From positions 1 to 46,718 of the IMG/VR virus record IMGVR_UViG_3300014489_000003: a stretch of DNA of 46,718 bases, one strand, 5' to 3'. Position numbers and translations under genes: made by a program. The notes under the pieces were generated by a model that did not search any database, was not told the origin of the DNA, and saw only the letters and a list, made by a program, of their open reading frames with translations. This DNA is from a virus. Shown here piece after piece: positions 1 through 46,718 of this stretch. How positions within the stretch are numbered: the stretch's first letter is position 1; the number at the start of each line of letters is the position of its first letter.

Positions 1-278
1 GAGATAAATCTGTACAGTGGGCTGTAAACAGTATCTGCACTTCCGGGCGATTCTGCATCCTCACAATCCCGAAGATATTGCTGCTTCTCGACCTCCGTCG
101 CCGGTGCTATCGGAAGCTGCGCCGCCTCATCGCGCTCCCGCTCGGCCTTGATTGCGCGCTCGGCAAACATGACCTGGCCCGGAAACTGTGTAGTGACAAA
201 CGCATCATTCCCTCCGGATAACTTACCCGGGAATAAATTACGTACCTCTTGGATCGCCAACTCTCGGTCACTTGCCAT
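1..278 (-). CDS. Partial hypothetical protein (N-terminal part, runs off left edge)
   Basis: Only the first 92 codons lie in the window; the gene continues beyond base 1. The ATG at 278 is chosen because AGGAGG lies 7 nt upstream. The visible part has no membrane segment or cysteine motif. Residues about 45-65 are rich in Glu, Arg and Ala and look helical. I recognise no family. It is the last gene of the left block and is separated by 46 bp from the GT9-like gene upstream. Confidence 0.7.
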   Translation of the reverse strand, partial: MASDRELAIQEVRNLFPGKLSGGNDAFVTTQFPGQVMFAERAIKAERERDEAAQLPIAPATEVEKQQYLRDCEDAESPGSADTVYSPLYRFI

Positions 279-305
279 CGCTGCCTCCTGCGGCCCTCGC
301 CGCCG

Positions 306-317
306 TACGACGTCGTA
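306..317. repeat. Perfect 12-bp palindrome TACGACGTCGTA
   Basis: The only gap between two genes here (279-324) contains the palindrome TACGACGTCGTA, about 28 bp upstream of the next start codon. It may be an operator. A role is inferred only from symmetry and position. Confidence 0.4.
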
Positions 318-324
318 AGCTCTA

Positions 325-1056
325 CTACATCGCTGATATCAATTTGCGTAACCCAGCCAGGATCACCGGAACCTGAAGCTGGCTATGCGTATAAAGCAAC
401 CGACCGAGAGTCCGCGGAGCTACGTCGAACCCAAACCATCTCTCCGCCGGCATGTCATCCGGATGCATCACAAGAATCTTCTTGCTCCAAGCCGTCGCCA
501 TCCAAGTCCATTCATTCGGAATACCGACCACCAGACTGGCCGATGCCAGAGCCTGCATCCGCTCCTGTAAGCTGAGATTCGACAGAATCTGCCCTTCCGT
601 GAACGTGGCATAGTCCATACGCTCTCCCTGAAGCCCCAGGAAACGCACCGTCTGCCCGTAGGAGCGTAGATGACGCACGATGGCCTTCCACACCTGCCAG
701 GGCAGCTTGAACTCGCCTGTGACCTCATGTGAGCAGACAATGATGCCTCCATCCATCGATGGAGTGAACCCTGAGAACCTTGGTGGGCCTATCTTCTTGG
801 GATCCAGCCCACTCACCCGAGCCAGCACTGCCGGATAGGGCTCCTTAGCCGAAGTGATCGCACGATATGCCTTACTGAAATCCAGATCAATCCTGTTCCG
901 CGGCTTGGCGCACAACAGACCAGCCAGCTGATATAACTCGTCTGTGTCACCCGTCGCCTCCGACTCAATCAGCGTAGCAATCCCCCGAGACTGGCAGACC
1001 TGAATAGCTGCGACCACCTCCCACATCTCCGCGTCTGATGGAATCCCGATATTCAC
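325..1056 (-). CDS. GT9-like (heptosyltransferase-like) glycosyltransferase
   Basis: A 243-aa protein with the alternating Rossmann-like pattern of GT-B enzymes. The C-terminal half contains a stretch beginning VVGIPNEWTWMATAW followed by KKILVMHP, which sits where GT9 enzymes carry their sugar-nucleotide-binding D-[GS]-G-x-x-H-[LI]-A-x-A segment. Here the usual Asp and His are not evident, so the donor or the activity may differ. The start is GTG at 1056, because its last bases form a GTGA overlap with the stop of the upstream gene (1053). It is one of three GT9-like genes in the window (with 10549-11331 and 14642-15451). The role is probably glycosylation of a virion or host-surface glycan; this is inference. 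Confidence 0.5.
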   Translation of the reverse strand: MNIGIPSDAEMWEVVAAIQVCQSRGIATLIESEATGDTDELYQLAGLLCAKPRNRIDLDFSKAYRAITSAKEPYPAVLARVSGLDPKKIGPPRFSGFTPSMDGGIIVCSHEVTGEFKLPWQVWKAIVRHLRSYGQTVRFLGLQGERMDYATFTEGQILSNLSLQERMQALASASLVVGIPNEWTWMATAWSKKILVMHPDDMPAERWFGFDVAPRTLGRLLYTHSQLQVPVILAGLRKLISAM

Positions 1057-1199
1057 TGTTTGATCTCCGTCTCGATCCAGTCCTCGATGCACATCTGGAT
1101 ATGCTCTGCCAGAGCTTCCACCGCAGCCGGCGTGGGTGTCTGGCCGTCGTTGGTCAGGAACGCTCGAGCCAGATCCTCGCACTTCTGGTCATATGCCAT
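1053..1199 (-). CDS. Small hypothetical protein, 48 aa
   Basis: The ATG at 1199 is preceded by GGAGGGAA and overlaps the upstream stop as TAATG; the stop overlaps the next GTG as GTGA. The protein is acidic and probably helical. Tight coupling on both sides is the main evidence that it is real. No family recognised. Confidence 0.65.
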   Translation of the reverse strand: MAYDQKCEDLARAFLTNDGQTPTPAAVEALAEHIQMCIEDWIETEIKQ

Positions 1200-1417
1200 T
1201 ACTTCCCTCCACACTTGTGCAGACGAATCTCGCGGCCGCTGAAGGGGCCAGCGCCACACTCACACATCCGCAGTATGACCTGAGGCCGGAATCTGCCGAC
1301 CAGAGGCAAGCGCATCAACTGATCGCGCACCTCTGCGATCTCAGCCTGCAGCTTGAAATACTTCGCTGTCAGCTTATCCCGCTGCAATAAAATCTTCGCT
1401 GCTTCCGTCTTCGACAT
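1199..1417 (-). CDS. Hypothetical protein with C-terminal Cys/His cluster, 72 aa
   Basis: The N-terminal 40 residues are a heptad-like Lys/Leu/Glu-rich helix (coiled coil). The C-terminus carries C-x-C, then H-x-C-G-G, possibly a small metal site. GAGGAGTGAGG lies just upstream of the ATG at 1417. It is the first gene after a 25-bp promoter-like element at 1432-1456. Function unknown. Confidence 0.65.
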   Translation of the reverse strand: MSKTEAAKILLQRDKLTAKYFKLQAEIAEVRDQLMRLPLVGRFRPQVILRMCECGAGPFSGREIRLHKCGGK

Positions 1418-1431
1418 AACCCCTCACTCCT

Positions 1432-1456
1432 CATTGTAGAGAAACTACTCTGCGTC
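1432..1456 (-). promoter_or_regulatory. Promoter-like 25-bp box, variant (GACGCA-N12-TACAATG)
   Basis: Reads GACGCA, 12 bp containing GTTTC, then TACAATG, 14 nt upstream of the ATG at 1417. A weaker member of the eleven-site family, but with the spacing exactly kept. It overlaps the end of the upstream nucleotidyltransferase gene. Confidence 0.5.
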
Positions 1457-2405
1457 AGAACATCCGGTCGATAATCTCCACCAGGTATGCCGCGTTCACC
1501 TTGTCCGGATCCTTCTCCTTCAGCTTCTCAATCAGCTGAAGAAAATAGGCCGTGTCCACACCAGTGAGCTGATCCTCAAGCACCTTCACGTTCGTAAGAT
1601 CTAACTCCGAGATCTGCATCGCCATCTTCAGGATCTGGCCGGCGTTGATTCTCCAACCGCGGCTGATGAACTTGCGCAGCCTGACCACCGAACAGATCGG
1701 GTACTTGCTGCCGACGTAACGTAACTCCTTACACAGAATCGACTCCATCGCCTCAGGCTTCAGCATCAGCGTCTCATTCCAACTCGTCCAGTAAGACGTG
1801 CAGTGAACGAAGTCGTAGTTCGCATGAATCTCATCCGGCGTTCCCTGGAAGCGCAGCACGATCTGAATCTTGTCACTGAGCGTGATCGCATTGCTGGTCA
1901 GGAACACCGGCCTGAACTTCTGCTTGCCATCCGACGTCGTCTCGAGCGCCAGCTTCTCCGTGTCCTCATGCGCATCCATGATCTGGTCGGGCTTATCCAT
2001 CACGTCTGCAACGTAATCCTCGGCAGCCTGTTCAGGATGAGACTCGAAATACTGGTAGGGTTTCTCTGTGCCCCGCTCACTGGCAATGCCGGCAGACTTG
2101 GCTACGATCTTCACGCGCCCATCTGTCGTATCGACGTAGAGATCAACAGCAATGCCGGTACCCTTGCGAGGACGGAACCTGGCAACATAGTAATTCGCCA
2201 CTGCTACCGCAGTCTCGTAGTCGCGCAGATACACGTCAAAATCATTCACAGGCTCGCCCTGCAACATCGACGCGATGCACCCGCCCGTCACCACAATCGA
2301 CCTCGCAACCTGTGCCCGCAGAACCTCATCCTCAATAGACTCCAGCCAGGCCGTCATCTTGCGCGCGATCACCGACTTAATAGACTTCGCCTTCATTCCA
2401 GCCAT
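1455..2405 (-). CDS. Nucleotidyltransferase-fold protein
   Basis: A 316-aa protein. Residues about 35-60 read SIVVTGGCIASML then EPVNDFDVYLRD, which matches the pol-beta-like nucleotidyltransferase pattern: a GG helix-turn followed by a D-x-D metal-binding pair in NDFDVY. Such proteins transfer NMP to RNA, protein or small molecules; the substrate cannot be read from sequence. Residues 80-130 supply a third strand (IAVDLYVDT). The ATG at 2405 is chosen over a GTG one codon earlier because it forms a TGATG junction and has AAGGAG at good spacing. The remaining C-terminal half is helical and of unknown fold. Confidence 0.7.
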   Translation of the reverse strand: MAGMKAKSIKSVIARKMTAWLESIEDEVLRAQVARSIVVTGGCIASMLQGEPVNDFDVYLRDYETAVAVANYYVARFRPRKGTGIAVDLYVDTTDGRVKIVAKSAGIASERGTEKPYQYFESHPEQAAEDYVADVMDKPDQIMDAHEDTEKLALETTSDGKQKFRPVFLTSNAITLSDKIQIVLRFQGTPDEIHANYDFVHCTSYWTSWNETLMLKPEAMESILCKELRYVGSKYPICSVVRLRKFISRGWRINAGQILKMAMQISELDLTNVKVLEDQLTGVDTAYFLQLIEKLKEKDPDKVNAAYLVEIIDRMF

Positions 2406-2665
2406 CACTGCTCCTTCAGAACATCTGTCGCCACTGAATCCGTACGGTTAGCCATCTCCCTACTGATGAACGTCGAGAGACAACCCTCGCCGCATATATG
2501 AATCGCATTCTTCCGAGCCGCTATGCGATCCGTCCACTCAAACACCGCAAACTTGCACCGTCCTGCTCCCTTGAGCAATGCACCACGGAAAGCTGCGAAC
2601 CATTTGTTCGTCTGGCCCTTCTGCTTCCCGCAGATATCGCACGTCGGGATTGTCGGTAAACTCAT
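2405..2665 (-). CDS. Small zinc-binding-like protein, 86 aa
   Basis: Has CDIC near the N-terminus and CGEGC about 50 residues later, a plausible treble-clef or zinc-ribbon pair, with a basic middle. Start ATG 2665 has GGGGAGG upstream. Coupled by TGATG to the nucleotidyltransferase. It may bind nucleic acid; no specific family recognised. Confidence 0.65.
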   Translation of the reverse strand: MSLPTIPTCDICGKQKGQTNKWFAAFRGALLKGAGRCKFAVFEWTDRIAARKNAIHICGEGCLSTFISREMANRTDSVATDVLKEQ

Positions 2666-2675
2666 CCAGCCTCCC

Positions 2676-3530
2676 CTACCAATCCAATAGCTGACTAGCA
2701 AGCTCCCGAGACAGCCCATAAATCTCAGGCAGAGCCTCAGCAGGCTTATAGAAGTAGTTCTTCAGCTGCTTGTCCTGCACATATGCGTTCCACGAAAACA
2801 CCGTGTAAGCATACTGCGATTCCCGCGTAATCTTGTTGACCTTGTCACGCGCCGAAGCAATCAGCCGAGTCCGCAACAACAGAATCGGATCGCCAGCCTT
2901 CAACTCCAATCCCGACTGGACTGATGTGAAGAAACTGTCCGCCTTCTCATCGTTGGTAAGCGAGAACAGATAGTGAAGTCCGATAGCCAGTGATGGAGGC
3001 AACAACATACCACCAGCCCGACCGCAGAGCATAGAAAACAACTTGTTCGACCGGCGCACACCCGGATGCTTGCTCAACAAATGCTCAAGCAACTGCTTGC
3101 TAGGAAGCACGTCATTCTTCCTGTTGGTTATATCACCATGAAACCTGCCAGTACCGTAATCCCAAATGAAGCGCAGACCCGCCGCCAAAGCATTGCTGTT
3201 GAGATCGCCGCGGATATGCAGCACGTCGCCCAGGCTCCGCACACGACCGTCATCCACTGTGTCGAAGACATCATCGTCTGCGCCCTTGACCACCAGCGTA
3301 TCGAATGTAACGTTCGCCTGAATACAAGCCTTCAACCGATGCTGCCCGTCGATGAGCCGCCCAGACTTGCCGAAGATGACTGGCTCGCCGTTCAACTTCC
3401 AACGTCGCGCCTTCATCTCCTGAGCATAGCGATCCACCGTCATCTGCGAGATCGCACGATTGTTAAAGTTCTTGGTGTCGAGAATTTCAACAGCCCGCTG
3501 GGGCGTAATCATTTCCACACTGGAATACAT
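2676..3530 (-). CDS. ParB-like N-terminal domain protein
   Basis: A 284-aa protein. Residues about 5-90 match the ParB/sulfiredoxin-like module common in phages and mobile elements: an N-terminal ITPQ, a RxISQMTVDRYAQEM helix, RRWKLNGEPVIF, then the hallmark GRLIDGQHRLKA followed by VDDGRVRSLGDVL. In this family the GQHR loop binds nucleotide (CTP in true ParB). The C-terminal 190 residues are helical. There is no helix-turn-helix obvious to me and no partner ParA, so a partition role is unlikely. The start at 3530 was chosen because AAGGAGATGACT gives correct spacing; the ATG at 3536 sits on the Shine-Dalgarno itself. Confidence 0.8.
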   Translation of the reverse strand: MYSSVEMITPQRAVEILDTKNFNNRAISQMTVDRYAQEMKARRWKLNGEPVIFGKSGRLIDGQHRLKACIQANVTFDTLVVKGADDDVFDTVDDGRVRSLGDVLHIRGDLNSNALAAGLRFIWDYGTGRFHGDITNRKNDVLPSKQLLEHLLSKHPGVRRSNKLFSMLCGRAGGMLLPPSLAIGLHYLFSLTNDEKADSFFTSVQSGLELKAGDPILLLRTRLIASARDKVNKITRESQYAYTVFSWNAYVQDKQLKNYFYKPAEALPEIYGLSRELASQLLDW

Positions 3531-3532
3531 AG

Positions 3533-3712
3533 TCATCTCCTTAGCTTCTTGCGCTCTTCCTTGTACCTCTTAACCAGCTCAAGTCGTTCCTGCACAACCT
3601 CCGAGTAATCATCGACGTCCTTGCACGACTCAATAAAAGACAATTCCCATTCAATGGCATCATACAAAGCCATCCGCAAAACCTGTGTCGTAGTTAGACG
3701 CTTCGCTGCCAT
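3533..3712 (-). CDS. Small helical hypothetical protein, 59 aa
   Basis: The ATG at 3712 has AAGGAG at 5 nt spacing. The protein is charged, with a Lys/Arg-rich C-terminal helix (KEERKKLRR). The gene end carries the Shine-Dalgarno of the ParB-like gene, so the two are coupled. No family recognised. Confidence 0.65.
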   Translation of the reverse strand: MAAKRLTTTQVLRMALYDAIEWELSFIESCKDVDDYSEVVQERLELVKRYKEERKKLRR

Positions 3713-3721
3713 ATCAGCTCC

Positions 3722-3838
3722 TTACTTCGGTCTGTACTTCTTGCCCGTACCGCCGCACTTCTCGCACGTCCTGTGGCCATCAGGATACAGATCGATGCGT
3801 CCTGTTCCGTCGCACTTGGGACACTTAGACTGAGCCAT
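3722..3838 (-). CDS. DnaJ-type zinc-finger microprotein, 38 aa
   Basis: Two CxxCxGxG repeats (CPKCDGTG and CEKCGGTG) separated by 17 residues, as in the central zinc-binding region of DnaJ, but with no J-domain. Many phages carry such free-standing CxxCxGxG peptides. They may bind RNA or unfolded peptide; this is not established. The ATG at 3838 overlaps the upstream stop (TAATG). Confidence 0.75.
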   Translation of the reverse strand: MAQSKCPKCDGTGRIDLYPDGHRTCEKCGGTGKKYRPK

Positions 3839-4185
3839 TATGCCCTCGTCCACTTTCCGTCAGCGAATATAACCTTGCCAGCATCGCGCAGCTTCTTCAG
3901 GATGGCCACGATGATGTCCGAGTACTCGATGCCGGCAGACTGAGCCAGCCAACGAGAACCATGAGGCTCCGTCTTGGAACACGCCGTCAACAGCTTGATC
4001 GCCATCTCCTTCACAGGCGTGATCTTCGCATCCACCACGTTATGAATCATCGAAGGGAGATAGGATGCGACCTCGACATTCTTCCCATCGATCCGCTTGG
4101 TCAGAAGCACCTGACCCTCCGGAGTAAACAACGTGTCTGCATCCACGACACTGGTATGCCCGTCTTTGAACTGAACCTCGAGCAT
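3838..4185 (-). CDS. Hypothetical protein with winged-helix-like C-terminus, 115 aa
   Basis: The N-terminal 40 residues form a small beta unit (LEVQFKDGHTSVVDADTLF). The C-terminal 70 residues, ending in KKLRDAGKVIFADGKWTRA, look like a winged-helix: two helices then a beta-hairpin wing. This suggests DNA binding, by inference from pattern only. The ATG 4185 has GGGGGAGGA upstream and overlaps the upstream stop as TAATG. Confidence 0.6.
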   Translation of the reverse strand: MLEVQFKDGHTSVVDADTLFTPEGQVLLTKRIDGKNVEVASYLPSMIHNVVDAKITPVKEMAIKLLTACSKTEPHGSRWLAQSAGIEYSDIIVAILKKLRDAGKVIFADGKWTRA

Positions 4186-4553
4186 TAGAGATCCTCCCCC
4201 GTCTTGAGCATGGTCAGCCTGATGGAAGGCTTGATGGCCTTTCGAGGATACAGGCGTGAGAGCCGAACCAGATACTGGCGAAGCTCTGCAGCCGTGGGAT
4301 ACAGACGACGCGCCATCTTGGACGCCTCGCCCTTCCAATCGACCGTGCGACGCAACTGCTGCACGATGACACACTGCAACTGTCCGTAACGCCGAACATC
4401 CTTCGGGCTCAACGTCGCTAACACCTTGGCTGCCGCTGCGTCGTACTTCTTGGCCAGAGCCTTGTACTGTTCGTTGAGATCCTGCAACGCCTCGATCTCA
4501 CGCTTCAGAGCCGCCTCGCCCAGAGGTTCTAGTTTTTCTTTCTTCGCTGCCAT
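4185..4553 (-). CDS. Coiled-coil hypothetical protein, 122 aa
   Basis: Begins MAAKKEKLEPL and continues as an Ala/Lys/Glu-rich helix to about residue 50, followed by a basic helical region. First gene downstream of the promoter-like box at 4575-4599, with GAGGAGCG upstream of the ATG. It may be nucleic-acid binding given its basic C-terminus. No family recognised. Confidence 0.65.
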   Translation of the reverse strand: MAAKKEKLEPLGEAALKREIEALQDLNEQYKALAKKYDAAAAKVLATLSPKDVRRYGQLQCVIVQQLRRTVDWKGEASKMARRLYPTAAELRQYLVRLSRLYPRKAIKPSIRLTMLKTGEDL

Positions 4554-4574
4554 ATGGATCGCTCCTCACTCATA

Positions 4575-4599
4575 CACTATAGATGAAACGTGCTACGTC
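4575..4599 (-). promoter_or_regulatory. Promoter-like 25-bp box (GACGTA-N12-TATAGTG)
   Basis: Perfect consensus: GACGTA, 12 bp ending in GTTTCATC, TATAGTG. It lies 21 nt upstream of the ATG at 4553, in a 50-bp gap. There is no TTGACA-like hexamer at 17 bp from TATAGT. Confidence 0.65.
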
Positions 4600-4603
4600 T
4601 TGG

Positions 4604-4780
4604 TTAGTTGTCCTTGCCGGCCGCTGCCATCTTGCCGTCGTGAACAGGCCGCTTCTTCATCGATCCAGTGCGCCGACAGGCTGGGCAGGGATCCAAGTCC
4701 GTCCCCAGCTTGCCGTTGGGTAGAAACCGTCGGATCGCTCCGGTATCTTTGCAGAGGCAACATCGTGGTGGATTCTTCAT
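4604..4780 (-). CDS. Small zinc-ribbon protein, 58 aa
   Basis: CCLC at residues 7-10 and CPAC at 32-35 form a two-knuckle zinc ribbon; the rest is Lys/Arg-rich. The ATG at 4780 has GAGGAGCG upstream and overlaps the stop of the preceding gene (ATGA). The gene is followed within 5 bp by a promoter-like box. It may bind nucleic acid. Confidence 0.7.
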   Translation of the reverse strand: MKNPPRCCLCKDTGAIRRFLPNGKLGTDLDPCPACRRTGSMKKRPVHDGKMAAAGKDN

Positions 4781-5124
4781 ACGCTCCTCATCAACCTGTC
4801 CATCGTTTTTGTATCGCCAGCGCCCATCGCATCGTACAGAACTACACGATCCCGCATCGGTAAAACAGTAGCATCGAAGATAGCCTGAGCCAAAGGATCA
4901 CGTCCTGCCGCTTTCTCCCGCGCATGGAAGTCGTCGATACACGCCAGAATTATGTCGGGCTGGCCATCCTTCTGCAATCGAGTAAGAATGAAACCACGCT
5001 GCCAGATCACGCCGCCATAGAACACCTTCTCCTCTAGGTAACGCTGAACAAGTGTAGTCTTGCGCTCAAGGCGAACACGCTCCAGCCTGACACTCGACAG
5101 CTCCTGTACCTTCATCCTCTTCAT
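4777..5124 (-). CDS. Hypothetical protein, 115 aa
   Basis: Starts with an ATGA overlap at 5124. The N-terminus is basic (VRLERVRLERK) and the middle has two beta-like segments (VFYGGVIWQRGFIL, PDIILACIDDF). No cysteines suggestive of zinc and no membrane segment. Family not recognised. Confidence 0.65.
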   Translation of the reverse strand: MKRMKVQELSSVRLERVRLERKTTLVQRYLEEKVFYGGVIWQRGFILTRLQKDGQPDIILACIDDFHAREKAAGRDPLAQAIFDATVLPMRDRVVLYDAMGAGDTKTMDRLMRSV

Positions 5125-5321
5125 AACAGCGCCTCGATCAACTCCACCGCGCCCTGACCATACTTCTCGCGGATCACATCCTTCATCGATCGGTCGCCCG
5201 ACTTGATGACCTCATCGTCGAACTTGGTAATGTCCAGACGATACGGCCCGAGCCAGTACTTCACCAGCTTGACTCCGAACACGTCGTAGAACTGAATTGC
5301 CAGAGCCGACATGTCTGCCAT
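5121..5321 (-). CDS. Hypothetical protein, 66 aa
   Basis: ATG 5321 is chosen over a GTG one codon earlier because it forms TGATG with the upstream stop and lies behind GAAGAGG. The sequence (FYDVFGVKLVKYWLGPYRLD) looks globular and acidic towards the end. No family recognised. Confidence 0.6.
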   Translation of the reverse strand: MADMSALAIQFYDVFGVKLVKYWLGPYRLDITKFDDEVIKSGDRSMKDVIREKYGQGAVELIEALL

Positions 5322-5845
5322 CACTGCACCTCTTCAGGAAAGTCGTTGATAGAATTCCAATCCACATCCGTCAGACTGTCCAGATATTCCTGCAACTCCT
5401 TGCGCCGACGTTTGCGTGCCTTCTTGCCCAGCCGCAATGGAGGCAACAGAGCATTAGAAACAATCTGATGCTGCCAAGCAAACTTAGGCTGAGGTTGCAG
5501 ACCGTACATGATTGTCCAGATGCGATGCAACGCACCCTCATACCCCGAGCGAATGTTGTCAGGATTCGACGCAACCTCATTCTTGAAGTTGCTCCATGTC
5601 TGCTCCATCGTCAACTCGCTGGCGATCTGTGCCCAGATCGAACGCCGCACCACCAGCCGATAACCGTAGTCCGCCTCACTGATCTCGATGATCTTCAGCT
5701 TGCCTATCATCCCAGGAAAGCGATTCTGGATGGCCTCGAGATGCTCCCGCATCCGAGCGCGCACCATGAGATCGTCGCCAGAGCCGCCGACCCGAGCATC
5801 CGCTTGTGCAATCGAATAGAACCCGTACTTCGTAAACATCCACAT
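5321..5845 (-). CDS. Conserved hypothetical of the 'MW-FT-GFYS' type, 174 aa
   Basis: The N-terminus, MWMFTKYGFYSIAQADAR then DLMVRARMREHL, matches a widespread uncharacterised family in bacteria and phages that begins with a beta strand ending in GF(Y/F)S and continues with a VRAR helix; I recall the pattern but not a database name. The middle shows a second alpha/beta unit (IIEISEADYGYRLVV). The C-terminus (residues 140-160) is strongly basic (GKKARKRRRKEL), suggesting nucleic-acid contact. TGATG coupling at both ends. Confidence 0.65.
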   Translation of the reverse strand: MWMFTKYGFYSIAQADARVGGSGDDLMVRARMREHLEAIQNRFPGMIGKLKIIEISEADYGYRLVVRRSIWAQIASELTMEQTWSNFKNEVASNPDNIRSGYEGALHRIWTIMYGLQPQPKFAWQHQIVSNALLPPLRLGKKARKRRRKELQEYLDSLTDVDWNSINDFPEEVQ

Positions 5846-6066
5846 CACGCCACCACCTTAATCGCCCAACTGTCCAGCGCATACGATCTGAGAAAATGCC
5901 ACTCTGATCCGTCAGCACAGACCTGAACGTGAGTCACTTCAGTCTTGCTCGTCTCTTCTTTGCGATACACTGCCAGCGAAGACTTAATAAACCGCCCATT
6001 CTGTCCGCAGCGATAAACATCACCGATCGGAAGTCGCCCAACATATCCTGCCTTGAAGTCTGCCAT
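5845..6066 (-). CDS. Hypothetical protein, 73 aa
   Basis: ATG 6066 forms TGATG with the upstream stop. Mostly beta-like (GYVGRLPIGDVYRCG, SEWHFLRSYAL). No recognisable domain. Part of the coupled run from 6505 to 4604. Confidence 0.6.
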   Translation of the reverse strand: MADFKAGYVGRLPIGDVYRCGQNGRFIKSSLAVYRKEETSKTEVTHVQVCADGSEWHFLRSYALDSWAIKVVA

Positions 6067-6263
6067 CACACCCTCACTAACTCACCGGCGTCAAGCCAGA
6101 TCGCTCCCGCCTTTGTGATTACCTCTCTCGGCTTGATTACGATCTGCCAGCGCGCTCCGCAACGGCATGACCGCTTCACCACCTGAGTCGCCGATGACAT
6201 ACCAGCAACCGCTGCCAGCTTGCGTCCGCAATCGCCGCACTGAAATCGCAGGGATCGTATCAT
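6066..6263 (-). CDS. Small zinc-ribbon protein, 65 aa
   Basis: CGDC at residues 9-12 and CRC about 22 residues later resemble a zinc ribbon of the RNA-polymerase or transcription-factor type, with basic residues around both knuckles. ATGA overlap at 6263. Role unknown; it could be a transcription or replication accessory protein. Confidence 0.7.
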   Translation of the reverse strand: MIRSLRFQCGDCGRKLAAVAGMSSATQVVKRSCRCGARWQIVIKPREVITKAGAIWLDAGELVRV

Positions 6264-6505
6264 GCCGCCACCCCGATCTCTGCTAGATGCTCGTTGGCTG
6301 CGATCACCGCGTATGCAAGCTCGAACTCTTCCTCGAAACTCTGAGCGAACTCCATGTCCCTGATCGCCTTGGTAAGCCGAGCATCGATGGCTCCCGCTTT
6401 CGCGTCGCCTTCTACGAACAGCCAGAATAGATCGTTCTCCAACGTTTCGAGATTCGCTGGGCTAACATCCTGCTTGGAAACCTTGATGCACTCTGCTGTT
6501 GTCAT
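6260..6505 (-). CDS. Acidic hypothetical protein, 81 aa
   Basis: The start is ATG 6505 behind AAGGAGAACGG; an upstream in-frame start would place the Shine-Dalgarno inside the gene. Helical and acidic. First gene of its transcription unit. The promoter and ribosome binding region are nearly identical to those of the unrelated gene at 30408-30716. Confidence 0.65.
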   Translation of the reverse strand: MTTAECIKVSKQDVSPANLETLENDLFWLFVEGDAKAGAIDARLTKAIRDMEFAQSFEEEFELAYAVIAANEHLAEIGVAA

Positions 6506-6506
6506 T

Positions 6507-6571
6507 CCGTTCTCCTTGACCACTCCCCTATTACAACACCATATGGGAAACGTGTCAAGTCTTTATTTTAG
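6507..6571 (-). repeat. Duplicated promoter/RBS cassette, copy 1
   Basis: Two identical blocks shared with 30718-30782: a 26-bp block (6546-6571) containing GACTTGACACGTTTCC, and a 17-bp block (6507-6523) containing TCAAGGAGAACGG, at equal spacing. The genes they serve are not related in sequence, so only the control region was copied or has been maintained. Confidence 0.75.
6530..6561 (-). promoter_or_regulatory. Promoter: TTGACA-17-TGTAAT overlapping a GACTTG-N12-TATGGTG box
   Basis: A canonical -35 TTGACA (6553-6558) and -10 TGTAAT (6530-6535) are spaced by 17 bp. The same DNA carries the 25-bp family element at 6537-6561 (GACTTG, 12 bp with GTTTC, TATGGTG). Either reading places transcription start 15-30 nt before the ATG at 6505. 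Confidence 0.7.
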
Positions 6572-6599
6572 GCCATATATCAAGGGTTTTTGACGTCTT

Positions 6600-8273
6600 T
6601 TACATGCGGTCGCTGCCGACGTACTGAACAGACCCATCAGTGGGGTAGTAACCCAACAGCATCGCCCGAGCCGCATGCGCAATAGCTCTGCACATGACTC
6701 TATCGTCGTGGGCTCCAGGAGTCGCCTCAGGCTTACCAGTCTTACTGCGAACGAACACCAGAGCCTCATCAATGAATGATTGATCCCAGATCAAATCCGG
6801 TGATTCCTTCACAGCCCGATTCAGCATGTTCAGCGCAATCGGACGTGTGCGTGTATTGGTCTGGAATCCATCAAACTCAACTGTCTTCTTCTCACGCTTG
6901 ATCCATTCCTTCGACTTCATTACATTTCCGTATTTACAGTCGCCGGCCAGCACAAGGATCGTGGTACCGCCGTCCATATTTCTCTCGACCATGATCGGAC
7001 AGTCATTGTAGTAACGACCGATATCCGCAAGATCGAAAGCGAAGTCCTCAGGCGTGACCTTCGCACAATATGCTGCCACCTCTTCTCCCGTTGCCAGATC
7101 CAATACGACCGCCGCACAACTATCAGAGTCCGTATCACTGATAGCCTTACCGCTGGCCGTATCCGCACCGATCACATAACGCCGGCCCGGGGCACGCTGA
7201 AAGAAAAACTTCGCCTCGCCCGCATGGTATGTTCTGAATGGCTTGAACATCTGCAACTCCATCCTGCGCGCCACAAGGATGTCCCTATCAAAATAACTCT
7301 TGCCCGAGACAACAAACGCCGTGATCGCCGACTCAGGATACTTCTCGTCGAACTCCACCCCAGGAAACTGCTTCTTGGTTTCCCGTCGCCACGCAACCTG
7401 CTGCAAGTCGATGTGAAATGTATCTATGAGCCTCTTCTCATCTTCCTGCAAATCCGCTGCAAGCTCTTCCTGCTGCTTGGTATCGATCTGAAGTCTATAC
7501 TCGGAACTTTCCCACCATGCGTAAAAGTGAGCCTTGGCATCTGATAAGTCCGGCGAATTCATCGCCAGCATGTACTTGTCAAAGAATGACCCGACCGCTC
7601 CGTTCGCTGTGCATTCCAGATCCAGTGTGCCACCAGGTACCAGAGCGCCGCGGATATTCGCCAGTGTCGCTGCCGGATCCTTCGGCCAGCGCGCATACTC
7701 CGAGCCGATGATGTGATGCAGCGTGATTCCCTGTGCGCCTTCTTCCACCTCAGCCGACTCAACCGACATTCTCGACTCGAGCTGATCGAAGTAAAGTTCT
7801 CGTCTGTTGACGAACTTCGTGTGCAACAGATTCTCTCTGAAGCTGATGTTCACATCGTTCGCTGCGTCATCGTGTGGATCCCTGATGCCGAACATCCTGA
7901 CCGCGCGCTGCGCCATGAGAAAGTGAGTCTCCGCCATCTCACTCTTCTGGCTGACCAGTATCGAGTTGGTTCCCTCAGTAGTGATGACCGGCAGCAGTCC
8001 GCGCACAAGAGCAAAGAATGTTGTGCCACCCATCTGGCGAGACTTCAACAGCAGATTATTCTGAGCCAGCTTGTCGTACAAGTCCTTCTGAATAGCGTTC
8101 AACTTGAAGGGCACCAGTCGCGTAGGCTGCTCAAGCTGCACCTTAGCATCGTCCTGCTTCTGCAGAATCCAAATCATGGATGCTACAAAAACAGGAACGC
8201 CCCAGGCTTTCAATAGCGCCTGGAGCGCCTGCAGCTGATCCTTGCACAACGATTTATCTGGACGTACCGCCAT
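6600..8273 (-). CDS. terL: Terminase large subunit
   Basis: The 557-aa DNA-packaging motor ATPase and nuclease. ATPase domain: a Walker-A-like P-loop, LLLKSRQMGGTT, at residues 74-85; Walker B region, IIGSEYARW, at 188-196, where the catalytic Glu is kept as SE; coupling motif LECTANG at 219-225. Nuclease domain (RNase H fold): D371 in IGADTASG, E430 in MVERNMDGG and D523/D524 in AHDDR form the expected acidic metal-binding triad. The start at 8273 has no clear Shine-Dalgarno and is preceded by a 15-bp palindrome. A small-subunit gene is not identified nearby. The promoter for the downstream unit begins just after its stop. Confidence 0.93.
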   Translation of the reverse strand: MAVRPDKSLCKDQLQALQALLKAWGVPVFVASMIWILQKQDDAKVQLEQPTRLVPFKLNAIQKDLYDKLAQNNLLLKSRQMGGTTFFALVRGLLPVITTEGTNSILVSQKSEMAETHFLMAQRAVRMFGIRDPHDDAANDVNISFRENLLHTKFVNRRELYFDQLESRMSVESAEVEEGAQGITLHHIIGSEYARWPKDPAATLANIRGALVPGGTLDLECTANGAVGSFFDKYMLAMNSPDLSDAKAHFYAWWESSEYRLQIDTKQQEELAADLQEDEKRLIDTFHIDLQQVAWRRETKKQFPGVEFDEKYPESAITAFVVSGKSYFDRDILVARRMELQMFKPFRTYHAGEAKFFFQRAPGRRYVIGADTASGKAISDTDSDSCAAVVLDLATGEEVAAYCAKVTPEDFAFDLADIGRYYNDCPIMVERNMDGGTTILVLAGDCKYGNVMKSKEWIKREKKTVEFDGFQTNTRTRPIALNMLNRAVKESPDLIWDQSFIDEALVFVRSKTGKPEATPGAHDDRVMCRAIAHAARAMLLGYYPTDGSVQYVGSDRM

Positions 8274-8274
8274 C

Positions 8275-8289
8275 CGAGTATGATACTCG
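8275..8289. repeat. 15-bp palindrome abutting the terL start codon
   Basis: CGAGTAT-G-ATACTCG ends one base before the terL initiation codon. In RNA it could form a 5-bp hairpin with a 5-nt loop over the initiation region; in DNA it could be an operator half-site pair. Confidence 0.4.
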
Positions 8290-8314
8290 CCGCCGACCGA
8301 TGTCGAACAGCAAA

Positions 8315-8563
8315 CTAGGGCTCATCCCTGAGATGCCATTGCCAGGATTCTCGCCGTGGTCGTCGTGCGAACGGCCCGCCCAGAGCACGCCCAGCAATCA
8401 TGATCGGGCATAAAAATAAAGTTGTCAGTACAGCCGGATGAACTAGCGCGCTCATCGTCCGCATCCAATACCCAGGGCATCTAAACTCTTTATTAAGAGT
8501 CTCGAACGATACTCGCACCTTTCCATTCAGACTGCCGACATCCTCAATCACTAAACGAGTCAT
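8315..8563 (-). CDS. Hypothetical protein upstream of terL, 82 aa
   Basis: The ATG at 8563 has TTAGGAGC at good spacing. One hydrophobic stretch (ALVHPAVLTTLFLCPIMIAG, residues about 42-61) may span a membrane. The C-terminus is Arg-rich. Its 3' part contains 25 bases identical to the P-loop region of the clamp-loader gene but read in another frame, so the end of this gene may be acquired sequence. No family recognised. Confidence 0.55.
   Translation of the reverse strand: MTRLVIEDVGSLNGKVRVSFETLNKEFRCPGYWMRTMSALVHPAVLTTLFLCPIMIAGRALGGPFARRPRRESWQWHLRDEP
8340..8364. repeat. 25-bp direct repeat, copy in the gene next to terL
   Basis: Identical to 38730-38754, but read in another frame by the overlying gene (8315-8563). 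Homology fades on both sides. Confidence 0.9.
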
Positions 8564-8570
8564 ATAGCTC

Positions 8571-8690
8571 CTAACGAAAATGCACGGCGGGCTCGAAGTC
8601 AATAGACGGTACACTAATCACTTTTCGGTAGACCTTGCGGTCGTTACGTTGCTTTCGTTTACGTCGCTCAACTACCCTGCCGCCGTGCAT
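8571..8690 (-). CDS. Possible basic microprotein, 39 aa
   Basis: ATG 8690 to TAG 8571. The product is strongly basic (VVERRKRKQRNDRKVYRKV). Its stop lies exactly on the Shine-Dalgarno of the next gene, as expected for a coupled gene, but it has no good Shine-Dalgarno itself and its ends coincide with a 12-bp inverted repeat, so the region may instead be a structured RNA leader. Confidence 0.35.
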   Translation of the reverse strand: MHGGRVVERRKRKQRNDRKVYRKVISVPSIDFEPAVHFR

Positions 8691-8691
8691 T
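8579..8691. repeat. 12-bp perfect inverted repeat enclosing 89 nt
   Basis: AATGCACGGCGG at 8579-8590 is repeated in inverse at 8680-8691. The transcript could form a long closing stem. It lies inside the roughly 240-bp leader between the box at 8801-8825 and the gene at 8563, with no other convincing gene. Confidence 0.6.
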
Positions 8692-8800
8692 ATCTAAGCA
8701 TAGAGCACCCGTCGGTAGCAGATCAACACCCTCGTCAGAGATCGGATCCAGACTCCGGACGTCCGTTTTCCCATGAAGACTGCTGCTCCACGCCTAAAAC

Positions 8801-8825
8801 CACTATAAATGAAACCGATTACGTC
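8801..8825 (-). promoter_or_regulatory. Promoter-like 25-bp box (GACGTA-N12-TATAGTG)
   Basis: Perfect consensus with GTTTC in the spacer. It overlaps the TAG stop of the 25-aa membrane microprotein. The nearest confident downstream gene starts 237 nt away, leaving a long leader that holds an inverted repeat; terL is in the same unit. Confidence 0.65.
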
Positions 8826-8902
8826 TAGATCAAACCAGCCCATGCAATCCATAATAGATAAGCGAGTACCAATCCAGCCGCTACAACCTGGAGCAGATTC
8901 AT
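8825..8902 (-). CDS. Single-pass membrane microprotein, 25 aa
   Basis: The whole protein (MNLLQVVAAGLVLAYLLWIA plus five residues) is one transmembrane helix. The ATG at 8902 has GAGGAGGAA upstream inside the previous gene and forms an ATGA overlap, which argues strongly for translation. Such peptides in phages may regulate lysis, superinfection or host membrane proteins; no specific role can be read. Confidence 0.6.
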   Translation of the reverse strand: MNLLQVVAAGLVLAYLLWIAWAGLI

Positions 8903-9060
8903 ACTTCCTCCTCACCATCCAACTCAGCGAGCGTCGGAGCCGGCACCACACGATGCCCGCAGTCGACAGGACGTACAGTCTGGTCGAGAGTGGATGCAAA
9001 GCCATCAGGCCCATCCACCGCACACAGCTCATCCAACTCGACATCGATCAACCGTTTCAT
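8899..9060 (-). CDS. Small acidic hypothetical protein, 53 aa
   Basis: ATG 9060 follows GGGGGAGTAGGG. Begins MKRLIDVELDELCAV and ends LDGEEEV; acidic overall, with no membrane segment. It overlaps the downstream 25-aa membrane microprotein by ATGA. Directly upstream lies the conserved 33-bp element at 9084-9116. Confidence 0.6.
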   Translation of the reverse strand: MKRLIDVELDELCAVDGPDGFASTLDQTVRPVDCGHRVVPAPTLAELDGEEEV

Positions 9061-9083
9061 TCCCTACTCCCCCACCAGAACAC

Positions 9084-9116
9084 CCCGTCGTCTTGCACTG
9101 TAAGCCCTACGTCAAA
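9084..9116 (-). repeat. Conserved 33-bp intergenic element, copy 1
   Basis: 28 of 33 positions match the element at 17425-17457, including GCAAGACGACGGG and TTTGAC. Both follow closely after a stop codon and precede a new gene or promoter. It begins with a GACGTAGG sequence like the upstream half of the 25-bp boxes but lacks TATAGTG at the usual distance. Confidence 0.6.
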
Positions 9117-9147
9117 GAGTTAGACCTCAAATGACGTACACCACGCT

Positions 9148-9744
9148 CTACACGCCGCTAAGCGTTACAGACCCCGCCTCACGATCCACCACAACAAACC
9201 GATCCGATACAGCAGCAAACAGCCCGTCCAATTCTTCTGGAGTAAGATCCCAGTCGATATCCGTGTACTTATCGAACATCCCTCTCAGCAGCTCGATCGG
9301 CTTGGTCTTTGCATCCGCATACTCGATGCGACCGACGATGCCGCCGCCATGAGTCTGCATATCCCAGTCGCACTCCCTGACCACGCGGAAACGAGCCGGA
9401 TCGTACCCCCATGCAGGCTGCCCTGCCGAGTGATGGAACGCCACATGATCCCCGACCATCATCTCCGAGCGCTTGGTCTCGAAGCGAGTCGCATGCTTGC
9501 CATCCGATGTCGCTACCCGCTTCTCGAAAACCTTGTCCTTCCAAGTCGACAGCACGATCCCCTCATGCATCGGCTTGTTCTGCTTCTCAGGCAGATAGAT
9601 GCCGCCGACCTGTTGTGCCTTCTGGCAGACCAGCACAAACACCCAGGGGTACAACGGCGTAAACATGGTGTTAGCCTCGTACAGCTCCTGACACAGCTCA
9701 TCGATTTTCGCTAGACGTTCAACTTCAGGTTTCACAGTCGTCAT
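9148..9744 (-). CDS. GroES-like co-chaperonin with C-terminal extension
   Basis: Residues about 27-130 match the GroES fold: PLYPWVFVLVCQKAQQVGGI then LPEKQNKPMHEGIVLSTW, in which QQVGGIYLPE corresponds to the mobile loop that docks on GroEL, and VGDHVAFHHSAG corresponds to the GD-x-V-x-F turn. At 198 aa it is twice the usual bacterial length (about 95 aa) and longer than T4 gp31 (111 aa). The last 60 residues, rich in Asp/Glu, are an extra domain of unknown role. Phage co-chaperonins redirect host GroEL to fold capsid protein. ATGA overlap at 9744. Confidence 0.8.
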   Translation of the reverse strand: MTTVKPEVERLAKIDELCQELYEANTMFTPLYPWVFVLVCQKAQQVGGIYLPEKQNKPMHEGIVLSTWKDKVFEKRVATSDGKHATRFETKRSEMMVGDHVAFHHSAGQPAWGYDPARFRVVRECDWDMQTHGGGIVGRIEYADAKTKPIELLRGMFDKYTDIDWDLTPEELDGLFAAVSDRFVVVDREAGSVTLSGV

Positions 9745-9935
9745 ATTCCCCTCATCATTCTCGATACTGATTCTGCATCATAACCACAAGCCATCAACTC
9801 ATCTGCAACCGTCTGCGCTCCGATACCATTCATCTGGCACTGCTCTCTGGTTGGAGTGCCCGTCGCACTGACCGCAGTCACCGCCTCGAGCTTCTTCCTG
9901 AAAGCTACGATATCGAATGTACGTCCGACCGCCAT
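9741..9935 (-). CDS. Hypothetical protein, 64 aa
   Basis: The C-terminal half (GIGAQTVADELMACGYDAESVSRMM) looks helical. ATG 9935 has AGGGAG upstream; the stop overlaps the GroES-like gene (ATGA), so the two are probably translated together. No family recognised. Confidence 0.6.
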   Translation of the reverse strand: MAVGRTFDIVAFRKKLEAVTAVSATGTPTREQCQMNGIGAQTVADELMACGYDAESVSRMMRGI

Positions 9936-9944
9936 GCCATCTCC

Positions 9945-10193
9945 CTAATTTGGAACCATACCGTTCGGTGCCAGTATCACATTCTTCTGAGCGTGCGCTG
10001 GAACAGGCATGCCCATCAGAGCCAGATTCGCCTGTACAAGCCCGACCACCACCGGCACCAGACAACGTGGGCATAACGTCTGCTCAGGATGCTCGATGAT
10101 AAGCATACTCACCGCGGCCATGTTGATGATCTGAGGCTGCGCCGGATCCGGAATATCAATCGGCTGATTGCAGCCGCCACACATTATCTGCAT
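9945..10193 (-). CDS. Small zinc-ribbon protein with hydrophobic segment, 82 aa
   Basis: CGGC at residues 5-8 and CPRC about 33 residues later make a zinc ribbon. A hydrophobic stretch follows the second knuckle (LVPVVVGLVQANLALMG). TGATG junction at the start. Function unknown. Confidence 0.6.
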   Translation of the reverse strand: MQIMCGGCNQPIDIPDPAQPQIINMAAVSMLIIEHPEQTLCPRCLVPVVVGLVQANLALMGMPVPAHAQKNVILAPNGMVPN

Positions 10194-10660
10194 CACTTAC
10201 CTTCTTTCTCAGCTGCCAGAGCCAAGTCAATCTGCTCCATCGTTCCTATGCCTTCCATGTCCTGCTCTAAGTCCTGATCCATAAACAGCCGCGATCTACG
10301 CTTGGCCTTGGAAGCCTTTACCGATTCCAGTGGAGCCGCGTCAACCTTAGCGAACCCGAGCGCGCGTACTGTCTGCCCAATCAATGATCGCAGAGTGAAC
10401 TTGGTGCCTCCGCGATTATCGTCATCCTCAATCCTCAACACCGATACATCTCTGCTGCCTGCCTTACCAGCCGTGTACATCTGAATCGCATCCGTCGGAA
10501 CAGGCTCACCAGCCAGGGCGCGCTCACACAACGCGCAGCGAACATTAATCAATCTGGTGAATGAATCGCTGATGTACTGTCTGCAATCGGAGCAGACAAT
10601 TCGATACGATCCGTCTTGGTTGCGGTTTCCTTGCCTGCTGCTTCCTTCTGTAAGCGCCAC
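10193..10660 (-). CDS. Zinc-finger-containing hypothetical protein, 155 aa (GTG start)
   Basis: GTG at 10660 follows GGGAGG at good spacing. Residues 23-45 contain CSDC and CALC, a zinc knuckle pair. The C-terminal part is charged with a Lys/Arg patch (KASKAKRRSR). Its first 112 nt overlap the end of the preceding GT-like gene in another frame, an unusually long overlap for this genome. Function unknown. Confidence 0.6.
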   Translation of the reverse strand: MALTEGSSRQGNRNQDGSYRIVCSDCRQYISDSFTRLINVRCALCERALAGEPVPTDAIQMYTAGKAGSRDVSVLRIEDDDNRGGTKFTLRSLIGQTVRALGFAKVDAAPLESVKASKAKRRSRLFMDQDLEQDMEGIGTMEQIDLALAAEKEGK

Positions 10661-11331
10661 GCCAGTACCTCCCTAATACTATGCAAAGCATCCGGCAGTC
10701 TTTCAAGATGATCCGCTTCCACAACTCTGTAAAGAGGATTTTTGAATTTCGAGAGCCAGTTGACTGCTCGATTCTTCTCGAGGATCTCAACCACTGGCAG
10801 ACCCATCGCCGCAGCCGCATAAGTCTGCCAAGACTGATACCCAACTACAATACCGTCCGGCACAGGATCGCCGACACCTAAATCATCCCACCTAAACTGA
10901 ATCTCCGATACTCTTAAGTCCAAATCTCCTGCTACCCATAAACACTCTGGGCGCGTACACGATACCTGACGAATCTTAGGATATGGCGGGGCTTCAACCC
11001 CAGCGATGGCTGCACAGATTTGTGACGCATGTTTTTCAGAATTATAGAAGCTGAGTAGCTTCTCATCTGTCAACTCGATCACCGAATCGGGGAATCCAAT
11101 CTGTTCCCTGTCCTGATTCAACTCGATACCGAGACGCCGAAACAAATCCCAACACTCGTCTGCCACTTCCACCTGATAACGGAACTTATACGTCGGCATG
11201 ATAGGCGTAACACAGTTGGCCTCCATCTTGATCCTATAACTATTCACATAAACCTGATTAGCCGCCATCGCAGGGAACTGTAGCTCCCGATCCTTCGGCA
11301 TCACGAATAAGATATCTTCAGTCGCTGTCAT
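10549..11331 (-). CDS. Putative GT-B-fold (GT9-like) glycosyltransferase
   Basis: 260 aa. The C-terminal section, beginning VGYQSWQTYAAAAMGLPVVEI, follows the GT9 pattern where a conserved loop is followed by A-x-A-x-G-x-P. The N-terminal half is alpha/beta but has no diagnostic motif. The last 35 residues are low-complexity and overlap the downstream gene. The start at 11331 is chosen from an ATGA overlap. The GT9 assignment is tentative; a nucleotide-sugar-binding relative without catalysis is possible. Confidence 0.45.
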   Translation of the reverse strand: MTATEDILFVMPKDRELQFPAMAANQVYVNSYRIKMEANCVTPIMPTYKFRYQVEVADECWDLFRRLGIELNQDREQIGFPDSVIELTDEKLLSFYNSEKHASQICAAIAGVEAPPYPKIRQVSCTRPECLWVAGDLDLRVSEIQFRWDDLGVGDPVPDGIVVGYQSWQTYAAAAMGLPVVEILEKNRAVNWLSKFKNPLYRVVEADHLERLPDALHSIREVLAWRLQKEAAGKETATKTDRIELSAPIADSTSAIHSPD

Positions 11332-11543
11332 ATCAATTCCGATTCTCTTCTGCTGCATTCAGGACATGCAAAGTCCGCCGATATTTTACCCTGAAAGAAT
11401 GGCCTACATTCAACCGACATACAACCGCAGATGTCGCACTGTCGTGGAGTCTTCGTAGCGCTTAGTCTGAGCGCGATTCTCAAGAACCATATGCCCCCGA
11501 GAGTAAGCACGACCAAAATCCAGTTGTAAATCCAATGCATCAT
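11328..11543 (-). CDS. Membrane protein with cytoplasmic zinc knuckle, 71 aa
   Basis: One N-terminal transmembrane helix (WILVVLTLGGIWFLRIAL), then CDICGC and CPEC about 28 residues apart. The same TM-plus-zinc architecture is seen in 11792-12112 two genes upstream. Start ATG 11543 behind GGGG; ATG 11540 is equally possible. Confidence 0.65.
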   Translation of the reverse strand: MMHWIYNWILVVLTLGGIWFLRIALRLSATKTPRQCDICGCMSVECRPFFQGKISADFACPECSRRESELI

Positions 11544-11547
11544 AGAA

Positions 11548-11817
11548 CTACCCCATCATCGAAGCTGCGTACCGAACCACACACATCACACAGCGATATC
11601 GCTGCACATACCCAGGTATAAAATCCTCATCCGTACAGGGAGCACCACAATCAGCGCAGACCGCAGCTGGAGCCTCTGCTGGATGCAACGTCGCATCCAA
11701 CTCATCGTCAACCACAGCCAGTACCTCAGCGTCCGACATGCCAGCCGTCACCCGAGCAGATACTCTGTCCAGATAAGCAGACGCAGCGTCATTACTGTAA
11801 TTTTGGGACTGCTCCAC
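11548..11817 (-). CDS. Zinc-ribbon protein, 89 aa (GTG start)
   Basis: CADCGAPC and CVMC at the C-terminus form a zinc ribbon; the first 50 residues are helical and acidic. GTG 11817 is preferred because GAGGAGGCG lies at ideal spacing; the ATG at 11832 sits too near its own Shine-Dalgarno. It overlaps the upstream gene by 26 nt. Confidence 0.6.
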   Translation of the reverse strand: MEQSQNYSNDAASAYLDRVSARVTAGMSDAEVLAVVDDELDATLHPAEAPAAVCADCGAPCTDEDFIPGYVQRYRCVMCVVRYAASMMG

Positions 11818-12112
11818 GTTTCGCCTCCTCATCCTTCAGACGTTGGTCTGCCAACTTGAATGCAGCATCATAACAAAATGGGCACTGCTGAACTGGATGC
11901 CGGCCGTCGCCCAGATCGATCAAGATTAAAGACTTCACCGGAAACGTCCCATGCCGATCACAGGTAAAGAAATCAGTCTTCGGTGTATTGCGAGTCTCGA
12001 TCCATGCCAGAAGCCCCGCAAACGCAATATACACGACAACACAGCCGGCCACCCCGAGCAACGTTAGGTAGCTGGTGTAAACGATCCTGTGCGATGCCAA
12101 CCATTCCACCAT
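11792..12112 (-). CDS. Membrane protein with zinc knuckle, 106 aa
   Basis: An N-terminal transmembrane segment (YLTLLGVAGCVVVYIAFAGL) is followed by CDRHG and CPFC motifs and a charged C-terminal helix. GGAGGGATC precedes the ATG. Similar in layout to 11328-11543, possibly an ancient duplicate. Function unknown. Confidence 0.65.
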   Translation of the reverse strand: MVEWLASHRIVYTSYLTLLGVAGCVVVYIAFAGLLAWIETRNTPKTDFFTCDRHGTFPVKSLILIDLGDGRHPVQQCPFCYDAAFKLADQRLKDEEAKRGAVPKLQ

Positions 12113-12121
12113 GATCCCTCC

Positions 12122-13195
12122 TCAGCCCCGTACAGTCTCGAATGCTTCACGCCAGCCAGGATGTACCCGGTTGAATGTGTAATGTTTCGTCAACACATTA
12201 TATGCCCTTTGCCCTAAGTCGTTACGCCGACCTTCATCATGAATCAACTCGCGCAACTTAGGCTTCCAATTCCCCTGACCCGCGCAGAGCAGCCAGCGCA
12301 ACTCAGGATCATGACTTGTAAAGTCATCGTAAGGCTTCACCCAACTGGCGAGACAAGGAATCTTGCAGTAAGCAGATTCATACATTTTGATCCCAGACTT
12401 GGCACTATTAAACGGATGGTCTGTCACTGGAGCCAATCCTATATGCCATCCCCAGACCGGCATTCTGGCAGAGAACTCCGCAACCGGAACCCACGGCTTG
12501 TGGTAGAAGTTGCGTATCCTCTTCATGTCCTCGCTGGGATCGCATCCACGGAACTCGATCAATGCGTCAGGCCTCTCATCCGATACCGCATTCAACGCAT
12601 CGTAAGTCATCGCCAGATCGCCAATATGCGAACTTGATCCGCTCCAACCGATGATAAACCTACTACTCTTCCGCGGCGTCGCATACAGCCGCTGATCCAT
12701 CCAATTCTCAGCGACCACCACAGGCACATCACGTCCTGTAAAACGATTCCTCAACGGCTTGACGTTGGCCCTGATCCGCTTCTCCAACGTCTTCGTAGAT
12801 ACGGTCACCAGATCCGTCAACTGAATACAAGCAACAAATCCTTCCCGCATCTGAGTCAGCGGAACATGAGCAGGATTCGACTCCGGCAGATCCCACACAT
12901 CGTCATCCAAGTCGTAGATTATCTTCGACCCGAGCGACCTGCATGTGTTGATGAAGTTGTACTGAGCCTGAGAACAACACCGCTGCACCACGATGATATC
13001 GCAGCCGGCGATCATGTCGAAGTTAGGCTGGTTGGCAAAGCAGTAGAAGCTACTCCCCGGAATGTTTTGATGGGGATAATACATTCTCCACAGAGCACAT
13101 GCGTCAAAGCCACGCGCCAAGGTAGCAGATACTATTTTGCCTGTTGAGCACGGATCATCCCTCCTTCCGCTACCCGCAGAAGACGCTGTTTCCAA
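12122..13195 (-). CDS. Glycosyltransferase, GT4-like (GT-B fold)
   Basis: About 340 aa of family sequence. Typical features are DIIVVQR for the second N-terminal strand, IIYDLDDDVWDLPESNP (a run seen in many phage and capsular GT4-like enzymes), a linker with FIIGWSGSSSHIGD at the start of the C-terminal Rossmann domain, and SGIKMYESAYCKIPCLAS, the E-x7-E-like donor-binding region. The start is uncertain: the only in-frame initiation codon before the domain is a TTG at 13195 with AGGTAAG upstream, giving a 63-nt overlap with the preceding small gene. Probable role is transfer of sugar to virion or envelope glycan. Confidence 0.75.
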   Translation of the reverse strand: METASSAGSGRRDDPCSTGKIVSATLARGFDACALWRMYYPHQNIPGSSFYCFANQPNFDMIAGCDIIVVQRCCSQAQYNFINTCRSLGSKIIYDLDDDVWDLPESNPAHVPLTQMREGFVACIQLTDLVTVSTKTLEKRIRANVKPLRNRFTGRDVPVVVAENWMDQRLYATPRKSSRFIIGWSGSSSHIGDLAMTYDALNAVSDERPDALIEFRGCDPSEDMKRIRNFYHKPWVPVAEFSARMPVWGWHIGLAPVTDHPFNSAKSGIKMYESAYCKIPCLASWVKPYDDFTSHDPELRWLLCAGQGNWKPKLRELIHDEGRRNDLGQRAYNVLTKHYTFNRVHPGWREAFETVRG

Positions 13196-13266
13196 GTCTT
13201 ACCTGAGAGTAACCTATTAATAGTCGAAACATCTACCTTGAACTCGTTCTCGATTATCTCGTTCAT
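13132..13266 (-). CDS. Small helix-turn-helix peptide, 44 aa
   Basis: The sequence around NEFKVDVSTINRLLSGKTWK has the form of the DNA-recognition helix appended to many phage HNH and intron-encoded endonucleases. ATG 13266 overlaps the stop of the adjacent HNH gene (ATGA) with GGAG upstream, so this may be a detached DNA-binding module of that endonuclease. Confidence 0.55.
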   Translation of the reverse strand: MNEIIENEFKVDVSTINRLLSGKTWKQRLLRVAEGGMIRAQQAK

Positions 13267-13736
13267 CGTGGGCTCCATTTGCCGCCGATCACCAGTCTGC
13301 GCCATACATCCTCGAGCGACGAAGCCGACAATCCTTTGCGTAAAATCCTGACCAGCCAAGTAAACTCGTCCGCTGTCAGGATTCCTTTTCTCCAATTACA
13401 CTTTTGGCAACAGAACTTTATGTTGTCCAACCCCCAGCCGCCGCTCGTCGCCACAGCAGTAGCATGATCCGGCGTGATCGTCTTGACCGTCAGCTTGCAT
13501 CCGCAATAGCAGCACGTCCCCTTCAACGCATGCTCCATCACCTGACGCAACTCCTCGAGCGTATAAGACAGCTTCGCCTTATCCGACCGAAAGAACTCAC
13601 GCATGCGAGTCGTCTGACCGTTATAGATGCTCAACGTCCGACGCATGAACGCAGACTGCTTCTGCTTGCCGCGCATCTTCGCACGCTCCTCCACCAGGAG
13701 CTTGTTGATGTCCTTCTTGGTCATCTTTACCGGCAT
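13263..13736 (-). CDS. HNH endonuclease
   Basis: 157 aa. The core has CCYCGC, then TPDHATAVATSGGWGLDNI and CCQKCNWRKG: two zinc-binding CxxC pairs around the H-N-H residues, as in the HNH/5-methylcytosine-type nucleases. The N-terminal 70 residues are basic and probably bind DNA. ATG 13736 is chosen because GGAG lies 7 nt before it; it overlaps the previous gene by 10 nt. Probably a free-standing homing endonuclease. The next gene supplies a separate HTH peptide. Confidence 0.82.
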   Translation of the reverse strand: MPVKMTKKDINKLLVEERAKMRGKQKQSAFMRRTLSIYNGQTTRMREFFRSDKAKLSYTLEELRQVMEHALKGTCCYCGCKLTVKTITPDHATAVATSGGWGLDNIKFCCQKCNWRKGILTADEFTWLVRILRKGLSASSLEDVWRRLVIGGKWSPR

Positions 13737-13906
13737 GTCATATCTCCAGGATCGCGCCTCTCGATCCAAGCATACCTCGCGTTGGACGTATTCGGAATCA
13801 TGCCCGTCTCGGATAACAGTTCCGATGCAATCCTAATCTTCAGATCGTCCGATCCCATACGCGCATCCCGTAACAACGTCAAAAGATTTAGAACAGACTC
13901 CGTCAT
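13727..13906 (-). CDS. Small hypothetical protein, 59 aa
   Basis: The N-terminus (MTESVLNLLTLLRDARM) is helical, the rest charged. ATG 13906 has GGAGGTG upstream and overlaps the previous stop (ATGA). Lies between two HNH genes and may be a hitch-hiker. No family recognised. Confidence 0.55.
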   Translation of the reverse strand: MTESVLNLLTLLRDARMGSDDLKIRIASELLSETGMIPNTSNARYAWIERRDPGDMTCR

Positions 13907-14451
13907 ACACTCACCTCCGTAGACCCAGGAAACTCTTCTTCCCACGCCTGTCGTTCTTTCTCTTCTCTCAGCTTCAGAAACATACGCTGCTTGTTGCTGA
14001 CCGCTCCGTGTGCTGCATGACCGAGCGCCTCGAGGTTAGAACCACAGTCGCCCGTGTCCAGCTTATCCCCATTGATGTGATGTGCATCCTCATCTTTGCG
14101 TAGCTTCCTGCCAAGCTTAGCCTCGAGCACCAGCGTGGCAACCCGTACATCGCGGTGTGGGCCAGCCTTGACGACCAGATAGCCCTTCCTATCAATGCAG
14201 GTACCGCCAGCGAACTTATACGTCGTCAATCCATCGCAGAAGTTTGTAATGATACGAAGGATGACTGCGTCGAGTAGAGCTGTAGGCTCAGCCTGAAACA
14301 TATACAGGCAGAAGTGTGAGCGCCAGCGTATTCTCCCCAGCAACGCACCAGAATCTGCTATCGCAGTCCAGGCTGGCTTAGCACTAGCCGCGGCCAGCGG
14401 ATCCTGATCGAACGTCACGCTTTGGATGCGACGATAGTGGGTGCTACTCAT
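13903..14451 (-). CDS. HNH endonuclease (HNH_3-like)
   Basis: 182 aa. The C-terminal half has GYLVVKAGPHRDVRVATLVL then DEDAHHINGDKLDTG and SNLEALGHAAH, i.e. the beta-beta-alpha metal finger with HH...N...H typical of phage free-standing homing endonucleases that recognise DNA through a 5' beta strand. The N-terminal 60 residues are not recognised and may be a separate DNA-binding part. ATGA overlap at 14451. Confidence 0.75.
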   Translation of the reverse strand: MSSTHYRRIQSVTFDQDPLAAASAKPAWTAIADSGALLGRIRWRSHFCLYMFQAEPTALLDAVILRIITNFCDGLTTYKFAGGTCIDRKGYLVVKAGPHRDVRVATLVLEAKLGRKLRKDEDAHHINGDKLDTGDCGSNLEALGHAAHGAVSNKQRMFLKLREEKERQAWEEEFPGSTEVSV

Positions 14452-14645
14452 CGATCTTCTGCCTTACGATCAAGCACATGATCCAGATCCTGAGCGAACG
14501 TACCATCGTCCGTCCGATGGAAGACACGCTTGGTGCAGCGAATCTTGTCGAGCAGTTTCTGCCGATCCCGCCTAGCCAACGTATCGATATAAAATATAAG
14601 CCAGCAGTACAAGCCAACTGCCACCACGCCGATCACCCATTTCAT
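14448..14645 (-). CDS. Single-pass membrane protein, 65 aa
   Basis: An N-terminal transmembrane helix (WVIGVVAVGLYCWLIFYI) followed by a charged cytoplasmic tail rich in Lys, Arg and Asp. ATGA overlap with the GT9 gene upstream. Role unknown. Confidence 0.65.
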   Translation of the reverse strand: MKWVIGVVAVGLYCWLIFYIDTLARRDRQKLLDKIRCTKRVFHRTDDGTFAQDLDHVLDRKAEDR

Positions 14646-15451
14646 ATCTTCAACTCCTTCATCACTAAGTCTCGCAACTGGTCAGCTCTCACCCGAGCCG
14701 GCTGCATGTATAGCAATGTAGTAGTTTTACTCCACGTCGGAGCGATGAACGGAACTGACGATACTGGAGGCCAGAGGATCAAAGTCTGACATTCCAAAGC
14801 CGATGCGATGTGACCGATTCCGTTGTCAACCGTGATCACCGCAACAGCACCTGTCAACAGAGCCATGAGATCCTGCAACGATTCTGTCGAAGCCAGGGAC
14901 ACAGGAACACCTGTCCAGAAATCATTGCCGCCGCGTGACACTATAACCCCTATGCCGCGCGCCTGTAGATCCTGAATCAGCAATCCCCATCGCTCTAAAT
15001 CTGGTGTTTTATTCGGACGCATCCCCATGTTGCGTGAACACGATCTCGAAAATGCCGAGATCACCACATACGGAGCCAGCTCTCGCTTCACACCCTTGTG
15101 CTCTGTCCAGCCGATCAACGGAGATACATCCCCTCGCCAGTGACTGCTGTCCACGCCCAGCATCTGAGCGAAGCATTCTGACAGATGGATGTAACTGCCG
15201 TAACGCAACAGATGAGCCGTACAGAGCCTAGCAGCCTCGCCAGCCGACAGCGTGACATCCGCATGCTCGAGAGTGTCAGCGACTACCACCTTGATGCTTG
15301 TACCGTTGAACTGACGTCGCACCATCTCGCCCGACATGTCGCCAGCAACGCCGACCACGATCTCCTCCCGCGGCCGCTGCATAGACAACTCCGCGATCGG
15401 CTTCAGAGTGTAAACCGTATCGCCCAGCAGATTGATGTTGCTGATGATCAT
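14642..15451 (-). CDS. GT9-family (heptosyltransferase-like) glycosyltransferase
   Basis: 269 aa, the clearest GT9 member here. It starts with the family N-terminus (NLLGDTVYTLKPIAEL), has an IISAF-type linker (YVVISAFSRSCSR then RWGLLIQDL) and the diagnostic VITVDNGIGHIASALECQ, with Asp, Gly and His all kept, followed by LILWPP. GT9 enzymes use ADP-heptose or related donors to extend LPS core. A phage copy probably modifies host glycan or virion proteins. About 60 residues shorter than bacterial WaaC/F. ATGA overlaps on both sides. Confidence 0.82.
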   Translation of the reverse strand: MIISNINLLGDTVYTLKPIAELSMQRPREEIVVGVAGDMSGEMVRRQFNGTSIKVVVADTLEHADVTLSAGEAARLCTAHLLRYGSYIHLSECFAQMLGVDSSHWRGDVSPLIGWTEHKGVKRELAPYVVISAFSRSCSRNMGMRPNKTPDLERWGLLIQDLQARGIGVIVSRGGNDFWTGVPVSLASTESLQDLMALLTGAVAVITVDNGIGHIASALECQTLILWPPVSSVPFIAPTWSKTTTLLYMQPARVRADQLRDLVMKELKI

Positions 15452-15738
15452 GTCTGACCGCCCTTACTTACTTTCTCTCCTGGCCTGTCGTCCTTGGCGC
15501 TTCTAGGCTCCGCCTTTTTGACGCCTTTCTCTTCTGGTGGTTCAGGTAGGTGCGTCGGGCGCAACGGGCTTATAGGAGGAAACATATCCATCGAGCCCGA
15601 CTTCCTGTCCGTCTTGTTACGATAAGTAATACTCACCCGAATAGTCGTCAGCTCGGCCACGATGAAGTACAGACAGATAAATAATGCTATGTCTACGCCC
15701 GGATGATCGCCTGCGAAATTCCAGAATCCATAATTCAT
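15448..15738 (-). CDS. Membrane protein with Pro/Lys-rich tail, 96 aa
   Basis: One transmembrane helix (VDIALFICLYFIVAELTTI) near the N-terminus, then a tail rich in Pro, Lys, Glu and Ser, probably disordered. ATG 15738 has GAGAGG 5 nt upstream; a GTG two codons earlier sits on that Shine-Dalgarno. First gene after the box at 15755-15779. Confidence 0.6.
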   Translation of the reverse strand: MNYGFWNFAGDHPGVDIALFICLYFIVAELTTIRVSITYRNKTDRKSGSMDMFPPISPLRPTHLPEPPEEKGVKKAEPRSAKDDRPGEKVSKGGQT

Positions 15739-15754
15739 ATGCACCTCTCATCTC

Positions 15755-15779
15755 CACTATAAAGAAACCCGCCATAGTC
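15755..15779 (-). promoter_or_regulatory. Promoter-like 25-bp box (GACTAT-N12-TATAGTG) inside a terminator
   Basis: GACTAT, 12 bp with GGGTTTC, TATAGTG, ending 16 nt before the ATG at 15738. The upstream half lies in the loop and 3' arm of a rho-independent terminator, so the same bases end one unit and start the next. Confidence 0.6.
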
Positions 15780-15789
15780 TGGCGGGTTC
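15763..15789 (-). terminator. Rho-independent terminator
   Basis: AACCCGCC and GGCGGGTT form a perfect 8-bp stem with a 7-nt loop, followed on the minus strand by TTTCTTTAT. It lies 28 nt after the stop of the gene at 15817-16104. Confidence 0.85.
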
Positions 15790-15816
15790 TTATCGTGCCG
15801 AGCATGCGCCTACTAT

Positions 15817-16104
15817 CTACATATCTTTGCTTGGTGCAGGCGGTAGATCCGGCTCAGCTGCAACCACTGGCAGCGATGAGTCAGGAATCGATGCCGGCAA
15901 CGCTGCTACCAAATCATCGAAGTGTATGCAGTCCTTCAAGTCCGGGCAAGGATCGTCCTGACTAACAGGTGCCAGCCGACCGTTGCAATGATCGTTACCA
16001 GCAACTGCATCGTACAGAATGCCCACCGTCGGAACACCGCCCCATGATGGAATCAGTACAACCCTGTCGCCGTTCTTCGCTTCGCGTCCATTCTTGTAAT
16101 GCAT
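15817..16104 (-). CDS. Small protein with N-terminal SH3-like segment, 95 aa
   Basis: The N-terminus (GREAKNGDRVVLIPSWGGVP) has the short strand-turn-strand form of small phage KOW/SH3-like proteins. The C-terminus is Pro/Ala-rich and acidic. AGGAGG precedes ATG 16104. Last gene before a strong terminator. Function unknown. Confidence 0.6.
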   Translation of the reverse strand: MHYKNGREAKNGDRVVLIPSWGGVPTVGILYDAVAGNDHCNGRLAPVSQDDPCPDLKDCIHFDDLVAALPASIPDSSLPVVAAEPDLPPAPSKDM

Positions 16105-16112
16105 ATGTCCTC

Positions 16113-16829
16113 CTATGGAATGTGATTCTCAAACAACTGCTGGCCCCAGTAGAATGGCTCAGCCAACGATGCTGCACCCTTCACATAAGGCCAAGTCCTC
16201 TGTACCTTGCACCACTTAGTCAAGCAAGGTGCCGGGAACATGAACTCGTGAAACTTCAACTGAAAGTCATATGTCGTCTGACCGAAATTGTAAGTGATGT
16301 TCTTTGCATTGGCCACGACCGCTGGCACGTCTACTAGAGACAGATCCAAGTCAGCCATGCTCTTGGCCGTATTCAACTCGATCGGCTTCAACAGATCAAC
16401 AGCCTCACCAGCCTTCGTCACCGTGGTGTTCGCTGAGTCGAGTATCGGAGTGATATGCCCTGTCAACGTACTCAGGGTTTCCTTAACCTGAGTAGCACTC
16501 CCAGAAACCGAGTCGAGCGTTGTATTAACGTGGGTAACCAGTCCAGAAATCTCTGCGTCCATATTTCTAGCATATCCGTCAATCGTTCCAAGCTGCGTCT
16601 GCTCATGAAGTATCACCTTGTTCATCGCATCGATTGTCAATCGCCCCTGATAGATCGTATCGTCCAACATCGATAGCGTTCCCGACTTTGGAGTGTTGAC
16701 CGTGACCAGCGCCGCATTGACATCGCCCTCGATCTTCAAAGCCTTATACAATACAGCACAACCCAACGCCCCTGCGATGACAAGCATCACAAGGGCGAGG
16801 TCGTGCAGTATGGATCGAAACAGGTTCAT
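16113..16829 (-). CDS. Membrane-anchored coiled-coil protein, 238 aa
   Basis: One N-terminal transmembrane helix (LALVMLVIAGALGCAVLYKAL) followed by about 140 residues of Thr/Ala/Leu-rich heptads, then an aromatic C-terminal region. The shape is like a spanin or a periplasmic tether, and neighbours include a possible holin and a lysozyme, so a lysis role is possible. The start at 16829 lacks a good Shine-Dalgarno; initiation at ATG 16853 (QLKQRS extension) is the alternative. Confidence 0.55.
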   Translation of the reverse strand: MNLFRSILHDLALVMLVIAGALGCAVLYKALKIEGDVNAALVTVNTPKSGTLSMLDDTIYQGRLTIDAMNKVILHEQTQLGTIDGYARNMDAEISGLVTHVNTTLDSVSGSATQVKETLSTLTGHITPILDSANTTVTKAGEAVDLLKPIELNTAKSMADLDLSLVDVPAVVANAKNITYNFGQTTYDFQLKFHEFMFPAPCLTKWCKVQRTWPYVKGAASLAEPFYWGQQLFENHIP

Positions 16830-16830
16830 G

Positions 16831-17331
16831 TTAGACCGTTGTTTCAGTTGCATCTGCTCCACTGGCCGCTGCCGTCGTGGACTCGGTCAAAGCCACTGAA
16901 GCCGGCGAAGGAACTGTTGGAGCGGCGGCTGGATGGATGCTCTCGACGGTCGCCGTAGCGAATGCAAACTCCTTCTCGTAGGTCGCAAGCAGAGTCTTGA
17001 CGTCATCCTGCACGTCCTGCTTGATGAGAACGAAGCTGTATCCGGATGGAGCCAGAGCCGCTGCCTGCTGAACAGCCAGCGCGCAGACCGCATCCGTACC
17101 GTCAATCGTAGCCTTCACATCGCCCAGCAACTGCACGCCAGCGTTGAGCAACGATGCAACACCCGGCCCGATGCCAGGAATCAAAGTCGCCGCGGAAGCG
17201 CCCTCAGTCAAAAGCTGGGCAATGACAGGCTCAGACGCATCTACTGCCTGATCCGTCTTGTGAACAATTGCAACCAGGCCGAGTGCGACCTTGCCGAAGA
17301 AATGCTTGATGCTGCTAAAAACGTTTCCCAT
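16831..17331 (-). CDS. Hypothetical Ala-rich protein with hydrophobic centre, 166 aa
   Basis: Contains a Gly/Ala/Pro-rich hydrophobic region (AATLIPGIGPGVASLLNAGV, residues about 48-67) and a low-complexity Ala/Thr/Ser C-terminus. ATG 17331 follows AGGAGAGG; upstream in-frame starts would lie in the promoter region. It may be a membrane-active or structural protein. No family recognised. Confidence 0.55.
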   Translation of the reverse strand: MGNVFSSIKHFFGKVALGLVAIVHKTDQAVDASEPVIAQLLTEGASAATLIPGIGPGVASLLNAGVQLLGDVKATIDGTDAVCALAVQQAAALAPSGYSFVLIKQDVQDDVKTLLATYEKEFAFATATVESIHPAAAPTVPSPASVALTESTTAAASGADATETTV

Positions 17332-17377
17332 ACTCTTACCTCTCCTTCCCACTCTCGTGGACGTACTAAACTTCATT

Positions 17378-17402
17378 CATTATACAAGATAGCCCTATCG
17401 TC
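17378..17402 (-). promoter_or_regulatory. Promoter-like 25-bp box (GACGAT-N12-TATAATG)
   Basis: GACGAT, 12 bp, TATAATG (a perfect -10), ending 46 nt before the ATG at 17331. Follows the conserved 33-bp element by 22 bp. Confidence 0.55.
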
Positions 17403-17424
17403 CCTGTAACCAGCCGCCACAATG

Positions 17425-17457
17425 CCCGTCGTCTTGCGCTGGTGGCCCTATGTCAAA
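17425..17457 (-). repeat. Conserved 33-bp intergenic element, copy 2
   Basis: Matches 28 of 33 positions of 9084-9116. Lies 3 bp after the stop of the holin-like gene, in a 129-bp gap that also carries a promoter-like box. Confidence 0.6.
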
Positions 17458-17460
17458 CCG

Positions 17461-17787
17461 CTACAACTTAGATGCAGCGTTGGCGACCTGAGCAGGGTCA
17501 GGCGTTGCTGTGAGCGTAGCAACCGTAGGCACCGAAGCTGCACTGCCCGTAGGAGCCTTCAATGCAACCGCCACAGCCCCAGCATCAGCGTTCTTGGTGA
17601 TCAAACCGACGTAAGTTCTGGCTAGGGCAACGCCCAACGTGCAACCTGCGCTAATCTTCGCCAGCAACGCTGCCTCACCAGCCGGAGCCGTCATCATGTA
17701 CGGCGCGAGAAACGCTGTGATGGTAGTGAACGTAGCAATCAAGAAACTCAGAATGCCAGCCGCTGTACTCTTCCAATCATGTCCCAT
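17461..17787 (-). CDS. Putative holin-like membrane protein, 108 aa
   Basis: Two hydrophobic segments, AAGILSFLIATFTTITAFLA (residues 9-28) and KISAGCTLGVALARTYVGLI (about 44-63), followed by a hydrophilic Ala/Thr/Pro-rich tail. Size and topology fit a class II/III holin, and a lysozyme is 2 kb upstream. AGGAGG before the ATG. The lysis role is inferred from topology and neighbourhood. Confidence 0.5.
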   Translation of the reverse strand: MGHDWKSTAAGILSFLIATFTTITAFLAPYMMTAPAGEAALLAKISAGCTLGVALARTYVGLITKNADAGAVAVALKAPTGSAASVPTVATLTATPDPAQVANAASKL

Positions 17788-17800
17788 TCCATCCTCCTGA

Positions 17801-18100
17801 TTATAAGTCTGCGATCTGAGCCGGATTCCAGAGGTTCGGATCCGACCCCTTGCTGTGGTTGACCATCGTCGGTCTGCCCTGGTTCAACGTCTTCTGTACA
17901 ATCTCTTTCATATCGCGTCTAGCGCGCTTCTTCTTTCTCTTCGACGACTTCTTCTGCCAGCCCTCCTGCATCGTGTCAGGTACAACCTTCTTCGGATTGC
18001 TGAGGCTCGGTGGATGCGCCGTCGGAATAGGCGTACCCACCTGAAACGTCTCGTAGTGATCCTGCCATGCGTTGAGCGATATCTTCTGTCCTAGATTCAT
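17801..18100 (-). CDS. Basic hypothetical protein, 99 aa
   Basis: A central Lys/Arg run (KKSSKRKKKRARRDMK, residues about 50-65) suggests nucleic-acid or phospholipid contact. ATGA overlap with the HExxH gene. No family recognised. Confidence 0.55.
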   Translation of the reverse strand: MNLGQKISLNAWQDHYETFQVGTPIPTAHPPSLSNPKKVVPDTMQEGWQKKSSKRKKKRARRDMKEIVQKTLNQGRPTMVNHSKGSDPNLWNPAQIADL

Positions 18101-18528
18101 CGCGTCAACTCCTTCACTACAAATCTGCCCTCACCGCTGTCGAACAAATCAGCGATGTCCTGAGCGACCTTCTCGTCGACCGGCAGAGCACGCTTATCAC
18201 ATCCCTCAGCGATATGAACTGTCTCATGAATCAAAGCCTTCGCCTGTTGCGATGGAGTCAGCTTTGCATCCAAACGTATCCTGCCATTCTCCGCGCCGAC
18301 AGGACACGTCACCATTGAAGCTGCAGCCTTCAATATGATGCCGTTCTTGATTCGAGCCGGCCCCGTTAGATTGTCCACGAACGATACCGAGTAATGACTG
18401 CCGGCAATCTGAATCGTCATCGCTGACGGAACCACCATAGACTGTGATGCCCCATACGCACACAGCCCAGCGACGATAGATATCGCCAGCGTGAACTTTG
18501 ACCATCGCAACTGTCTATCTGTCATCAT
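18097..18528 (-). CDS. Membrane-anchored or secreted HExxH metallopeptidase-like protein, 143 aa
   Basis: An N-terminal hydrophobic segment (FTLAISIVAGLCAYGASQ, residues 12-29) acts as signal or anchor. The motif ALIHETVHIAEG gives HExxH (HETVH), the zinc-peptidase signature, followed about 30 residues later by acidic residues that could give the third ligand. It may be a small peptidase acting in the envelope during lysis or entry. ATG 18528 (or 18525) follows AAGGTG. Confidence 0.6.
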   Translation of the reverse strand: MMTDRQLRWSKFTLAISIVAGLCAYGASQSMVVPSAMTIQIAGSHYSVSFVDNLTGPARIKNGIILKAAASMVTCPVGAENGRIRLDAKLTPSQQAKALIHETVHIAEGCDKRALPVDEKVAQDIADLFDSGEGRFVVKELTR

Positions 18529-18530
18529 GG

Positions 18531-19739
18531 CTACACCTTGAACGAATGCTTCTTCTGATCACCTGTATCGTGAACCTTAGCATGATGGCCGTGACCGAAC
18601 GACTTGATGTCGCCAGCCTTCCACTGCTTCGGCAACTCATCCAATACACCCAGCTTCATCGCGTTCTTAATGATATGAGCTTTGGCCTTCGCAGGATTCT
18701 TTGCCCGACCGATAGACCTGACAGCGTTCTTTACATCCTGCCGATTCTTGATAGGGAAGCCGCCGTTAGGTAACGCTGCGCCAGTCTTCGCCAGATTCTT
18801 TCTGGCCTTGTCACTGAAGTCACGGAACTCCATGAACTCGCCGCCATGCTCGTCAGCCCATGCGATGAAGTCGACCGGCGAGATGCCAGCCTCTACCAGA
18901 GGCCCGAGAATCTTACCCGAATCCGACAGGTTGACCGGATAGAAGTCAGGCTGCATCGGCTTGTACAATCCGTGCTTGATTGCAGCCAGCAACTTAGCTA
19001 CCACCTTGTCCACGTTGGCCGTGTTGCGAATGACCATACGCACCAGATCCGAATTCTCTCCGCCGCGGCTGACAACCGCATTGCCAGGCAAAGGCAGAGG
19101 ATTCTTCACCTGACGCATGCCATCCTGTGTGCGAGGCATCCCCTGACTGCACGCGTCAACAAACTTCTCCTGCACCTTGACCGAGTCGCCCGATAGACTC
19201 ACGTCGTAGCCCGTAGGATCCAACTTGAATCCCTGCCGGAACTTCTGTCCGCCGAAGTCGTAGATCAAGTAATTCTCGAACGGATAGACCTGAACGATGT
19301 AAGGCCAAGGCTGCCCGCTGATCGGCTGGTTGTTGCCATAGATCTTGACCCGAATCAGTCGAGACAACTTCTCCGTCAGCTCCCCACAGCCGATAGCGTC
19401 GTCCGCGTTGATCTCCATAGAACCACGTTCCACCCAGGCCATCGCATCCAACACGCCGTGAGCGATCATGTGGTTCCGGCGATAAGCGCCAGCCACCACC
19501 ACAGCCTCTGGGTAATATCCCGTCGCCGCGATCTCTCCATAGTGCTTGCGATTCTTCTCAACCACGATCGGCCCATTCATACGATTCTCAGCCGATGCTG
19601 CGATCTCCCGCGGGCACCCCACCCGAATCAAATGTATGCGCACCAGATCATAGCTGCGGCCAGTCTTGAAAGCTCCTGCGCTGTCGCTAGAAGCTGAAAG
19701 CAAGTGAGCGATGGTATCGCCAGTTAACGAAACTCGCAT
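18531..19739 (-). CDS. Probable virion-associated protein with C-terminal DUF6582-like module
   Basis: 402 aa. Residues about 318-378 read DFSDKARKNLAKTGAALPNG then FPIKNRQDVKNAVRSIGRA and KAKAHIIKNAMKLG, a module I recognise from phage capsid, protease and portal-associated proteins. The first 310 residues are alpha/beta and unassigned. Position after Mu-F-like and lysozyme genes supports a structural role. GGAG precedes the ATG at 19739. The C-terminus is His/Lys-rich. Confidence 0.55.
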   Translation of the reverse strand: MRVSLTGDTIAHLLSASSDSAGAFKTGRSYDLVRIHLIRVGCPREIAASAENRMNGPIVVEKNRKHYGEIAATGYYPEAVVVAGAYRRNHMIAHGVLDAMAWVERGSMEINADDAIGCGELTEKLSRLIRVKIYGNNQPISGQPWPYIVQVYPFENYLIYDFGGQKFRQGFKLDPTGYDVSLSGDSVKVQEKFVDACSQGMPRTQDGMRQVKNPLPLPGNAVVSRGGENSDLVRMVIRNTANVDKVVAKLLAAIKHGLYKPMQPDFYPVNLSDSGKILGPLVEAGISPVDFIAWADEHGGEFMEFRDFSDKARKNLAKTGAALPNGGFPIKNRQDVKNAVRSIGRAKNPAKAKAHIIKNAMKLGVLDELPKQWKAGDIKSFGHGHHAKVHDTGDQKKHSFKV

Positions 19740-19811
19740 GTTGTTTCTCCTCTGCCTATCTCTATCCGGCCAAACCGGAGCCGAGCCTCATCGAATATAT
19801 GCGTACTGCCA

Positions 19812-20384
19812 TTATGTGCTACTGGCAGCAGCCTGAAACAAGTTTTTCGTCCATTCGTTCCGGTCATCTGAGATCCCAGCCCGATGACACTGAGCCGCCA
19901 TCGTCGGGTAATCCTTTATATCCACCGCCGCATCAAACCGCGGATAAGTGCCTCGCAACTTCGCGTCGCCTAAGTTGTAATCCATGTCGATCAATCCGAG
20001 CTTCACTCCGTCCGGCAACGAATCGTAATCAGGAAAATCATTACGCAGAGCGTCATCGCTCATCGTCACCACATCCAACAACAACTCAGTGATGTCAGCC
20101 TCGAGCAGATATACCGACATCAAAGCCTTGTATCCGCCGGCCGCGTAATCCTCACCGAACGGCAGAGCCTGCAACCGATCCCAGTCCGCCATGATCTGAG
20201 CCAGTGTAGCCGGCCCATTCTCATACTGGAACGGATGGAACTCATTCAACGTGACCGCAGTCGCAAGACTACTAAGCATATGCCCAACGCCGACCGTCAC
20301 GTTCCCACGCGTATCCCGATAGAGCCAGGGAATCGATCCCTCGAAAATGGCTAACTGCGCAACTGCATCATCTTTGTAACTCAT
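19812..20384 (-). CDS. GH24-like lysozyme (endolysin or virion hydrolase)
   Basis: 190 aa. Residues 8-36, including AIFEGSIPWLYRDTRGNVTV then GVGHML, match the T4-lysozyme-type catalytic region: Glu in FEG, then Asp, then Thr in the GxxTxGxGH stretch. It hydrolyses peptidoglycan. The C-terminal part (SLPDGVKLGLIDMDYNLG) fits the second lobe. No signal peptide, so release would need a holin or delivery in the virion. ATG 20384 overlaps the upstream stop (ATGA), with GGGGGAG. Confidence 0.75.
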   Translation of the reverse strand: MSYKDDAVAQLAIFEGSIPWLYRDTRGNVTVGVGHMLSSLATAVTLNEFHPFQYENGPATLAQIMADWDRLQALPFGEDYAAGGYKALMSVYLLEADITELLLDVVTMSDDALRNDFPDYDSLPDGVKLGLIDMDYNLGDAKLRGTYPRFDAAVDIKDYPTMAAQCHRAGISDDRNEWTKNLFQAAASST

Positions 20385-21061
20385 TGCTCCCCCGTCCGTG
20401 AAATCGAAAGTACGCACTGGCAACTTAAGTGAAGAAGGGGAGCATCGTCGCCCGATGGAAACGTCTCCTCCATCGGTATCGGCCCCTCATCCTCATTCTC
20501 CAAACATTCCTCGCAGGGCGCATCACTGGTAGTCCACCAGCTCTTCATCATGTCCTGCCCGTTCAACACCTGATGCATGCCACTGTAGTACGCCTTCGAT
20601 GCCTCAAACCTTGCTGCCCTATCCGCTCTTGCTGCACTGAGAGCAAAGTCACTCGAAGGATTCGCCTTCAGCCAGCGCCGTGATGTCTTCAACATCTGAC
20701 CACTAACCAGCTCCGCTCTCTGCTTCGCCAGAGACTCCGCTCGAGCGACCAACCTGTTCCCAGGCATGCGACCGATCAAATGTCCTGCATCCTGATAACC
20801 GCCGATCATCGATGCCCGAATCAATCTGGACATCGAACCTACGATTGGTGCCCCAGACTTCAAAGCTGTCGAGATCGTTCCTGTTTCCATTGCCAAATCT
20901 ACTGCGTCGAAATAATCCCCGAGATCATGCGAAGCCATCGCAATATTCGGTCTCAACTTCTTCCACGGCGAGAACAGAAGCAATGATGCCAGAGCCGCTG
21001 CCTTACGCTCTCTCCGTCTCCGCTTCTTGTCCTCCGAATCCGCACGCAGCCCACAGCACAT
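20381..21061 (-). CDS. Phage Mu-F-like minor head protein
   Basis: 226 aa. The C-terminus has PCEECLENEDEGPIPMEETF, PSGDDAPLLH and CQCVLSI, the C-x2-C...G-P-I-P...H-x2-C-x-C pattern that ends Mu gpF/SPP1 gp7-type head-morphogenesis proteins, which connect portal and capsid. The N-terminus is basic with a possible membrane-like segment (ALASLLLF). GTGAGG before ATG 21061. No portal gene was recognised next to it, which is unusual. Confidence 0.72.
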   Translation of the reverse strand: MCCGLRADSEDKKRRRRERKAAALASLLLFSPWKKLRPNIAMASHDLGDYFDAVDLAMETGTISTALKSGAPIVGSMSRLIRASMIGGYQDAGHLIGRMPGNRLVARAESLAKQRAELVSGQMLKTSRRWLKANPSSDFALSAARADRAARFEASKAYYSGMHQVLNGQDMMKSWWTTSDAPCEECLENEDEGPIPMEETFPSGDDAPLLHLSCQCVLSISRTGEQ

Positions 21062-21067
21062 ATAACC

Positions 21068-21520
21068 TCACTTCTTCGCCGGCGTAGTCGTCTGAGTAGT
21101 ATTGGAATCCGTCGTCGAATAGGACTGTCCGCCATCTTCGCTCGTCGTTGTCGTTCCGCTTTCATGTTGAATATAAATAACCGGAGCCGCAGAACGCTCA
21201 GATGGCGAAATATGATCGTGCAGATTGAACCCGGCATTTACTATCGCTGCTATCGCCGCAACCGCAAAGACCCACAACAACTTCTTAATGACCTTCGTAA
21301 AATCATTGAGTGCATGGATTTGGCTCACAACGCCCTCCTCCGGCTTTCCATCCGGCCCGTTGAGAACAAGATCATGTCTCGCAATTGATAGCTTGTTCTC
21401 TCGCGCCTGACGCTGCAATGACTGATCGCCGTTCGACTGGAAGATGGCCTTATAGCAAGCCCACACCATAGACTGCCAAGACATATCCTGTGCCGTCAAC
21501 TCCTGATGCTCGTCTGCCAC
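21068..21520 (-). CDS. Membrane protein with Ser/Thr-rich tail, 150 aa (GTG start)
   Basis: GTG 21520 follows GGAGGGAC. One transmembrane helix (LLWVFAVAAIAAIVNAGFNL, residues about 80-100), with a helical N-terminal part and a Thr/Ser-rich tail. First gene after the box at 21569-21593. Role unknown. Confidence 0.6.
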   Translation of the reverse strand: MADEHQELTAQDMSWQSMVWACYKAIFQSNGDQSLQRQARENKLSIARHDLVLNGPDGKPEEGVVSQIHALNDFTKVIKKLLWVFAVAAIAAIVNAGFNLHDHISPSERSAAPVIYIQHESGTTTTSEDGGQSYSTTDSNTTQTTTPAKK

Positions 21521-21568
21521 ATCGTCCCTCCGCGTTGTCTGCTACTGCTCTCCCCGATTTGACGGCGC

Positions 21569-21593
21569 GATTACAGCGTAAGTCGAGAGCGTC
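21569..21593 (-). promoter_or_regulatory. Promoter-like 25-bp box, weak variant (GACGCT-N12-TGTAATC)
   Basis: The spacing of 12 bp is kept, but both halves deviate. It lies between the fibre gene stop and the GTG at 21520, 48 nt upstream. Confidence 0.4.
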
Positions 21594-21598
21594 TAAAT

Positions 21599-24469
21599 CT
21601 AGTGGCAACTCCACGTTGTTCCGTTACTAACGGCGATCATGTAATCACTTCCACCATTTGTGCATGTTCCGGGCGTGTAGGTCAGTGCGTCTGAGACTAT
21701 GACATGTGCTCCCGCACCTGACGTAGCCGCAGATGGTAGTGAGGCTATCGCATAGATCGGAATCGTTACTATACCAGCAGAAGTAACCTGAAACTGATTG
21801 GCCGTGCCGACGTTGAACATGGAAGTTGCGGTGGTGTCGCCGATGCTGACGTTGCCACTGTTTGTGATATTTACCAATGGGGTATCAGCCGAATTATGAA
21901 AGGCGAATGCAGAATAATTCGTCCCAACAGTACCACCATCTACTGAACGGAATAGCATTCCCCAGTTTGAATCAGAATAGATTGAACCTGCACCATAATA
22001 GCCACCACCACCACCAACAATAAATCCTTCTGCTCTTGCGGTTCCATTAACATCTAATGGATAACTCGGTCCCGTCGTCCCGATGCCGACTGGCCCACCT
22101 GTAAACAGGGCAGAGTATGTAGCGTTATTGAAAGTGTTGGTTGCGGTAAACGTATTCGCAGCATTCAGCAACGCCACATTGCTGGCCGCGATTCCGCTGT
22201 CTGCCGCCTGCCCGCCTGTGCCAGTGAAGCTCATCAGGTCGCCGCTAGTCGAACTGGTTGGACCTGTTGTGATGCCGGAGCCGCTGCCAGCCAGAGCTTT
22301 CGAGGATGTGACCGTAGTAGCCGTCGCCGCGATGGGAACCTGGCCCGCTGTCATGCCGCTTACGCCGCTGGAAGTCAGATAGGTATTCGTGTCCAGCGCA
22401 AAAGTACCTGCCGCCGTCATCTTTACGAATGGTGTGCCCGTAGTCCACGTCGGATAATTCAACGCGCCCCATGTGCCTACAGTCGGAGTGCCGGTCAGCA
22501 GGCTATATGGTATCGAACCTGCCGACAACGTGCCTACAGTCGTCAAGCTGCTGCTACCGGCCAGCGGCGATGCACCGATAGTGTTGTAGCTGAGAGTGTA
22601 GGCTGTCGCGCCGTTGAATGCTGTCCCACTTGCCGCGCCAGAGCCGCTGTTATTCATCGTCAGCGCTGCGCCGGTCGAGCCGCCTGTGCAGGTCGTGACA
22701 ATAACTGATCCGCCGCTATCCGTGCCTAAGCAAGCCGCTGATGTATACGGCAACTGTAGTACCACATTGGGCTTTAGCGTTATGTATGCCGTTGTACCAC
22801 CATTCGGGAAAAACAGCACTGAACCTGTAGTACTCAGCGTGCCGCCTAAGCCTGGGTTGGCCTGCATATTCAGCGCTGTGGTTCCTATATTGGTTTCCTG
22901 CCTAATCACGGCGCATGTCGAGCAAGCCGCCGTCTCAGAAACAACGCCTTCCATGTTGCCTTGCGCTACCGCTACCGCTGCTGGCGTAGTACCGTGTACG
23001 CCACGCTGCAACGCATTGAGTGTAGTCAGTCCACCGTAAGGCACATTTACCGACAAACTGGAGTAGATAATTTCTTCTTCACCTGTCGTGATAACTGCCC
23101 CAGCACTCGGCATCCCGCTGACTGAGTTGATAACCATTGATGTGTCACCAGAACCGAGAGGGTATCCAGTAGCAAGCCAAACCTCCCCTGTATACGTCCA
23201 CGGTGCCTGCCACTGGTTGTTGTTCGGACATCCCGCACCATAGCATTGCACGTTCGATGCGTTCTGTACTGGATTCGATCCGATAGCAGTTGCAATCTGC
23301 AAGCCTGTTGCCTGCGTAAAAGCTGAAGTCCCATTACCGTAGAGCACTCCAGTTACAGTTCCAGCATTGCCCGAGCCGCCCTGTGCCGCCAGCAACACAC
23401 CGTAAGTATCCGCATAACCCAGATTGACCTGAGCGGCGCCACTGTCCACTACCCCTGAAGTCACATGCACGAAGCCAGTACCAGTTGGAGCTGCAGTAGG
23501 TGCGATCCAGCTGCGCACTCCTGCAGTCGTCGAACTCAGCACCCATCCATTCGTGCCAGGATTGCCCAGAGCAGGCTCGAAATAACTCGTAGCCTGATAC
23601 GCCGCGGATCCTACTGCGCCGCTTCCCAGCAACACTGAGCCGCTGCCATAGACACCCTTCTCTCCGAACACGCCGCCATTGTTATACTCAATGTCCCCCG
23701 GCGTTCCTCCGGTAATAGTCGTGGTGCCGACCGTGATGCTACTAGCCGGCACTGACGGCGTCGTATATCCACCAGCCCCATTCAAGAAAGTCGTACTCAA
23801 TCCTAATGCACTCAGCGTCACGCCATTGATCGATATCCCTGTCAACGCCGTCGTGGTAGTACCAGCTCCGATAGTCGTAGTTCCCAACACGATAGGAAAT
23901 CCACTCGAGCCTCCACCGCCACCTGTCAGCAACTGCCAGATCGTACCAATGCCCGGAATATTGCCTATGTTATTCGACTGAGTCGACACATAGGTGTACA
24001 CCGGCGAAGTCCCATAGCCTACGATATCGCCGACCGTGTAAGTCGTGGTGGATGCCCACATCCCCTTATACGAAACTGTCGGCGCATTGCCTGACGAAAC
24101 CGCGGTGCCCACATTGAACGGAGTACCCGAGATCAACCACTGGTCAGTGAAATCCACGTTGCCATTCGAATCGATGGCGATCACGTTATAAGGCACGCCA
24201 ACCGGAATCGTACAAGCCGAGCTAGTCAATGTTGGTGGGCTCACCAGAGCGCCGGCCGTCACCGTAACCGTTACCTGTTCGGTCGGCACTACCAGCTTAG
24301 GGCCAGTGCAAGGACTCACTGTGCTGGCCGATGCGTTCTGAGCCAGCGAGAATATCAGTCTGCCATTGAAACCAGAGCCGTCCGGATTGACCACGCTACC
24401 CGACAACAGAGACTGCGCGTGTCCAACTGCGCACGCAAGCACCATCACGATCGGTATGAACCTCTTCAT
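21599..24469 (-). CDS. Large fibre/spike-like protein with Sec signal peptide
   Basis: 956 aa. Residues 1-19 (MKRFIPIVMVLACAVGHAQS) form a classical signal peptide with an A-H-A-Q cleavage site. A beta-rich domain follows, then a long Gly/Thr/Ser/Ala-rich repetitive shaft typical of fibres. Near the C-terminus GIGTTGPSYPLDVNGTA resembles the segments before fibre tips and chaperone domains in many tail fibres. No S74 catalytic signature seen. Start 24469 follows AGGAG. It may be a receptor-binding fibre, or a secreted host-like adhesin, since a signal peptide is unusual for a virion protein. Paralogous N-terminus to 24490-25788. Confidence 0.7.
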   Translation of the reverse strand: MKRFIPIVMVLACAVGHAQSLLSGSVVNPDGSGFNGRLIFSLAQNASASTVSPCTGPKLVVPTEQVTVTVTAGALVSPPTLTSSACTIPVGVPYNVIAIDSNGNVDFTDQWLISGTPFNVGTAVSSGNAPTVSYKGMWASTTTYTVGDIVGYGTSPVYTYVSTQSNNIGNIPGIGTIWQLLTGGGGGSSGFPIVLGTTTIGAGTTTTALTGISINGVTLSALGLSTTFLNGAGGYTTPSVPASSITVGTTTITGGTPGDIEYNNGGVFGEKGVYGSGSVLLGSGAVGSAAYQATSYFEPALGNPGTNGWVLSSTTAGVRSWIAPTAAPTGTGFVHVTSGVVDSGAAQVNLGYADTYGVLLAAQGGSGNAGTVTGVLYGNGTSAFTQATGLQIATAIGSNPVQNASNVQCYGAGCPNNNQWQAPWTYTGEVWLATGYPLGSGDTSMVINSVSGMPSAGAVITTGEEEIIYSSLSVNVPYGGLTTLNALQRGVHGTTPAAVAVAQGNMEGVVSETAACSTCAVIRQETNIGTTALNMQANPGLGGTLSTTGSVLFFPNGGTTAYITLKPNVVLQLPYTSAACLGTDSGGSVIVTTCTGGSTGAALTMNNSGSGAASGTAFNGATAYTLSYNTIGASPLAGSSSLTTVGTLSAGSIPYSLLTGTPTVGTWGALNYPTWTTGTPFVKMTAAGTFALDTNTYLTSSGVSGMTAGQVPIAATATTVTSSKALAGSGSGITTGPTSSTSGDLMSFTGTGGQAADSGIAASNVALLNAANTFTATNTFNNATYSALFTGGPVGIGTTGPSYPLDVNGTARAEGFIVGGGGGYYGAGSIYSDSNWGMLFRSVDGGTVGTNYSAFAFHNSADTPLVNITNSGNVSIGDTTATSMFNVGTANQFQVTSAGIVTIPIYAIASLPSAATSGAGAHVIVSDALTYTPGTCTNGGSDYMIAVSNGTTWSCH

Positions 24470-24489
24470 TGCCATCTCCTTCAACCCGA

Positions 24490-25788
24490 CTACCAGACTT
24501 CAATCCAGCTTACAAGTCCGCCAACCGCTCCCTGTCCTGTCAATGTCACAGAAAACGTATCCCCCGGAGGCACTAGAAACGTGATGCTCGCAGGCACTGT
24601 GCCGCAAAGATTGGATCCATTACTCTGTGGCCCTGACAGTCCTCCGATAGTAGAAATGATCGCCCCATCAGGCCCGCAACCTCCTCCGGCCATGTTCGCT
24701 GTCACTTCTTCCGTAACCGGATACGTCGAGCTATTCGTATACGTCGTCCCTGCCACATAAGTACTTCCGCCCACACAACTCGTAGTCCTGCAATTCGTCT
24801 GCGAAACAGTATGCGGCGTCAGATTTCCAGCTCCGTCGAAATACCCAGGAGCATGACTAGTCGACGGGCTGGCCGTATACGTCGCAACGTAAGATCCTGA
24901 CCCTGGAGCATTCAATCCAATCGTCGTACGTGACGGGGAAGCCGAGTCAGCCGCTGTGAACAACGATGAGAAGTTCAACGCGCTTCTCTGGGTCTGTCCA
25001 GTCCCATTCAAATCCACCGTCTGGTAGTACAACGATGACGCAGCACAGGCAGACCCCGATGACAGGCATACAGCACCAGTACCCGAGACTCCATTGCTCA
25101 ACATGGCCGCTGAGAGCGCAACGCCGGCCACTGTGAAGCCCGACGTCGCATTGATGGTGGCTCCCTGCACCGTACCAGAGGCCGTGACCGTGGTAGCCGT
25201 TACTGTGGGCGTAGTCAGGCTTGTCGAGGCACTCACCGTAGAAGCACTCAACGCTGTCACGCTCAACGTGCCTGAAATGGTCATGCTGCTCGTCACCACC
25301 AGGCTGTTGATCGTCAAACTCGTACCACCAGGCTGCGTAATCGTCTGATTACCTACCGGCGTACTGATAATGGCCTGAGGCACACTCACCGTGATTCCTG
25401 AAGCCATCTGTACATCGCCCAGCGTCCCCACATTCACTGTCCCTGCTGTCGTCTGCGGGATATACCAGTTATCCGAGTACACAGGACGATTCAACGAATC
25501 CTTCACCTGAACGTAATACGGGAGCCGCGGAGATAAACAGCTCGTCGCTAACAGATTCGTTGTCGGGAATGTTCCGCCTGTCACCTTCACCGTCACTCCA
25601 GGCATAGGAACCACAGCCGGCGGAGTCGAGCATGTGTTCACCACCGAAGACTTGGTCAGGCTAATCAGGAATGTCCCCGTAAACGGCGATCCGTCAGGAT
25701 TGGTCACTGTCCCGGAGACAGCAACCGTTTGTGCATGTAAACCCATACACATCCCGAGCAACAACAGAGCTGTCCAGAATCTACACAT
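24490..25788 (-). CDS. Fibre/spike-like protein with signal peptide, paralogue
   Basis: 432 aa. The signal peptide is about residues 1-20 (cleavage after LHA-Q). The next 115 residues share layout and key words with the N-terminus of the larger neighbour (SGTVTNPDGSPFTG, then VPM/VPT, TVKVTGG/TVTVTAG, and a late DNWYI/DQWLI), so both share a beta-sandwich domain. A Thr/Ser/Ala-rich repetitive shaft follows. GAGGGG precedes the ATG. Probably assembles with the larger protein. Confidence 0.65.
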   Translation of the reverse strand: MCRFWTALLLLGMCMGLHAQTVAVSGTVTNPDGSPFTGTFLISLTKSSVVNTCSTPPAVVPMPGVTVKVTGGTFPTTNLLATSCLSPRLPYYVQVKDSLNRPVYSDNWYIPQTTAGTVNVGTLGDVQMASGITVSVPQAIISTPVGNQTITQPGGTSLTINSLVVTSSMTISGTLSVTALSASTVSASTSLTTPTVTATTVTASGTVQGATINATSGFTVAGVALSAAMLSNGVSGTGAVCLSSGSACAASSLYYQTVDLNGTGQTQRSALNFSSLFTAADSASPSRTTIGLNAPGSGSYVATYTASPSTSHAPGYFDGAGNLTPHTVSQTNCRTTSCVGGSTYVAGTTYTNSSTYPVTEEVTANMAGGGCGPDGAIISTIGGLSGPQSNGSNLCGTVPASITFLVPPGDTFSVTLTGQGAVGGLVSWIEVW

Positions 25789-25807
25789 TTCCTGCCCCTC
25801 CGCTACA

Positions 25808-26623
25808 TCACCGATGCCTTCTTTTTGAGTCCTGCGTCATGGTGATCACCTTGCTGGTTACGCTGCTAGGTAAGTCCAGACCATGTCGAGCACCCTTCTC
25901 GAGCACCATCTGTACAATGCTGTTCAACACCTTCTCCGTGCGTGATTCCTTTGCAGCCGTTGTAGCGTTGGCCACCAGAGCCTGAGCCATCAACAGCTTC
26001 TCGAATCCACTACTGTCCGCGAAGTTGATGCCGTGTGCCTTGGCGTACAGATCCTGCGCATACCCGAGCATATGTACTGCACGCTCATGCAACTCCATGT
26101 ACAGTCGTGCCCGCTTTGCATTCTCCTCGAACGACACTCCCTCCGAGAGGAAACGTCCTGAGAAGTCAGTATCGATCTGCTCCATCAGCTTCTCAGCTCT
26201 TACAAATGCGTGAAGCGTGATGCCATTGCCTGCCGATCTTAATGACTCCAGTGCGTTGATCGACTCCTTGATAGCCTTACTATGCGTCTTAAGATTCTCT
26301 TCCGTAAACCATGCACCAGCCTGTCGCTTCTTGACAAAGTCCAGCGGAGTAACGAAATCCCACTCCGTGTTTCTTTCCTTCTCCGGCAGCTCAGGCCCAA
26401 ACAAATAGGTAAGAAAATCGCACTGTTTGTCGTTAATCCCCACTGCCCGAGCCAACATGCGTCCTGACTTATAAAGCGGTCTCCCGCCCTTGTCTATCTT
26501 GCCGCAGAAGTCCTGCCAGAGCATCTGGAGATCCAGCGACCGATAGAATCGCTGCATATCATTCAGTGTTCTGTCCTTCAACCTCGGAGCGACCTTTTTC
26601 TTACTACCCAACTTGGTAGTCAT
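25808..26623 (-). CDS. Helical hypothetical protein, 271 aa
   Basis: Basic N-terminus (KLGSKKKVAPRLKDR), then mostly helical and charged, including a long central helix region (residues 110-200). It ends in KRRHR. Immediately upstream of the fibre genes and coupled by ATGA to a zinc protein. It could be a scaffold or DNA-binding packaging protein; no motif supports a choice. Confidence 0.6.
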   Translation of the reverse strand: MTTKLGSKKKVAPRLKDRTLNDMQRFYRSLDLQMLWQDFCGKIDKGGRPLYKSGRMLARAVGINDKQCDFLTYLFGPELPEKERNTEWDFVTPLDFVKKRQAGAWFTEENLKTHSKAIKESINALESLRSAGNGITLHAFVRAEKLMEQIDTDFSGRFLSEGVSFEENAKRARLYMELHERAVHMLGYAQDLYAKAHGINFADSSGFEKLLMAQALVANATTAAKESRTEKVLNSIVQMVLEKGARHGLDLPSSVTSKVITMTQDSKRRHR

Positions 26624-26883
26624 GCCGTTAGAGCCTGTCGCCTCTCTAGCCGTAACTGTGCCGAGCGCTTACCTAATGCCGAATAGTACTGAACGCCCAG
26701 TTCACGCAGTAGAGTATTCCCTCCCTGCTCCGCGAACGCTGTCCGCTGTTCCTGCGTCTTACGAGACATGTTCGTCCTGCCATGCTCTGACGCGATCCCT
26801 CTGCGACAGCCAGGACAGAACAGTCCGCTGCGACCAGGCACACTCGACAAAGCTTCTGTAGCCGGACACGATGAGCAGGCCAT
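26620..26883 (-). CDS. Zinc-knuckle protein, 87 aa
   Basis: CSSC at residues 3-6 and CPGC at 23-26 form a zinc pair; the remainder is helical and basic. The start at 26883 has a weak Shine-Dalgarno, but the CSSC motif at the very N-terminus supports it over the internal ATG at 26769. ATGA overlap downstream. Confidence 0.55.
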   Translation of the reverse strand: MACSSCPATEALSSVPGRSGLFCPGCRRGIASEHGRTNMSRKTQEQRTAFAEQGGNTLLRELGVQYYSALGKRSAQLRLERRQALTA

Positions 26884-26886
26884 GAA

Positions 26887-27039
26887 TTAGATCTTCACCG
26901 TGCTCTTGGTAAACTTCTTAGTCAGAGTCTGCTGCACGCTACCAGTAGGCTGCTGAACATTGGTACTATTCTTGATAACCCGCTCCGCTGTCGGGCTCGA
27001 AGACTTTCCGATTTTTGATGAGAAATTCTGGCTTGGCAT
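26887..27039 (-). CDS. Small hydrophilic hypothetical protein, 50 aa
   Basis: ATG 27039 lies behind GGAGGAATGAC. Ser/Thr/Lys/Gln-rich and probably disordered (MPSQNFSSKIGKSSSPTAER). First gene of the virion block after a terminator. Confidence 0.55.
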   Translation of the reverse strand: MPSQNFSSKIGKSSSPTAERVIKNSTNVQQPTGSVQQTLTKKFTKSTVKI

Positions 27040-27081
27040 GTATGTCATTCCTCCGTAATGCTGGATACTAACGCTGCCTAG

Positions 27082-27106
27082 AGTAACACATCCGCAAAAT
27101 TGTCAA
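27082..27106 (-). promoter_or_regulatory. Possible promoter (TTGACA, weak -10)
   Basis: TTGACA at 27101-27106 follows a terminator and precedes the gene at 27039. The best -10 is TACTCT at 15 bp, which is poor. The remainder of the 122-bp gap shows nothing else. Confidence 0.35.
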
Positions 27107-27122
27107 CCCCTTAAATGCAACA

Positions 27123-27145
27123 GCCCCAGGCTGAGAGCCTGAGGC
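27123..27145 (-). terminator. Rho-independent terminator-like hairpin
   Basis: GCCTCAGGCT and AGCCTGGGGC pair over 10 bp (one G-U) with a 3-nt loop, 17 nt after the stop of 27162-27659. The following tail (TGTTGCATTT) is only moderately T-rich. Confidence 0.65.
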
Positions 27146-27161
27146 CGGCATAAGAACCGAG

Positions 27162-27659
27162 CTATGAATCAGTCTCAATCAGCCTGAAAGACGAACTCTT
27201 GTATGCCGCCTTCTCCCGCAACAGAATGGCCGCACCAGTGAACTCACACTTAGATATAGTCCAGACCACCGAACGCATATCAGCGATATGACTATCGTGT
27301 ACTTCGTAACTCATCCCTAGATCCTGCTCTCTGCACACCACGCCAATCTCAGGAAAGTCGCGCTTAAAGATGTACCCAACAACCATGACCCGATTCTTTT
27401 CCAACCACGCCTCAGTAATGATGCCGCACTTCTGGCGCACGTCGTGGCCATCCCAACCAGCCTTATAGTCCACCGCCATGCCCAGCAGACTTGGCAGAGC
27501 AGCCACAGTAGCTGCTCTTGTCAGAATTACATTATGACCTCTCGCACCGCCGGGAGCCTTGCCCGTAGCAACGCCCACCTCGCAGAGACATCCCTCGAAC
27601 GCCTGCGCATTACAGTGAGTCGACAAATCCACACCCTGCGCAAATAATGTGAACCTCAC
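27162..27659 (-). CDS. Putative prohead-protease-like protein, 165 aa
   Basis: Sequence pattern DGHDVRQKCGIITEAWLEKN, VVGYIFKRDFPEIG, LGMSYEVHDSHIADM and FTGAAILLREKAAY resembles small phage capsid-maturation proteases, where a His in the HD-x-R segment and a Ser in the G-x-S-x-E stretch would be catalytic. I recall such a family from Acidobacteriota phage-like loci but cannot confirm it. No capsid gene is visible next to it. ATGA overlap at 27659. Confidence 0.45.
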   Translation of the reverse strand: MRFTLFAQGVDLSTHCNAQAFEGCLCEVGVATGKAPGGARGHNVILTRAATVAALPSLLGMAVDYKAGWDGHDVRQKCGIITEAWLEKNRVMVVGYIFKRDFPEIGVVCREQDLGMSYEVHDSHIADMRSVVWTISKCEFTGAAILLREKAAYKSSSFRLIETDS

Positions 27660-28108
27660 TGACGCTCCTTCCCAAACAGCACAGCCACCGCCCGCCCATA
27701 CTTATCAAGCAACCGCAGTCTTATACCCTGAGACAGCTTCTCCAACCGCACTGGATCTATGTTATCCCTGATATCCGCCAGCTTCACCCTAACCGCTAAC
27801 GGATTACGTTTGACCCCAGCAAGATAATCATCATACGAGTCATCCTCGATGTGAGTCAGGTCGAGCACAGCGTTGTAAATAGCAGTCCTATAAAACAACT
27901 TCACCCGAGCACGCACCGAATGATTGAGATCCGGCCGGTCGATACTATCCTCGAACGTGTCGTGCAGGATGGCAACCACCCGCTCCTCGTCCGTCTCCAT
28001 CTGCATCATCACCCGGCAGACGTGACCCATATAAGGCTCACCACTCTTATCCCGCTGATTGCCATGCACCTCAGCTGCGATCTTGAAAGCCTCTGTGAAG
28101 TCGATCAT
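27656..28108 (-). CDS. HD-domain phosphohydrolase, SpoT/MESH1-like
   Basis: 150 aa. It has AAEVHGNQRDKSGEPYMGHV (residues 12-31), ILHDTFEDS (the HD pair plus ED, about 48-56) and VKLADIRDN (about 107-115), the three blocks of (p)ppGpp hydrolases of the SpoT/MESH1 type. No synthetase domain. It probably hydrolyses alarmone or a related nucleotide in the host cytoplasm. Some similar phage HD proteins act on other nucleotides. ATG 28108 follows GGGGAG and overlaps the previous stop (ATGA). Confidence 0.72.
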   Translation of the reverse strand: MIDFTEAFKIAAEVHGNQRDKSGEPYMGHVCRVMMQMETDEERVVAILHDTFEDSIDRPDLNHSVRARVKLFYRTAIYNAVLDLTHIEDDSYDDYLAGVKRNPLAVRVKLADIRDNIDPVRLEKLSQGIRLRLLDKYGRAVAVLFGKERQ

Positions 28109-28401
28109 GGCAACTGCTCCCCTACTTTCTGTCCTGCCTTGGCGATAGCATCCTGCATCACGCCCAGCAAGCAAGTCTCAACGATCTTCACATGGGCAGC
28201 GAAGATCTGATCCCTGATCTGAGTGTCGAACTGATCCCACTCCTGTCGCCAGCCACGTCGATCCTTTACATCGCGCAAGATCTCCCAAGCGATCCGCTCC
28301 GCTGTCGACATCTTATCCAGCGTAGCCTTCTGATGCTTGGGCCAAGTGTTGATGGTGTAACGTCCGTCGTACATCTTCGTATGCCACTGGTTATACGTCA
28401 T
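28105..28401 (-). CDS. Hypothetical protein, 98 aa
   Basis: ATG 28401 behind TTAGGAG. Aromatic N-terminus (MTYNQWHTKMYDGRY), helical remainder. ATGA overlap with the HD gene, suggesting joint expression. No family recognised. Confidence 0.6.
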   Translation of the reverse strand: MTYNQWHTKMYDGRYTINTWPKHQKATLDKMSTAERIAWEILRDVKDRRGWRQEWDQFDTQIRDQIFAAHVKIVETCLLGVMQDAIAKAGQKVGEQLP

Positions 28402-28411
28402 CGCTGCTCTC

Positions 28412-28651
28412 CTAACTCTTATTCTTCCTAACAAACGCTTGTAGAGCTTTGATCACAATCTGGGCCTGCTCCACAGTGAGATGCGGCGATGGTTCCGGTA
28501 TATCAGGATTATCCTTACAGAAAATCCATACACACGATAATGTTGGCAAACTTGACTCTCGCACTGTGACCAGACTTCCGTACCGATCACGGAACTCACA
28601 AAAGTCCTCGAAGCCACGAATAGTGAATACCCGCTTCTTCCTCGCTGTCAT
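28412..28651 (-). CDS. Hypothetical protein, 79 aa
   Basis: A beta-rich first part (RVFTIRGFEDFCEFRDRYGS) followed by a helix (VEQAQIVIKALQAFV). ATGA overlap with the upstream gene. No family recognised. Confidence 0.6.
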   Translation of the reverse strand: MTARKKRVFTIRGFEDFCEFRDRYGSLVTVRESSLPTLSCVWIFCKDNPDIPEPSPHLTVEQAQIVIKALQAFVRKNKS

Positions 28652-28902
28652 CCTTCACTCCCATCTACTGCGATCTCGACTACCTCGCCCAGCTTCGTTC
28701 CGTCACTCCCGCACGGATAGCCGAACTCTGATTCTCGCTCCCCAGGCCAAAGATCGCCTACCTGCGGTTCCTTACCATACCCAGAACACTCAAAATTGCA
28801 TAGTGTGATGGCCGCAGGAGCCGATCTCCCGTGCGGAGCTTTACGCAATCCACAAGTAGCACAGTAGACTGCGATACCAATCTTCTCCTGTCGCGCACTC
28901 AT
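28648..28902 (-). CDS. Cysteine-containing hypothetical protein, 84 aa
   Basis: Cys-x-x-Cys (CATC, residues 14-17) and CNFEC about 20 residues later suggest a metal-binding unit. ATGA overlaps on both sides, GAGGAG before the ATG. Function unknown. Confidence 0.6.
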   Translation of the reverse strand: MSARQEKIGIAVYCATCGLRKAPHGRSAPAAITLCNFECSGYGKEPQVGDLWPGERESEFGYPCGSDGTKLGEVVEIAVDGSEG

Positions 28903-29093
28903 GGCTCCTCCGTCTCTTCCTCGTGCCGGCTGATAATCTCCATCTCCGCTGCACTGAAGCCGATCGGCCTTACAGCGTCAGCACCGATCCGCTCCGCCTC
29001 TTCGTCGCTATACTCCGCACCGCAGACCGAGCATGGCCTCATCTCCTTATGCCAGTCCGACGTATGCGTACAGTAGTCCTCTCTTCGTGCCAT
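28899..29093 (-). CDS. Acidic zinc-knuckle protein, 64 aa
   Basis: CTHTSDWH and CSVCG could bind zinc. The C-terminus is acidic (RHEEETEEP). ATG 29093 has GGGAGGG upstream; the longer frame start lacks a Shine-Dalgarno. It begins a run of overlapping genes down to 27162. Confidence 0.6.
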   Translation of the reverse strand: MARREDYCTHTSDWHKEMRPCSVCGAEYSDEEAERIGADAVRPIGFSAAEMEIISRHEEETEEP

Positions 29094-29212
29094 GATGCCC
29101 TCCCGCCTGTACCCCTCCGCAGGGTTGGCCATTGTCTATGCCGAAGTTCCCTGCACGGTACTAAAGTGTTGTGAGTTTCCCGTAGGCACGATCACAACCA
29201 TCTTCGAGGTAC

Positions 29213-29245
29213 AGGCGGCAAGGCATCATAACTACCCTGCCGCCT
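29213..29245 (-). terminator. Strong hairpin after the DUF932 gene
   Basis: AGGCGGCAGGG and CCTTGCCGCCT pair over 11 bp (one G-U) with an 11-nt loop, 9 nt after the stop at 29254. There is no T-tract, so it may terminate with help or protect the 3' end. The rest of the 160-bp gap (29094-29253) holds a second short inverted repeat (GTTGTG/CACAAC) and nothing else convincing. Confidence 0.5.
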
Positions 29246-29253
29246 CCATTCTT

Positions 29254-30324
29254 TTAGAACGCCGCCTCCATCAACTTGCCAGCCGCCACATCGATGGTCG
29301 TTCTTGCGTCAGCGAACGGAACAGTCTGTGAGTGACGCGTAAGCCCCTGCATCATTCCCCACACCGTCCGCGGATCTCCGTCCTGAGCAGGGATGACCGC
29401 CTCATAGCCAGCATCGATCACCTTACGCGTCAGGCCAAGAGAGCGCATGCCGAACAACTTGTCGAGCACTGACTCCTTGGTGTCGCCGATCTTCAGAGTA
29501 CGCGCTGATGCGATGTTAGCCTCGTCAGCTGCCGCCCCAGAGTCTGCATACCGCTTGATCGCCGCATAGTAACCAGACCACCGCTGCCGAGCATCGCCAA
29601 CGTGACGAACGCTGATGTCCATCACCTTGCTGGCTCCCCAGATGATGTGATTGGAGCACATGGCACGATAGAAGAAACGCGTCAGCTTCAACGCCGATGC
29701 TCCAACCTCAGAATTCTCCACGATGACTCCACGCATGAGGCCATCAGGATTGCCCTCCTCCTTGATGCGATATGAATCGTTGGCCACGAACGCGAACATA
29801 TCGTGGTCACTGGCGTAGAGAGCAGGAAAGTCATGCGCCGTCTTGTTGATGGTAGGCATCGCTGGCTTCCAACCCTGCGTCTCAAGCTGGAGCAACCGCT
29901 CCGCCACTTCCCAATTCCAGATGCGCGCATACTTGTCGCTGGTGAAAGCCCTGAGCAACAGTCCGCCATTCTGATGGAACAGCAGCTTCGCTGTGTTGTT
30001 CTTGTCTGCGAGATTGGCCATCCCGTAATTCAGATTCTGGCAAGCCAGTGTAGCCGGCAGATCGCGCAGGTAAGCCCCAGGAGCGCCGACCCGAGCCGAC
30101 AGCTGCCCGAATGCCCAGTGGGTAAGCTTGGCCGCGTTGTTACGCCGCCCAACGATCTGCACATCCCCATCGATAGCTTCCGTCCGGAGAGCGCCGACCT
30201 CAACTGTGTTTTCTTTGGCTGTTGACGCGTAGGCTTTGCATGCGTCGTGCAGTTCCCGAATGCTGGCAAACCGCTCATCTGCCGGTCTGGTTGACCACTG
30301 CTTGTTAGCGTGAAAAAGTTCCAT
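29254..30324 (-). CDS. DUF932 domain phage/plasmid-like protein
   Basis: 356 aa, matching the DUF932 (phage/plasmid-like TIGR03299) family in order: an N-terminal helix, the central beta-rich part (QIVGRRNNAAKLTHWAFGQL then SARVGAPGAYLRDLP), and the C-terminal ICSNHIIWG-type segment seen here as RAMCSNHIIWGASKV. The function of the family is unknown; it is common in large phages and plasmids. ATG 30324 is chosen because GGAAAGGGAA precedes it and upstream frame codons lie in the promoter. The transcript leader from the box at 30384 is about 55 nt. Confidence 0.85.
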   Translation of the reverse strand: MELFHANKQWSTRPADERFASIRELHDACKAYASTAKENTVEVGALRTEAIDGDVQIVGRRNNAAKLTHWAFGQLSARVGAPGAYLRDLPATLACQNLNYGMANLADKNNTAKLLFHQNGGLLLRAFTSDKYARIWNWEVAERLLQLETQGWKPAMPTINKTAHDFPALYASDHDMFAFVANDSYRIKEEGNPDGLMRGVIVENSEVGASALKLTRFFYRAMCSNHIIWGASKVMDISVRHVGDARQRWSGYYAAIKRYADSGAAADEANIASARTLKIGDTKESVLDKLFGMRSLGLTRKVIDAGYEAVIPAQDGDPRTVWGMMQGLTRHSQTVPFADARTTIDVAAGKLMEAAF

Positions 30325-30383
30325 TGGTTCCCTTTCCGGCGACTGTGGAGATTGCATCCTCCAACCGTGCCTCTTACTACACT

Positions 30384-30408
30384 CACTATAGATTATTGCA
30401 TCTACGTC
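30384..30408 (-). promoter_or_regulatory. Promoter-like 25-bp box (GACGTA-N12-TATAGTG)
   Basis: Perfect in both halves, ending 59 nt before the ATG at 30324. It starts at the very last base of the preceding gene (stop TAG at 30408-30410). Confidence 0.65.
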
Positions 30409-30716
30409 TAACGCATAGAACCTGATGCCACATACTCCAGCATACGCAGCGACATTGCAGAGCCGATGGCAACCTGAAGATCGTTCCACTCGCTATCCTC
30501 ATGTAGCATGTCATGCACGATCCCCACCAGACAGGCTGCCTCGCCATCCGTCAGCGTTCGCACCGTCGATGAAGTCTCGCCCAGAGCATACAACACCTGA
30601 TAAGCGCGACTGCGTAGAGACAACGAATCCAAGCATCCGACCAAAGCTGGCATACCCAGCACCACTGCCCGTTGCCGATCCTCAGCCAACTCCGCAATTC
30701 TTGATGTCGTCTTCAT
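30408..30716 (-). CDS. Hypothetical helical protein, 102 aa
   Basis: The start is ATG 30716 behind AAGGAGAACGG, as in the gene at 6260-6505. Ala/Leu-rich helices, no motif. Its control region is a near-copy of the one at 6507-6571, while the proteins are unrelated. Directly followed by a new promoter box. Confidence 0.6.
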   Translation of the reverse strand: MKTTSRIAELAEDRQRAVVLGMPALVGCLDSLSLRSRAYQVLYALGETSSTVRTLTDGEAACLVGIVHDMLHEDSEWNDLQVAIGSAMSLRMLEYVASGSMR

Positions 30717-30717
30717 A

Positions 30718-30782
30718 CCGTTCTCCTTGACCACGTCCCTATATTCGCACTATACAGGAAACGTGTCAAGTCTTTATTTTAG
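30718..30782 (-). repeat. Duplicated promoter/RBS cassette, copy 2
   Basis: Identical 26-bp (30757-30782) and 17-bp (30718-30734) blocks shared with 6507-6571, with the same spacing. Confidence 0.75.
30748..30772 (-). promoter_or_regulatory. Promoter-like 25-bp box (GACTTG-N12-TATAGTG)
   Basis: GACTTG, 12 bp with CGTTTCC, TATAGTG, ending 31 nt before ATG 30716. Contains TTGACA, but here TATAGT is only 9 bp away; a -10 at 17-18 bp (AATATA) is possible. Confidence 0.6.
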
Positions 30783-30801
30783 CCCTATTTTGCCAACAAA
30801 A

Positions 30802-30845
30802 CAGCGGCCCCCATGACCTGTAAAGGTCGCGGCTGGAGGCCGCTG
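30802..30845 (-). terminator. Rho-independent terminator
   Basis: The outer stem CAGCGGCC/GGCCGCTG encloses an inner GACCT/AGGTC hairpin and is followed by TTTTGTT on the minus strand. Confidence 0.8.
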
Positions 30846-30884
30846 CTTGTATCCGCCCTACCGCCTTTCGCCTTCAGGCAGATC

Positions 30885-30917
30885 CGCGCATCAGGAAAAG
30901 GCAAAAACTGATGCGCG
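30885..30917 (-). other. Perfect 10-bp hairpin with T-rich loop in intergenic RNA
   Basis: CGCGCATCAG and CTGATGCGCG pair around a 13-nt loop (TTTTTGCCTTTTC), 41 nt after the stop at 30958. With the terminator at 30802-30845 it makes a roughly 150-nt structured segment that could be the 3' end of the mRNA or a small RNA. Confidence 0.5.
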
Positions 30918-30957
30918 TTGTACTCAGTCTACATCGGGCTGAGACAGAAACTAAATC

Positions 30958-31533
30958 CTACTTCTTCGGCTCCGCCTTGTCAACAGGTTTGTCGTCAGGC
31001 TTCGCTGGCACAGTCCAGACCTGCCTCTGATCGTCGAACGTCGCATCGTCAGGCAGACCCTGCTCCTTCTTCACGATGCCCTCGAGCGTCTGCAATGTCT
31101 GTAGTGGAGCAACCTGACCCTGCAACCCGCCGACCTTCTGCTGAAACTCCGCCGTGGCCGTGTCCCCATTCTTCTTCAGCTGAGCCTGCAAGTCCTTGGT
31201 GTCCTCGTCAATCTTGGCCTGCCACTTCGCCGACTTCGCTTTGATCTCATCCACGATCGGTTTATTCTTCGCATCCAAAGCTGTGCGCGCCTGCTGCAAC
31301 AAATCGTTAATAACCTTGGATGTGTCCGCGTTCTTCTTCGCCACATCCACCAGAGCATCTTCTGTCGGGCTGCTCTTGACCGCGATCTCCGTAGTCGCGT
31401 GATACTGCTGCACCACCAGAGGCTTGTCCGCTGGAGCCTGAGCGCGCGCGGGATGAAGCACCATCGCCGCAAAAAACACAGCCACAATCATCCCCAAAGT
31501 AAACCAAAGCATGTCTGACAATAACTTCTTCAT
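30958..31533 (-). CDS. Secreted or inner-membrane-anchored coiled-coil protein, 191 aa
   Basis: N-terminal hydrophobic segment with AQA-type end (MLWFTLGMIVAVFFAAMVLH, then PARAQA) acts as signal peptide or anchor. Residues 50-150 are Lys/Ala/Gln/Asp-rich heptads. A Lys/Pro/Asp tail follows. ATG 31533 follows GGGAGG. It may act in the periplasm; a superinfection-exclusion or lysis role is possible but not shown. Confidence 0.6.
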   Translation of the reverse strand: MKKLLSDMLWFTLGMIVAVFFAAMVLHPARAQAPADKPLVVQQYHATTEIAVKSSPTEDALVDVAKKNADTSKVINDLLQQARTALDAKNKPIVDEIKAKSAKWQAKIDEDTKDLQAQLKKNGDTATAEFQQKVGGLQGQVAPLQTLQTLEGIVKKEQGLPDDATFDDQRQVWTVPAKPDDKPVDKAEPKK

Positions 31534-31548
31534 ACGTCCTCCCATTCC

Positions 31549-31573
31549 CATAATAGATTACTCAGCCTACGTC
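31549..31573 (-). promoter_or_regulatory. Promoter-like 25-bp box (GACGTA-N12-TATTATG)
   Basis: GACGTA, 12 bp, TATTATG, ending 15 nt before ATG 31533. The TAG stop of the upstream gene is inside GACGTAG. Confidence 0.6.
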
Positions 31574-31800
31574 ACGAAAACAATCAATCCCATCGCCTCG
31601 AGCAAGTCCTCAGGAACATAACGATGCTGGTAATGCTGCTCGATCCATCGCCGCAACTCAGGTGAGTACAAACACTCCGCACGCTTGAGGCCCAACCGAG
31701 TAACTGTCTTCTCAAACTCCGTCGTATGATCCTGAGTCTGCCGCATGTGTGGAGGTAAATAATTCGGATGCCCCCATCTTGGTACAAACCCCGTTGCCAT
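31567..31800 (-). CDS. Hypothetical protein, 77 aa
   Basis: GGAGGGG precedes ATG 31800. Rich in His, Arg and Tyr (SPELRRWIEQHYQHRYVPED) with a hydrophobic end. No family recognised. Last gene of the glycosyltransferase unit upstream. Confidence 0.6.
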   Translation of the reverse strand: MATGFVPRWGHPNYLPPHMRQTQDHTTEFEKTVTRLGLKRAECLYSPELRRWIEQHYQHRYVPEDLLEAMGLIVFVT

Positions 31801-31810
31801 GACCCCTCCG

Positions 31811-32401
31811 CTAATTATGCACTACCAGCAACTGATTCAGTTTACCGTGACGAACTCCACACTTAATCAACTCTTCGACCAGCCACCAGTCCGCCGCCCA
31901 ATCATTCGACTTCTCCTCTAACGGGAATCCGCCCATCCCCAGGAACACTGAACGCTTCACGATATAACATGTCTTGTCGATGTGCCCGAGCGCCGGCTTC
32001 ACATCCCTCACCCCGTAGCGTCCAAACTGTCTAGGATCATCCAACAAATCACAATAGACCAAATCCCAGCTATTCTTCTCCGCTGCCTCGAGCATCAATG
32101 CCGCGAACCCAGGCACATAGTATCCATCGTCTGATGGAAAGCAAAGATACTCCCCCTTCGCAAACCTAGCAGCAATATTGCCTGAACGGTAGCAACTAGT
32201 ACCGCCGCAACGCATATAAAAGATTCTGCTGTCCAGCCCGCAAGCATCATCATTGTGTCCGCGCATCTCTTCGTCAATAGAATTGTCAGTAACCAGAATC
32301 TCGAGGTTCGGTTCTGTCTGCAAGCGCAGGGACAACAACATAAGCTGCAAATGCAGCGGCCGATGATACGTCGATACGATGCATGAAAGTCTGGGAGCCA
32401 T
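31811..32401 (-). CDS. GT2-family glycosyltransferase
   Basis: 196 aa. It begins LSCIVSTYHRPLHLQLMLLS and continues ILVTDNS with GNIAARFAKGEYLCFPSDDG; the SDDG is the D-x-D-like metal and nucleotide-sugar site of GT-A enzymes. Later EKSNDWAADWWL fits the acceptor-side region. About 50-100 residues shorter than typical GT2 domains. Probably acts with the neighbouring GT-A enzyme on the same glycan. ATG overlaps the upstream stop (TAATG). Confidence 0.75.
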   Translation of the reverse strand: MAPRLSCIVSTYHRPLHLQLMLLSLRLQTEPNLEILVTDNSIDEEMRGHNDDACGLDSRIFYMRCGGTSCYRSGNIAARFAKGEYLCFPSDDGYYVPGFAALMLEAAEKNSWDLVYCDLLDDPRQFGRYGVRDVKPALGHIDKTCYIVKRSVFLGMGGFPLEEKSNDWAADWWLVEELIKCGVRHGKLNQLLVVHN

Positions 32402-33126
32402 TAGAACTGTGATACCTCTGTAGACTTCAGATCGCCGATGTGTTCGCAGACCACACCCTTATGCAGCCACATCTTCTCGCCGAACAGCGCCAGCACATCC
32501 GCCGCGTATGCAGGATCCTCTGACAGCCCCTGATCGATGCTGTAACGGAACCTGATTCTGTCGAACACGCGCCGCTCAATCATCATGCAGCCACAGGTAC
32601 CGTGGCGAACCTCGAGCACCTGAGCCGAGCCTGTAGAGAACTCCCGCTCCTCGCCGAAGATGTACTTCAGATCCTTATGGCAACCGCGGCCAGGAACAAT
32701 CCCTCCGACCAGCGTGTGACCGAGACTCATCAGCTTGGGAATAACGTCTGTCGGCGGGATCACGTCGGCATCGATAAACAACAGATGTGATGCACCAGTC
32801 AACAATGCGTAATCGATACACATATTCCTAGCAGTAGCGATCTGACGCAACCGAGCCTGATCCTGATCGAACTTAGAAACCGGGTGCCATTCCGTCCCCA
32901 AAGTTGTTCTCCACGCCCACTCATCGAACGATACATTGCGCGCCGGAAACTTCTCTGTCAGCCTATAAATAACTGAGCGTTGGAACGGGCCTGTATTAGT
33001 AGAGTATTTATGCTCATAGTCGAAATACAGTGAGTAGTCACCCTCCAGCTCGAACAGCCGAGGCCACGCAGGGAAGCCTGCCGCTGCCTTGCGATCACAT
33101 CCGAGACTGCATACCGCTACGCTCAT
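32401..33126 (-). CDS. GT-A-fold glycosyltransferase
   Basis: 241 aa. Central HLLFIDADVIPP carries the D-x-D motif (DAD), preceded by IATARNMCIDYAL and followed by LVGGIVPGRG; this order fits GT-A enzymes of the Anp1/GT62-like or GT2-like clan that recur in phages. Acceptor and donor are unknown. ATGA overlap at 33126. Confidence 0.7.
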   Translation of the reverse strand: MSVAVCSLGCDRKAAAGFPAWPRLFELEGDYSLYFDYEHKYSTNTGPFQRSVIYRLTEKFPARNVSFDEWAWRTTLGTEWHPVSKFDQDQARLRQIATARNMCIDYALLTGASHLLFIDADVIPPTDVIPKLMSLGHTLVGGIVPGRGCHKDLKYIFGEEREFSTGSAQVLEVRHGTCGCMMIERRVFDRIRFRYSIDQGLSEDPAYAADVLALFGEKMWLHKGVVCEHIGDLKSTEVSQF

Positions 33127-33335
33127 AAATACCTGTCCTTGATATCACGTAAATAAAACAACTGCGGAGTCGACAGCGGATATCCGCGCGCCAGCTTATC
33201 GACAAACTCCTTCTCTTTTGCCGACAACTTACCTAGAACATGCTCCTCTCGAAACAGATCCAGAATGCGGTCAGCCTCGTTACGCCGATCTTCTGGCGTT
33301 CCTCCGGAGTCCGTACTGAGAGAGTGATATCCCAT
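33123..33335 (-). CDS. Small helical hypothetical protein, 70 aa
   Basis: Charged helices (EDRRNEADRILDLF, LSAKEKEFVDKLA). The start at 33335 lacks a clear Shine-Dalgarno and may rely on coupling with the gene ending at 33339. No family recognised. Confidence 0.55.
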   Translation of the reverse strand: MGYHSLSTDSGGTPEDRRNEADRILDLFREEHVLGKLSAKEKEFVDKLARGYPLSTPQLFYLRDIKDRYL

Positions 33336-33338
33336 AAG

Positions 33339-33827
33339 TCACACGCAAAGAACACAAGTAGGATCATCACAATGATGTGGGAATGCTGCCACCACTGCAA
33401 TCGGGAATATCTTGTCAGGAATCTTCTCGCCCGGCATCAACACCAGAGCAGGCCGGCCGGCACGCTGAAACCTCTCGAGCAAGTCCTCCATCGTACCGCG
33501 GCGATCTTCTGATGCCAGATAGATGAGCATGTCCGCCGTCTCGAATGGCGTAGCATTGCGCGCCAGATATATCTGAGATAGCTCCGACTTCGACAGCGAC
33601 TGTGCATAGATGCGAACAGAGCACTCAATCAGAGCAAACCGATATCGCCCCAGCTCAGTCTTCTCCAGGCACTTGTCGCGTACAAACTTGCCAACGCCTA
33701 TATGCGACAGCGCAGTCACGAAGACTGAGTGTGGAGCCTCGAGGACAAGCTGCTCCAGCAAACTGGCTACCAGCTGCCTGTCCTCTTCTGTGTCGCGCTC
33801 TTTACTTCCGACTATTGCGATCTTCAT
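33339..33827 (-). CDS. Rossmann-like (possibly SLOG-type) nucleotide-binding protein, 162 aa
   Basis: Begins MKIAIVGSKERD, the first strand and loop typical of Rossmann/SLOG proteins, then SVFVTALSHIGVGKFV, ADMLIYLASEDRRGTMEDLL and PALVLMPG, giving alternating strands and helices. SLOG proteins bind nucleotide-derived ligands. The C-terminus has C-x4-C-x2-C (CDDPTCVLC). The start at 33827 has GAGG upstream and a TAATG overlap. SLOG assignment is tentative. Confidence 0.5.
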   Translation of the reverse strand: MKIAIVGSKERDTEEDRQLVASLLEQLVLEAPHSVFVTALSHIGVGKFVRDKCLEKTELGRYRFALIECSVRIYAQSLSKSELSQIYLARNATPFETADMLIYLASEDRRGTMEDLLERFQRAGRPALVLMPGEKIPDKIFPIAVVAAFPHHCDDPTCVLCV

Positions 33828-33979
33828 TAACTCGACCTCAGCAATCCGTACAAGGCAAAGCGCAACGAACACCACGGAGCAAGTCCTGCTTTACGACAAT
33901 AATGATATGCCGCAACAAAGTTCTTATTCATGATGTGATCGCACACAACCTTCTTATTCTTAACGTCGCCCGCAGCCAT
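33827..33979 (-). CDS. Small basic hypothetical protein, 50 aa
   Basis: Runs from ATG 33979 to a TAA that overlaps the next ATG. The composition (VKNKKVVCDHIMNKNFVAAY) is not random, and the coupling supports it. Weak Shine-Dalgarno. No family recognised. Confidence 0.5.
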   Translation of the reverse strand: MAAGDVKNKKVVCDHIMNKNFVAAYHYCRKAGLAPWCSLRFALYGLLRSS

Positions 33980-33980
33980 G

Positions 33981-34217
33981 TTAGCCCACGACTTTCATAA
34001 CAGCCGCCGCCTGCGGCTTACCCTTACCCTTGGCTCCGGCTTCAACCTCGAACTCGACGTGGTCACCCTCGTCCAGCTTCTTGTAGCCATCGCCCTTGAT
34101 AGCTGAGAAATGTACGAACACGTCCGACTCACCGCCATCCCTGCCGATGAAACCAAACCCCTTCGCACTGTTGAACCACTTCACTACGCCCCGTACCCTT
34201 ACCGCTCCATTTGCCAT
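33981..34217 (-). CDS. csp: Cold shock protein
   Basis: 78 aa. Single cold shock domain with [14 protein letters not shown] (RNP1 KGFGFI) and DVFVHFSAI (RNP2 VFVHF), ending in the usual [17 protein letters not shown]. It is an RNA and ssDNA chaperone of normal length. ATG 34217 is chosen because GAGGAG is upstream and the frame before it does not match the family. The Mre11-Rad50 gene ends 19 bp before it. Confidence 0.93.
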
Positions 34218-34236
34218 GCCGTACTTTCTCCTCGCC

Positions 34237-37041
34237 TTATTGTAGATATAAGCGACTTCGTCCTTTTCGCTTTCTGACAGTGTATACCGTCTCACCTGAT
34301 AACAAACCCTCAATATATGCACTGTGCGTAACCAGCAAAATGGTCTCGAAGCGATCCTTCAACTTCAATATCCCCCGAGCGAACTGCTTGCATCCCTCCT
34401 GATCTAGTCCAGTACCAGGTTCATCCATCACCAGAAGATTCGTCTTCGGGGCTGCTTCCCTGAGAGAGAATGCCACAATGATGCCGGCCATAGCAGCTTC
34501 GCCGACCGACTGACCATCTACCGTAGCAGAGCCTACAGGATTCACCACATCCACAACGAACTCGCCGTCCTCCACTCTGAACGTCACCTTCAGGTTTCCG
34601 TCCGTGAAAATATCGCTGTACTCCTCCGCTGCTTTATTCAACAACGGGCAGAGCGCGATGGACAGGTACAACGGAATGCCCGAGCGATGGAATGCCTTCT
34701 TCGAATACTCCATCATCTCGCGCTCAATGCCCAGCCCCTGACGTGCGCCCAAAGCGGCCCTATGATACCGCTGCCTCAATCTCAACTGAGATGTCTTATA
34801 AGCCTTAGCCACAGCCGTCCGCTTATTCCGCTCATCCTCCTGAGCCGCTGCTGTTTCCAAGTCAGCAATGCGATCCTTACTAGCGTCGATTTTCTGCTCT
34901 GAGACTGATACCTTGCGCTGATAACTATCCAGCTTCAAAGCCCCGTCAGACTTTTTCTTTTCTAATGTCTCCGCTGCCTTGGTATGACGCGCTAACTCCT
35001 GCTGTGCCGAAACCGATTCTTTATCCGCCTCTTTTGCCGCCTTACCGCCGACACCCGCTGAATCCTGTCCACAGGTCGGACACTTCTCAGAAGCAATCAA
35101 CTTCTCAGCCCGAGCCAGTCGATCCTGCCATACATGCAATTTCTTCCTCGCTGCATCCATCGCCATATGTTCTGTCTGAAAATCATGTACCAGATCGTCA
35201 ACAGTAGCCTGTAATTCTTTATAGAACTCCGCCACACCAGCCAAAGCCGCATGCTCCTCCACCAGCCGCGCCAGCTCAATCTGCTCTGCCTTCAACTTCG
35301 CAGCCCACTGTGAATCCGTCTCGATATTCAAATCCGCCAGATCAATCTCGAGGCTATCAATCTCTGAAGTCAACGTGTCGATCTGCGCAGTCGTCTCTGC
35401 GACTGCTGCGTCACACTTCTTGATATCCTCGTTGACCAGCTTCTGCGCCAAATCGAAACGCTCAAGATTCTGGAAGCGCGCGATGAGATCCATGCGGCCG
35501 CTGGGAGTGCCGAATACAAATCCGTTCGCCACAGCCTGATCGATGTACACCGCGTTCATCAGCGTCTGCATATCGTAACCGAGCACCTGCTCAATCAAAC
35601 CCTGTGTCTCTTTCTTGCCTGTACCGCGGATACCCGATGACACATCGTTACCGTCGATCAACAGACGAATCGAGTGCGGCCTGCGCCCGCGTAGAATCTC
35701 GATCTTCCTATTCGCCTCATCGCGCACAATCAATCGTCCTGTGGCTGGATCTGTGTTGCCCTCATAAGCCCAGGCATCACTCTTCTGTCCCTTGCCATTC
35801 TGTCCGAATGCGATGATCGGAATCAGCGACAGCACGTTAGTCTTACCAGTGCCGTTACTGCGCCCCGGCCAGTCCTCATTGATACCGCGAATCAACACCA
35901 GCCCGAGCTTCGAGAGCTTCAACTTGATGGTCTCGATATTCAACACGTTAGTCGCTTCCACACCAGTGAATCGAATCGCAGAGCCGGCCGCTCCTTCCTT
36001 CAAGCCGTCCAACTTCGACACCATGTACGACACAGCCTGCCCAGCCTCGAACCTCGACTCCTCAGGAATCGTCGCCGCCACATACTGCTCAACCTTTTCC
36101 TGATCGCTGGAACCACGCAGGATGACCTCGGTGACATTCTCATCGATGACATCCGCCACCGTGTGAATCCTGACATTTCCGTACTTCTCCCGGATGCGAT
36201 CCTCCTCCGAGTGCATCTGGTCAGAGATTTTCTTGGTGGTCACCTGAACCTTAGAACGAACGTAGGCTCCGTCTTCCGGCGTGATATTATTCTTCTCGAG
36301 GTAATCGACGTTGTACCAATGGGGAATCTTCGTCCTGATCTGGTTGACCTCGCCATTCTCCAAGTCGAGTAAAACATGCCCCTTCGGGGAATCCGCTTCG
36401 CCCCAATCCTGACAGAACGGCGACCCGATATACCAGGCCGCATAGTCTCCGATCCGCTGATGCCTGTGAATATGCCCGCTGAGAACAGCGTCGAACTCAT
36501 CGAAATGGAGATCCTCTCCTGTCGGCCCTTTCGTAAGCCGCCCAGAGGCATCCATGACAGATCCGCCGATTTCGGCATGCAGTACCAATACCTTAGGCCC
36601 AATATGCCCTTTAGTCTTCGCTAGGAGAGCCGACGTCGCATTTATAAGCGTTTCTTGCCCCGTAGCCGCCCCAAAGTAGGGAACGAACGCCACAGCCGCG
36701 CCAGCGATTATCTTGATCTTGGGCTCCGTGACCACCTCAGCCCCAGCCGCTGCCAACACGTCAAGCCAGTTCTTCGACTCCGCCGACTGGCTGATTCTGT
36801 CATGGTTGCCGAGCAGGATGATAAACCGGAACCCGGCAGACCTAACTCGCCGCACCATCCTGACCGCCAGCTTTACAGTCTCCACATCTACAGGTGAATA
36901 CGCATCCTTCACATCCCCAGCGTGAATAACAGCTTCTGGCTGGTACTTAACAGCGGCAGCGATCAATTCATCTAAAGCCATCTCGCATTCTTGTAGATTC
37001 CCAAAAGCAATCTGCCAGTCTGAAGTAAAAAGCAAGCGCAT
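34237..37041 (-). CDS. Single-chain Mre11-Rad50 (SbcD-SbcC) fusion nuclease-ATPase
   Basis: 934 aa. Residues 1-350 are an Mre11/SbcD metallophosphatase: TSDWQ with D8, GDVKD with D43, GNHD at 78-81, H155 in LHAEI, and GHIH at 189-192. Motif I has Gln10 where His is usual. Residues 360-934 are Rad50/SbcC: Walker [10 protein letters not shown] at 393-401, coiled coil with the zinc hook CPTC at 654-657, an ABC signature-like [12 protein letters not shown] at 842-853 and Walker [13 protein letters not shown] at 869-880. It processes DNA ends in recombination and replication, like T4 gp46/gp47 in one chain. ATG 37041 has GGAGG and overlaps as TGATG. Confidence 0.92.
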
Positions 37042-37616
37042 CACACTGACCTCCGCGACTTACCTCCAGGGCCACGCTGCCGTCCCTTTGCAACCATGTC
37101 GTCTACGTTGTCCTGATTCGAACCTGTAAAAAGATGATCAGGATTGCCACACACCATCACGTCGCACTTATGCAATACATGCAGACTGTGCGGTAGCTCG
37201 CCATGCGTCAGATACCACGCGATCCTATGAACAGACGATTCTGGAATAAACGGATTCGGTACAACCCCATAACCTTTACCGAATGTCGTCCCATGCCAAA
37301 TCCAACATCGCGTCTTCAATCCTGTATATTTCGCCGGGAACGGCCCGTGTGTATCCAAGTTGCTCCAAAACCTCTTCGTCCATACCGCAGTACGCAGACG
37401 CTTACGCGCTAGAAATCGCTTACGCGGATCTGCTGCCGCAAGTCCTCGATACTTACCATGAGCTAACGAAGACACATACGAGACAGCTAACCCAAACCTA
37501 GCTGCTATGTCTTTGAGAGGCGCGCCGTCCTCATACAAGGCCAACAGAAGTAAAGCCTCGTTATCGGTCAGCTTCGCATTACCATTCGATTCACCTGGGT
37601 GACTTAAAGGATTCAT
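37041..37616 (-). CDS. HNH endonuclease inserted upstream of the mre11-rad50 gene
   Basis: 191 aa. The N-terminal 60 residues form a helix-turn-helix-like segment (LKDIAARFGLAVSYVSSLAH). The C-terminal HNH_3-type core contains SVHRIAWYLTHGELPHSLHV, HKCDVMVCGNPDHLF and GSNQDNVDDMVAKGR, seen in free-standing homing endonucleases of the I-HmuI-like and T4 MobE-like kind. ATG 37616 overlaps the truncated mre11 fragment (ATGA). Its position splits an mre11 5' end from the full gene, as expected of a mobile endonuclease. Confidence 0.85.
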   Translation of the reverse strand: MNPLSHPGESNGNAKLTDNEALLLLALYEDGAPLKDIAARFGLAVSYVSSLAHGKYRGLAAADPRKRFLARKRLRTAVWTKRFWSNLDTHGPFPAKYTGLKTRCWIWHGTTFGKGYGVVPNPFIPESSVHRIAWYLTHGELPHSLHVLHKCDVMVCGNPDHLFTGSNQDNVDDMVAKGRQRGPGGKSRRSV

Positions 37617-37786
37617 ATACAAACCATACCATATCTGACGTAGGCATCCTTCATGTCGCCGCCGTGGATTATCGCATCCGGCTTATACTTCGCAGCTGCT
37701 GCCAGCAACTCCTCGAGCGACTGCTCACACTCCTGCAGGTTGCTGAAGTCGATCTGCCAGTCCGATGTGAATAGGAACTTACTCAT
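37613..37786 (-). pseudogene. Stranded 5' fragment of an mre11/sbcD-like gene, 57 aa
   Basis: ATG 37786. Residues 1-49 read [20 protein letters not shown] ... IIHGGDMKDAY, aligning along their whole length with residues 1-48 of the intact gene, including the unusual Gln after DW. After the GDMKDAY motif the frame runs into the HNH gene and stops. DNA identity between copies is low, so it is an old or divergent copy. It may still be translated (ATGA coupling on both sides). Confidence 0.85.
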
Positions 37787-37890
37787 CGATGCTTACTCTC
37801 ATACCAGCTCCGAGAGAGCCATCCGCACACAGCGAATCCAAAACAAAAACCGGATAACCACATAACCGCTAAACGCCACCACATCTCCAT
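37783..37890 (-). CDS. Membrane microprotein, 35 aa
   Basis: MEMWWRLAVMWLSGFCFGFA and onward forms one Trp/Phe-rich transmembrane helix with a short basic tail. The ATG at 37890 follows GTGAGG and the stop overlaps the next ATG. Its existence is supported by spacing. No family recognised. Confidence 0.55.
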   Translation of the reverse strand: MEMWWRLAVMWLSGFCFGFAVCGWLSRSWYESKHR

Positions 37891-37898
37891 GCAAGTCC

Positions 37899-38933
37899 TC
37901 ACATAGAATATTTTGCAAACAGCTTGCACAACGCGTACACACTGGAACAGATAGCTGCGAACACCAGAGCATTCTCCGCATCCGCAGTCATTGACATCAA
38001 TGATATCGCTTTTGCTACTGCGTCACCGCGTGGCCCCATATCCGGAGTCTCCAGCAGCTGCGAATTCAAATAGTTCAGCAGCAACACGCGTAGATACCGA
38101 GCGTCTTCCTTACTGACATTCTGTAGATACCGAGCCGCCTCTCCCCACAACCCGCGCGTGATTGCCCGAGACAAAGCCATGATGTCAATCGTGGCTGCAC
38201 CACTGACCATCGCAGCATCTGCTGGTTCGCAACCTGCGCAATACTTCTCCACCGCCTGAGCAATCAACCGCGGCGAACGCACCATATTATCCGCCAGAGC
38301 CTCTGCCAACCGATCCGTTGGTAGATCGCTGCCAACCTTCGACAGCAACCGCTCTACCAGCTTCTCAACATCAACCATCTCCAGATCGCGGAACTCGTAT
38401 GAGATACAACGCGATCGGAACGCATCTGAAAGTTTGCCGGGTTCTGTCGTGGTAAAGATGAACACTGTCGTCGGCGGTGTGTCCTCGAGCATATCCAGAA
38501 ACTGACTAAGACAACCAGGCCCAGCCCGCTGAATCTCGTTGATAATGTAAACGCGATAAATGCCGTCGCCCATCACACCCGAGTAAGCTCCTGACAACGC
38601 TCCTGCCATGTCCTCCTTCTTAGACAACACAGCAGCTGAAATTTCATTGATCGCAAAGCCAGATGAAGTCTGCCTACACACCTTACAAGGTCTGCCAAAC
38701 GTCTTCTGATGCTCGCACTGATAAGACAGTGCCAGGATTCTCGCCGTGGTCGTCTTGCCTGTCCCCTTGCTGCCCGCGAACAGCCAAGCCTTAGGGAACC
38801 TGCCCGACTTGAAATGCCCGCGGATAGCAGCGACCAGCTTGTCCTGCCCGAGCAAACCATCCAACGTCTGTGGCCGTGCCGACAGCGACAGCTGCTGCTT
38901 GACTACATTATCAACCTGTTCGCTCTCAGCCAT
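37899..38933 (-). CDS. DNA polymerase clamp-loader ATPase (DnaX/RFC-like)
   Basis: 344 aa. AAA+ ATPase: Walker A GSKGTGKT at 54-61, an inserted Cys cluster C73...C83-x2-C86 as in the DnaX zinc site (one ligand, perhaps His75, is not Cys), Walker B VYIINEIQRA at 128-137 where Asp is replaced by Asn, sensor-1 TTTEP at 161-165, and SRC (174-176) arginine finger. It loads a sliding clamp during replication. The helical C-terminus (collar) is present. ATG 38933 has GAGG and overlaps the upstream gene by 31 nt. Its P-loop DNA is repeated at 8340-8364. Confidence 0.88.
   Translation of the reverse strand: MAESEQVDNVVKQQLSLSARPQTLDGLLGQDKLVAAIRGHFKSGRFPKAWLFAGSKGTGKTTTARILALSYQCEHQKTFGRPCKVCRQTSSGFAINEISAAVLSKKEDMAGALSGAYSGVMGDGIYRVYIINEIQRAGPGCLSQFLDMLEDTPPTTVFIFTTTEPGKLSDAFRSRCISYEFRDLEMVDVEKLVERLLSKVGSDLPTDRLAEALADNMVRSPRLIAQAVEKYCAGCEPADAAMVSGAATIDIMALSRAITRGLWGEAARYLQNVSKEDARYLRVLLLNYLNSQLLETPDMGPRGDAVAKAISLMSMTADAENALVFAAICSSVYALCKLFAKYSM
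38730..38754. repeat. 25-bp direct repeat, copy in clamp-loader P-loop
   Basis: Identical to 8340-8364 (same strand), starting TGCCAGGATTCTCGCC. Here it encodes the TTTARILA part after Walker A. Confidence 0.9.
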
Positions 38934-39226
38934 GTCTCCACTTCCTCAAAAGGCATAATCCACATTCTGTCTGTGTCCAACTTAGGACGAACCACCTGCT
39001 CTGCGTACAAAGGCGCACAGCGGAATGCGTCATTGACACCAGTGACCGCCATCAGAATGATGCGCGCCGTACACTCACTCGCATGCACCTCTGCCGACGA
39101 TCCCCAGTCATATGTCTCCTCCGAGAGCAGCTCCGTCAGATCATCGATATTCTCGATGGTTGGAGCCGACTCTGCGTAGAAGATTCTCCGCTTGCTGTCC
39201 TTCGTCGTGCCACAGATAAACTGCAC
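38903..39226 (-). CDS. DUF6166-like hypothetical protein, 107 aa (GTG start)
   Basis: GTG 39226 follows GGGGGAGC. YDWGSSAEVHASECTARIIL followed by a Val-rich region and WIMPFEEVETWL recalls small DUF6166-type proteins (a YxWG...L helix then a C-terminal W-x-(L/M)-x-x-x-x-(I/V) helix). Tentative. Overlaps the clamp loader by 31 nt. Confidence 0.5.
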   Translation of the reverse strand: MQFICGTTKDSKRRIFYAESAPTIENIDDLTELLSEETYDWGSSAEVHASECTARIILMAVTGVNDAFRCAPLYAEQVVRPKLDTDRMWIMPFEEVETWLRANRLIM

Positions 39227-39237
39227 AGCTCCCCCTC

Positions 39238-39687
39238 TTAGACCGCCAGCCCGATAGCTTCCTGATCTACCGCTTCCGCCGCATACTTCAGCCTACTGGT
39301 AAACTCGCGCAACTCCTTGCGCTGCTCACCATTCAAACGCAACGCTGCGTGATGTACCGCCTTGCGCAAGTCCGAAGCTGCACCACCTGTAGCCACACCC
39401 TCGAAAAACGAGATGACGTAACTGACTGCTCCCTGCGGAGTATGAGGCTCAGCTTCGACCACCGGAGCCGAACGCCGGCCCTGCAACTGCTGCACGATCT
39501 CGTTCAACCGAGCGACTTCCTGCTTGTGCGAATTCTGCTCAGCTGCGATCTGCCGCTTCAGAAGCCCGACCTGTTCTCTCAAGTCACTGATCGTATCTGC
39601 CACATCGCCCTGCACTCGATCCTGCACTACTGTTTCAACTGAAGCCTTTGCTCCAGTCGTTGCTACCGCATCCGTGTGCTTCGCCAT
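39238..39687 (-). CDS. Coiled-coil hypothetical protein, 149 aa
   Basis: Residues 25-70 form a clear heptad helix (ISDLREQVGLLKRQIAAEQN and onward). The C-terminal half is helical with an Ala/Leu pattern. Sits between recombinase and clamp-loader genes, so it may be an oligomeric replication accessory factor; this is position-based. Shine-Dalgarno GGGAGGGG. Confidence 0.6.
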   Translation of the reverse strand: MAKHTDAVATTGAKASVETVVQDRVQGDVADTISDLREQVGLLKRQIAAEQNSHKQEVARLNEIVQQLQGRRSAPVVEAEPHTPQGAVSYVISFFEGVATGGAASDLRKAVHHAALRLNGEQRKELREFTSRLKYAAEAVDQEAIGLAV

Positions 39688-40833
39688 TTAGTCATCCCCT
39701 CCCATTTCCTTGTTCAACTCATCAATCGACATAAACTCCACACTGGCCTTCGGCTTGTTCCATAGGATCTTGAAACCGCACTCGCAACCTTCCTGCGAAC
39801 CCTCGCCAGCCTTGTTCTTGACGTTGCGCAGAGCACCAGCCAAGCCTACAACCTGCTTGCCATTCTTCAGTCTGCCGCCCTTCACACGCCGCCCGCGGAT
39901 TCTGATCGAACACACATGCCTGAGAGCCTTCCCACCAGTAGTCTCGTCAGAATCCCCATAGCCGGTAAATCCAAACTTGGCACGCAACTGATTCGATACC
40001 AGAATCGTCGCGTTGTAATTCGCGGCGATCCCAGACCAGCGAGGCAACAGCGTAGACAGGAACATCGCCCTATCCAGCTTACTGTTCATCGATGAGTCAG
40101 CCAGTCCAACCTCATACTGCTTGGCCGTCACAATCATCGCAATCGAGTCAAGGAACCAGAACTGTTTATGCGCCCCGAGCTTGGACAGCTTGTACATCGC
40201 CGATTCTGCCTGCTCGAAGATCTGCTCTGCGCTGAGCAACGTCGGTGGAGGCACTACCCCCTTCCGAGCATTCCCGCACTTCGAGCAAAACTGCGTAGGC
40301 TCCAATGAGCCAGGATTCGCTGTCCCGCATTTGCACTTCCACGAAGCCATCACCAGCTCGTAGTAGAACTTAGTCACAGCCGCCCAGTTGACTCCGAGCT
40401 TGGTAGACCAGATCCCGTCTCGACTATCCTCCAAGTCGATGTACCCAGCGGCCGCTCCATCCTGCTGAGCCATACCCATCAGCACATTCGAGATCAACGT
40501 CTTTCCGCAATGCTCGGCCCCACTAATCTCCATCACCTTACCGTAAGGAATCCCCTTCTCCTTCGACCCGAATACTGCGTTCGCATAAGCATTACCTAAG
40601 TCCAGCCAGTAATGATGTGCAGGCTCAAACGATGAAATCCTGAGCAGCTTCTGTACGCTCGACTGAACCTCATCGCCATTGATATTGAGCATCGCAGACG
40701 ACTGCTCTGCTTCCAATGCAGCCTCTTCTGCTGCCTCCTCATCCGGCACTACGTCAAATTTCGGAGTACGAACACTCTTCCGCTGAGAGTCTCCGAAACT
40801 CATACGCGCCTTCGCTTTAGGTTTCAGTGGCAC
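39688..40833 (-). CDS. RecA/UvsX-like recombinase with zinc-ribbon insertion (GTG start)
   Basis: 381 aa. Walker A GAEHCGKT at 105-112, Walker B FWFLDSIAMI at 225-234, an ILVSNQLRAKFG segment and a DETTGGKALRH loop like L2 mark a RecA-family strand-exchange ATPase. Inserted between Walker A and B is a zinc ribbon with C167, C169, C183 and C186, not found in bacterial RecA. The acidic N-terminal extension (30-48) is also extra. GTG 40833 has GGAGG upstream. Probably pairs with the gp32-like protein and Mre11-Rad50 in recombination-dependent replication. Confidence 0.85.
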   Translation of the reverse strand: MPLKPKAKARMSFGDSQRKSVRTPKFDVVPDEEAAEEAALEAEQSSAMLNINGDEVQSSVQKLLRISSFEPAHHYWLDLGNAYANAVFGSKEKGIPYGKVMEISGAEHCGKTLISNVLMGMAQQDGAAAGYIDLEDSRDGIWSTKLGVNWAAVTKFYYELVMASWKCKCGTANPGSLEPTQFCSKCGNARKGVVPPPTLLSAEQIFEQAESAMYKLSKLGAHKQFWFLDSIAMIVTAKQYEVGLADSSMNSKLDRAMFLSTLLPRWSGIAANYNATILVSNQLRAKFGFTGYGDSDETTGGKALRHVCSIRIRGRRVKGGRLKNGKQVVGLAGALRNVKNKAGEGSQEGCECGFKILWNKPKASVEFMSIDELNKEMGGDD

Positions 40834-40900
40834 AGGAACATCCTCCAGTTATGAAACGAGGCCCGACTCATCGCCGAACCTCATCTCAGGTTGACCTCAA
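40834..40900 (-). other. 67-bp intergenic leader with a small hairpin
   Basis: Contains AACCT-GAGATG-AGGTT and the Shine-Dalgarno of the recombinase gene. No 25-bp box is present. The hairpin may modulate translation; not demonstrated. Confidence 0.35.
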
Positions 40901-42169
40901 CTACCGCCGTGCCTTGGGACGCAGTCCAGGCGTAGGCTTCGCTGGCGCTACAGCCCTCGCCGCAGGACGTGCTGGTGGAGCCACTGCCCGACGTGCTGGA
41001 GCTGGTGCAGGCTTGGCCGCTTGACGTGCCGCCGGCCGAGCTGTGCGCGATGGCGGAGTATCAGGTTCGTCGTCGATGACATCCGCATCATCCGGATCGA
41101 GATCATCGCCAGCATCATCCGCATCGTCGATCTCGAGATCGTCTTCCGCATCGTTTGGAAGATCCTCGGTGTCAGGATCGATAGCTTCCTCCGTGTCCTC
41201 GTCTGGGTCAGGCTCCACAACCTTACGCGAAGCTGGCCGAGCCGCTGCCTTGGCAGGAGCCGGAGCCGCTGCACGCTTACGCGATGGAGGCTCAAGCTCA
41301 AGCTCAGGCTCAGGATCGAGATCGACATCATCGTCGTCCAAATTGACATCCTCGCCAGCATCATCCACATCGTCGACAGCATCGTCGTCCACATCGTCGT
41401 CCACAGGCTCATCATCTTCAGGTTCCTGCACAACCGCCGCCTTGCGTGAAGCCGGAGCCGCTGAACGGCGAGTCTGAGGCTGTTCCTGATCTTCATCCTC
41501 TTCGACCACGTCCTGTCCAAGGTACGCCGCCTGCTGCTTCGCCTGCGAGTACACCGGGATCTCTTTCAGATCCTCAAACGGCTTCACCTTATCGATCAAG
41601 GATTGCGGCACAGCGCTGGGATCCTGATCGGGCTCGATGACACCGTACCGCGTGTCATTGCGCCCAGTCCCCGTCCTGCTGATGTTGAGATTGTAACCCT
41701 TCTTCGGGTCAACGTAACTCCGCTTGCGATTGCCGAAGATGGAAGCCAGCAACTGATTGGCAATGGTCGGAGCCGGCGTAAACAGGAACGGCCCTGAGAA
41801 CTTCGTCTTGCCCTCGCCCAACTCTTCGACCTTGGCAACCTGCATGATGACCTGCGCCTTGGATGCCAGCGCCGTCGCCCTGCTGTCCTGCTTCTTCGCT
41901 TTGAGCTGTGGAATCTTGGTATCGCAGAGCCAGCACTCGCCAACCTGCTCGCCCGTCTCCGGATCGATGTCGATGCCGCAACGAACTGTCTGCTTGCGTG
42001 GCCCAACCTCGCGGTGGATAGAGTACTCGTAAAAGTTTGTCTTCACCGTATCCGTCGGTGGCGTGGGAACGATGCGAAAGCAATTGTCCCCCACGTTCAG
42101 TTTGAACCATGACGATTGCTGTCTCGCCTCGGCCCGCCTTCTTGCATAATCACGTTCATCAAATCCCAT
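40901..42169 (-). CDS. ssDNA-binding protein (T4 gp32-like) with long acidic and basic tails
   Basis: 422 aa. Residues 1-225 form the binding core, starting with a basic N-terminal helix (RDYARRRAEARQQ), then WFKLNVGDNCFRIVPTPP and a Cys cluster (VRCGIDIDPETGE with ECWLCD) like the zinc site of gp32. Residues about 230-370 are an Asp/Glu-Pro-rich tail in three arms separated by Ala/Lys/Arg-rich segments; the last 50 residues are Ala/Pro/Arg-rich and basic. Gp32-like proteins use an acidic C-terminus to recruit partners; a terminal basic stretch after it is unusual. GGAGG before the ATG. Confidence 0.82.
   Translation of the reverse strand: MGFDERDYARRRAEARQQSSWFKLNVGDNCFRIVPTPPTDTVKTNFYEYSIHREVGPRKQTVRCGIDIDPETGEQVGECWLCDTKIPQLKAKKQDSRATALASKAQVIMQVAKVEELGEGKTKFSGPFLFTPAPTIANQLLASIFGNRKRSYVDPKKGYNLNISRTGTGRNDTRYGVIEPDQDPSAVPQSLIDKVKPFEDLKEIPVYSQAKQQAAYLGQDVVEEDEDQEQPQTRRSAAPASRKAAVVQEPEDDEPVDDDVDDDAVDDVDDAGEDVNLDDDDVDLDPEPELELEPPSRKRAAAPAPAKAAARPASRKVVEPDPDEDTEEAIDPDTEDLPNDAEDDLEIDDADDAGDDLDPDDADVIDDEPDTPPSRTARPAARQAAKPAPAPARRAVAPPARPAARAVAPAKPTPGLRPKARR
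40950..41480. repeat. Low-complexity region encoding the acidic/basic tail
   Basis: GAT/GAC-rich (plus strand ATCATC, ATCGTC) and GCA/CCA/CGT-rich runs alternate, encoding Asp/Glu and Ala/Pro/Arg repeats. Such DNA is prone to length change. Confidence 0.7.
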
Positions 42170-42193
42170 CAGAAGCCTCCATTTTTCGTCTTG

Positions 42194-42523
42194 CTATACG
42201 GCTTCCGCCTGAACCATCTTCTGATACAACGTGCGTACCTGCTTTATTCTAAGCAATACGCGCTTCGTCTCGTTCTTGTATTCCCGAGCACTGATGCTCG
42301 ATTCTGCCAACCGAGCCTGCATGACCACCTGCCACGCAGCCAGGTACTTGTCGATGCCGTCCTGAATAACCTCATCCGCAGACATCTGCAAGCCTTCAGC
42401 ATTATCCGGCAGACGAGAGCTGACCGATGTGAAATGAGTCGTGCCAGCACCGTAAGATGTGTCCGCGATCTGCACACTCACCGTCACACCGCATATTCCG
42501 AGTTTGCTAATCGGCTTACTCAT
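42194..42523 (-). CDS. Hypothetical protein, 109 aa
   Basis: The N-terminus (ISKLGICGVTVSVQIAD) is beta-rich; the rest is helical. ATG 42523 overlaps the previous gene by 8 nt. It resembles small phage replication-cluster proteins by position only. Confidence 0.55.
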   Translation of the reverse strand: MSKPISKLGICGVTVSVQIADTSYGAGTTHFTSVSSRLPDNAEGLQMSADEVIQDGIDKYLAAWQVVMQARLAESSISAREYKNETKRVLLRIKQVRTLYQKMVQAEAV

Positions 42524-42683
42524 CTTCTATCTGCACCTCAAGCGTCGTCACCGAATCCATCACAGCTACACACTGAGTCGGATCGAACACAGGCCGATGC
42601 AACGGATGCCCGAACGGATACACCTTCTCTCCGTCCAAGCACTCAAGTACCCGCGCCAGAGCAACTGCATTCTCAATCGACAT
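42516..42683 (-). CDS. Hypothetical protein, 55 aa
   Basis: ATG 42683 behind AGGAGAAGG. Short alpha/beta protein (IENAVALARVLECLDGEKVY). Overlaps both neighbours. No family recognised. Confidence 0.6.
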   Translation of the reverse strand: MSIENAVALARVLECLDGEKVYPFGHPLHRPVFDPTQCVAVMDSVTTLEVQIEDE

Positions 42684-43185
42684 CCTTCTCCTCGTCAGGT
42701 TGAACCTGATTCCTGCGTGCATCCAACGTCCGTGCCCGAGCGTGAATCTTGCGCGTCTGCTCGATGCGCTCTACTTCTTTGGAGCCGCGCATGCCCTCAG
42801 CAATCTGCGTCTCAGCGATCACGCGGATAGCGTCACGCCGCATGCGATAAGCCTCGAGGATCAACTTCGACAGTTCCTCCACCTCGTAGGCACGCTCCAT
42901 ACTGCCGCGCAGAGTACGAACCACTGTCTGGGTTTCCACCTTGTCCTTCACACCAGCATCCGTCATCTTTTTCTCGCCAGCGGTGCTATTTCTAGCCCGC
43001 AGCACCAGAGCGACCCGACTACGCGTAGCATCCAACTCCGCTGCAGCCTGAGCACGGCCACGCATCGCAGCCACACGATACCGCGCCGCATCGATAAACA
43101 AGATCGGCTGACGTGCTGCTTCTGCCAGGATATTCTCGTCCACCAGCGCGAGACTCTGAATCAACGATTCTGCTGTAATAGCCAT
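42673..43185 (-). CDS. Helical basic protein, possibly translated from a leaderless mRNA, 170 aa
   Basis: Ala/Arg-rich helices throughout, with a basic C-terminus. ATG 43185 has no Shine-Dalgarno; the promoter-like TATAGT at 43192-43197 would place transcription start at or within a few bases of the ATG. Alternative internal starts would remove the helical N-terminus. Function unknown. Confidence 0.55.
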   Translation of the reverse strand: MAITAESLIQSLALVDENILAEAARQPILFIDAARYRVAAMRGRAQAAAELDATRSRVALVLRARNSTAGEKKMTDAGVKDKVETQTVVRTLRGSMERAYEVEELSKLILEAYRMRRDAIRVIAETQIAEGMRGSKEVERIEQTRKIHARARTLDARRNQVQPDEEKDVD

Positions 43186-43190
43186 ACACT

Positions 43191-43215
43191 CACTATAGAG
43201 AATTGAGCCTACGTC
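43191..43215 (-). promoter_or_regulatory. Promoter-like 25-bp box (GACGTA-N12-TATAGTG)
   Basis: Perfect in both halves. Only 5 nt separate TATAGTG from the ATG at 43185. The GACGTAG includes the stop of the NADAR gene. Confidence 0.65.
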
Positions 43216-43625
43216 GTACGCAACTGGTCGCGTACCTTCATGAGCAGCAAGCCGAGATGATTCTCGCCTACACCGTCACAGACCCCCCAGTAAGTGTCTC
43301 GCCAGTCGTTACCTTCGACCAGCTGCTGGTTGCCCGTCGCCATGAGCTTCTGACACATAGGCTTGGCATAAAACTTAGACACCAGCAACTGCTCCATGAT
43401 GCCGAGCTTTACCTGTTCCCAGTCAGCGCGCAACTTCAACCTGCGACCGGCATGCTTAGCCTGAGCCGATGTCATCTCGACGAAATCGATCCTCAGATCA
43501 ACATCTGTGGTCTTCGCCGCTTGGAATGCACACTCCACCGAAGGATAAATAATCCCCTCGAACACGACTGCCCACTTATAGAAATTGGACAGGAACCTAT
43601 AATCACCAGTGAAACTGTCTATCAT
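43209..43625 (-). CDS. NADAR-domain (YbiA-like) N-glycosidase
   Basis: 138 aa, full-length NADAR. It contains GDYRFLSNFYKWAVVF and IIYPSVECAFQAAKT (YbiA-type LSNF and the conserved Glu-x3-Gln-x2-K), and ends in DTYWGVCDGVGENHLGLLLM. NADAR proteins cleave N-glycosidic bonds of ADP-ribose or riboflavin intermediates; some remove ADP-ribose from guanine bases in DNA, reversing DarT-type toxins. In a phage it could counter DNA ADP-ribosylation defence. Overlaps the DNA polymerase stop by ATGA, so it is co-translated. Confidence 0.85.
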   Translation of the reverse strand: MIDSFTGDYRFLSNFYKWAVVFEGIIYPSVECAFQAAKTTDVDLRIDFVEMTSAQAKHAGRRLKLRADWEQVKLGIMEQLLVSKFYAKPMCQKLMATGNQQLVEGNDWRDTYWGVCDGVGENHLGLLLMKVRDQLRTT

Positions 43626-46477
43626 TCCGGCACCTCTGCCAACTGCTTCTTCAAGTCAAGAATCTGCCCCTTTGTCTTCTCGTACCAGCTCAACAGGAAA
43701 CCCCCGACGGTGAACTTATCATCCTTCAACTCAACCTTGCTCCCCAACCGCAAACCAGCCTCAGCTTCGACCACAATCGGCACCGTCCAATTGATATGCG
43801 GAAAGTCCTTCCTCACCGTCAGCAAAGATTCCTGCTCCATCAAATACCGGGCCTTACGATAAGCCTCCTGCAAATCCAGGACGTTGACCATGTAATACAA
43901 AGCATCATGCACGTCCATCGATGGAGTGCCCAGCACCGCATACTTCTCAGGCTGCCGCTTATGATTGACCAGACCGCACTCAAGCAACTGGTGAGCCGTG
44001 CCCTGCACAGGCGTGTTAACTGACTGAGAGCGCCACGATACCTGCTTACCGCCGACCGCTTCTGCAATCACACTCGCTTCATCGTCACCGAAGTCATCAT
44101 CGAATGTTGCATGCCGCTCTTCGACATTCAACGTCCGATGCAGCCCAAACAATGTCTCCACATAACCGTGCTCCTGAGCAAACTCCTGCTGCTTGTCCAT
44201 GTAGCGCTTCACACCCTTATAGCGCGCGAAGTAACGATCATACGCATCCGAGATCATCTCCTCAGTGCCGTCGAACGTAGGATCCATAGCCTTAATGAAC
44301 TGGTACAGATTATGCTTGGCAATCAAGAACACGATGCCGAAGTGAATATTCTTGGTCAGCGTACGCGTCTTCTTATCGTGCCTGATTTTCTCTGGATCCC
44401 ATCCAGTCATGGTCACGCCGACCGTAGTATGGATATCTGCACTGGCGCAATCCTTGATGAGATTCTTGTCGCCCGAGAGCAGAGCCAGCACACGAATCTC
44501 GATCTGCCCGTAATCGAGAATCAGGAACGTCTTCAGGTCAGGCATGTACTTTCTAATCCACGCCTCGATCCGCTGTTCCCAATACTCCTTCTTCGAAGTC
44601 TTGAGTATCTTGGTGATCGCGTTGAATACCTGCCGCCAACGCTTATCCGACACACACATATTCTGCAACCGCGGATCGCCATGCAGATTCTGCAGATTGA
44701 TCCCGCCATCATCACCGCCACTGCTCGAGAGCCGGCCCGTAGATGTACCCGTCGCATTCCACTTAGTCTTCAGCCGCCCGCCGAACTTCAACGCACACTC
44801 AAGCTGACCGTCGATGTAGGTAGATTTTGCCTTGCTCAACTTGCGCCAGTCGACCACAGCCCCAGGAAACGGATGCTCTCTCGAAAGCATCAGCATCGTC
44901 TTCTTCTGGGTATTCGGCTTACCCTTGTGCATCGGATACACAAGCCCCAGCCGGTTATAGACCACATCGTAAACCTGCTGCGGACTGCCAGGATTGAACT
45001 CTCGGTCGTCGATCATATCACGCAGCTTGACCAGCGCCTTCTGCTCCAAGTATGGATATAGCCTGTCCACCTGAGCATGCTGCCAAGGATCGAACCACGG
45101 CCCATTGCTCTCCATCGCCGTCAGCACGAAACTAAGATCGATGTAGAGCTGGATCAAAGCCTGCGGAATATTCTTCTTGGTATCGATCTCGATCCGCTTG
45201 GTCAAGTCTGCATCCGCGCCGTTATATAAACGCAGCGTCTCAGGCTTCAACCGACTCAGATGATAGTGACCCTTATCCTTCAACCACTTCAACTTCGCCG
45301 ACAGCGCTCCGTTCAACACCGCCGATGGAACCTTGGTACCTTCCGGCAACGCCTCCATCAAATCAGACACCACGATGGTCTTGTAGCCAGAAAACTCCTG
45401 GTAACGCCGCTCTGCCAAAGCCTCAAGTCCGTACTTCTTAGCGTCCGGAGAGCCGAGATAATCAGCGAAGTAAGTATCCCACTCAAATCCCTTCACAAAC
45501 ACATTCAGCTTCTCGAACGCCAACGCATCCGAACAACCATAATGCATCACCTTACGAACAGATCGATTCTCCAACAGCACCCTGATCCAGTTGCGTATGC
45601 AATCCGCGTCCGCCACCGACTGCTCGATATAAGGATTATCGCAAACGAAAATGAAACTCAGTCCAGGCTTGGGACTAAAACCGACAGCGAAGATCACCAT
45701 CTCGCCGTCGATTATGTCGTACTCAATATCGACTGAGATCCGCCGCCCAGTCTTCGCATACTTATAAATAAGCATGCCAGCCTTCGATGCCTGTGTCCCT
45801 GTCAACACCAGCCGATAATCCTGCTCTCGCAGGTATACAAAATCATCTGATGTCGGTACCTCTTCATTCTTCCAATCCGCCGCCAACTGATGCAACGTAG
45901 ACCTAAAAGACTGTAGGCGCGCGCCAGCACCATAGCCGCCGATGAAAAACGCAGGATGGTCAGCAAGATAGATTTTCGCCTGATGCTTCTCACTCCAGAA
46001 TATCTTCTGCGTCGGTACCGACCGCGTCTGCAAGAAAGCCTTCTGTGCCACCTGACCGAGCACAAGGATATGCTTGGCCTGTACCGCAACCAATTCAGTC
46101 TCAGTGTGAACAGAGCAGCAATGAACCTCGAGCGCCGTCGGATTCCGCATCTTCAAGAATGAATTATACGAACCCTCTGTCAAAGTCGCTGGGAAACATC
46201 TGACAGCCTGCGTGATATCGCAATCAGTACGCCGGATACCTACCGCCTTCAATTCCGTCCATAGGAACTGTCCAGACTTTCCTACCAGCGGCCGCTGGTC
46301 TTCATTCTCTTCAGGGCCAGGGCTCTGTGCCACAATCAAAATATCGTGGCCATCGATCTCGCCCATGATCTTGTGAACGCCCTTCACCTTGTTCAACGAG
46401 CATGCAACACATCCACGCTCTCCGAGCTTGGTGTTTTTCTTGGTCGTCCTAACCTGCACCAGCTCGTCGAACGCCAT
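43622..46477 (-). CDS. Uracil-DNA glycosylase - 3'-5' exonuclease - DNA polymerase I fusion
   Basis: 951 aa. Residues 1-205: family-4-like UDG with four Fe-S cysteines (C23, C26, C94, C120/C121), uracil-binding SPGPEENEDQRPLVG at 52-66 and HPAFF at 174-178. Residues 245-430: DEDD exonuclease (D250 and E252 in VDIEYD, D317, D422/D424). Residues 440-951: family A polymerase with motif A D655 (LDYGQIEIR), motif B R705...K709...F713 and motif C VHDAL (D858). Odd points: E. coli Y766 and G767 positions are F717 and L718, and the Glu after the motif C Asp is Ala859. GAGGGG precedes the ATG. Confidence 0.93.
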   Translation of the reverse strand: MAFDELVQVRTTKKNTKLGERGCVACSLNKVKGVHKIMGEIDGHDILIVAQSPGPEENEDQRPLVGKSGQFLWTELKAVGIRRTDCDITQAVRCFPATLTEGSYNSFLKMRNPTALEVHCCSVHTETELVAVQAKHILVLGQVAQKAFLQTRSVPTQKIFWSEKHQAKIYLADHPAFFIGGYGAGARLQSFRSTLHQLAADWKNEEVPTSDDFVYLREQDYRLVLTGTQASKAGMLIYKYAKTGRRISVDIEYDIIDGEMVIFAVGFSPKPGLSFIFVCDNPYIEQSVADADCIRNWIRVLLENRSVRKVMHYGCSDALAFEKLNVFVKGFEWDTYFADYLGSPDAKKYGLEALAERRYQEFSGYKTIVVSDLMEALPEGTKVPSAVLNGALSAKLKWLKDKGHYHLSRLKPETLRLYNGADADLTKRIEIDTKKNIPQALIQLYIDLSFVLTAMESNGPWFDPWQHAQVDRLYPYLEQKALVKLRDMIDDREFNPGSPQQVYDVVYNRLGLVYPMHKGKPNTQKKTMLMLSREHPFPGAVVDWRKLSKAKSTYIDGQLECALKFGGRLKTKWNATGTSTGRLSSSGGDDGGINLQNLHGDPRLQNMCVSDKRWRQVFNAITKILKTSKKEYWEQRIEAWIRKYMPDLKTFLILDYGQIEIRVLALLSGDKNLIKDCASADIHTTVGVTMTGWDPEKIRHDKKTRTLTKNIHFGIVFLIAKHNLYQFIKAMDPTFDGTEEMISDAYDRYFARYKGVKRYMDKQQEFAQEHGYVETLFGLHRTLNVEERHATFDDDFGDDEASVIAEAVGGKQVSWRSQSVNTPVQGTAHQLLECGLVNHKRQPEKYAVLGTPSMDVHDALYYMVNVLDLQEAYRKARYLMEQESLLTVRKDFPHINWTVPIVVEAEAGLRLGSKVELKDDKFTVGGFLLSWYEKTKGQILDLKKQLAEVPE

Positions 46478-46484
46478 TATCCCC

Positions 46485-46718
46485 TCAGTCTAGTAATGAA
46501 GCGAAGCTGACCATGCGCCGGCCCTTCGGTGGCTGATACTCAAACACCCGCTCCTCGCGCAACTCCTTCTGCAGGCCGACCTCAGCCTTGGTGCTCAGAC
46601 CCATACGCGAATACGTCGTCATCACAACCGTGAAGTCCGACGGAGCCTGATATTCTGAAACGAGTATGCGCCGACTACCATCCGACCGCTTCCTGACCTC
46701 ATCCCAGAACTTCTTCGA
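46485..46718 (-). CDS. DNA adenine methylase, C-terminal fragment (runs off right edge)
   Basis: The last 77 codons are in the window. FWDEVRKRSDGSRRILVSEY with QAPSDFTVVM fits the C-terminal part of Dam/D12-class phage adenine methylases, in which LVSEY-x-APxDF follows the catalytic DPPY (not in view). It would methylate adenine in phage DNA to resist restriction. The stop lies 8 bp before the polymerase start. Confidence 0.65.
   Translation of the reverse strand, partial: SKKFWDEVRKRSDGSRRILVSEYQAPSDFTVVMTTYSRMGLSTKAEVGLQKELREERVFEYQPPKGRRMVSFASLLD

Follow-up and report, generated by a model that had tools for sequence, protein, structure and literature searches.

Bacteriophage T4 and T4-like phages carry strong early promoters as repeated cassettes. 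The middle promoters of T4 depend on sigma appropriation by MotA and AsiA (PMC2988021, PMC6755090), with the MotA box at a distance of 12 ± 1 bases from the -10 element (PMC2988021). Here, we describe a set of sites in a 46,718-base virus contig (the whole stretch of DNA that was analysed, hereafter the window; 54% G+C) which, with a probability of about 0.7, we read as promoters of one phage-specific class that is functionally like the T4 middle promoters. In these promoters, the -35 element would be replaced by a GACG box (-30 to -27) and TATARTG would serve as the -10.

The 79 called genes of the window are all on the minus strand and include replication and recombination genes (DNA polymerase, UvsX-like recombinase, SSB-like protein, clamp loader and a fused SbcCD-like nuclease) as well as a terminase, a GroES-like protein and HNH endonucleases. 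The closest relative is the 106,772-base contig IMGVR_UViG_3300048503_000032 (hereafter R), which is syntenic with the window at mostly ∼70–93% nucleotide identity and is regarded as a near-complete genome because the window spans both of its ends. Contig G001 served as a third sequence for comparison, and R and contig G002 share 99.5% identity. Further relatives were sought with the DNA polymerase, UvsX-like and sigma-like proteins, which returned R and a near-identical fragment only, while a DUF932 scan gave contigs that have just the DUF932 gene in common with R and at most scattered motif matches on the opposite strand. With the DNA polymerase, terminase, UvsX-like protein and helicase as protein queries, isolated phages gave distant matches only, and an epimerase scan gave no pointer to the host. 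Stenotrophomonas phage BUCTxx99, matched by the UvsX-like protein, was rejected as a relative owing to its different gene content; it contains a single TATAGTG, without GAC at -15.

The first-pass annotation had listed eleven promoter-like sites of the form GACGTA-N12-TATAGTG, all on the coding strand and with a spacing of exactly 12 bp. The motif is genuine and stronger than a reading of the letters alone could show. The coding strand of the window contains seven copies of TATAGTG and the other strand none, with GAC exactly 15 bases upstream in six of the seven; the counts in R are the same (seven and zero, six with GAC at -15). The one copy without GAC lies inside a gene in each genome, and all intergenic copies in the window have GAC at -15. 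In an unbiased count of trimer–gap–hexamer pairs in the noncoding DNA of the window, GAC-15-TATAGT was the top pair, tied with a one-base shift of the same sites; in the noncoding DNA of R, which includes a tRNA array, other pairs ranked highest. A relaxed pattern (GAC[G/T] and TA[T/C]NRTG) at a gap of 15 gave 30 coding-strand matches in the window and R, 22 of them outside called genes, in DNA that makes up about 12% of the total. The same pattern gave no matches at gaps of 14 or 16 in the two genomes, which confirms the exact spacing, and none on the reverse strand at a gap of 15. With genes on the minus strand only, the coding-strand placement of the sites is informative solely against this antisense control, from which the motif is absent. 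The outcome that had been named beforehand as adverse, sites equally common inside genes or on both strands, was not observed. Scored at fixed spacing, 11 places on the coding strand of the window reached 18 or more, compared with none on the reverse strand and 0.6 in dinucleotide shuffles; the 11 consist of ten listed sites and an in-gene match at 12196. The lower level of 15.5 was reached 43 times in the window and 19 times in shuffles, and GACGTA-N12-TATAGTG with two mismatches showed no enrichment (32 against 28.5 expected). The signal resides in exact or near-exact matches at fixed spacing. Iteration of a position matrix led towards weak matches inside genes, and fixed-spacing counts were used instead. 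Among the papers listed in a literature search on phage promoters, none gave an account of the TATAGTG motif.

The conserved core comprises GACG, T14, T17 and C18 (motif positions) and TATARTG, and the 20-site consensus takes in orthologous pairs and sites picked by score. The proposed GACGTA box is therefore conserved as GACG, with GTA less fixed. The near-invariant T at motif position 14 (-17), an addition to the first-pass description, is present in 20 of 23 intergenic matches versus seven of 22 in-gene matches. GTTTC had been noted in six spacers; the count is correct, but the pentamer stands in two registers and the constraint is confined to its T at position 14. As it is also lost in some counterparts, GTTTC was rejected as an element in its own right.

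All eleven sites are present where they had been placed (Table 1). Ten are supported by scores of at least 18 and by counterparts in R, and the site at 21569 was rejected. This site and that at 1432 had been singled out as the weakest and possibly due to chance, a suspicion that was justified for 21569 and not for 1432, in which the 18-base box and spacer are identical in R. The sites had been annotated as lying in gaps directly upstream of genes, to which that at 8801 is an exception. Nor are they all alike: a single repeated promoter cassette accounts for those at 6537 and 30748 (class B, as opposed to class A).

Table 1. Positions of the sites in the window, with their motifs, counterparts and neighbouring genes.
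Position	Strand	Class and motif	Counterpart	Context
43191..43215	-	A, GACGTA-N12-TATAGTG; exact match	R 3648; box, -10 and 5-base gap to ATG all kept	Heads SSB-like/UvsX-like/clamp-loader block; first gene 42673-43185
31549..31573	-	A, GACGTA-N12-TATTATG; score 20	R 14801	15 bases before ATG of gene 30958-31533
30748..30772	-	B, GAC-N15-TATAGTG overlapping TTGACA-N17-GAATAT	R 16043; both genomes also have paralogous cassettes	Upstream of small gene 30408-30716
30384..30408	-	A, GACGTA-N12-TATAGTG	R 16424; box and -10 kept, upstream flank unrelated	Promoter position for DUF932 gene 29254-30324
17378..17402	-	A, GACGAT-N12-TATAATG; score 19.5	R 31346	Upstream of gene 16831-17331
15755..15779	-	A, GACTAT-N12-TATAGTG	R 33055; third contig	Merged with terminator-like hairpin
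12196..12220	-	Extra match, GACTTA-N12-TATAATG; score 18.5 in window and R		Inside glycosyltransferase gene
8801..8825	-	A, GACGTA-N12-TATAGTG; exact match	R 41156; equivalent place, unrelated flanks	∼530 bases upstream of next called gene (terminase, 6600-8273)
6537..6561	-	B, GAC-N15-TATGGTG overlapping TTGACA-N17-TGTAAT	R 43410; third contig	Upstream of small gene 6260-6505
4575..4599	-	A, GACGTA-N12-TATAGTG	R 45567; third contig	Upstream of gene 4185-4553
1432..1456	-	A, GACGCA-N12-TACAATG	R 47544	Upstream of gene 1199-1417
21569..21593	-	Rejected as chance, GACGCT...TGTAATC; score 15.5, background level	None found in R	

Over the ten window/R pairs, identity is 100% for GAC, 91% for the -10 heptamer and 79% for the spacer, compared with 50–62% for the flanks. 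At 4575, all 25 bases are identical in R and the third contig, and the 40 bases upstream are unrelated to those of R. The hairpin stem at 15755 differs in both counterparts; GAC stays in the loop and is followed by TATAGTG. The extra match at 12196 is a possible internal promoter, the conservation of which is uninformative because the surrounding region is 93% identical overall between the window and R.

With TATART taken as the -10, TATARTG occupies -12 to -6, GACG -30 to -27 and the conserved T -17, and the bases just before the -10 are usually TC. At three independent sites, the predicted +1 coincides with the first base of the start codon: 43191 together with its R counterpart (the A of ATG in the former), R 101752 and R 81356, the last preceding a helicase gene with a GTG start. 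Messages from these three sites are predicted to be leaderless. The gene at R 101752 appears by eye to encode a beta-clamp-like protein, and its product has no Pfam or PHROGs match. Most other start codons lie about 13–60 bases beyond the predicted +1. The absence of a consensus -35 from most sites, noted in the first pass, was borne out: the mean best match in class A at spacings of 15–19 is 2.85/6, compared with 2.81 at random positions. No class A site except R 31346 has the TG of a TGn extended -10 in the right register, and most read NTC. The canonical sigma70 arrangement (a TTGACA-like -35 16–18 bases from TATAAT) is lacking in class A and is present in class B with its second -10. Strand, position, spacing, conservation and start-codon distance agree, and the suggestion that the sites behave as promoters, together with the proposed analogy to T4 middle promoters, holds up at the level of sequence.

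The class B set consists of 6537, 30748, R 16043, R 43410, R 56839 and R 91697, which have about 60–80 bases in common and precede small genes of several unrelated kinds. Each cassette contains GACTTGACACGTT, with TTGACA complete; a plausible -10 follows at 16 or 17 bases, and GAC-N15-TATRGTG is present as well. Class B can be read as putative early cassettes for host sigma70 that are overlapped by a class A motif, and we infer that they may be used at two times, with a dual early/middle start. They resemble the T4 early cassettes as strong TTGACA promoters repeated before unrelated small genes and differ from them in also holding GAC-N15-TATRGTG.

Class A shares with the T4 middle promoters a phage box near -30 that would replace the -35, lying about 12 bases from a sigma70-like -10, and, as in T4, it would serve replication and recombination genes alongside separate early and late classes. 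The differences are a GACG(TA) box rather than the TGCTT MotA box, rigid spacing rather than 12 ± 1, hardly any TGn compared with about half of the T4 promoters, a -10 that favours TATAGTG and the lack of detectable MotA/AsiA homologues. The MotA/AsiA families (PF09158, PF09114 and PF09010) are absent from the window, R and G001, with a positive T4 control; for this search the window counts as a fragment and R as near-complete. Because box, spacing behaviour and proteins differ, class A is not T4 middle by membership and is best described, by analogy, as a T4-like middle promoter class. We propose that the TTGACA cassettes would first be transcribed by unmodified host polymerase, that an early-made phage protein would then, most likely, supply GAC-box recognition to host RNA polymerase and that the structural genes would be transcribed later from another motif. 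The rigid 15-base gap suggests that one complex reads both elements in fixed geometry, and is mild evidence for a single reader. Analogy with T4 (PMC2988021) favours an activator working with host sigma. The rigidity, set against the 12 ± 1 of T4, could instead reflect a sigma-like factor that reads both elements.

The first-pass annotation had likewise proposed a phage activator or sigma factor that recognizes GACGTA. MotA and AsiA are absent, and a single candidate emerged, a weak match to sigma region 2 that lies outside the window, in R 94038-95612 (524 aa). An unlikely reading is that this sigma-like factor itself recognizes both elements and guides host core polymerase to GACG-N14-TATARTG. 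Some alternative sigma promoters, for example those of ECF sigmas, have rigid spacing between two elements; the present sites share the two elements at fixed distance, but have no GGAAC-type -35 and a shorter box-to-minus-10 distance. The closest motif upstream of the gene is the early-type cassette R 91697. Against this reading, the partial sigma-70 region 2 match covers 25 residues only (E-values of 7e-5 in a single-genome search and 0.004 against all Pfam, below the cut-off), no sigma region 4 was found in R (a region 4 match in the window falls within an HNH endonuclease gene), late genes could equally be the targets and a structure model calculated without aligned relatives was too poor to use (mean pLDDT 36). 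The protein may serve class A promoters, late promoters or neither. In a more specific form, which we consider improbable, the protein would have a region 2-like core-binding segment only, with unrelated C-terminal domains, and would replace host sigma and read the rigid two-part promoter (GACG at -30 and TATARTG at -10), yielding replication mRNAs that are in part leaderless. Middle transcription would in that case have been achieved independently of MotA/AsiA.

It is doubtful that the sites are ordinary promoters of host sigma70 (or a host alternative sigma) with a weak -35 and no need for a phage factor, although a host sigma with an unusual preference may read the motif. The -10 resembles the sigma70 consensus, and class B combines a canonical TTGACA and, 16–17 bases away, a plausible -10; host sigma is therefore probably used somewhere in the phage. 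The fixed GAC at -30 and the random-level -35 are nevertheless unlike relaxed sigma70 promoters, and among 49 TATAGTG in 118 other phage contigs (1.07 Mb) none has GAC at -15. Asymmetric 25-base sites that are rigid, repeated and upstream of genes could also be operators of a phage repressor that overlap start regions by chance; this is very unlikely, as the start-codon distances and -10-like core are explained by initiation rather than repression and the orientation is always with transcription. T7 promoters contain CACTATAG, and CACTATA, the complement of TATAGTG, would give a T7-type core on the opposite strand, but a reading as antisense promoters for a single-subunit RNA polymerase of the phage is largely refuted: the orientation is wrong, with no called gene on that strand, the polymerase (PF00940) is absent from the window and R with a positive T7 control, CACTATA is followed by G, A or C, with no fixed +1 G, and the conserved GAC would be downstream. 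No RNAP beta-subunit domain was found.

Most sites open gene blocks in the non-structural part of R, and, in a list that covers R up to 38.7 kb and from 42 kb onward, no class A site is among the matches for R 51–81 kb, which holds the head and tail genes. Many non-structural genes, including the replication gene block, would start from a GAC-box signal, in what looks like a T4-style takeover of host transcription. The sites define by sequence a regulon that can be tested, in a phage lineage that is uncultivated. They suggest that the substitution of a phage box at -30 for the -35 arose outside the T4 group and used other proteins; together, the motif and the sigma-like candidate give the search for the factor a concrete starting point. 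The structural genes of R have a repeated motif of their own, GTAGTTCGCTGTTG, which is different from class A and occurs four times in R 51–81 kb, always in gaps upstream of genes.

In the window, a hairpin in the leader of the DUF932 gene carries the conserved internal loop CACGGU(U/A)/CACAGU, which also lies 5' of DUF932 genes in otherwise unrelated phage contigs (∼50–60% protein identity). The surrounding stems differ among these contigs, and in two of them the loop strands occur in swapped order, as in a circular permutation. The loop was not found at those more distant DUF932 homologues that were checked, and comparison of the hairpin with Rfam gave no credible match. The hairpin may represent a new structured RNA element.

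In R (IMGVR_UViG_3300048503_000032), the near-complete syntenic relative of the window, the motif GTAGTTCGCTGTTG occurs four times, with a mismatch in one copy. All four copies are intergenic and 5' of genes in the structural region, with none on the other strand of R, and the motif is likely to be a late-gene promoter or activator site. R also encodes a 524-residue protein that combines a partial match to sigma-70 region 2 with a stretch rich in Cys and a linker rich in Lys and Ala; it has no match among isolated phages.

Coordinates of features in the window and in R (L012–L017, successive pieces of R; L159, L160, L162 and L163, other phage contigs)
Feature	Window	R or other contig
DUF932 leader hairpin	30325–30375, minus strand	
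DUF932 leader loop, other copies		L012:16462 (R); L159:9953; L160:9954; L162:9960; L163:5393
GTAGTTCGCTGTTG		R 50869, 54068, 66325, 69381 (L014:10869, L014:14068, L015:6325, L015:9381)
Sigma-like protein gene		R 94038–95612 (L016:14038–15612)
Hairpin/promoter fusion	15755–15800	L013:13040–13080 (R)
Intragenic class A match	12196–12220	present in R
Permuted tmRNA gene		L012:15503–15875
tRNA array		R 95.7–101.1 kb (L016:15711–19934, L017:19–1146)
Tandem repeats		R 25440–26150 (L013:5440–6150)

The class A motif consists of a GAC box and a TATARTG −10 element and is a putative middle promoter. In both phages a predicted promoter of this class is fused with a terminator-like hairpin; the stem sequence differs between them, while the loop retains its GAC and is still followed by TATAGTG. 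A good match within a glycosyltransferase gene may be an internal promoter.

A permuted tmRNA gene (RF04321, 84.5 bits) was detected in R, near the copy at R 16043 of the repeated class B cassette (a sigma70-like promoter overlapping a class A motif), and none was detected in the window. R further carries 29 tRNA genes arrayed on one strand, directly 5' of R 101158, a class A site. Separately, repeated BLAST matches revealed ∼120-base tandem repeats within a large gene of R (22450–26724).

Follow-up and report, generated by a model that had tools for sequence, protein, structure and literature searches.

Why should a phage carry the beginning of one gene twice, once as a fragment in front of an HNH endonuclease gene and again behind it, as the start of the complete gene? 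The question is raised by the mre11 locus of a virus of bacteria represented by one contig of 46,718 nt (IMGVR_UViG_3300014489_000003), the whole of which was analysed and is called the window here. The gene order at mre11 runs along the minus strand, and the features are listed in that direction (L009 and similar handles denote relatives described below).

37899..38933, minus strand: clamp-loader-like gene, conserved to the left of mre11 in every relative
37783..37890, minus strand: small ORF of 35 aa between the clamp loader and the stub, overlapping the stub start in ATGA
37613..37786, minus strand: stranded mre11 5' stub ORF, 57 codons, recognised by its sequence match to the mre11 5' end
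37640-37786, minus strand: mre11-homologous part of the stub, 49 codons, followed by 8 unrelated codons at 37613-37639
37763..37786, minus strand: first 8 stub codons, a putative resident-type start, 20/24 nt as in the mre11 gene of L009
37041..37616, minus strand: HNH_3 endonuclease gene, 191 aa (Pfam)
34237..37041, minus strand: full-length Mre11-Rad50 (SbcD-SbcC) fusion, 934 aa (Pfam and PHROGs)
37024..37041, minus strand: start of the full gene (MRLLFT), unlike the stub/L009 start and of ancestral-type length (as in L013, L130, L026 and L015)
36630..37023, minus strand: candidate exchange (co-conversion) tract, codons 8 to ~138 in L009 numbering, 99.2% identical to L009

A sequence-only reading had described a stub that runs into an HNH gene, after which mre11 starts afresh, and we recovered this layout in its ORFs, frames and coordinates. 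From the 35-aa ORF onward, for which no counterpart was found in the relatives, the ORFs meet in ATGA or TGATG overlaps: the HNH start (ATG at 37616) sits within the stop of the stub, forming ATGA, and the HNH gene ends in a TGATG across the mre11 ATG at 37041, with a GTG one codon earlier. The full gene matches SbcC- and SbcD-like PHROGs, and a Metallophos (Pfam) match is present in both the stub and the full gene. Elsewhere in the window, a DNA polymerase A gene (43622-46477) has an N-terminal uracil-DNA-glycosylase-family domain, both above the Pfam cut-off, and is adjoined by a gene for a NADAR-domain protein (43209-43625).

The HNH gene and the clamp loader/mre11 junction

The product of the HNH gene matches HNH_3 (PF13392) at 36 bits, against a curated cut-off of 24.8 (E 5e-9), with the domain at 37104-37232 and the His-Asn-His residues H149, N158 and H161 invariant among the relatives aligned. 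An N-terminal sigma70-r4-like helix-turn-helix is encoded at 37458-37577, below the Pfam cut-off. AlphaFold gave at best a weak model (mean pLDDT 59.5), in which a helix-turn-helix can be seen, as can a strand-strand-helix at the HNH motif, and a PDB sequence search returned nothing useful. The window protein has its helix-turn-helix first and its HNH domain second, while in most relatives aligned the helix-turn-helix-like part is C-terminal. A homing endonuclease gene (HEG) of a group I intron was ruled out: Rfam gave no match up to E 1 over 36500-38300, and the HNH stop abuts the mre11 start. No Shine-Dalgarno sequence is visible by eye at the HNH start, which has the ATGA overlap with the stub; the sole role of the stub is probably to lead ribosomes onto the HNH start codon through this overlap.

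We found relatives of the locus in IMG/VR. The mre11 protein of L009 (106,772 bases) is 87% identical to that of the window, compared with 60% for L013, 47% for L026 and ~30% for L015 and L014; L130 was picked up through its clamp loader. A scan of genome contigs found no relative, and phage records held only distant relatives of mre11, at most ~25% identical among the matches listed. Uninterrupted mre11 without HNH, which the sequence-only reading had proposed to seek, is present in four phages: in L013, L014 and L015 mre11 directly follows the clamp loader with no HEG, and in L130 the two genes are separated by two small non-HEG ORFs. The window HNH gene is thus free-standing, a nuclease gene between conserved genes that is absent at the same place in relatives. 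Directly before mre11, L009 has an AP2-HNH gene and L026 an HNH_3 gene different from that of the window. Taken together, the HEG-free phages and the different HEGs of the window, L009 and L026 show that HEGs come and go at this junction, in three lineages. Two copies of the mre11 start without an HNH gene, a layout that would have spoken against the earlier proposal, were found in none of the relatives. The L026 record (G005, 117 kb) holds ~10 HNH_3-like genes, 26-49% identical to the one before its mre11.

The two 5' ends and the tract shared with L009

Aligned with the N-terminus of the downstream gene, the stub agrees at 70% over 47 aa, with E 1e-13 when tested locally and 1.6e-19 when the whole record was searched, and its homology runs to ...KDAY, 49 codons in, before the unrelated codons begin. 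The 48 shared residues claimed earlier therefore need a small correction, in that 49 stub codons belong to mre11 and 47 residues align after differing starts. Over codons 9-49 identity between the two 5' ends is 67.5% for nucleotides and 71% for amino acids, and their longest exact match is 11 nt. Such divergence excludes a recent tandem duplication, in agreement with the sequence-only reading.

Which of the two 5' ends is the resident one? The beginning of the stub is that of L009, the two having in common ATG AGT nnn TTy CTA TTC ACA. The first 8 codons of L009 agree with the full-gene start at 12/21 nt, and the stub start agrees with the full gene, L013, L130 and L026 at 9-14/21 nt. Compared with the start of the stub and L009, which looks derived, that of the full gene and of the four other relatives examined is shorter by one codon. 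Because the stub has its start in common with L009, the stub looks resident. The other-type start, that of the full gene, lies flush with the HNH gene.

Behind its start, L009 changes allegiance. The window and L009 have a mean identity of ~81% in 390-nt steps genome-wide, and from codon 8 to about codon 138 the full gene differs from L009 at 3 of 394 nt (99.2% identity), falling to 87% (13% differ) just past this tract. A tract model gains 41.5 in log-likelihood and places the left edge at codon 8. Synonymous codons are identical to L009 at 123/126 sites within the tract and at 123/169 in codons 138-330 (the next 193 codons), which argues for recent exchange and not protein constraint. By this sequence evidence, we consider the tract, a co-conversion tract in the gene adjacent to the HNH gene, to be a recent conversion tract that begins right at the HNH/mre11 junction. 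L009, with a stub-type start followed by the tract, is a mosaic. The ~800 codons beyond codon 138 show the ordinary divergence of the lineage. Thus, the proposal that the HNH gene had homed in with a foreign allele finds support in an exchange tract reaching from the HNH/mre11 junction, but not for a full-length allele, since signs of exchange stop at about codon 138, after ~137 codons or ~0.4 kb. L009 has the tract but not the window HNH gene, and the linkage of HNH gene and tract rests on one genome.

Only one other region is as identical between the window and L009; it lies within 10663-13125 of the window. A second tract there, at 10841-12338, is mostly 98-100% identical to L009 (genome-wide mean 81%) and lies near two HNH genes of the window (13263-13769 and 13903-14451). 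In L009, an HNH-like gene, judged by eye, lies at one flank (35918-36715), and at the other flank a HEG remnant abuts the second tract. At 39200-39304 of L009 (L142), a glycosyltransferase-like gene ends in frame with a 68-nt remnant of the AP2-HNH gene that stands before the L009 mre11, matching the 3' end of that gene at 90% identity, and the homolog in the window (10549-11358) has a different C-terminus. We read this L009 tail as a HEG scar that appears to have remade the end of the protein. L141, another assembly, shows no difference from the L009 record over 6 kb at this second region.

Proposed origin of the arrangement

Our preferred reading, to which we give a probability of roughly 0.6, is that a free-standing HNH HEG spread into this phage by intronless homing with co-conversion. 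In the inferred donor phage, the HNH gene would have stood directly before that phage's own, sequence-divergent mre11. The resident mre11 would have been broken near codon 49, a putative cut by this HNH enzyme or by another HEG, and repair on the donor template would have brought in the HNH gene together with roughly 137 codons from the beginning of the donor mre11. On the right, homology within mre11 would have allowed resolution near codon 138; on the left, a non-homologous join would have left the first 49 resident codons in front as a stub. A break at about codon 49, a homologous right end at about 138 and a non-homologous left join would give exactly the observed order. The supposed break point falls inside the tract received by L009. 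With mre11 kept whole by the imported 5' end, the insertion should be near-neutral. The simplest reading of the two starts, which we favour to the same degree, would have the stub as the resident type and the HNH gene and foreign mre11 5' end arriving together; L009 would then, most simply, have acquired only the tract, converted through homology on either side.

A different reading concerns the resident origin of the stub. The earlier proposal of a resident start left behind agrees with codons 1-8, which are as in L009, and fits poorly with codons 9-49, which are unexpectedly near L013 and L130 and rich in GC3. Over these codons the stub is 78% identical to L013 and 76% to L130, where 61-64% is expected for the lineage, and L013 and L130 are 75% identical to each other, about the stub's closeness to each; an identity of 0.78 to L013 is reached by 5.7% of windows within mre11 and by 1.6% genome-wide. 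GC3 is 0.80 in the stub and 0.76 in L013/L130. In a tree of codons 9-49 the stub groups with these two phages, but not significantly so (AU p 0.15, with an alignment of just 123 nt). Such closeness and high GC3 would suit a foreign stub: a phage like L013 or L130 may have carried a broken mre11 5' end with the HNH gene within it or immediately after it, and stub and HNH gene may have landed together before an intact resident mre11, the L009-shared tract being a separate exchange within the lineage. The tract is as far from L013/L130 as the rest of the gene (identity 0.62-0.68 and 0.61-0.63), as a native sequence would be. Against this, stub codons 1-8 side with L009 and not with L013 (10/21) or L130 (9/21), the L013 phage has no close relative of the window HNH (33-37%), and codons 9-49 of the full gene are themselves unusual, with a GC3 of 0.44 that is second lowest among 42 genes at that place, so that both 5' ends are odd in composition. 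We regard a foreign stub as the less likely reading.

Homing might also be dispensed with altogether. Phages recombine freely, the left junction shows no visible homology, and co-infecting phages could have recombined a fragment bearing the HNH gene, as a passenger, and an mre11 5' end. This seems improbable to us, given that HEGs recur at exactly the mre11 junction in three lineages and that both near-identical tracts of the window/L009 pair adjoin HEGs. We think it very improbable that the assembly joined a strain with stub-type mre11 to a strain with the HNH gene and the other allele. The locus does come from a single contig, but between 37500-37900 and the part of the window downstream of it exact repeats do not exceed 15 nt, which leaves no obvious k-mer bridge; ATGA and TGATG overlaps join the ORFs at the two junctions, and the mosaic allele of L009 supports exchange independently.

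Relation to known homing systems

Intronless homing, our preferred reading, has precedents in phages. Free-standing phage HEGs cut a HEG-less neighbour gene at a distance, and repair of the cut copies them in, co-converting the flanks (PMC2988022). The T-even examples resemble the window in having a HEG between conserved DNA-metabolism genes and missing in relatives, a co-conversion tract in the neighbour gene, and overlapping start and stop codons; in the cases compared, however, the resident gene start is not reported as stranded in a stub, whereas in the window the stub is present and cleavage is putative (PMC2988022). The mobE gene in nrdA of Aeh1 is likewise an HNH HEG behind the 5' part of a DNA-metabolism gene, but the downstream gene of the window is complete with its own start, and the 5' part is superfluous (PMC2988022). 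HEG turnover at conserved places and HEG-flanked exchange between phages are also known (Barth et al. 2023, PMC10448857). As in the HEG-islands described there, HEGs in the window edge near-identical DNA between diverged phages and different HEG classes occupy the same place, so that near-identical cargo bounded by HEGs, with swaps of HEG class, recurs here in small format; unlike in those islands, the tract is only 0.4 kb long, lies inside one gene and has a gene fragment marking one edge.

The stub itself is most closely matched by mobile ORFs of fungal mitochondria, which bring a foreign 3' gene end and strand the native one (PMC3630166). Allomyces atp6 and Glomus atp6, atp9, cox2 and nad3 are like the window in that the HEG is accompanied by a foreign version of one end of the gene, the resident end is stranded beyond the HEG and the gene is kept whole, and the two ends of Glomus atp6 are 63.5% identical, compared with 67.5% in the window (PMC3630166). 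The window shares with these hybrid genes a HEG between two copies of a gene end, the foreign one being identified by inference; it departs from them in that they involve a 3' end, a LAGLIDADG or GIY-YIG enzyme and mitochondria, and the window a 5' end, an HNH enzyme and a phage (PMC3630166). An upstream copy of the downstream gene's start was found at none of 86 other HNH_3 loci and none of 20 further HEG loci (in four phages); the few matches in this test of ~106 loci were HNH tails, paralogues or noise, and not comparable cases. We found no comparable phage case in the open-access literature. What is new here is a 5' end stranded in a phage, with an HNH enzyme, in a layout whose closest published counterpart is the fungal-mitochondrial one.

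A bolder view, which we hold only tentatively and think rather unlikely, is that the HNH gene and the replacement mre11 5' end travel together as a single unit, which would cut its target gene and supply a new, cut-resistant first part; if true, it would be the equivalent, for 5' ends in phages, of the fungal mobile ORFs that make hybrid genes. At about mre11 codon 49 the scar may preserve the point at which homing in a phage broke the target gene. To our knowledge, such break points are normally visible only in laboratory crosses. On our reading, homing genes would reshape the coding sequence of a DNA-repair protein, and they would leave behind gene fragments that annotators may mistake for real small genes.
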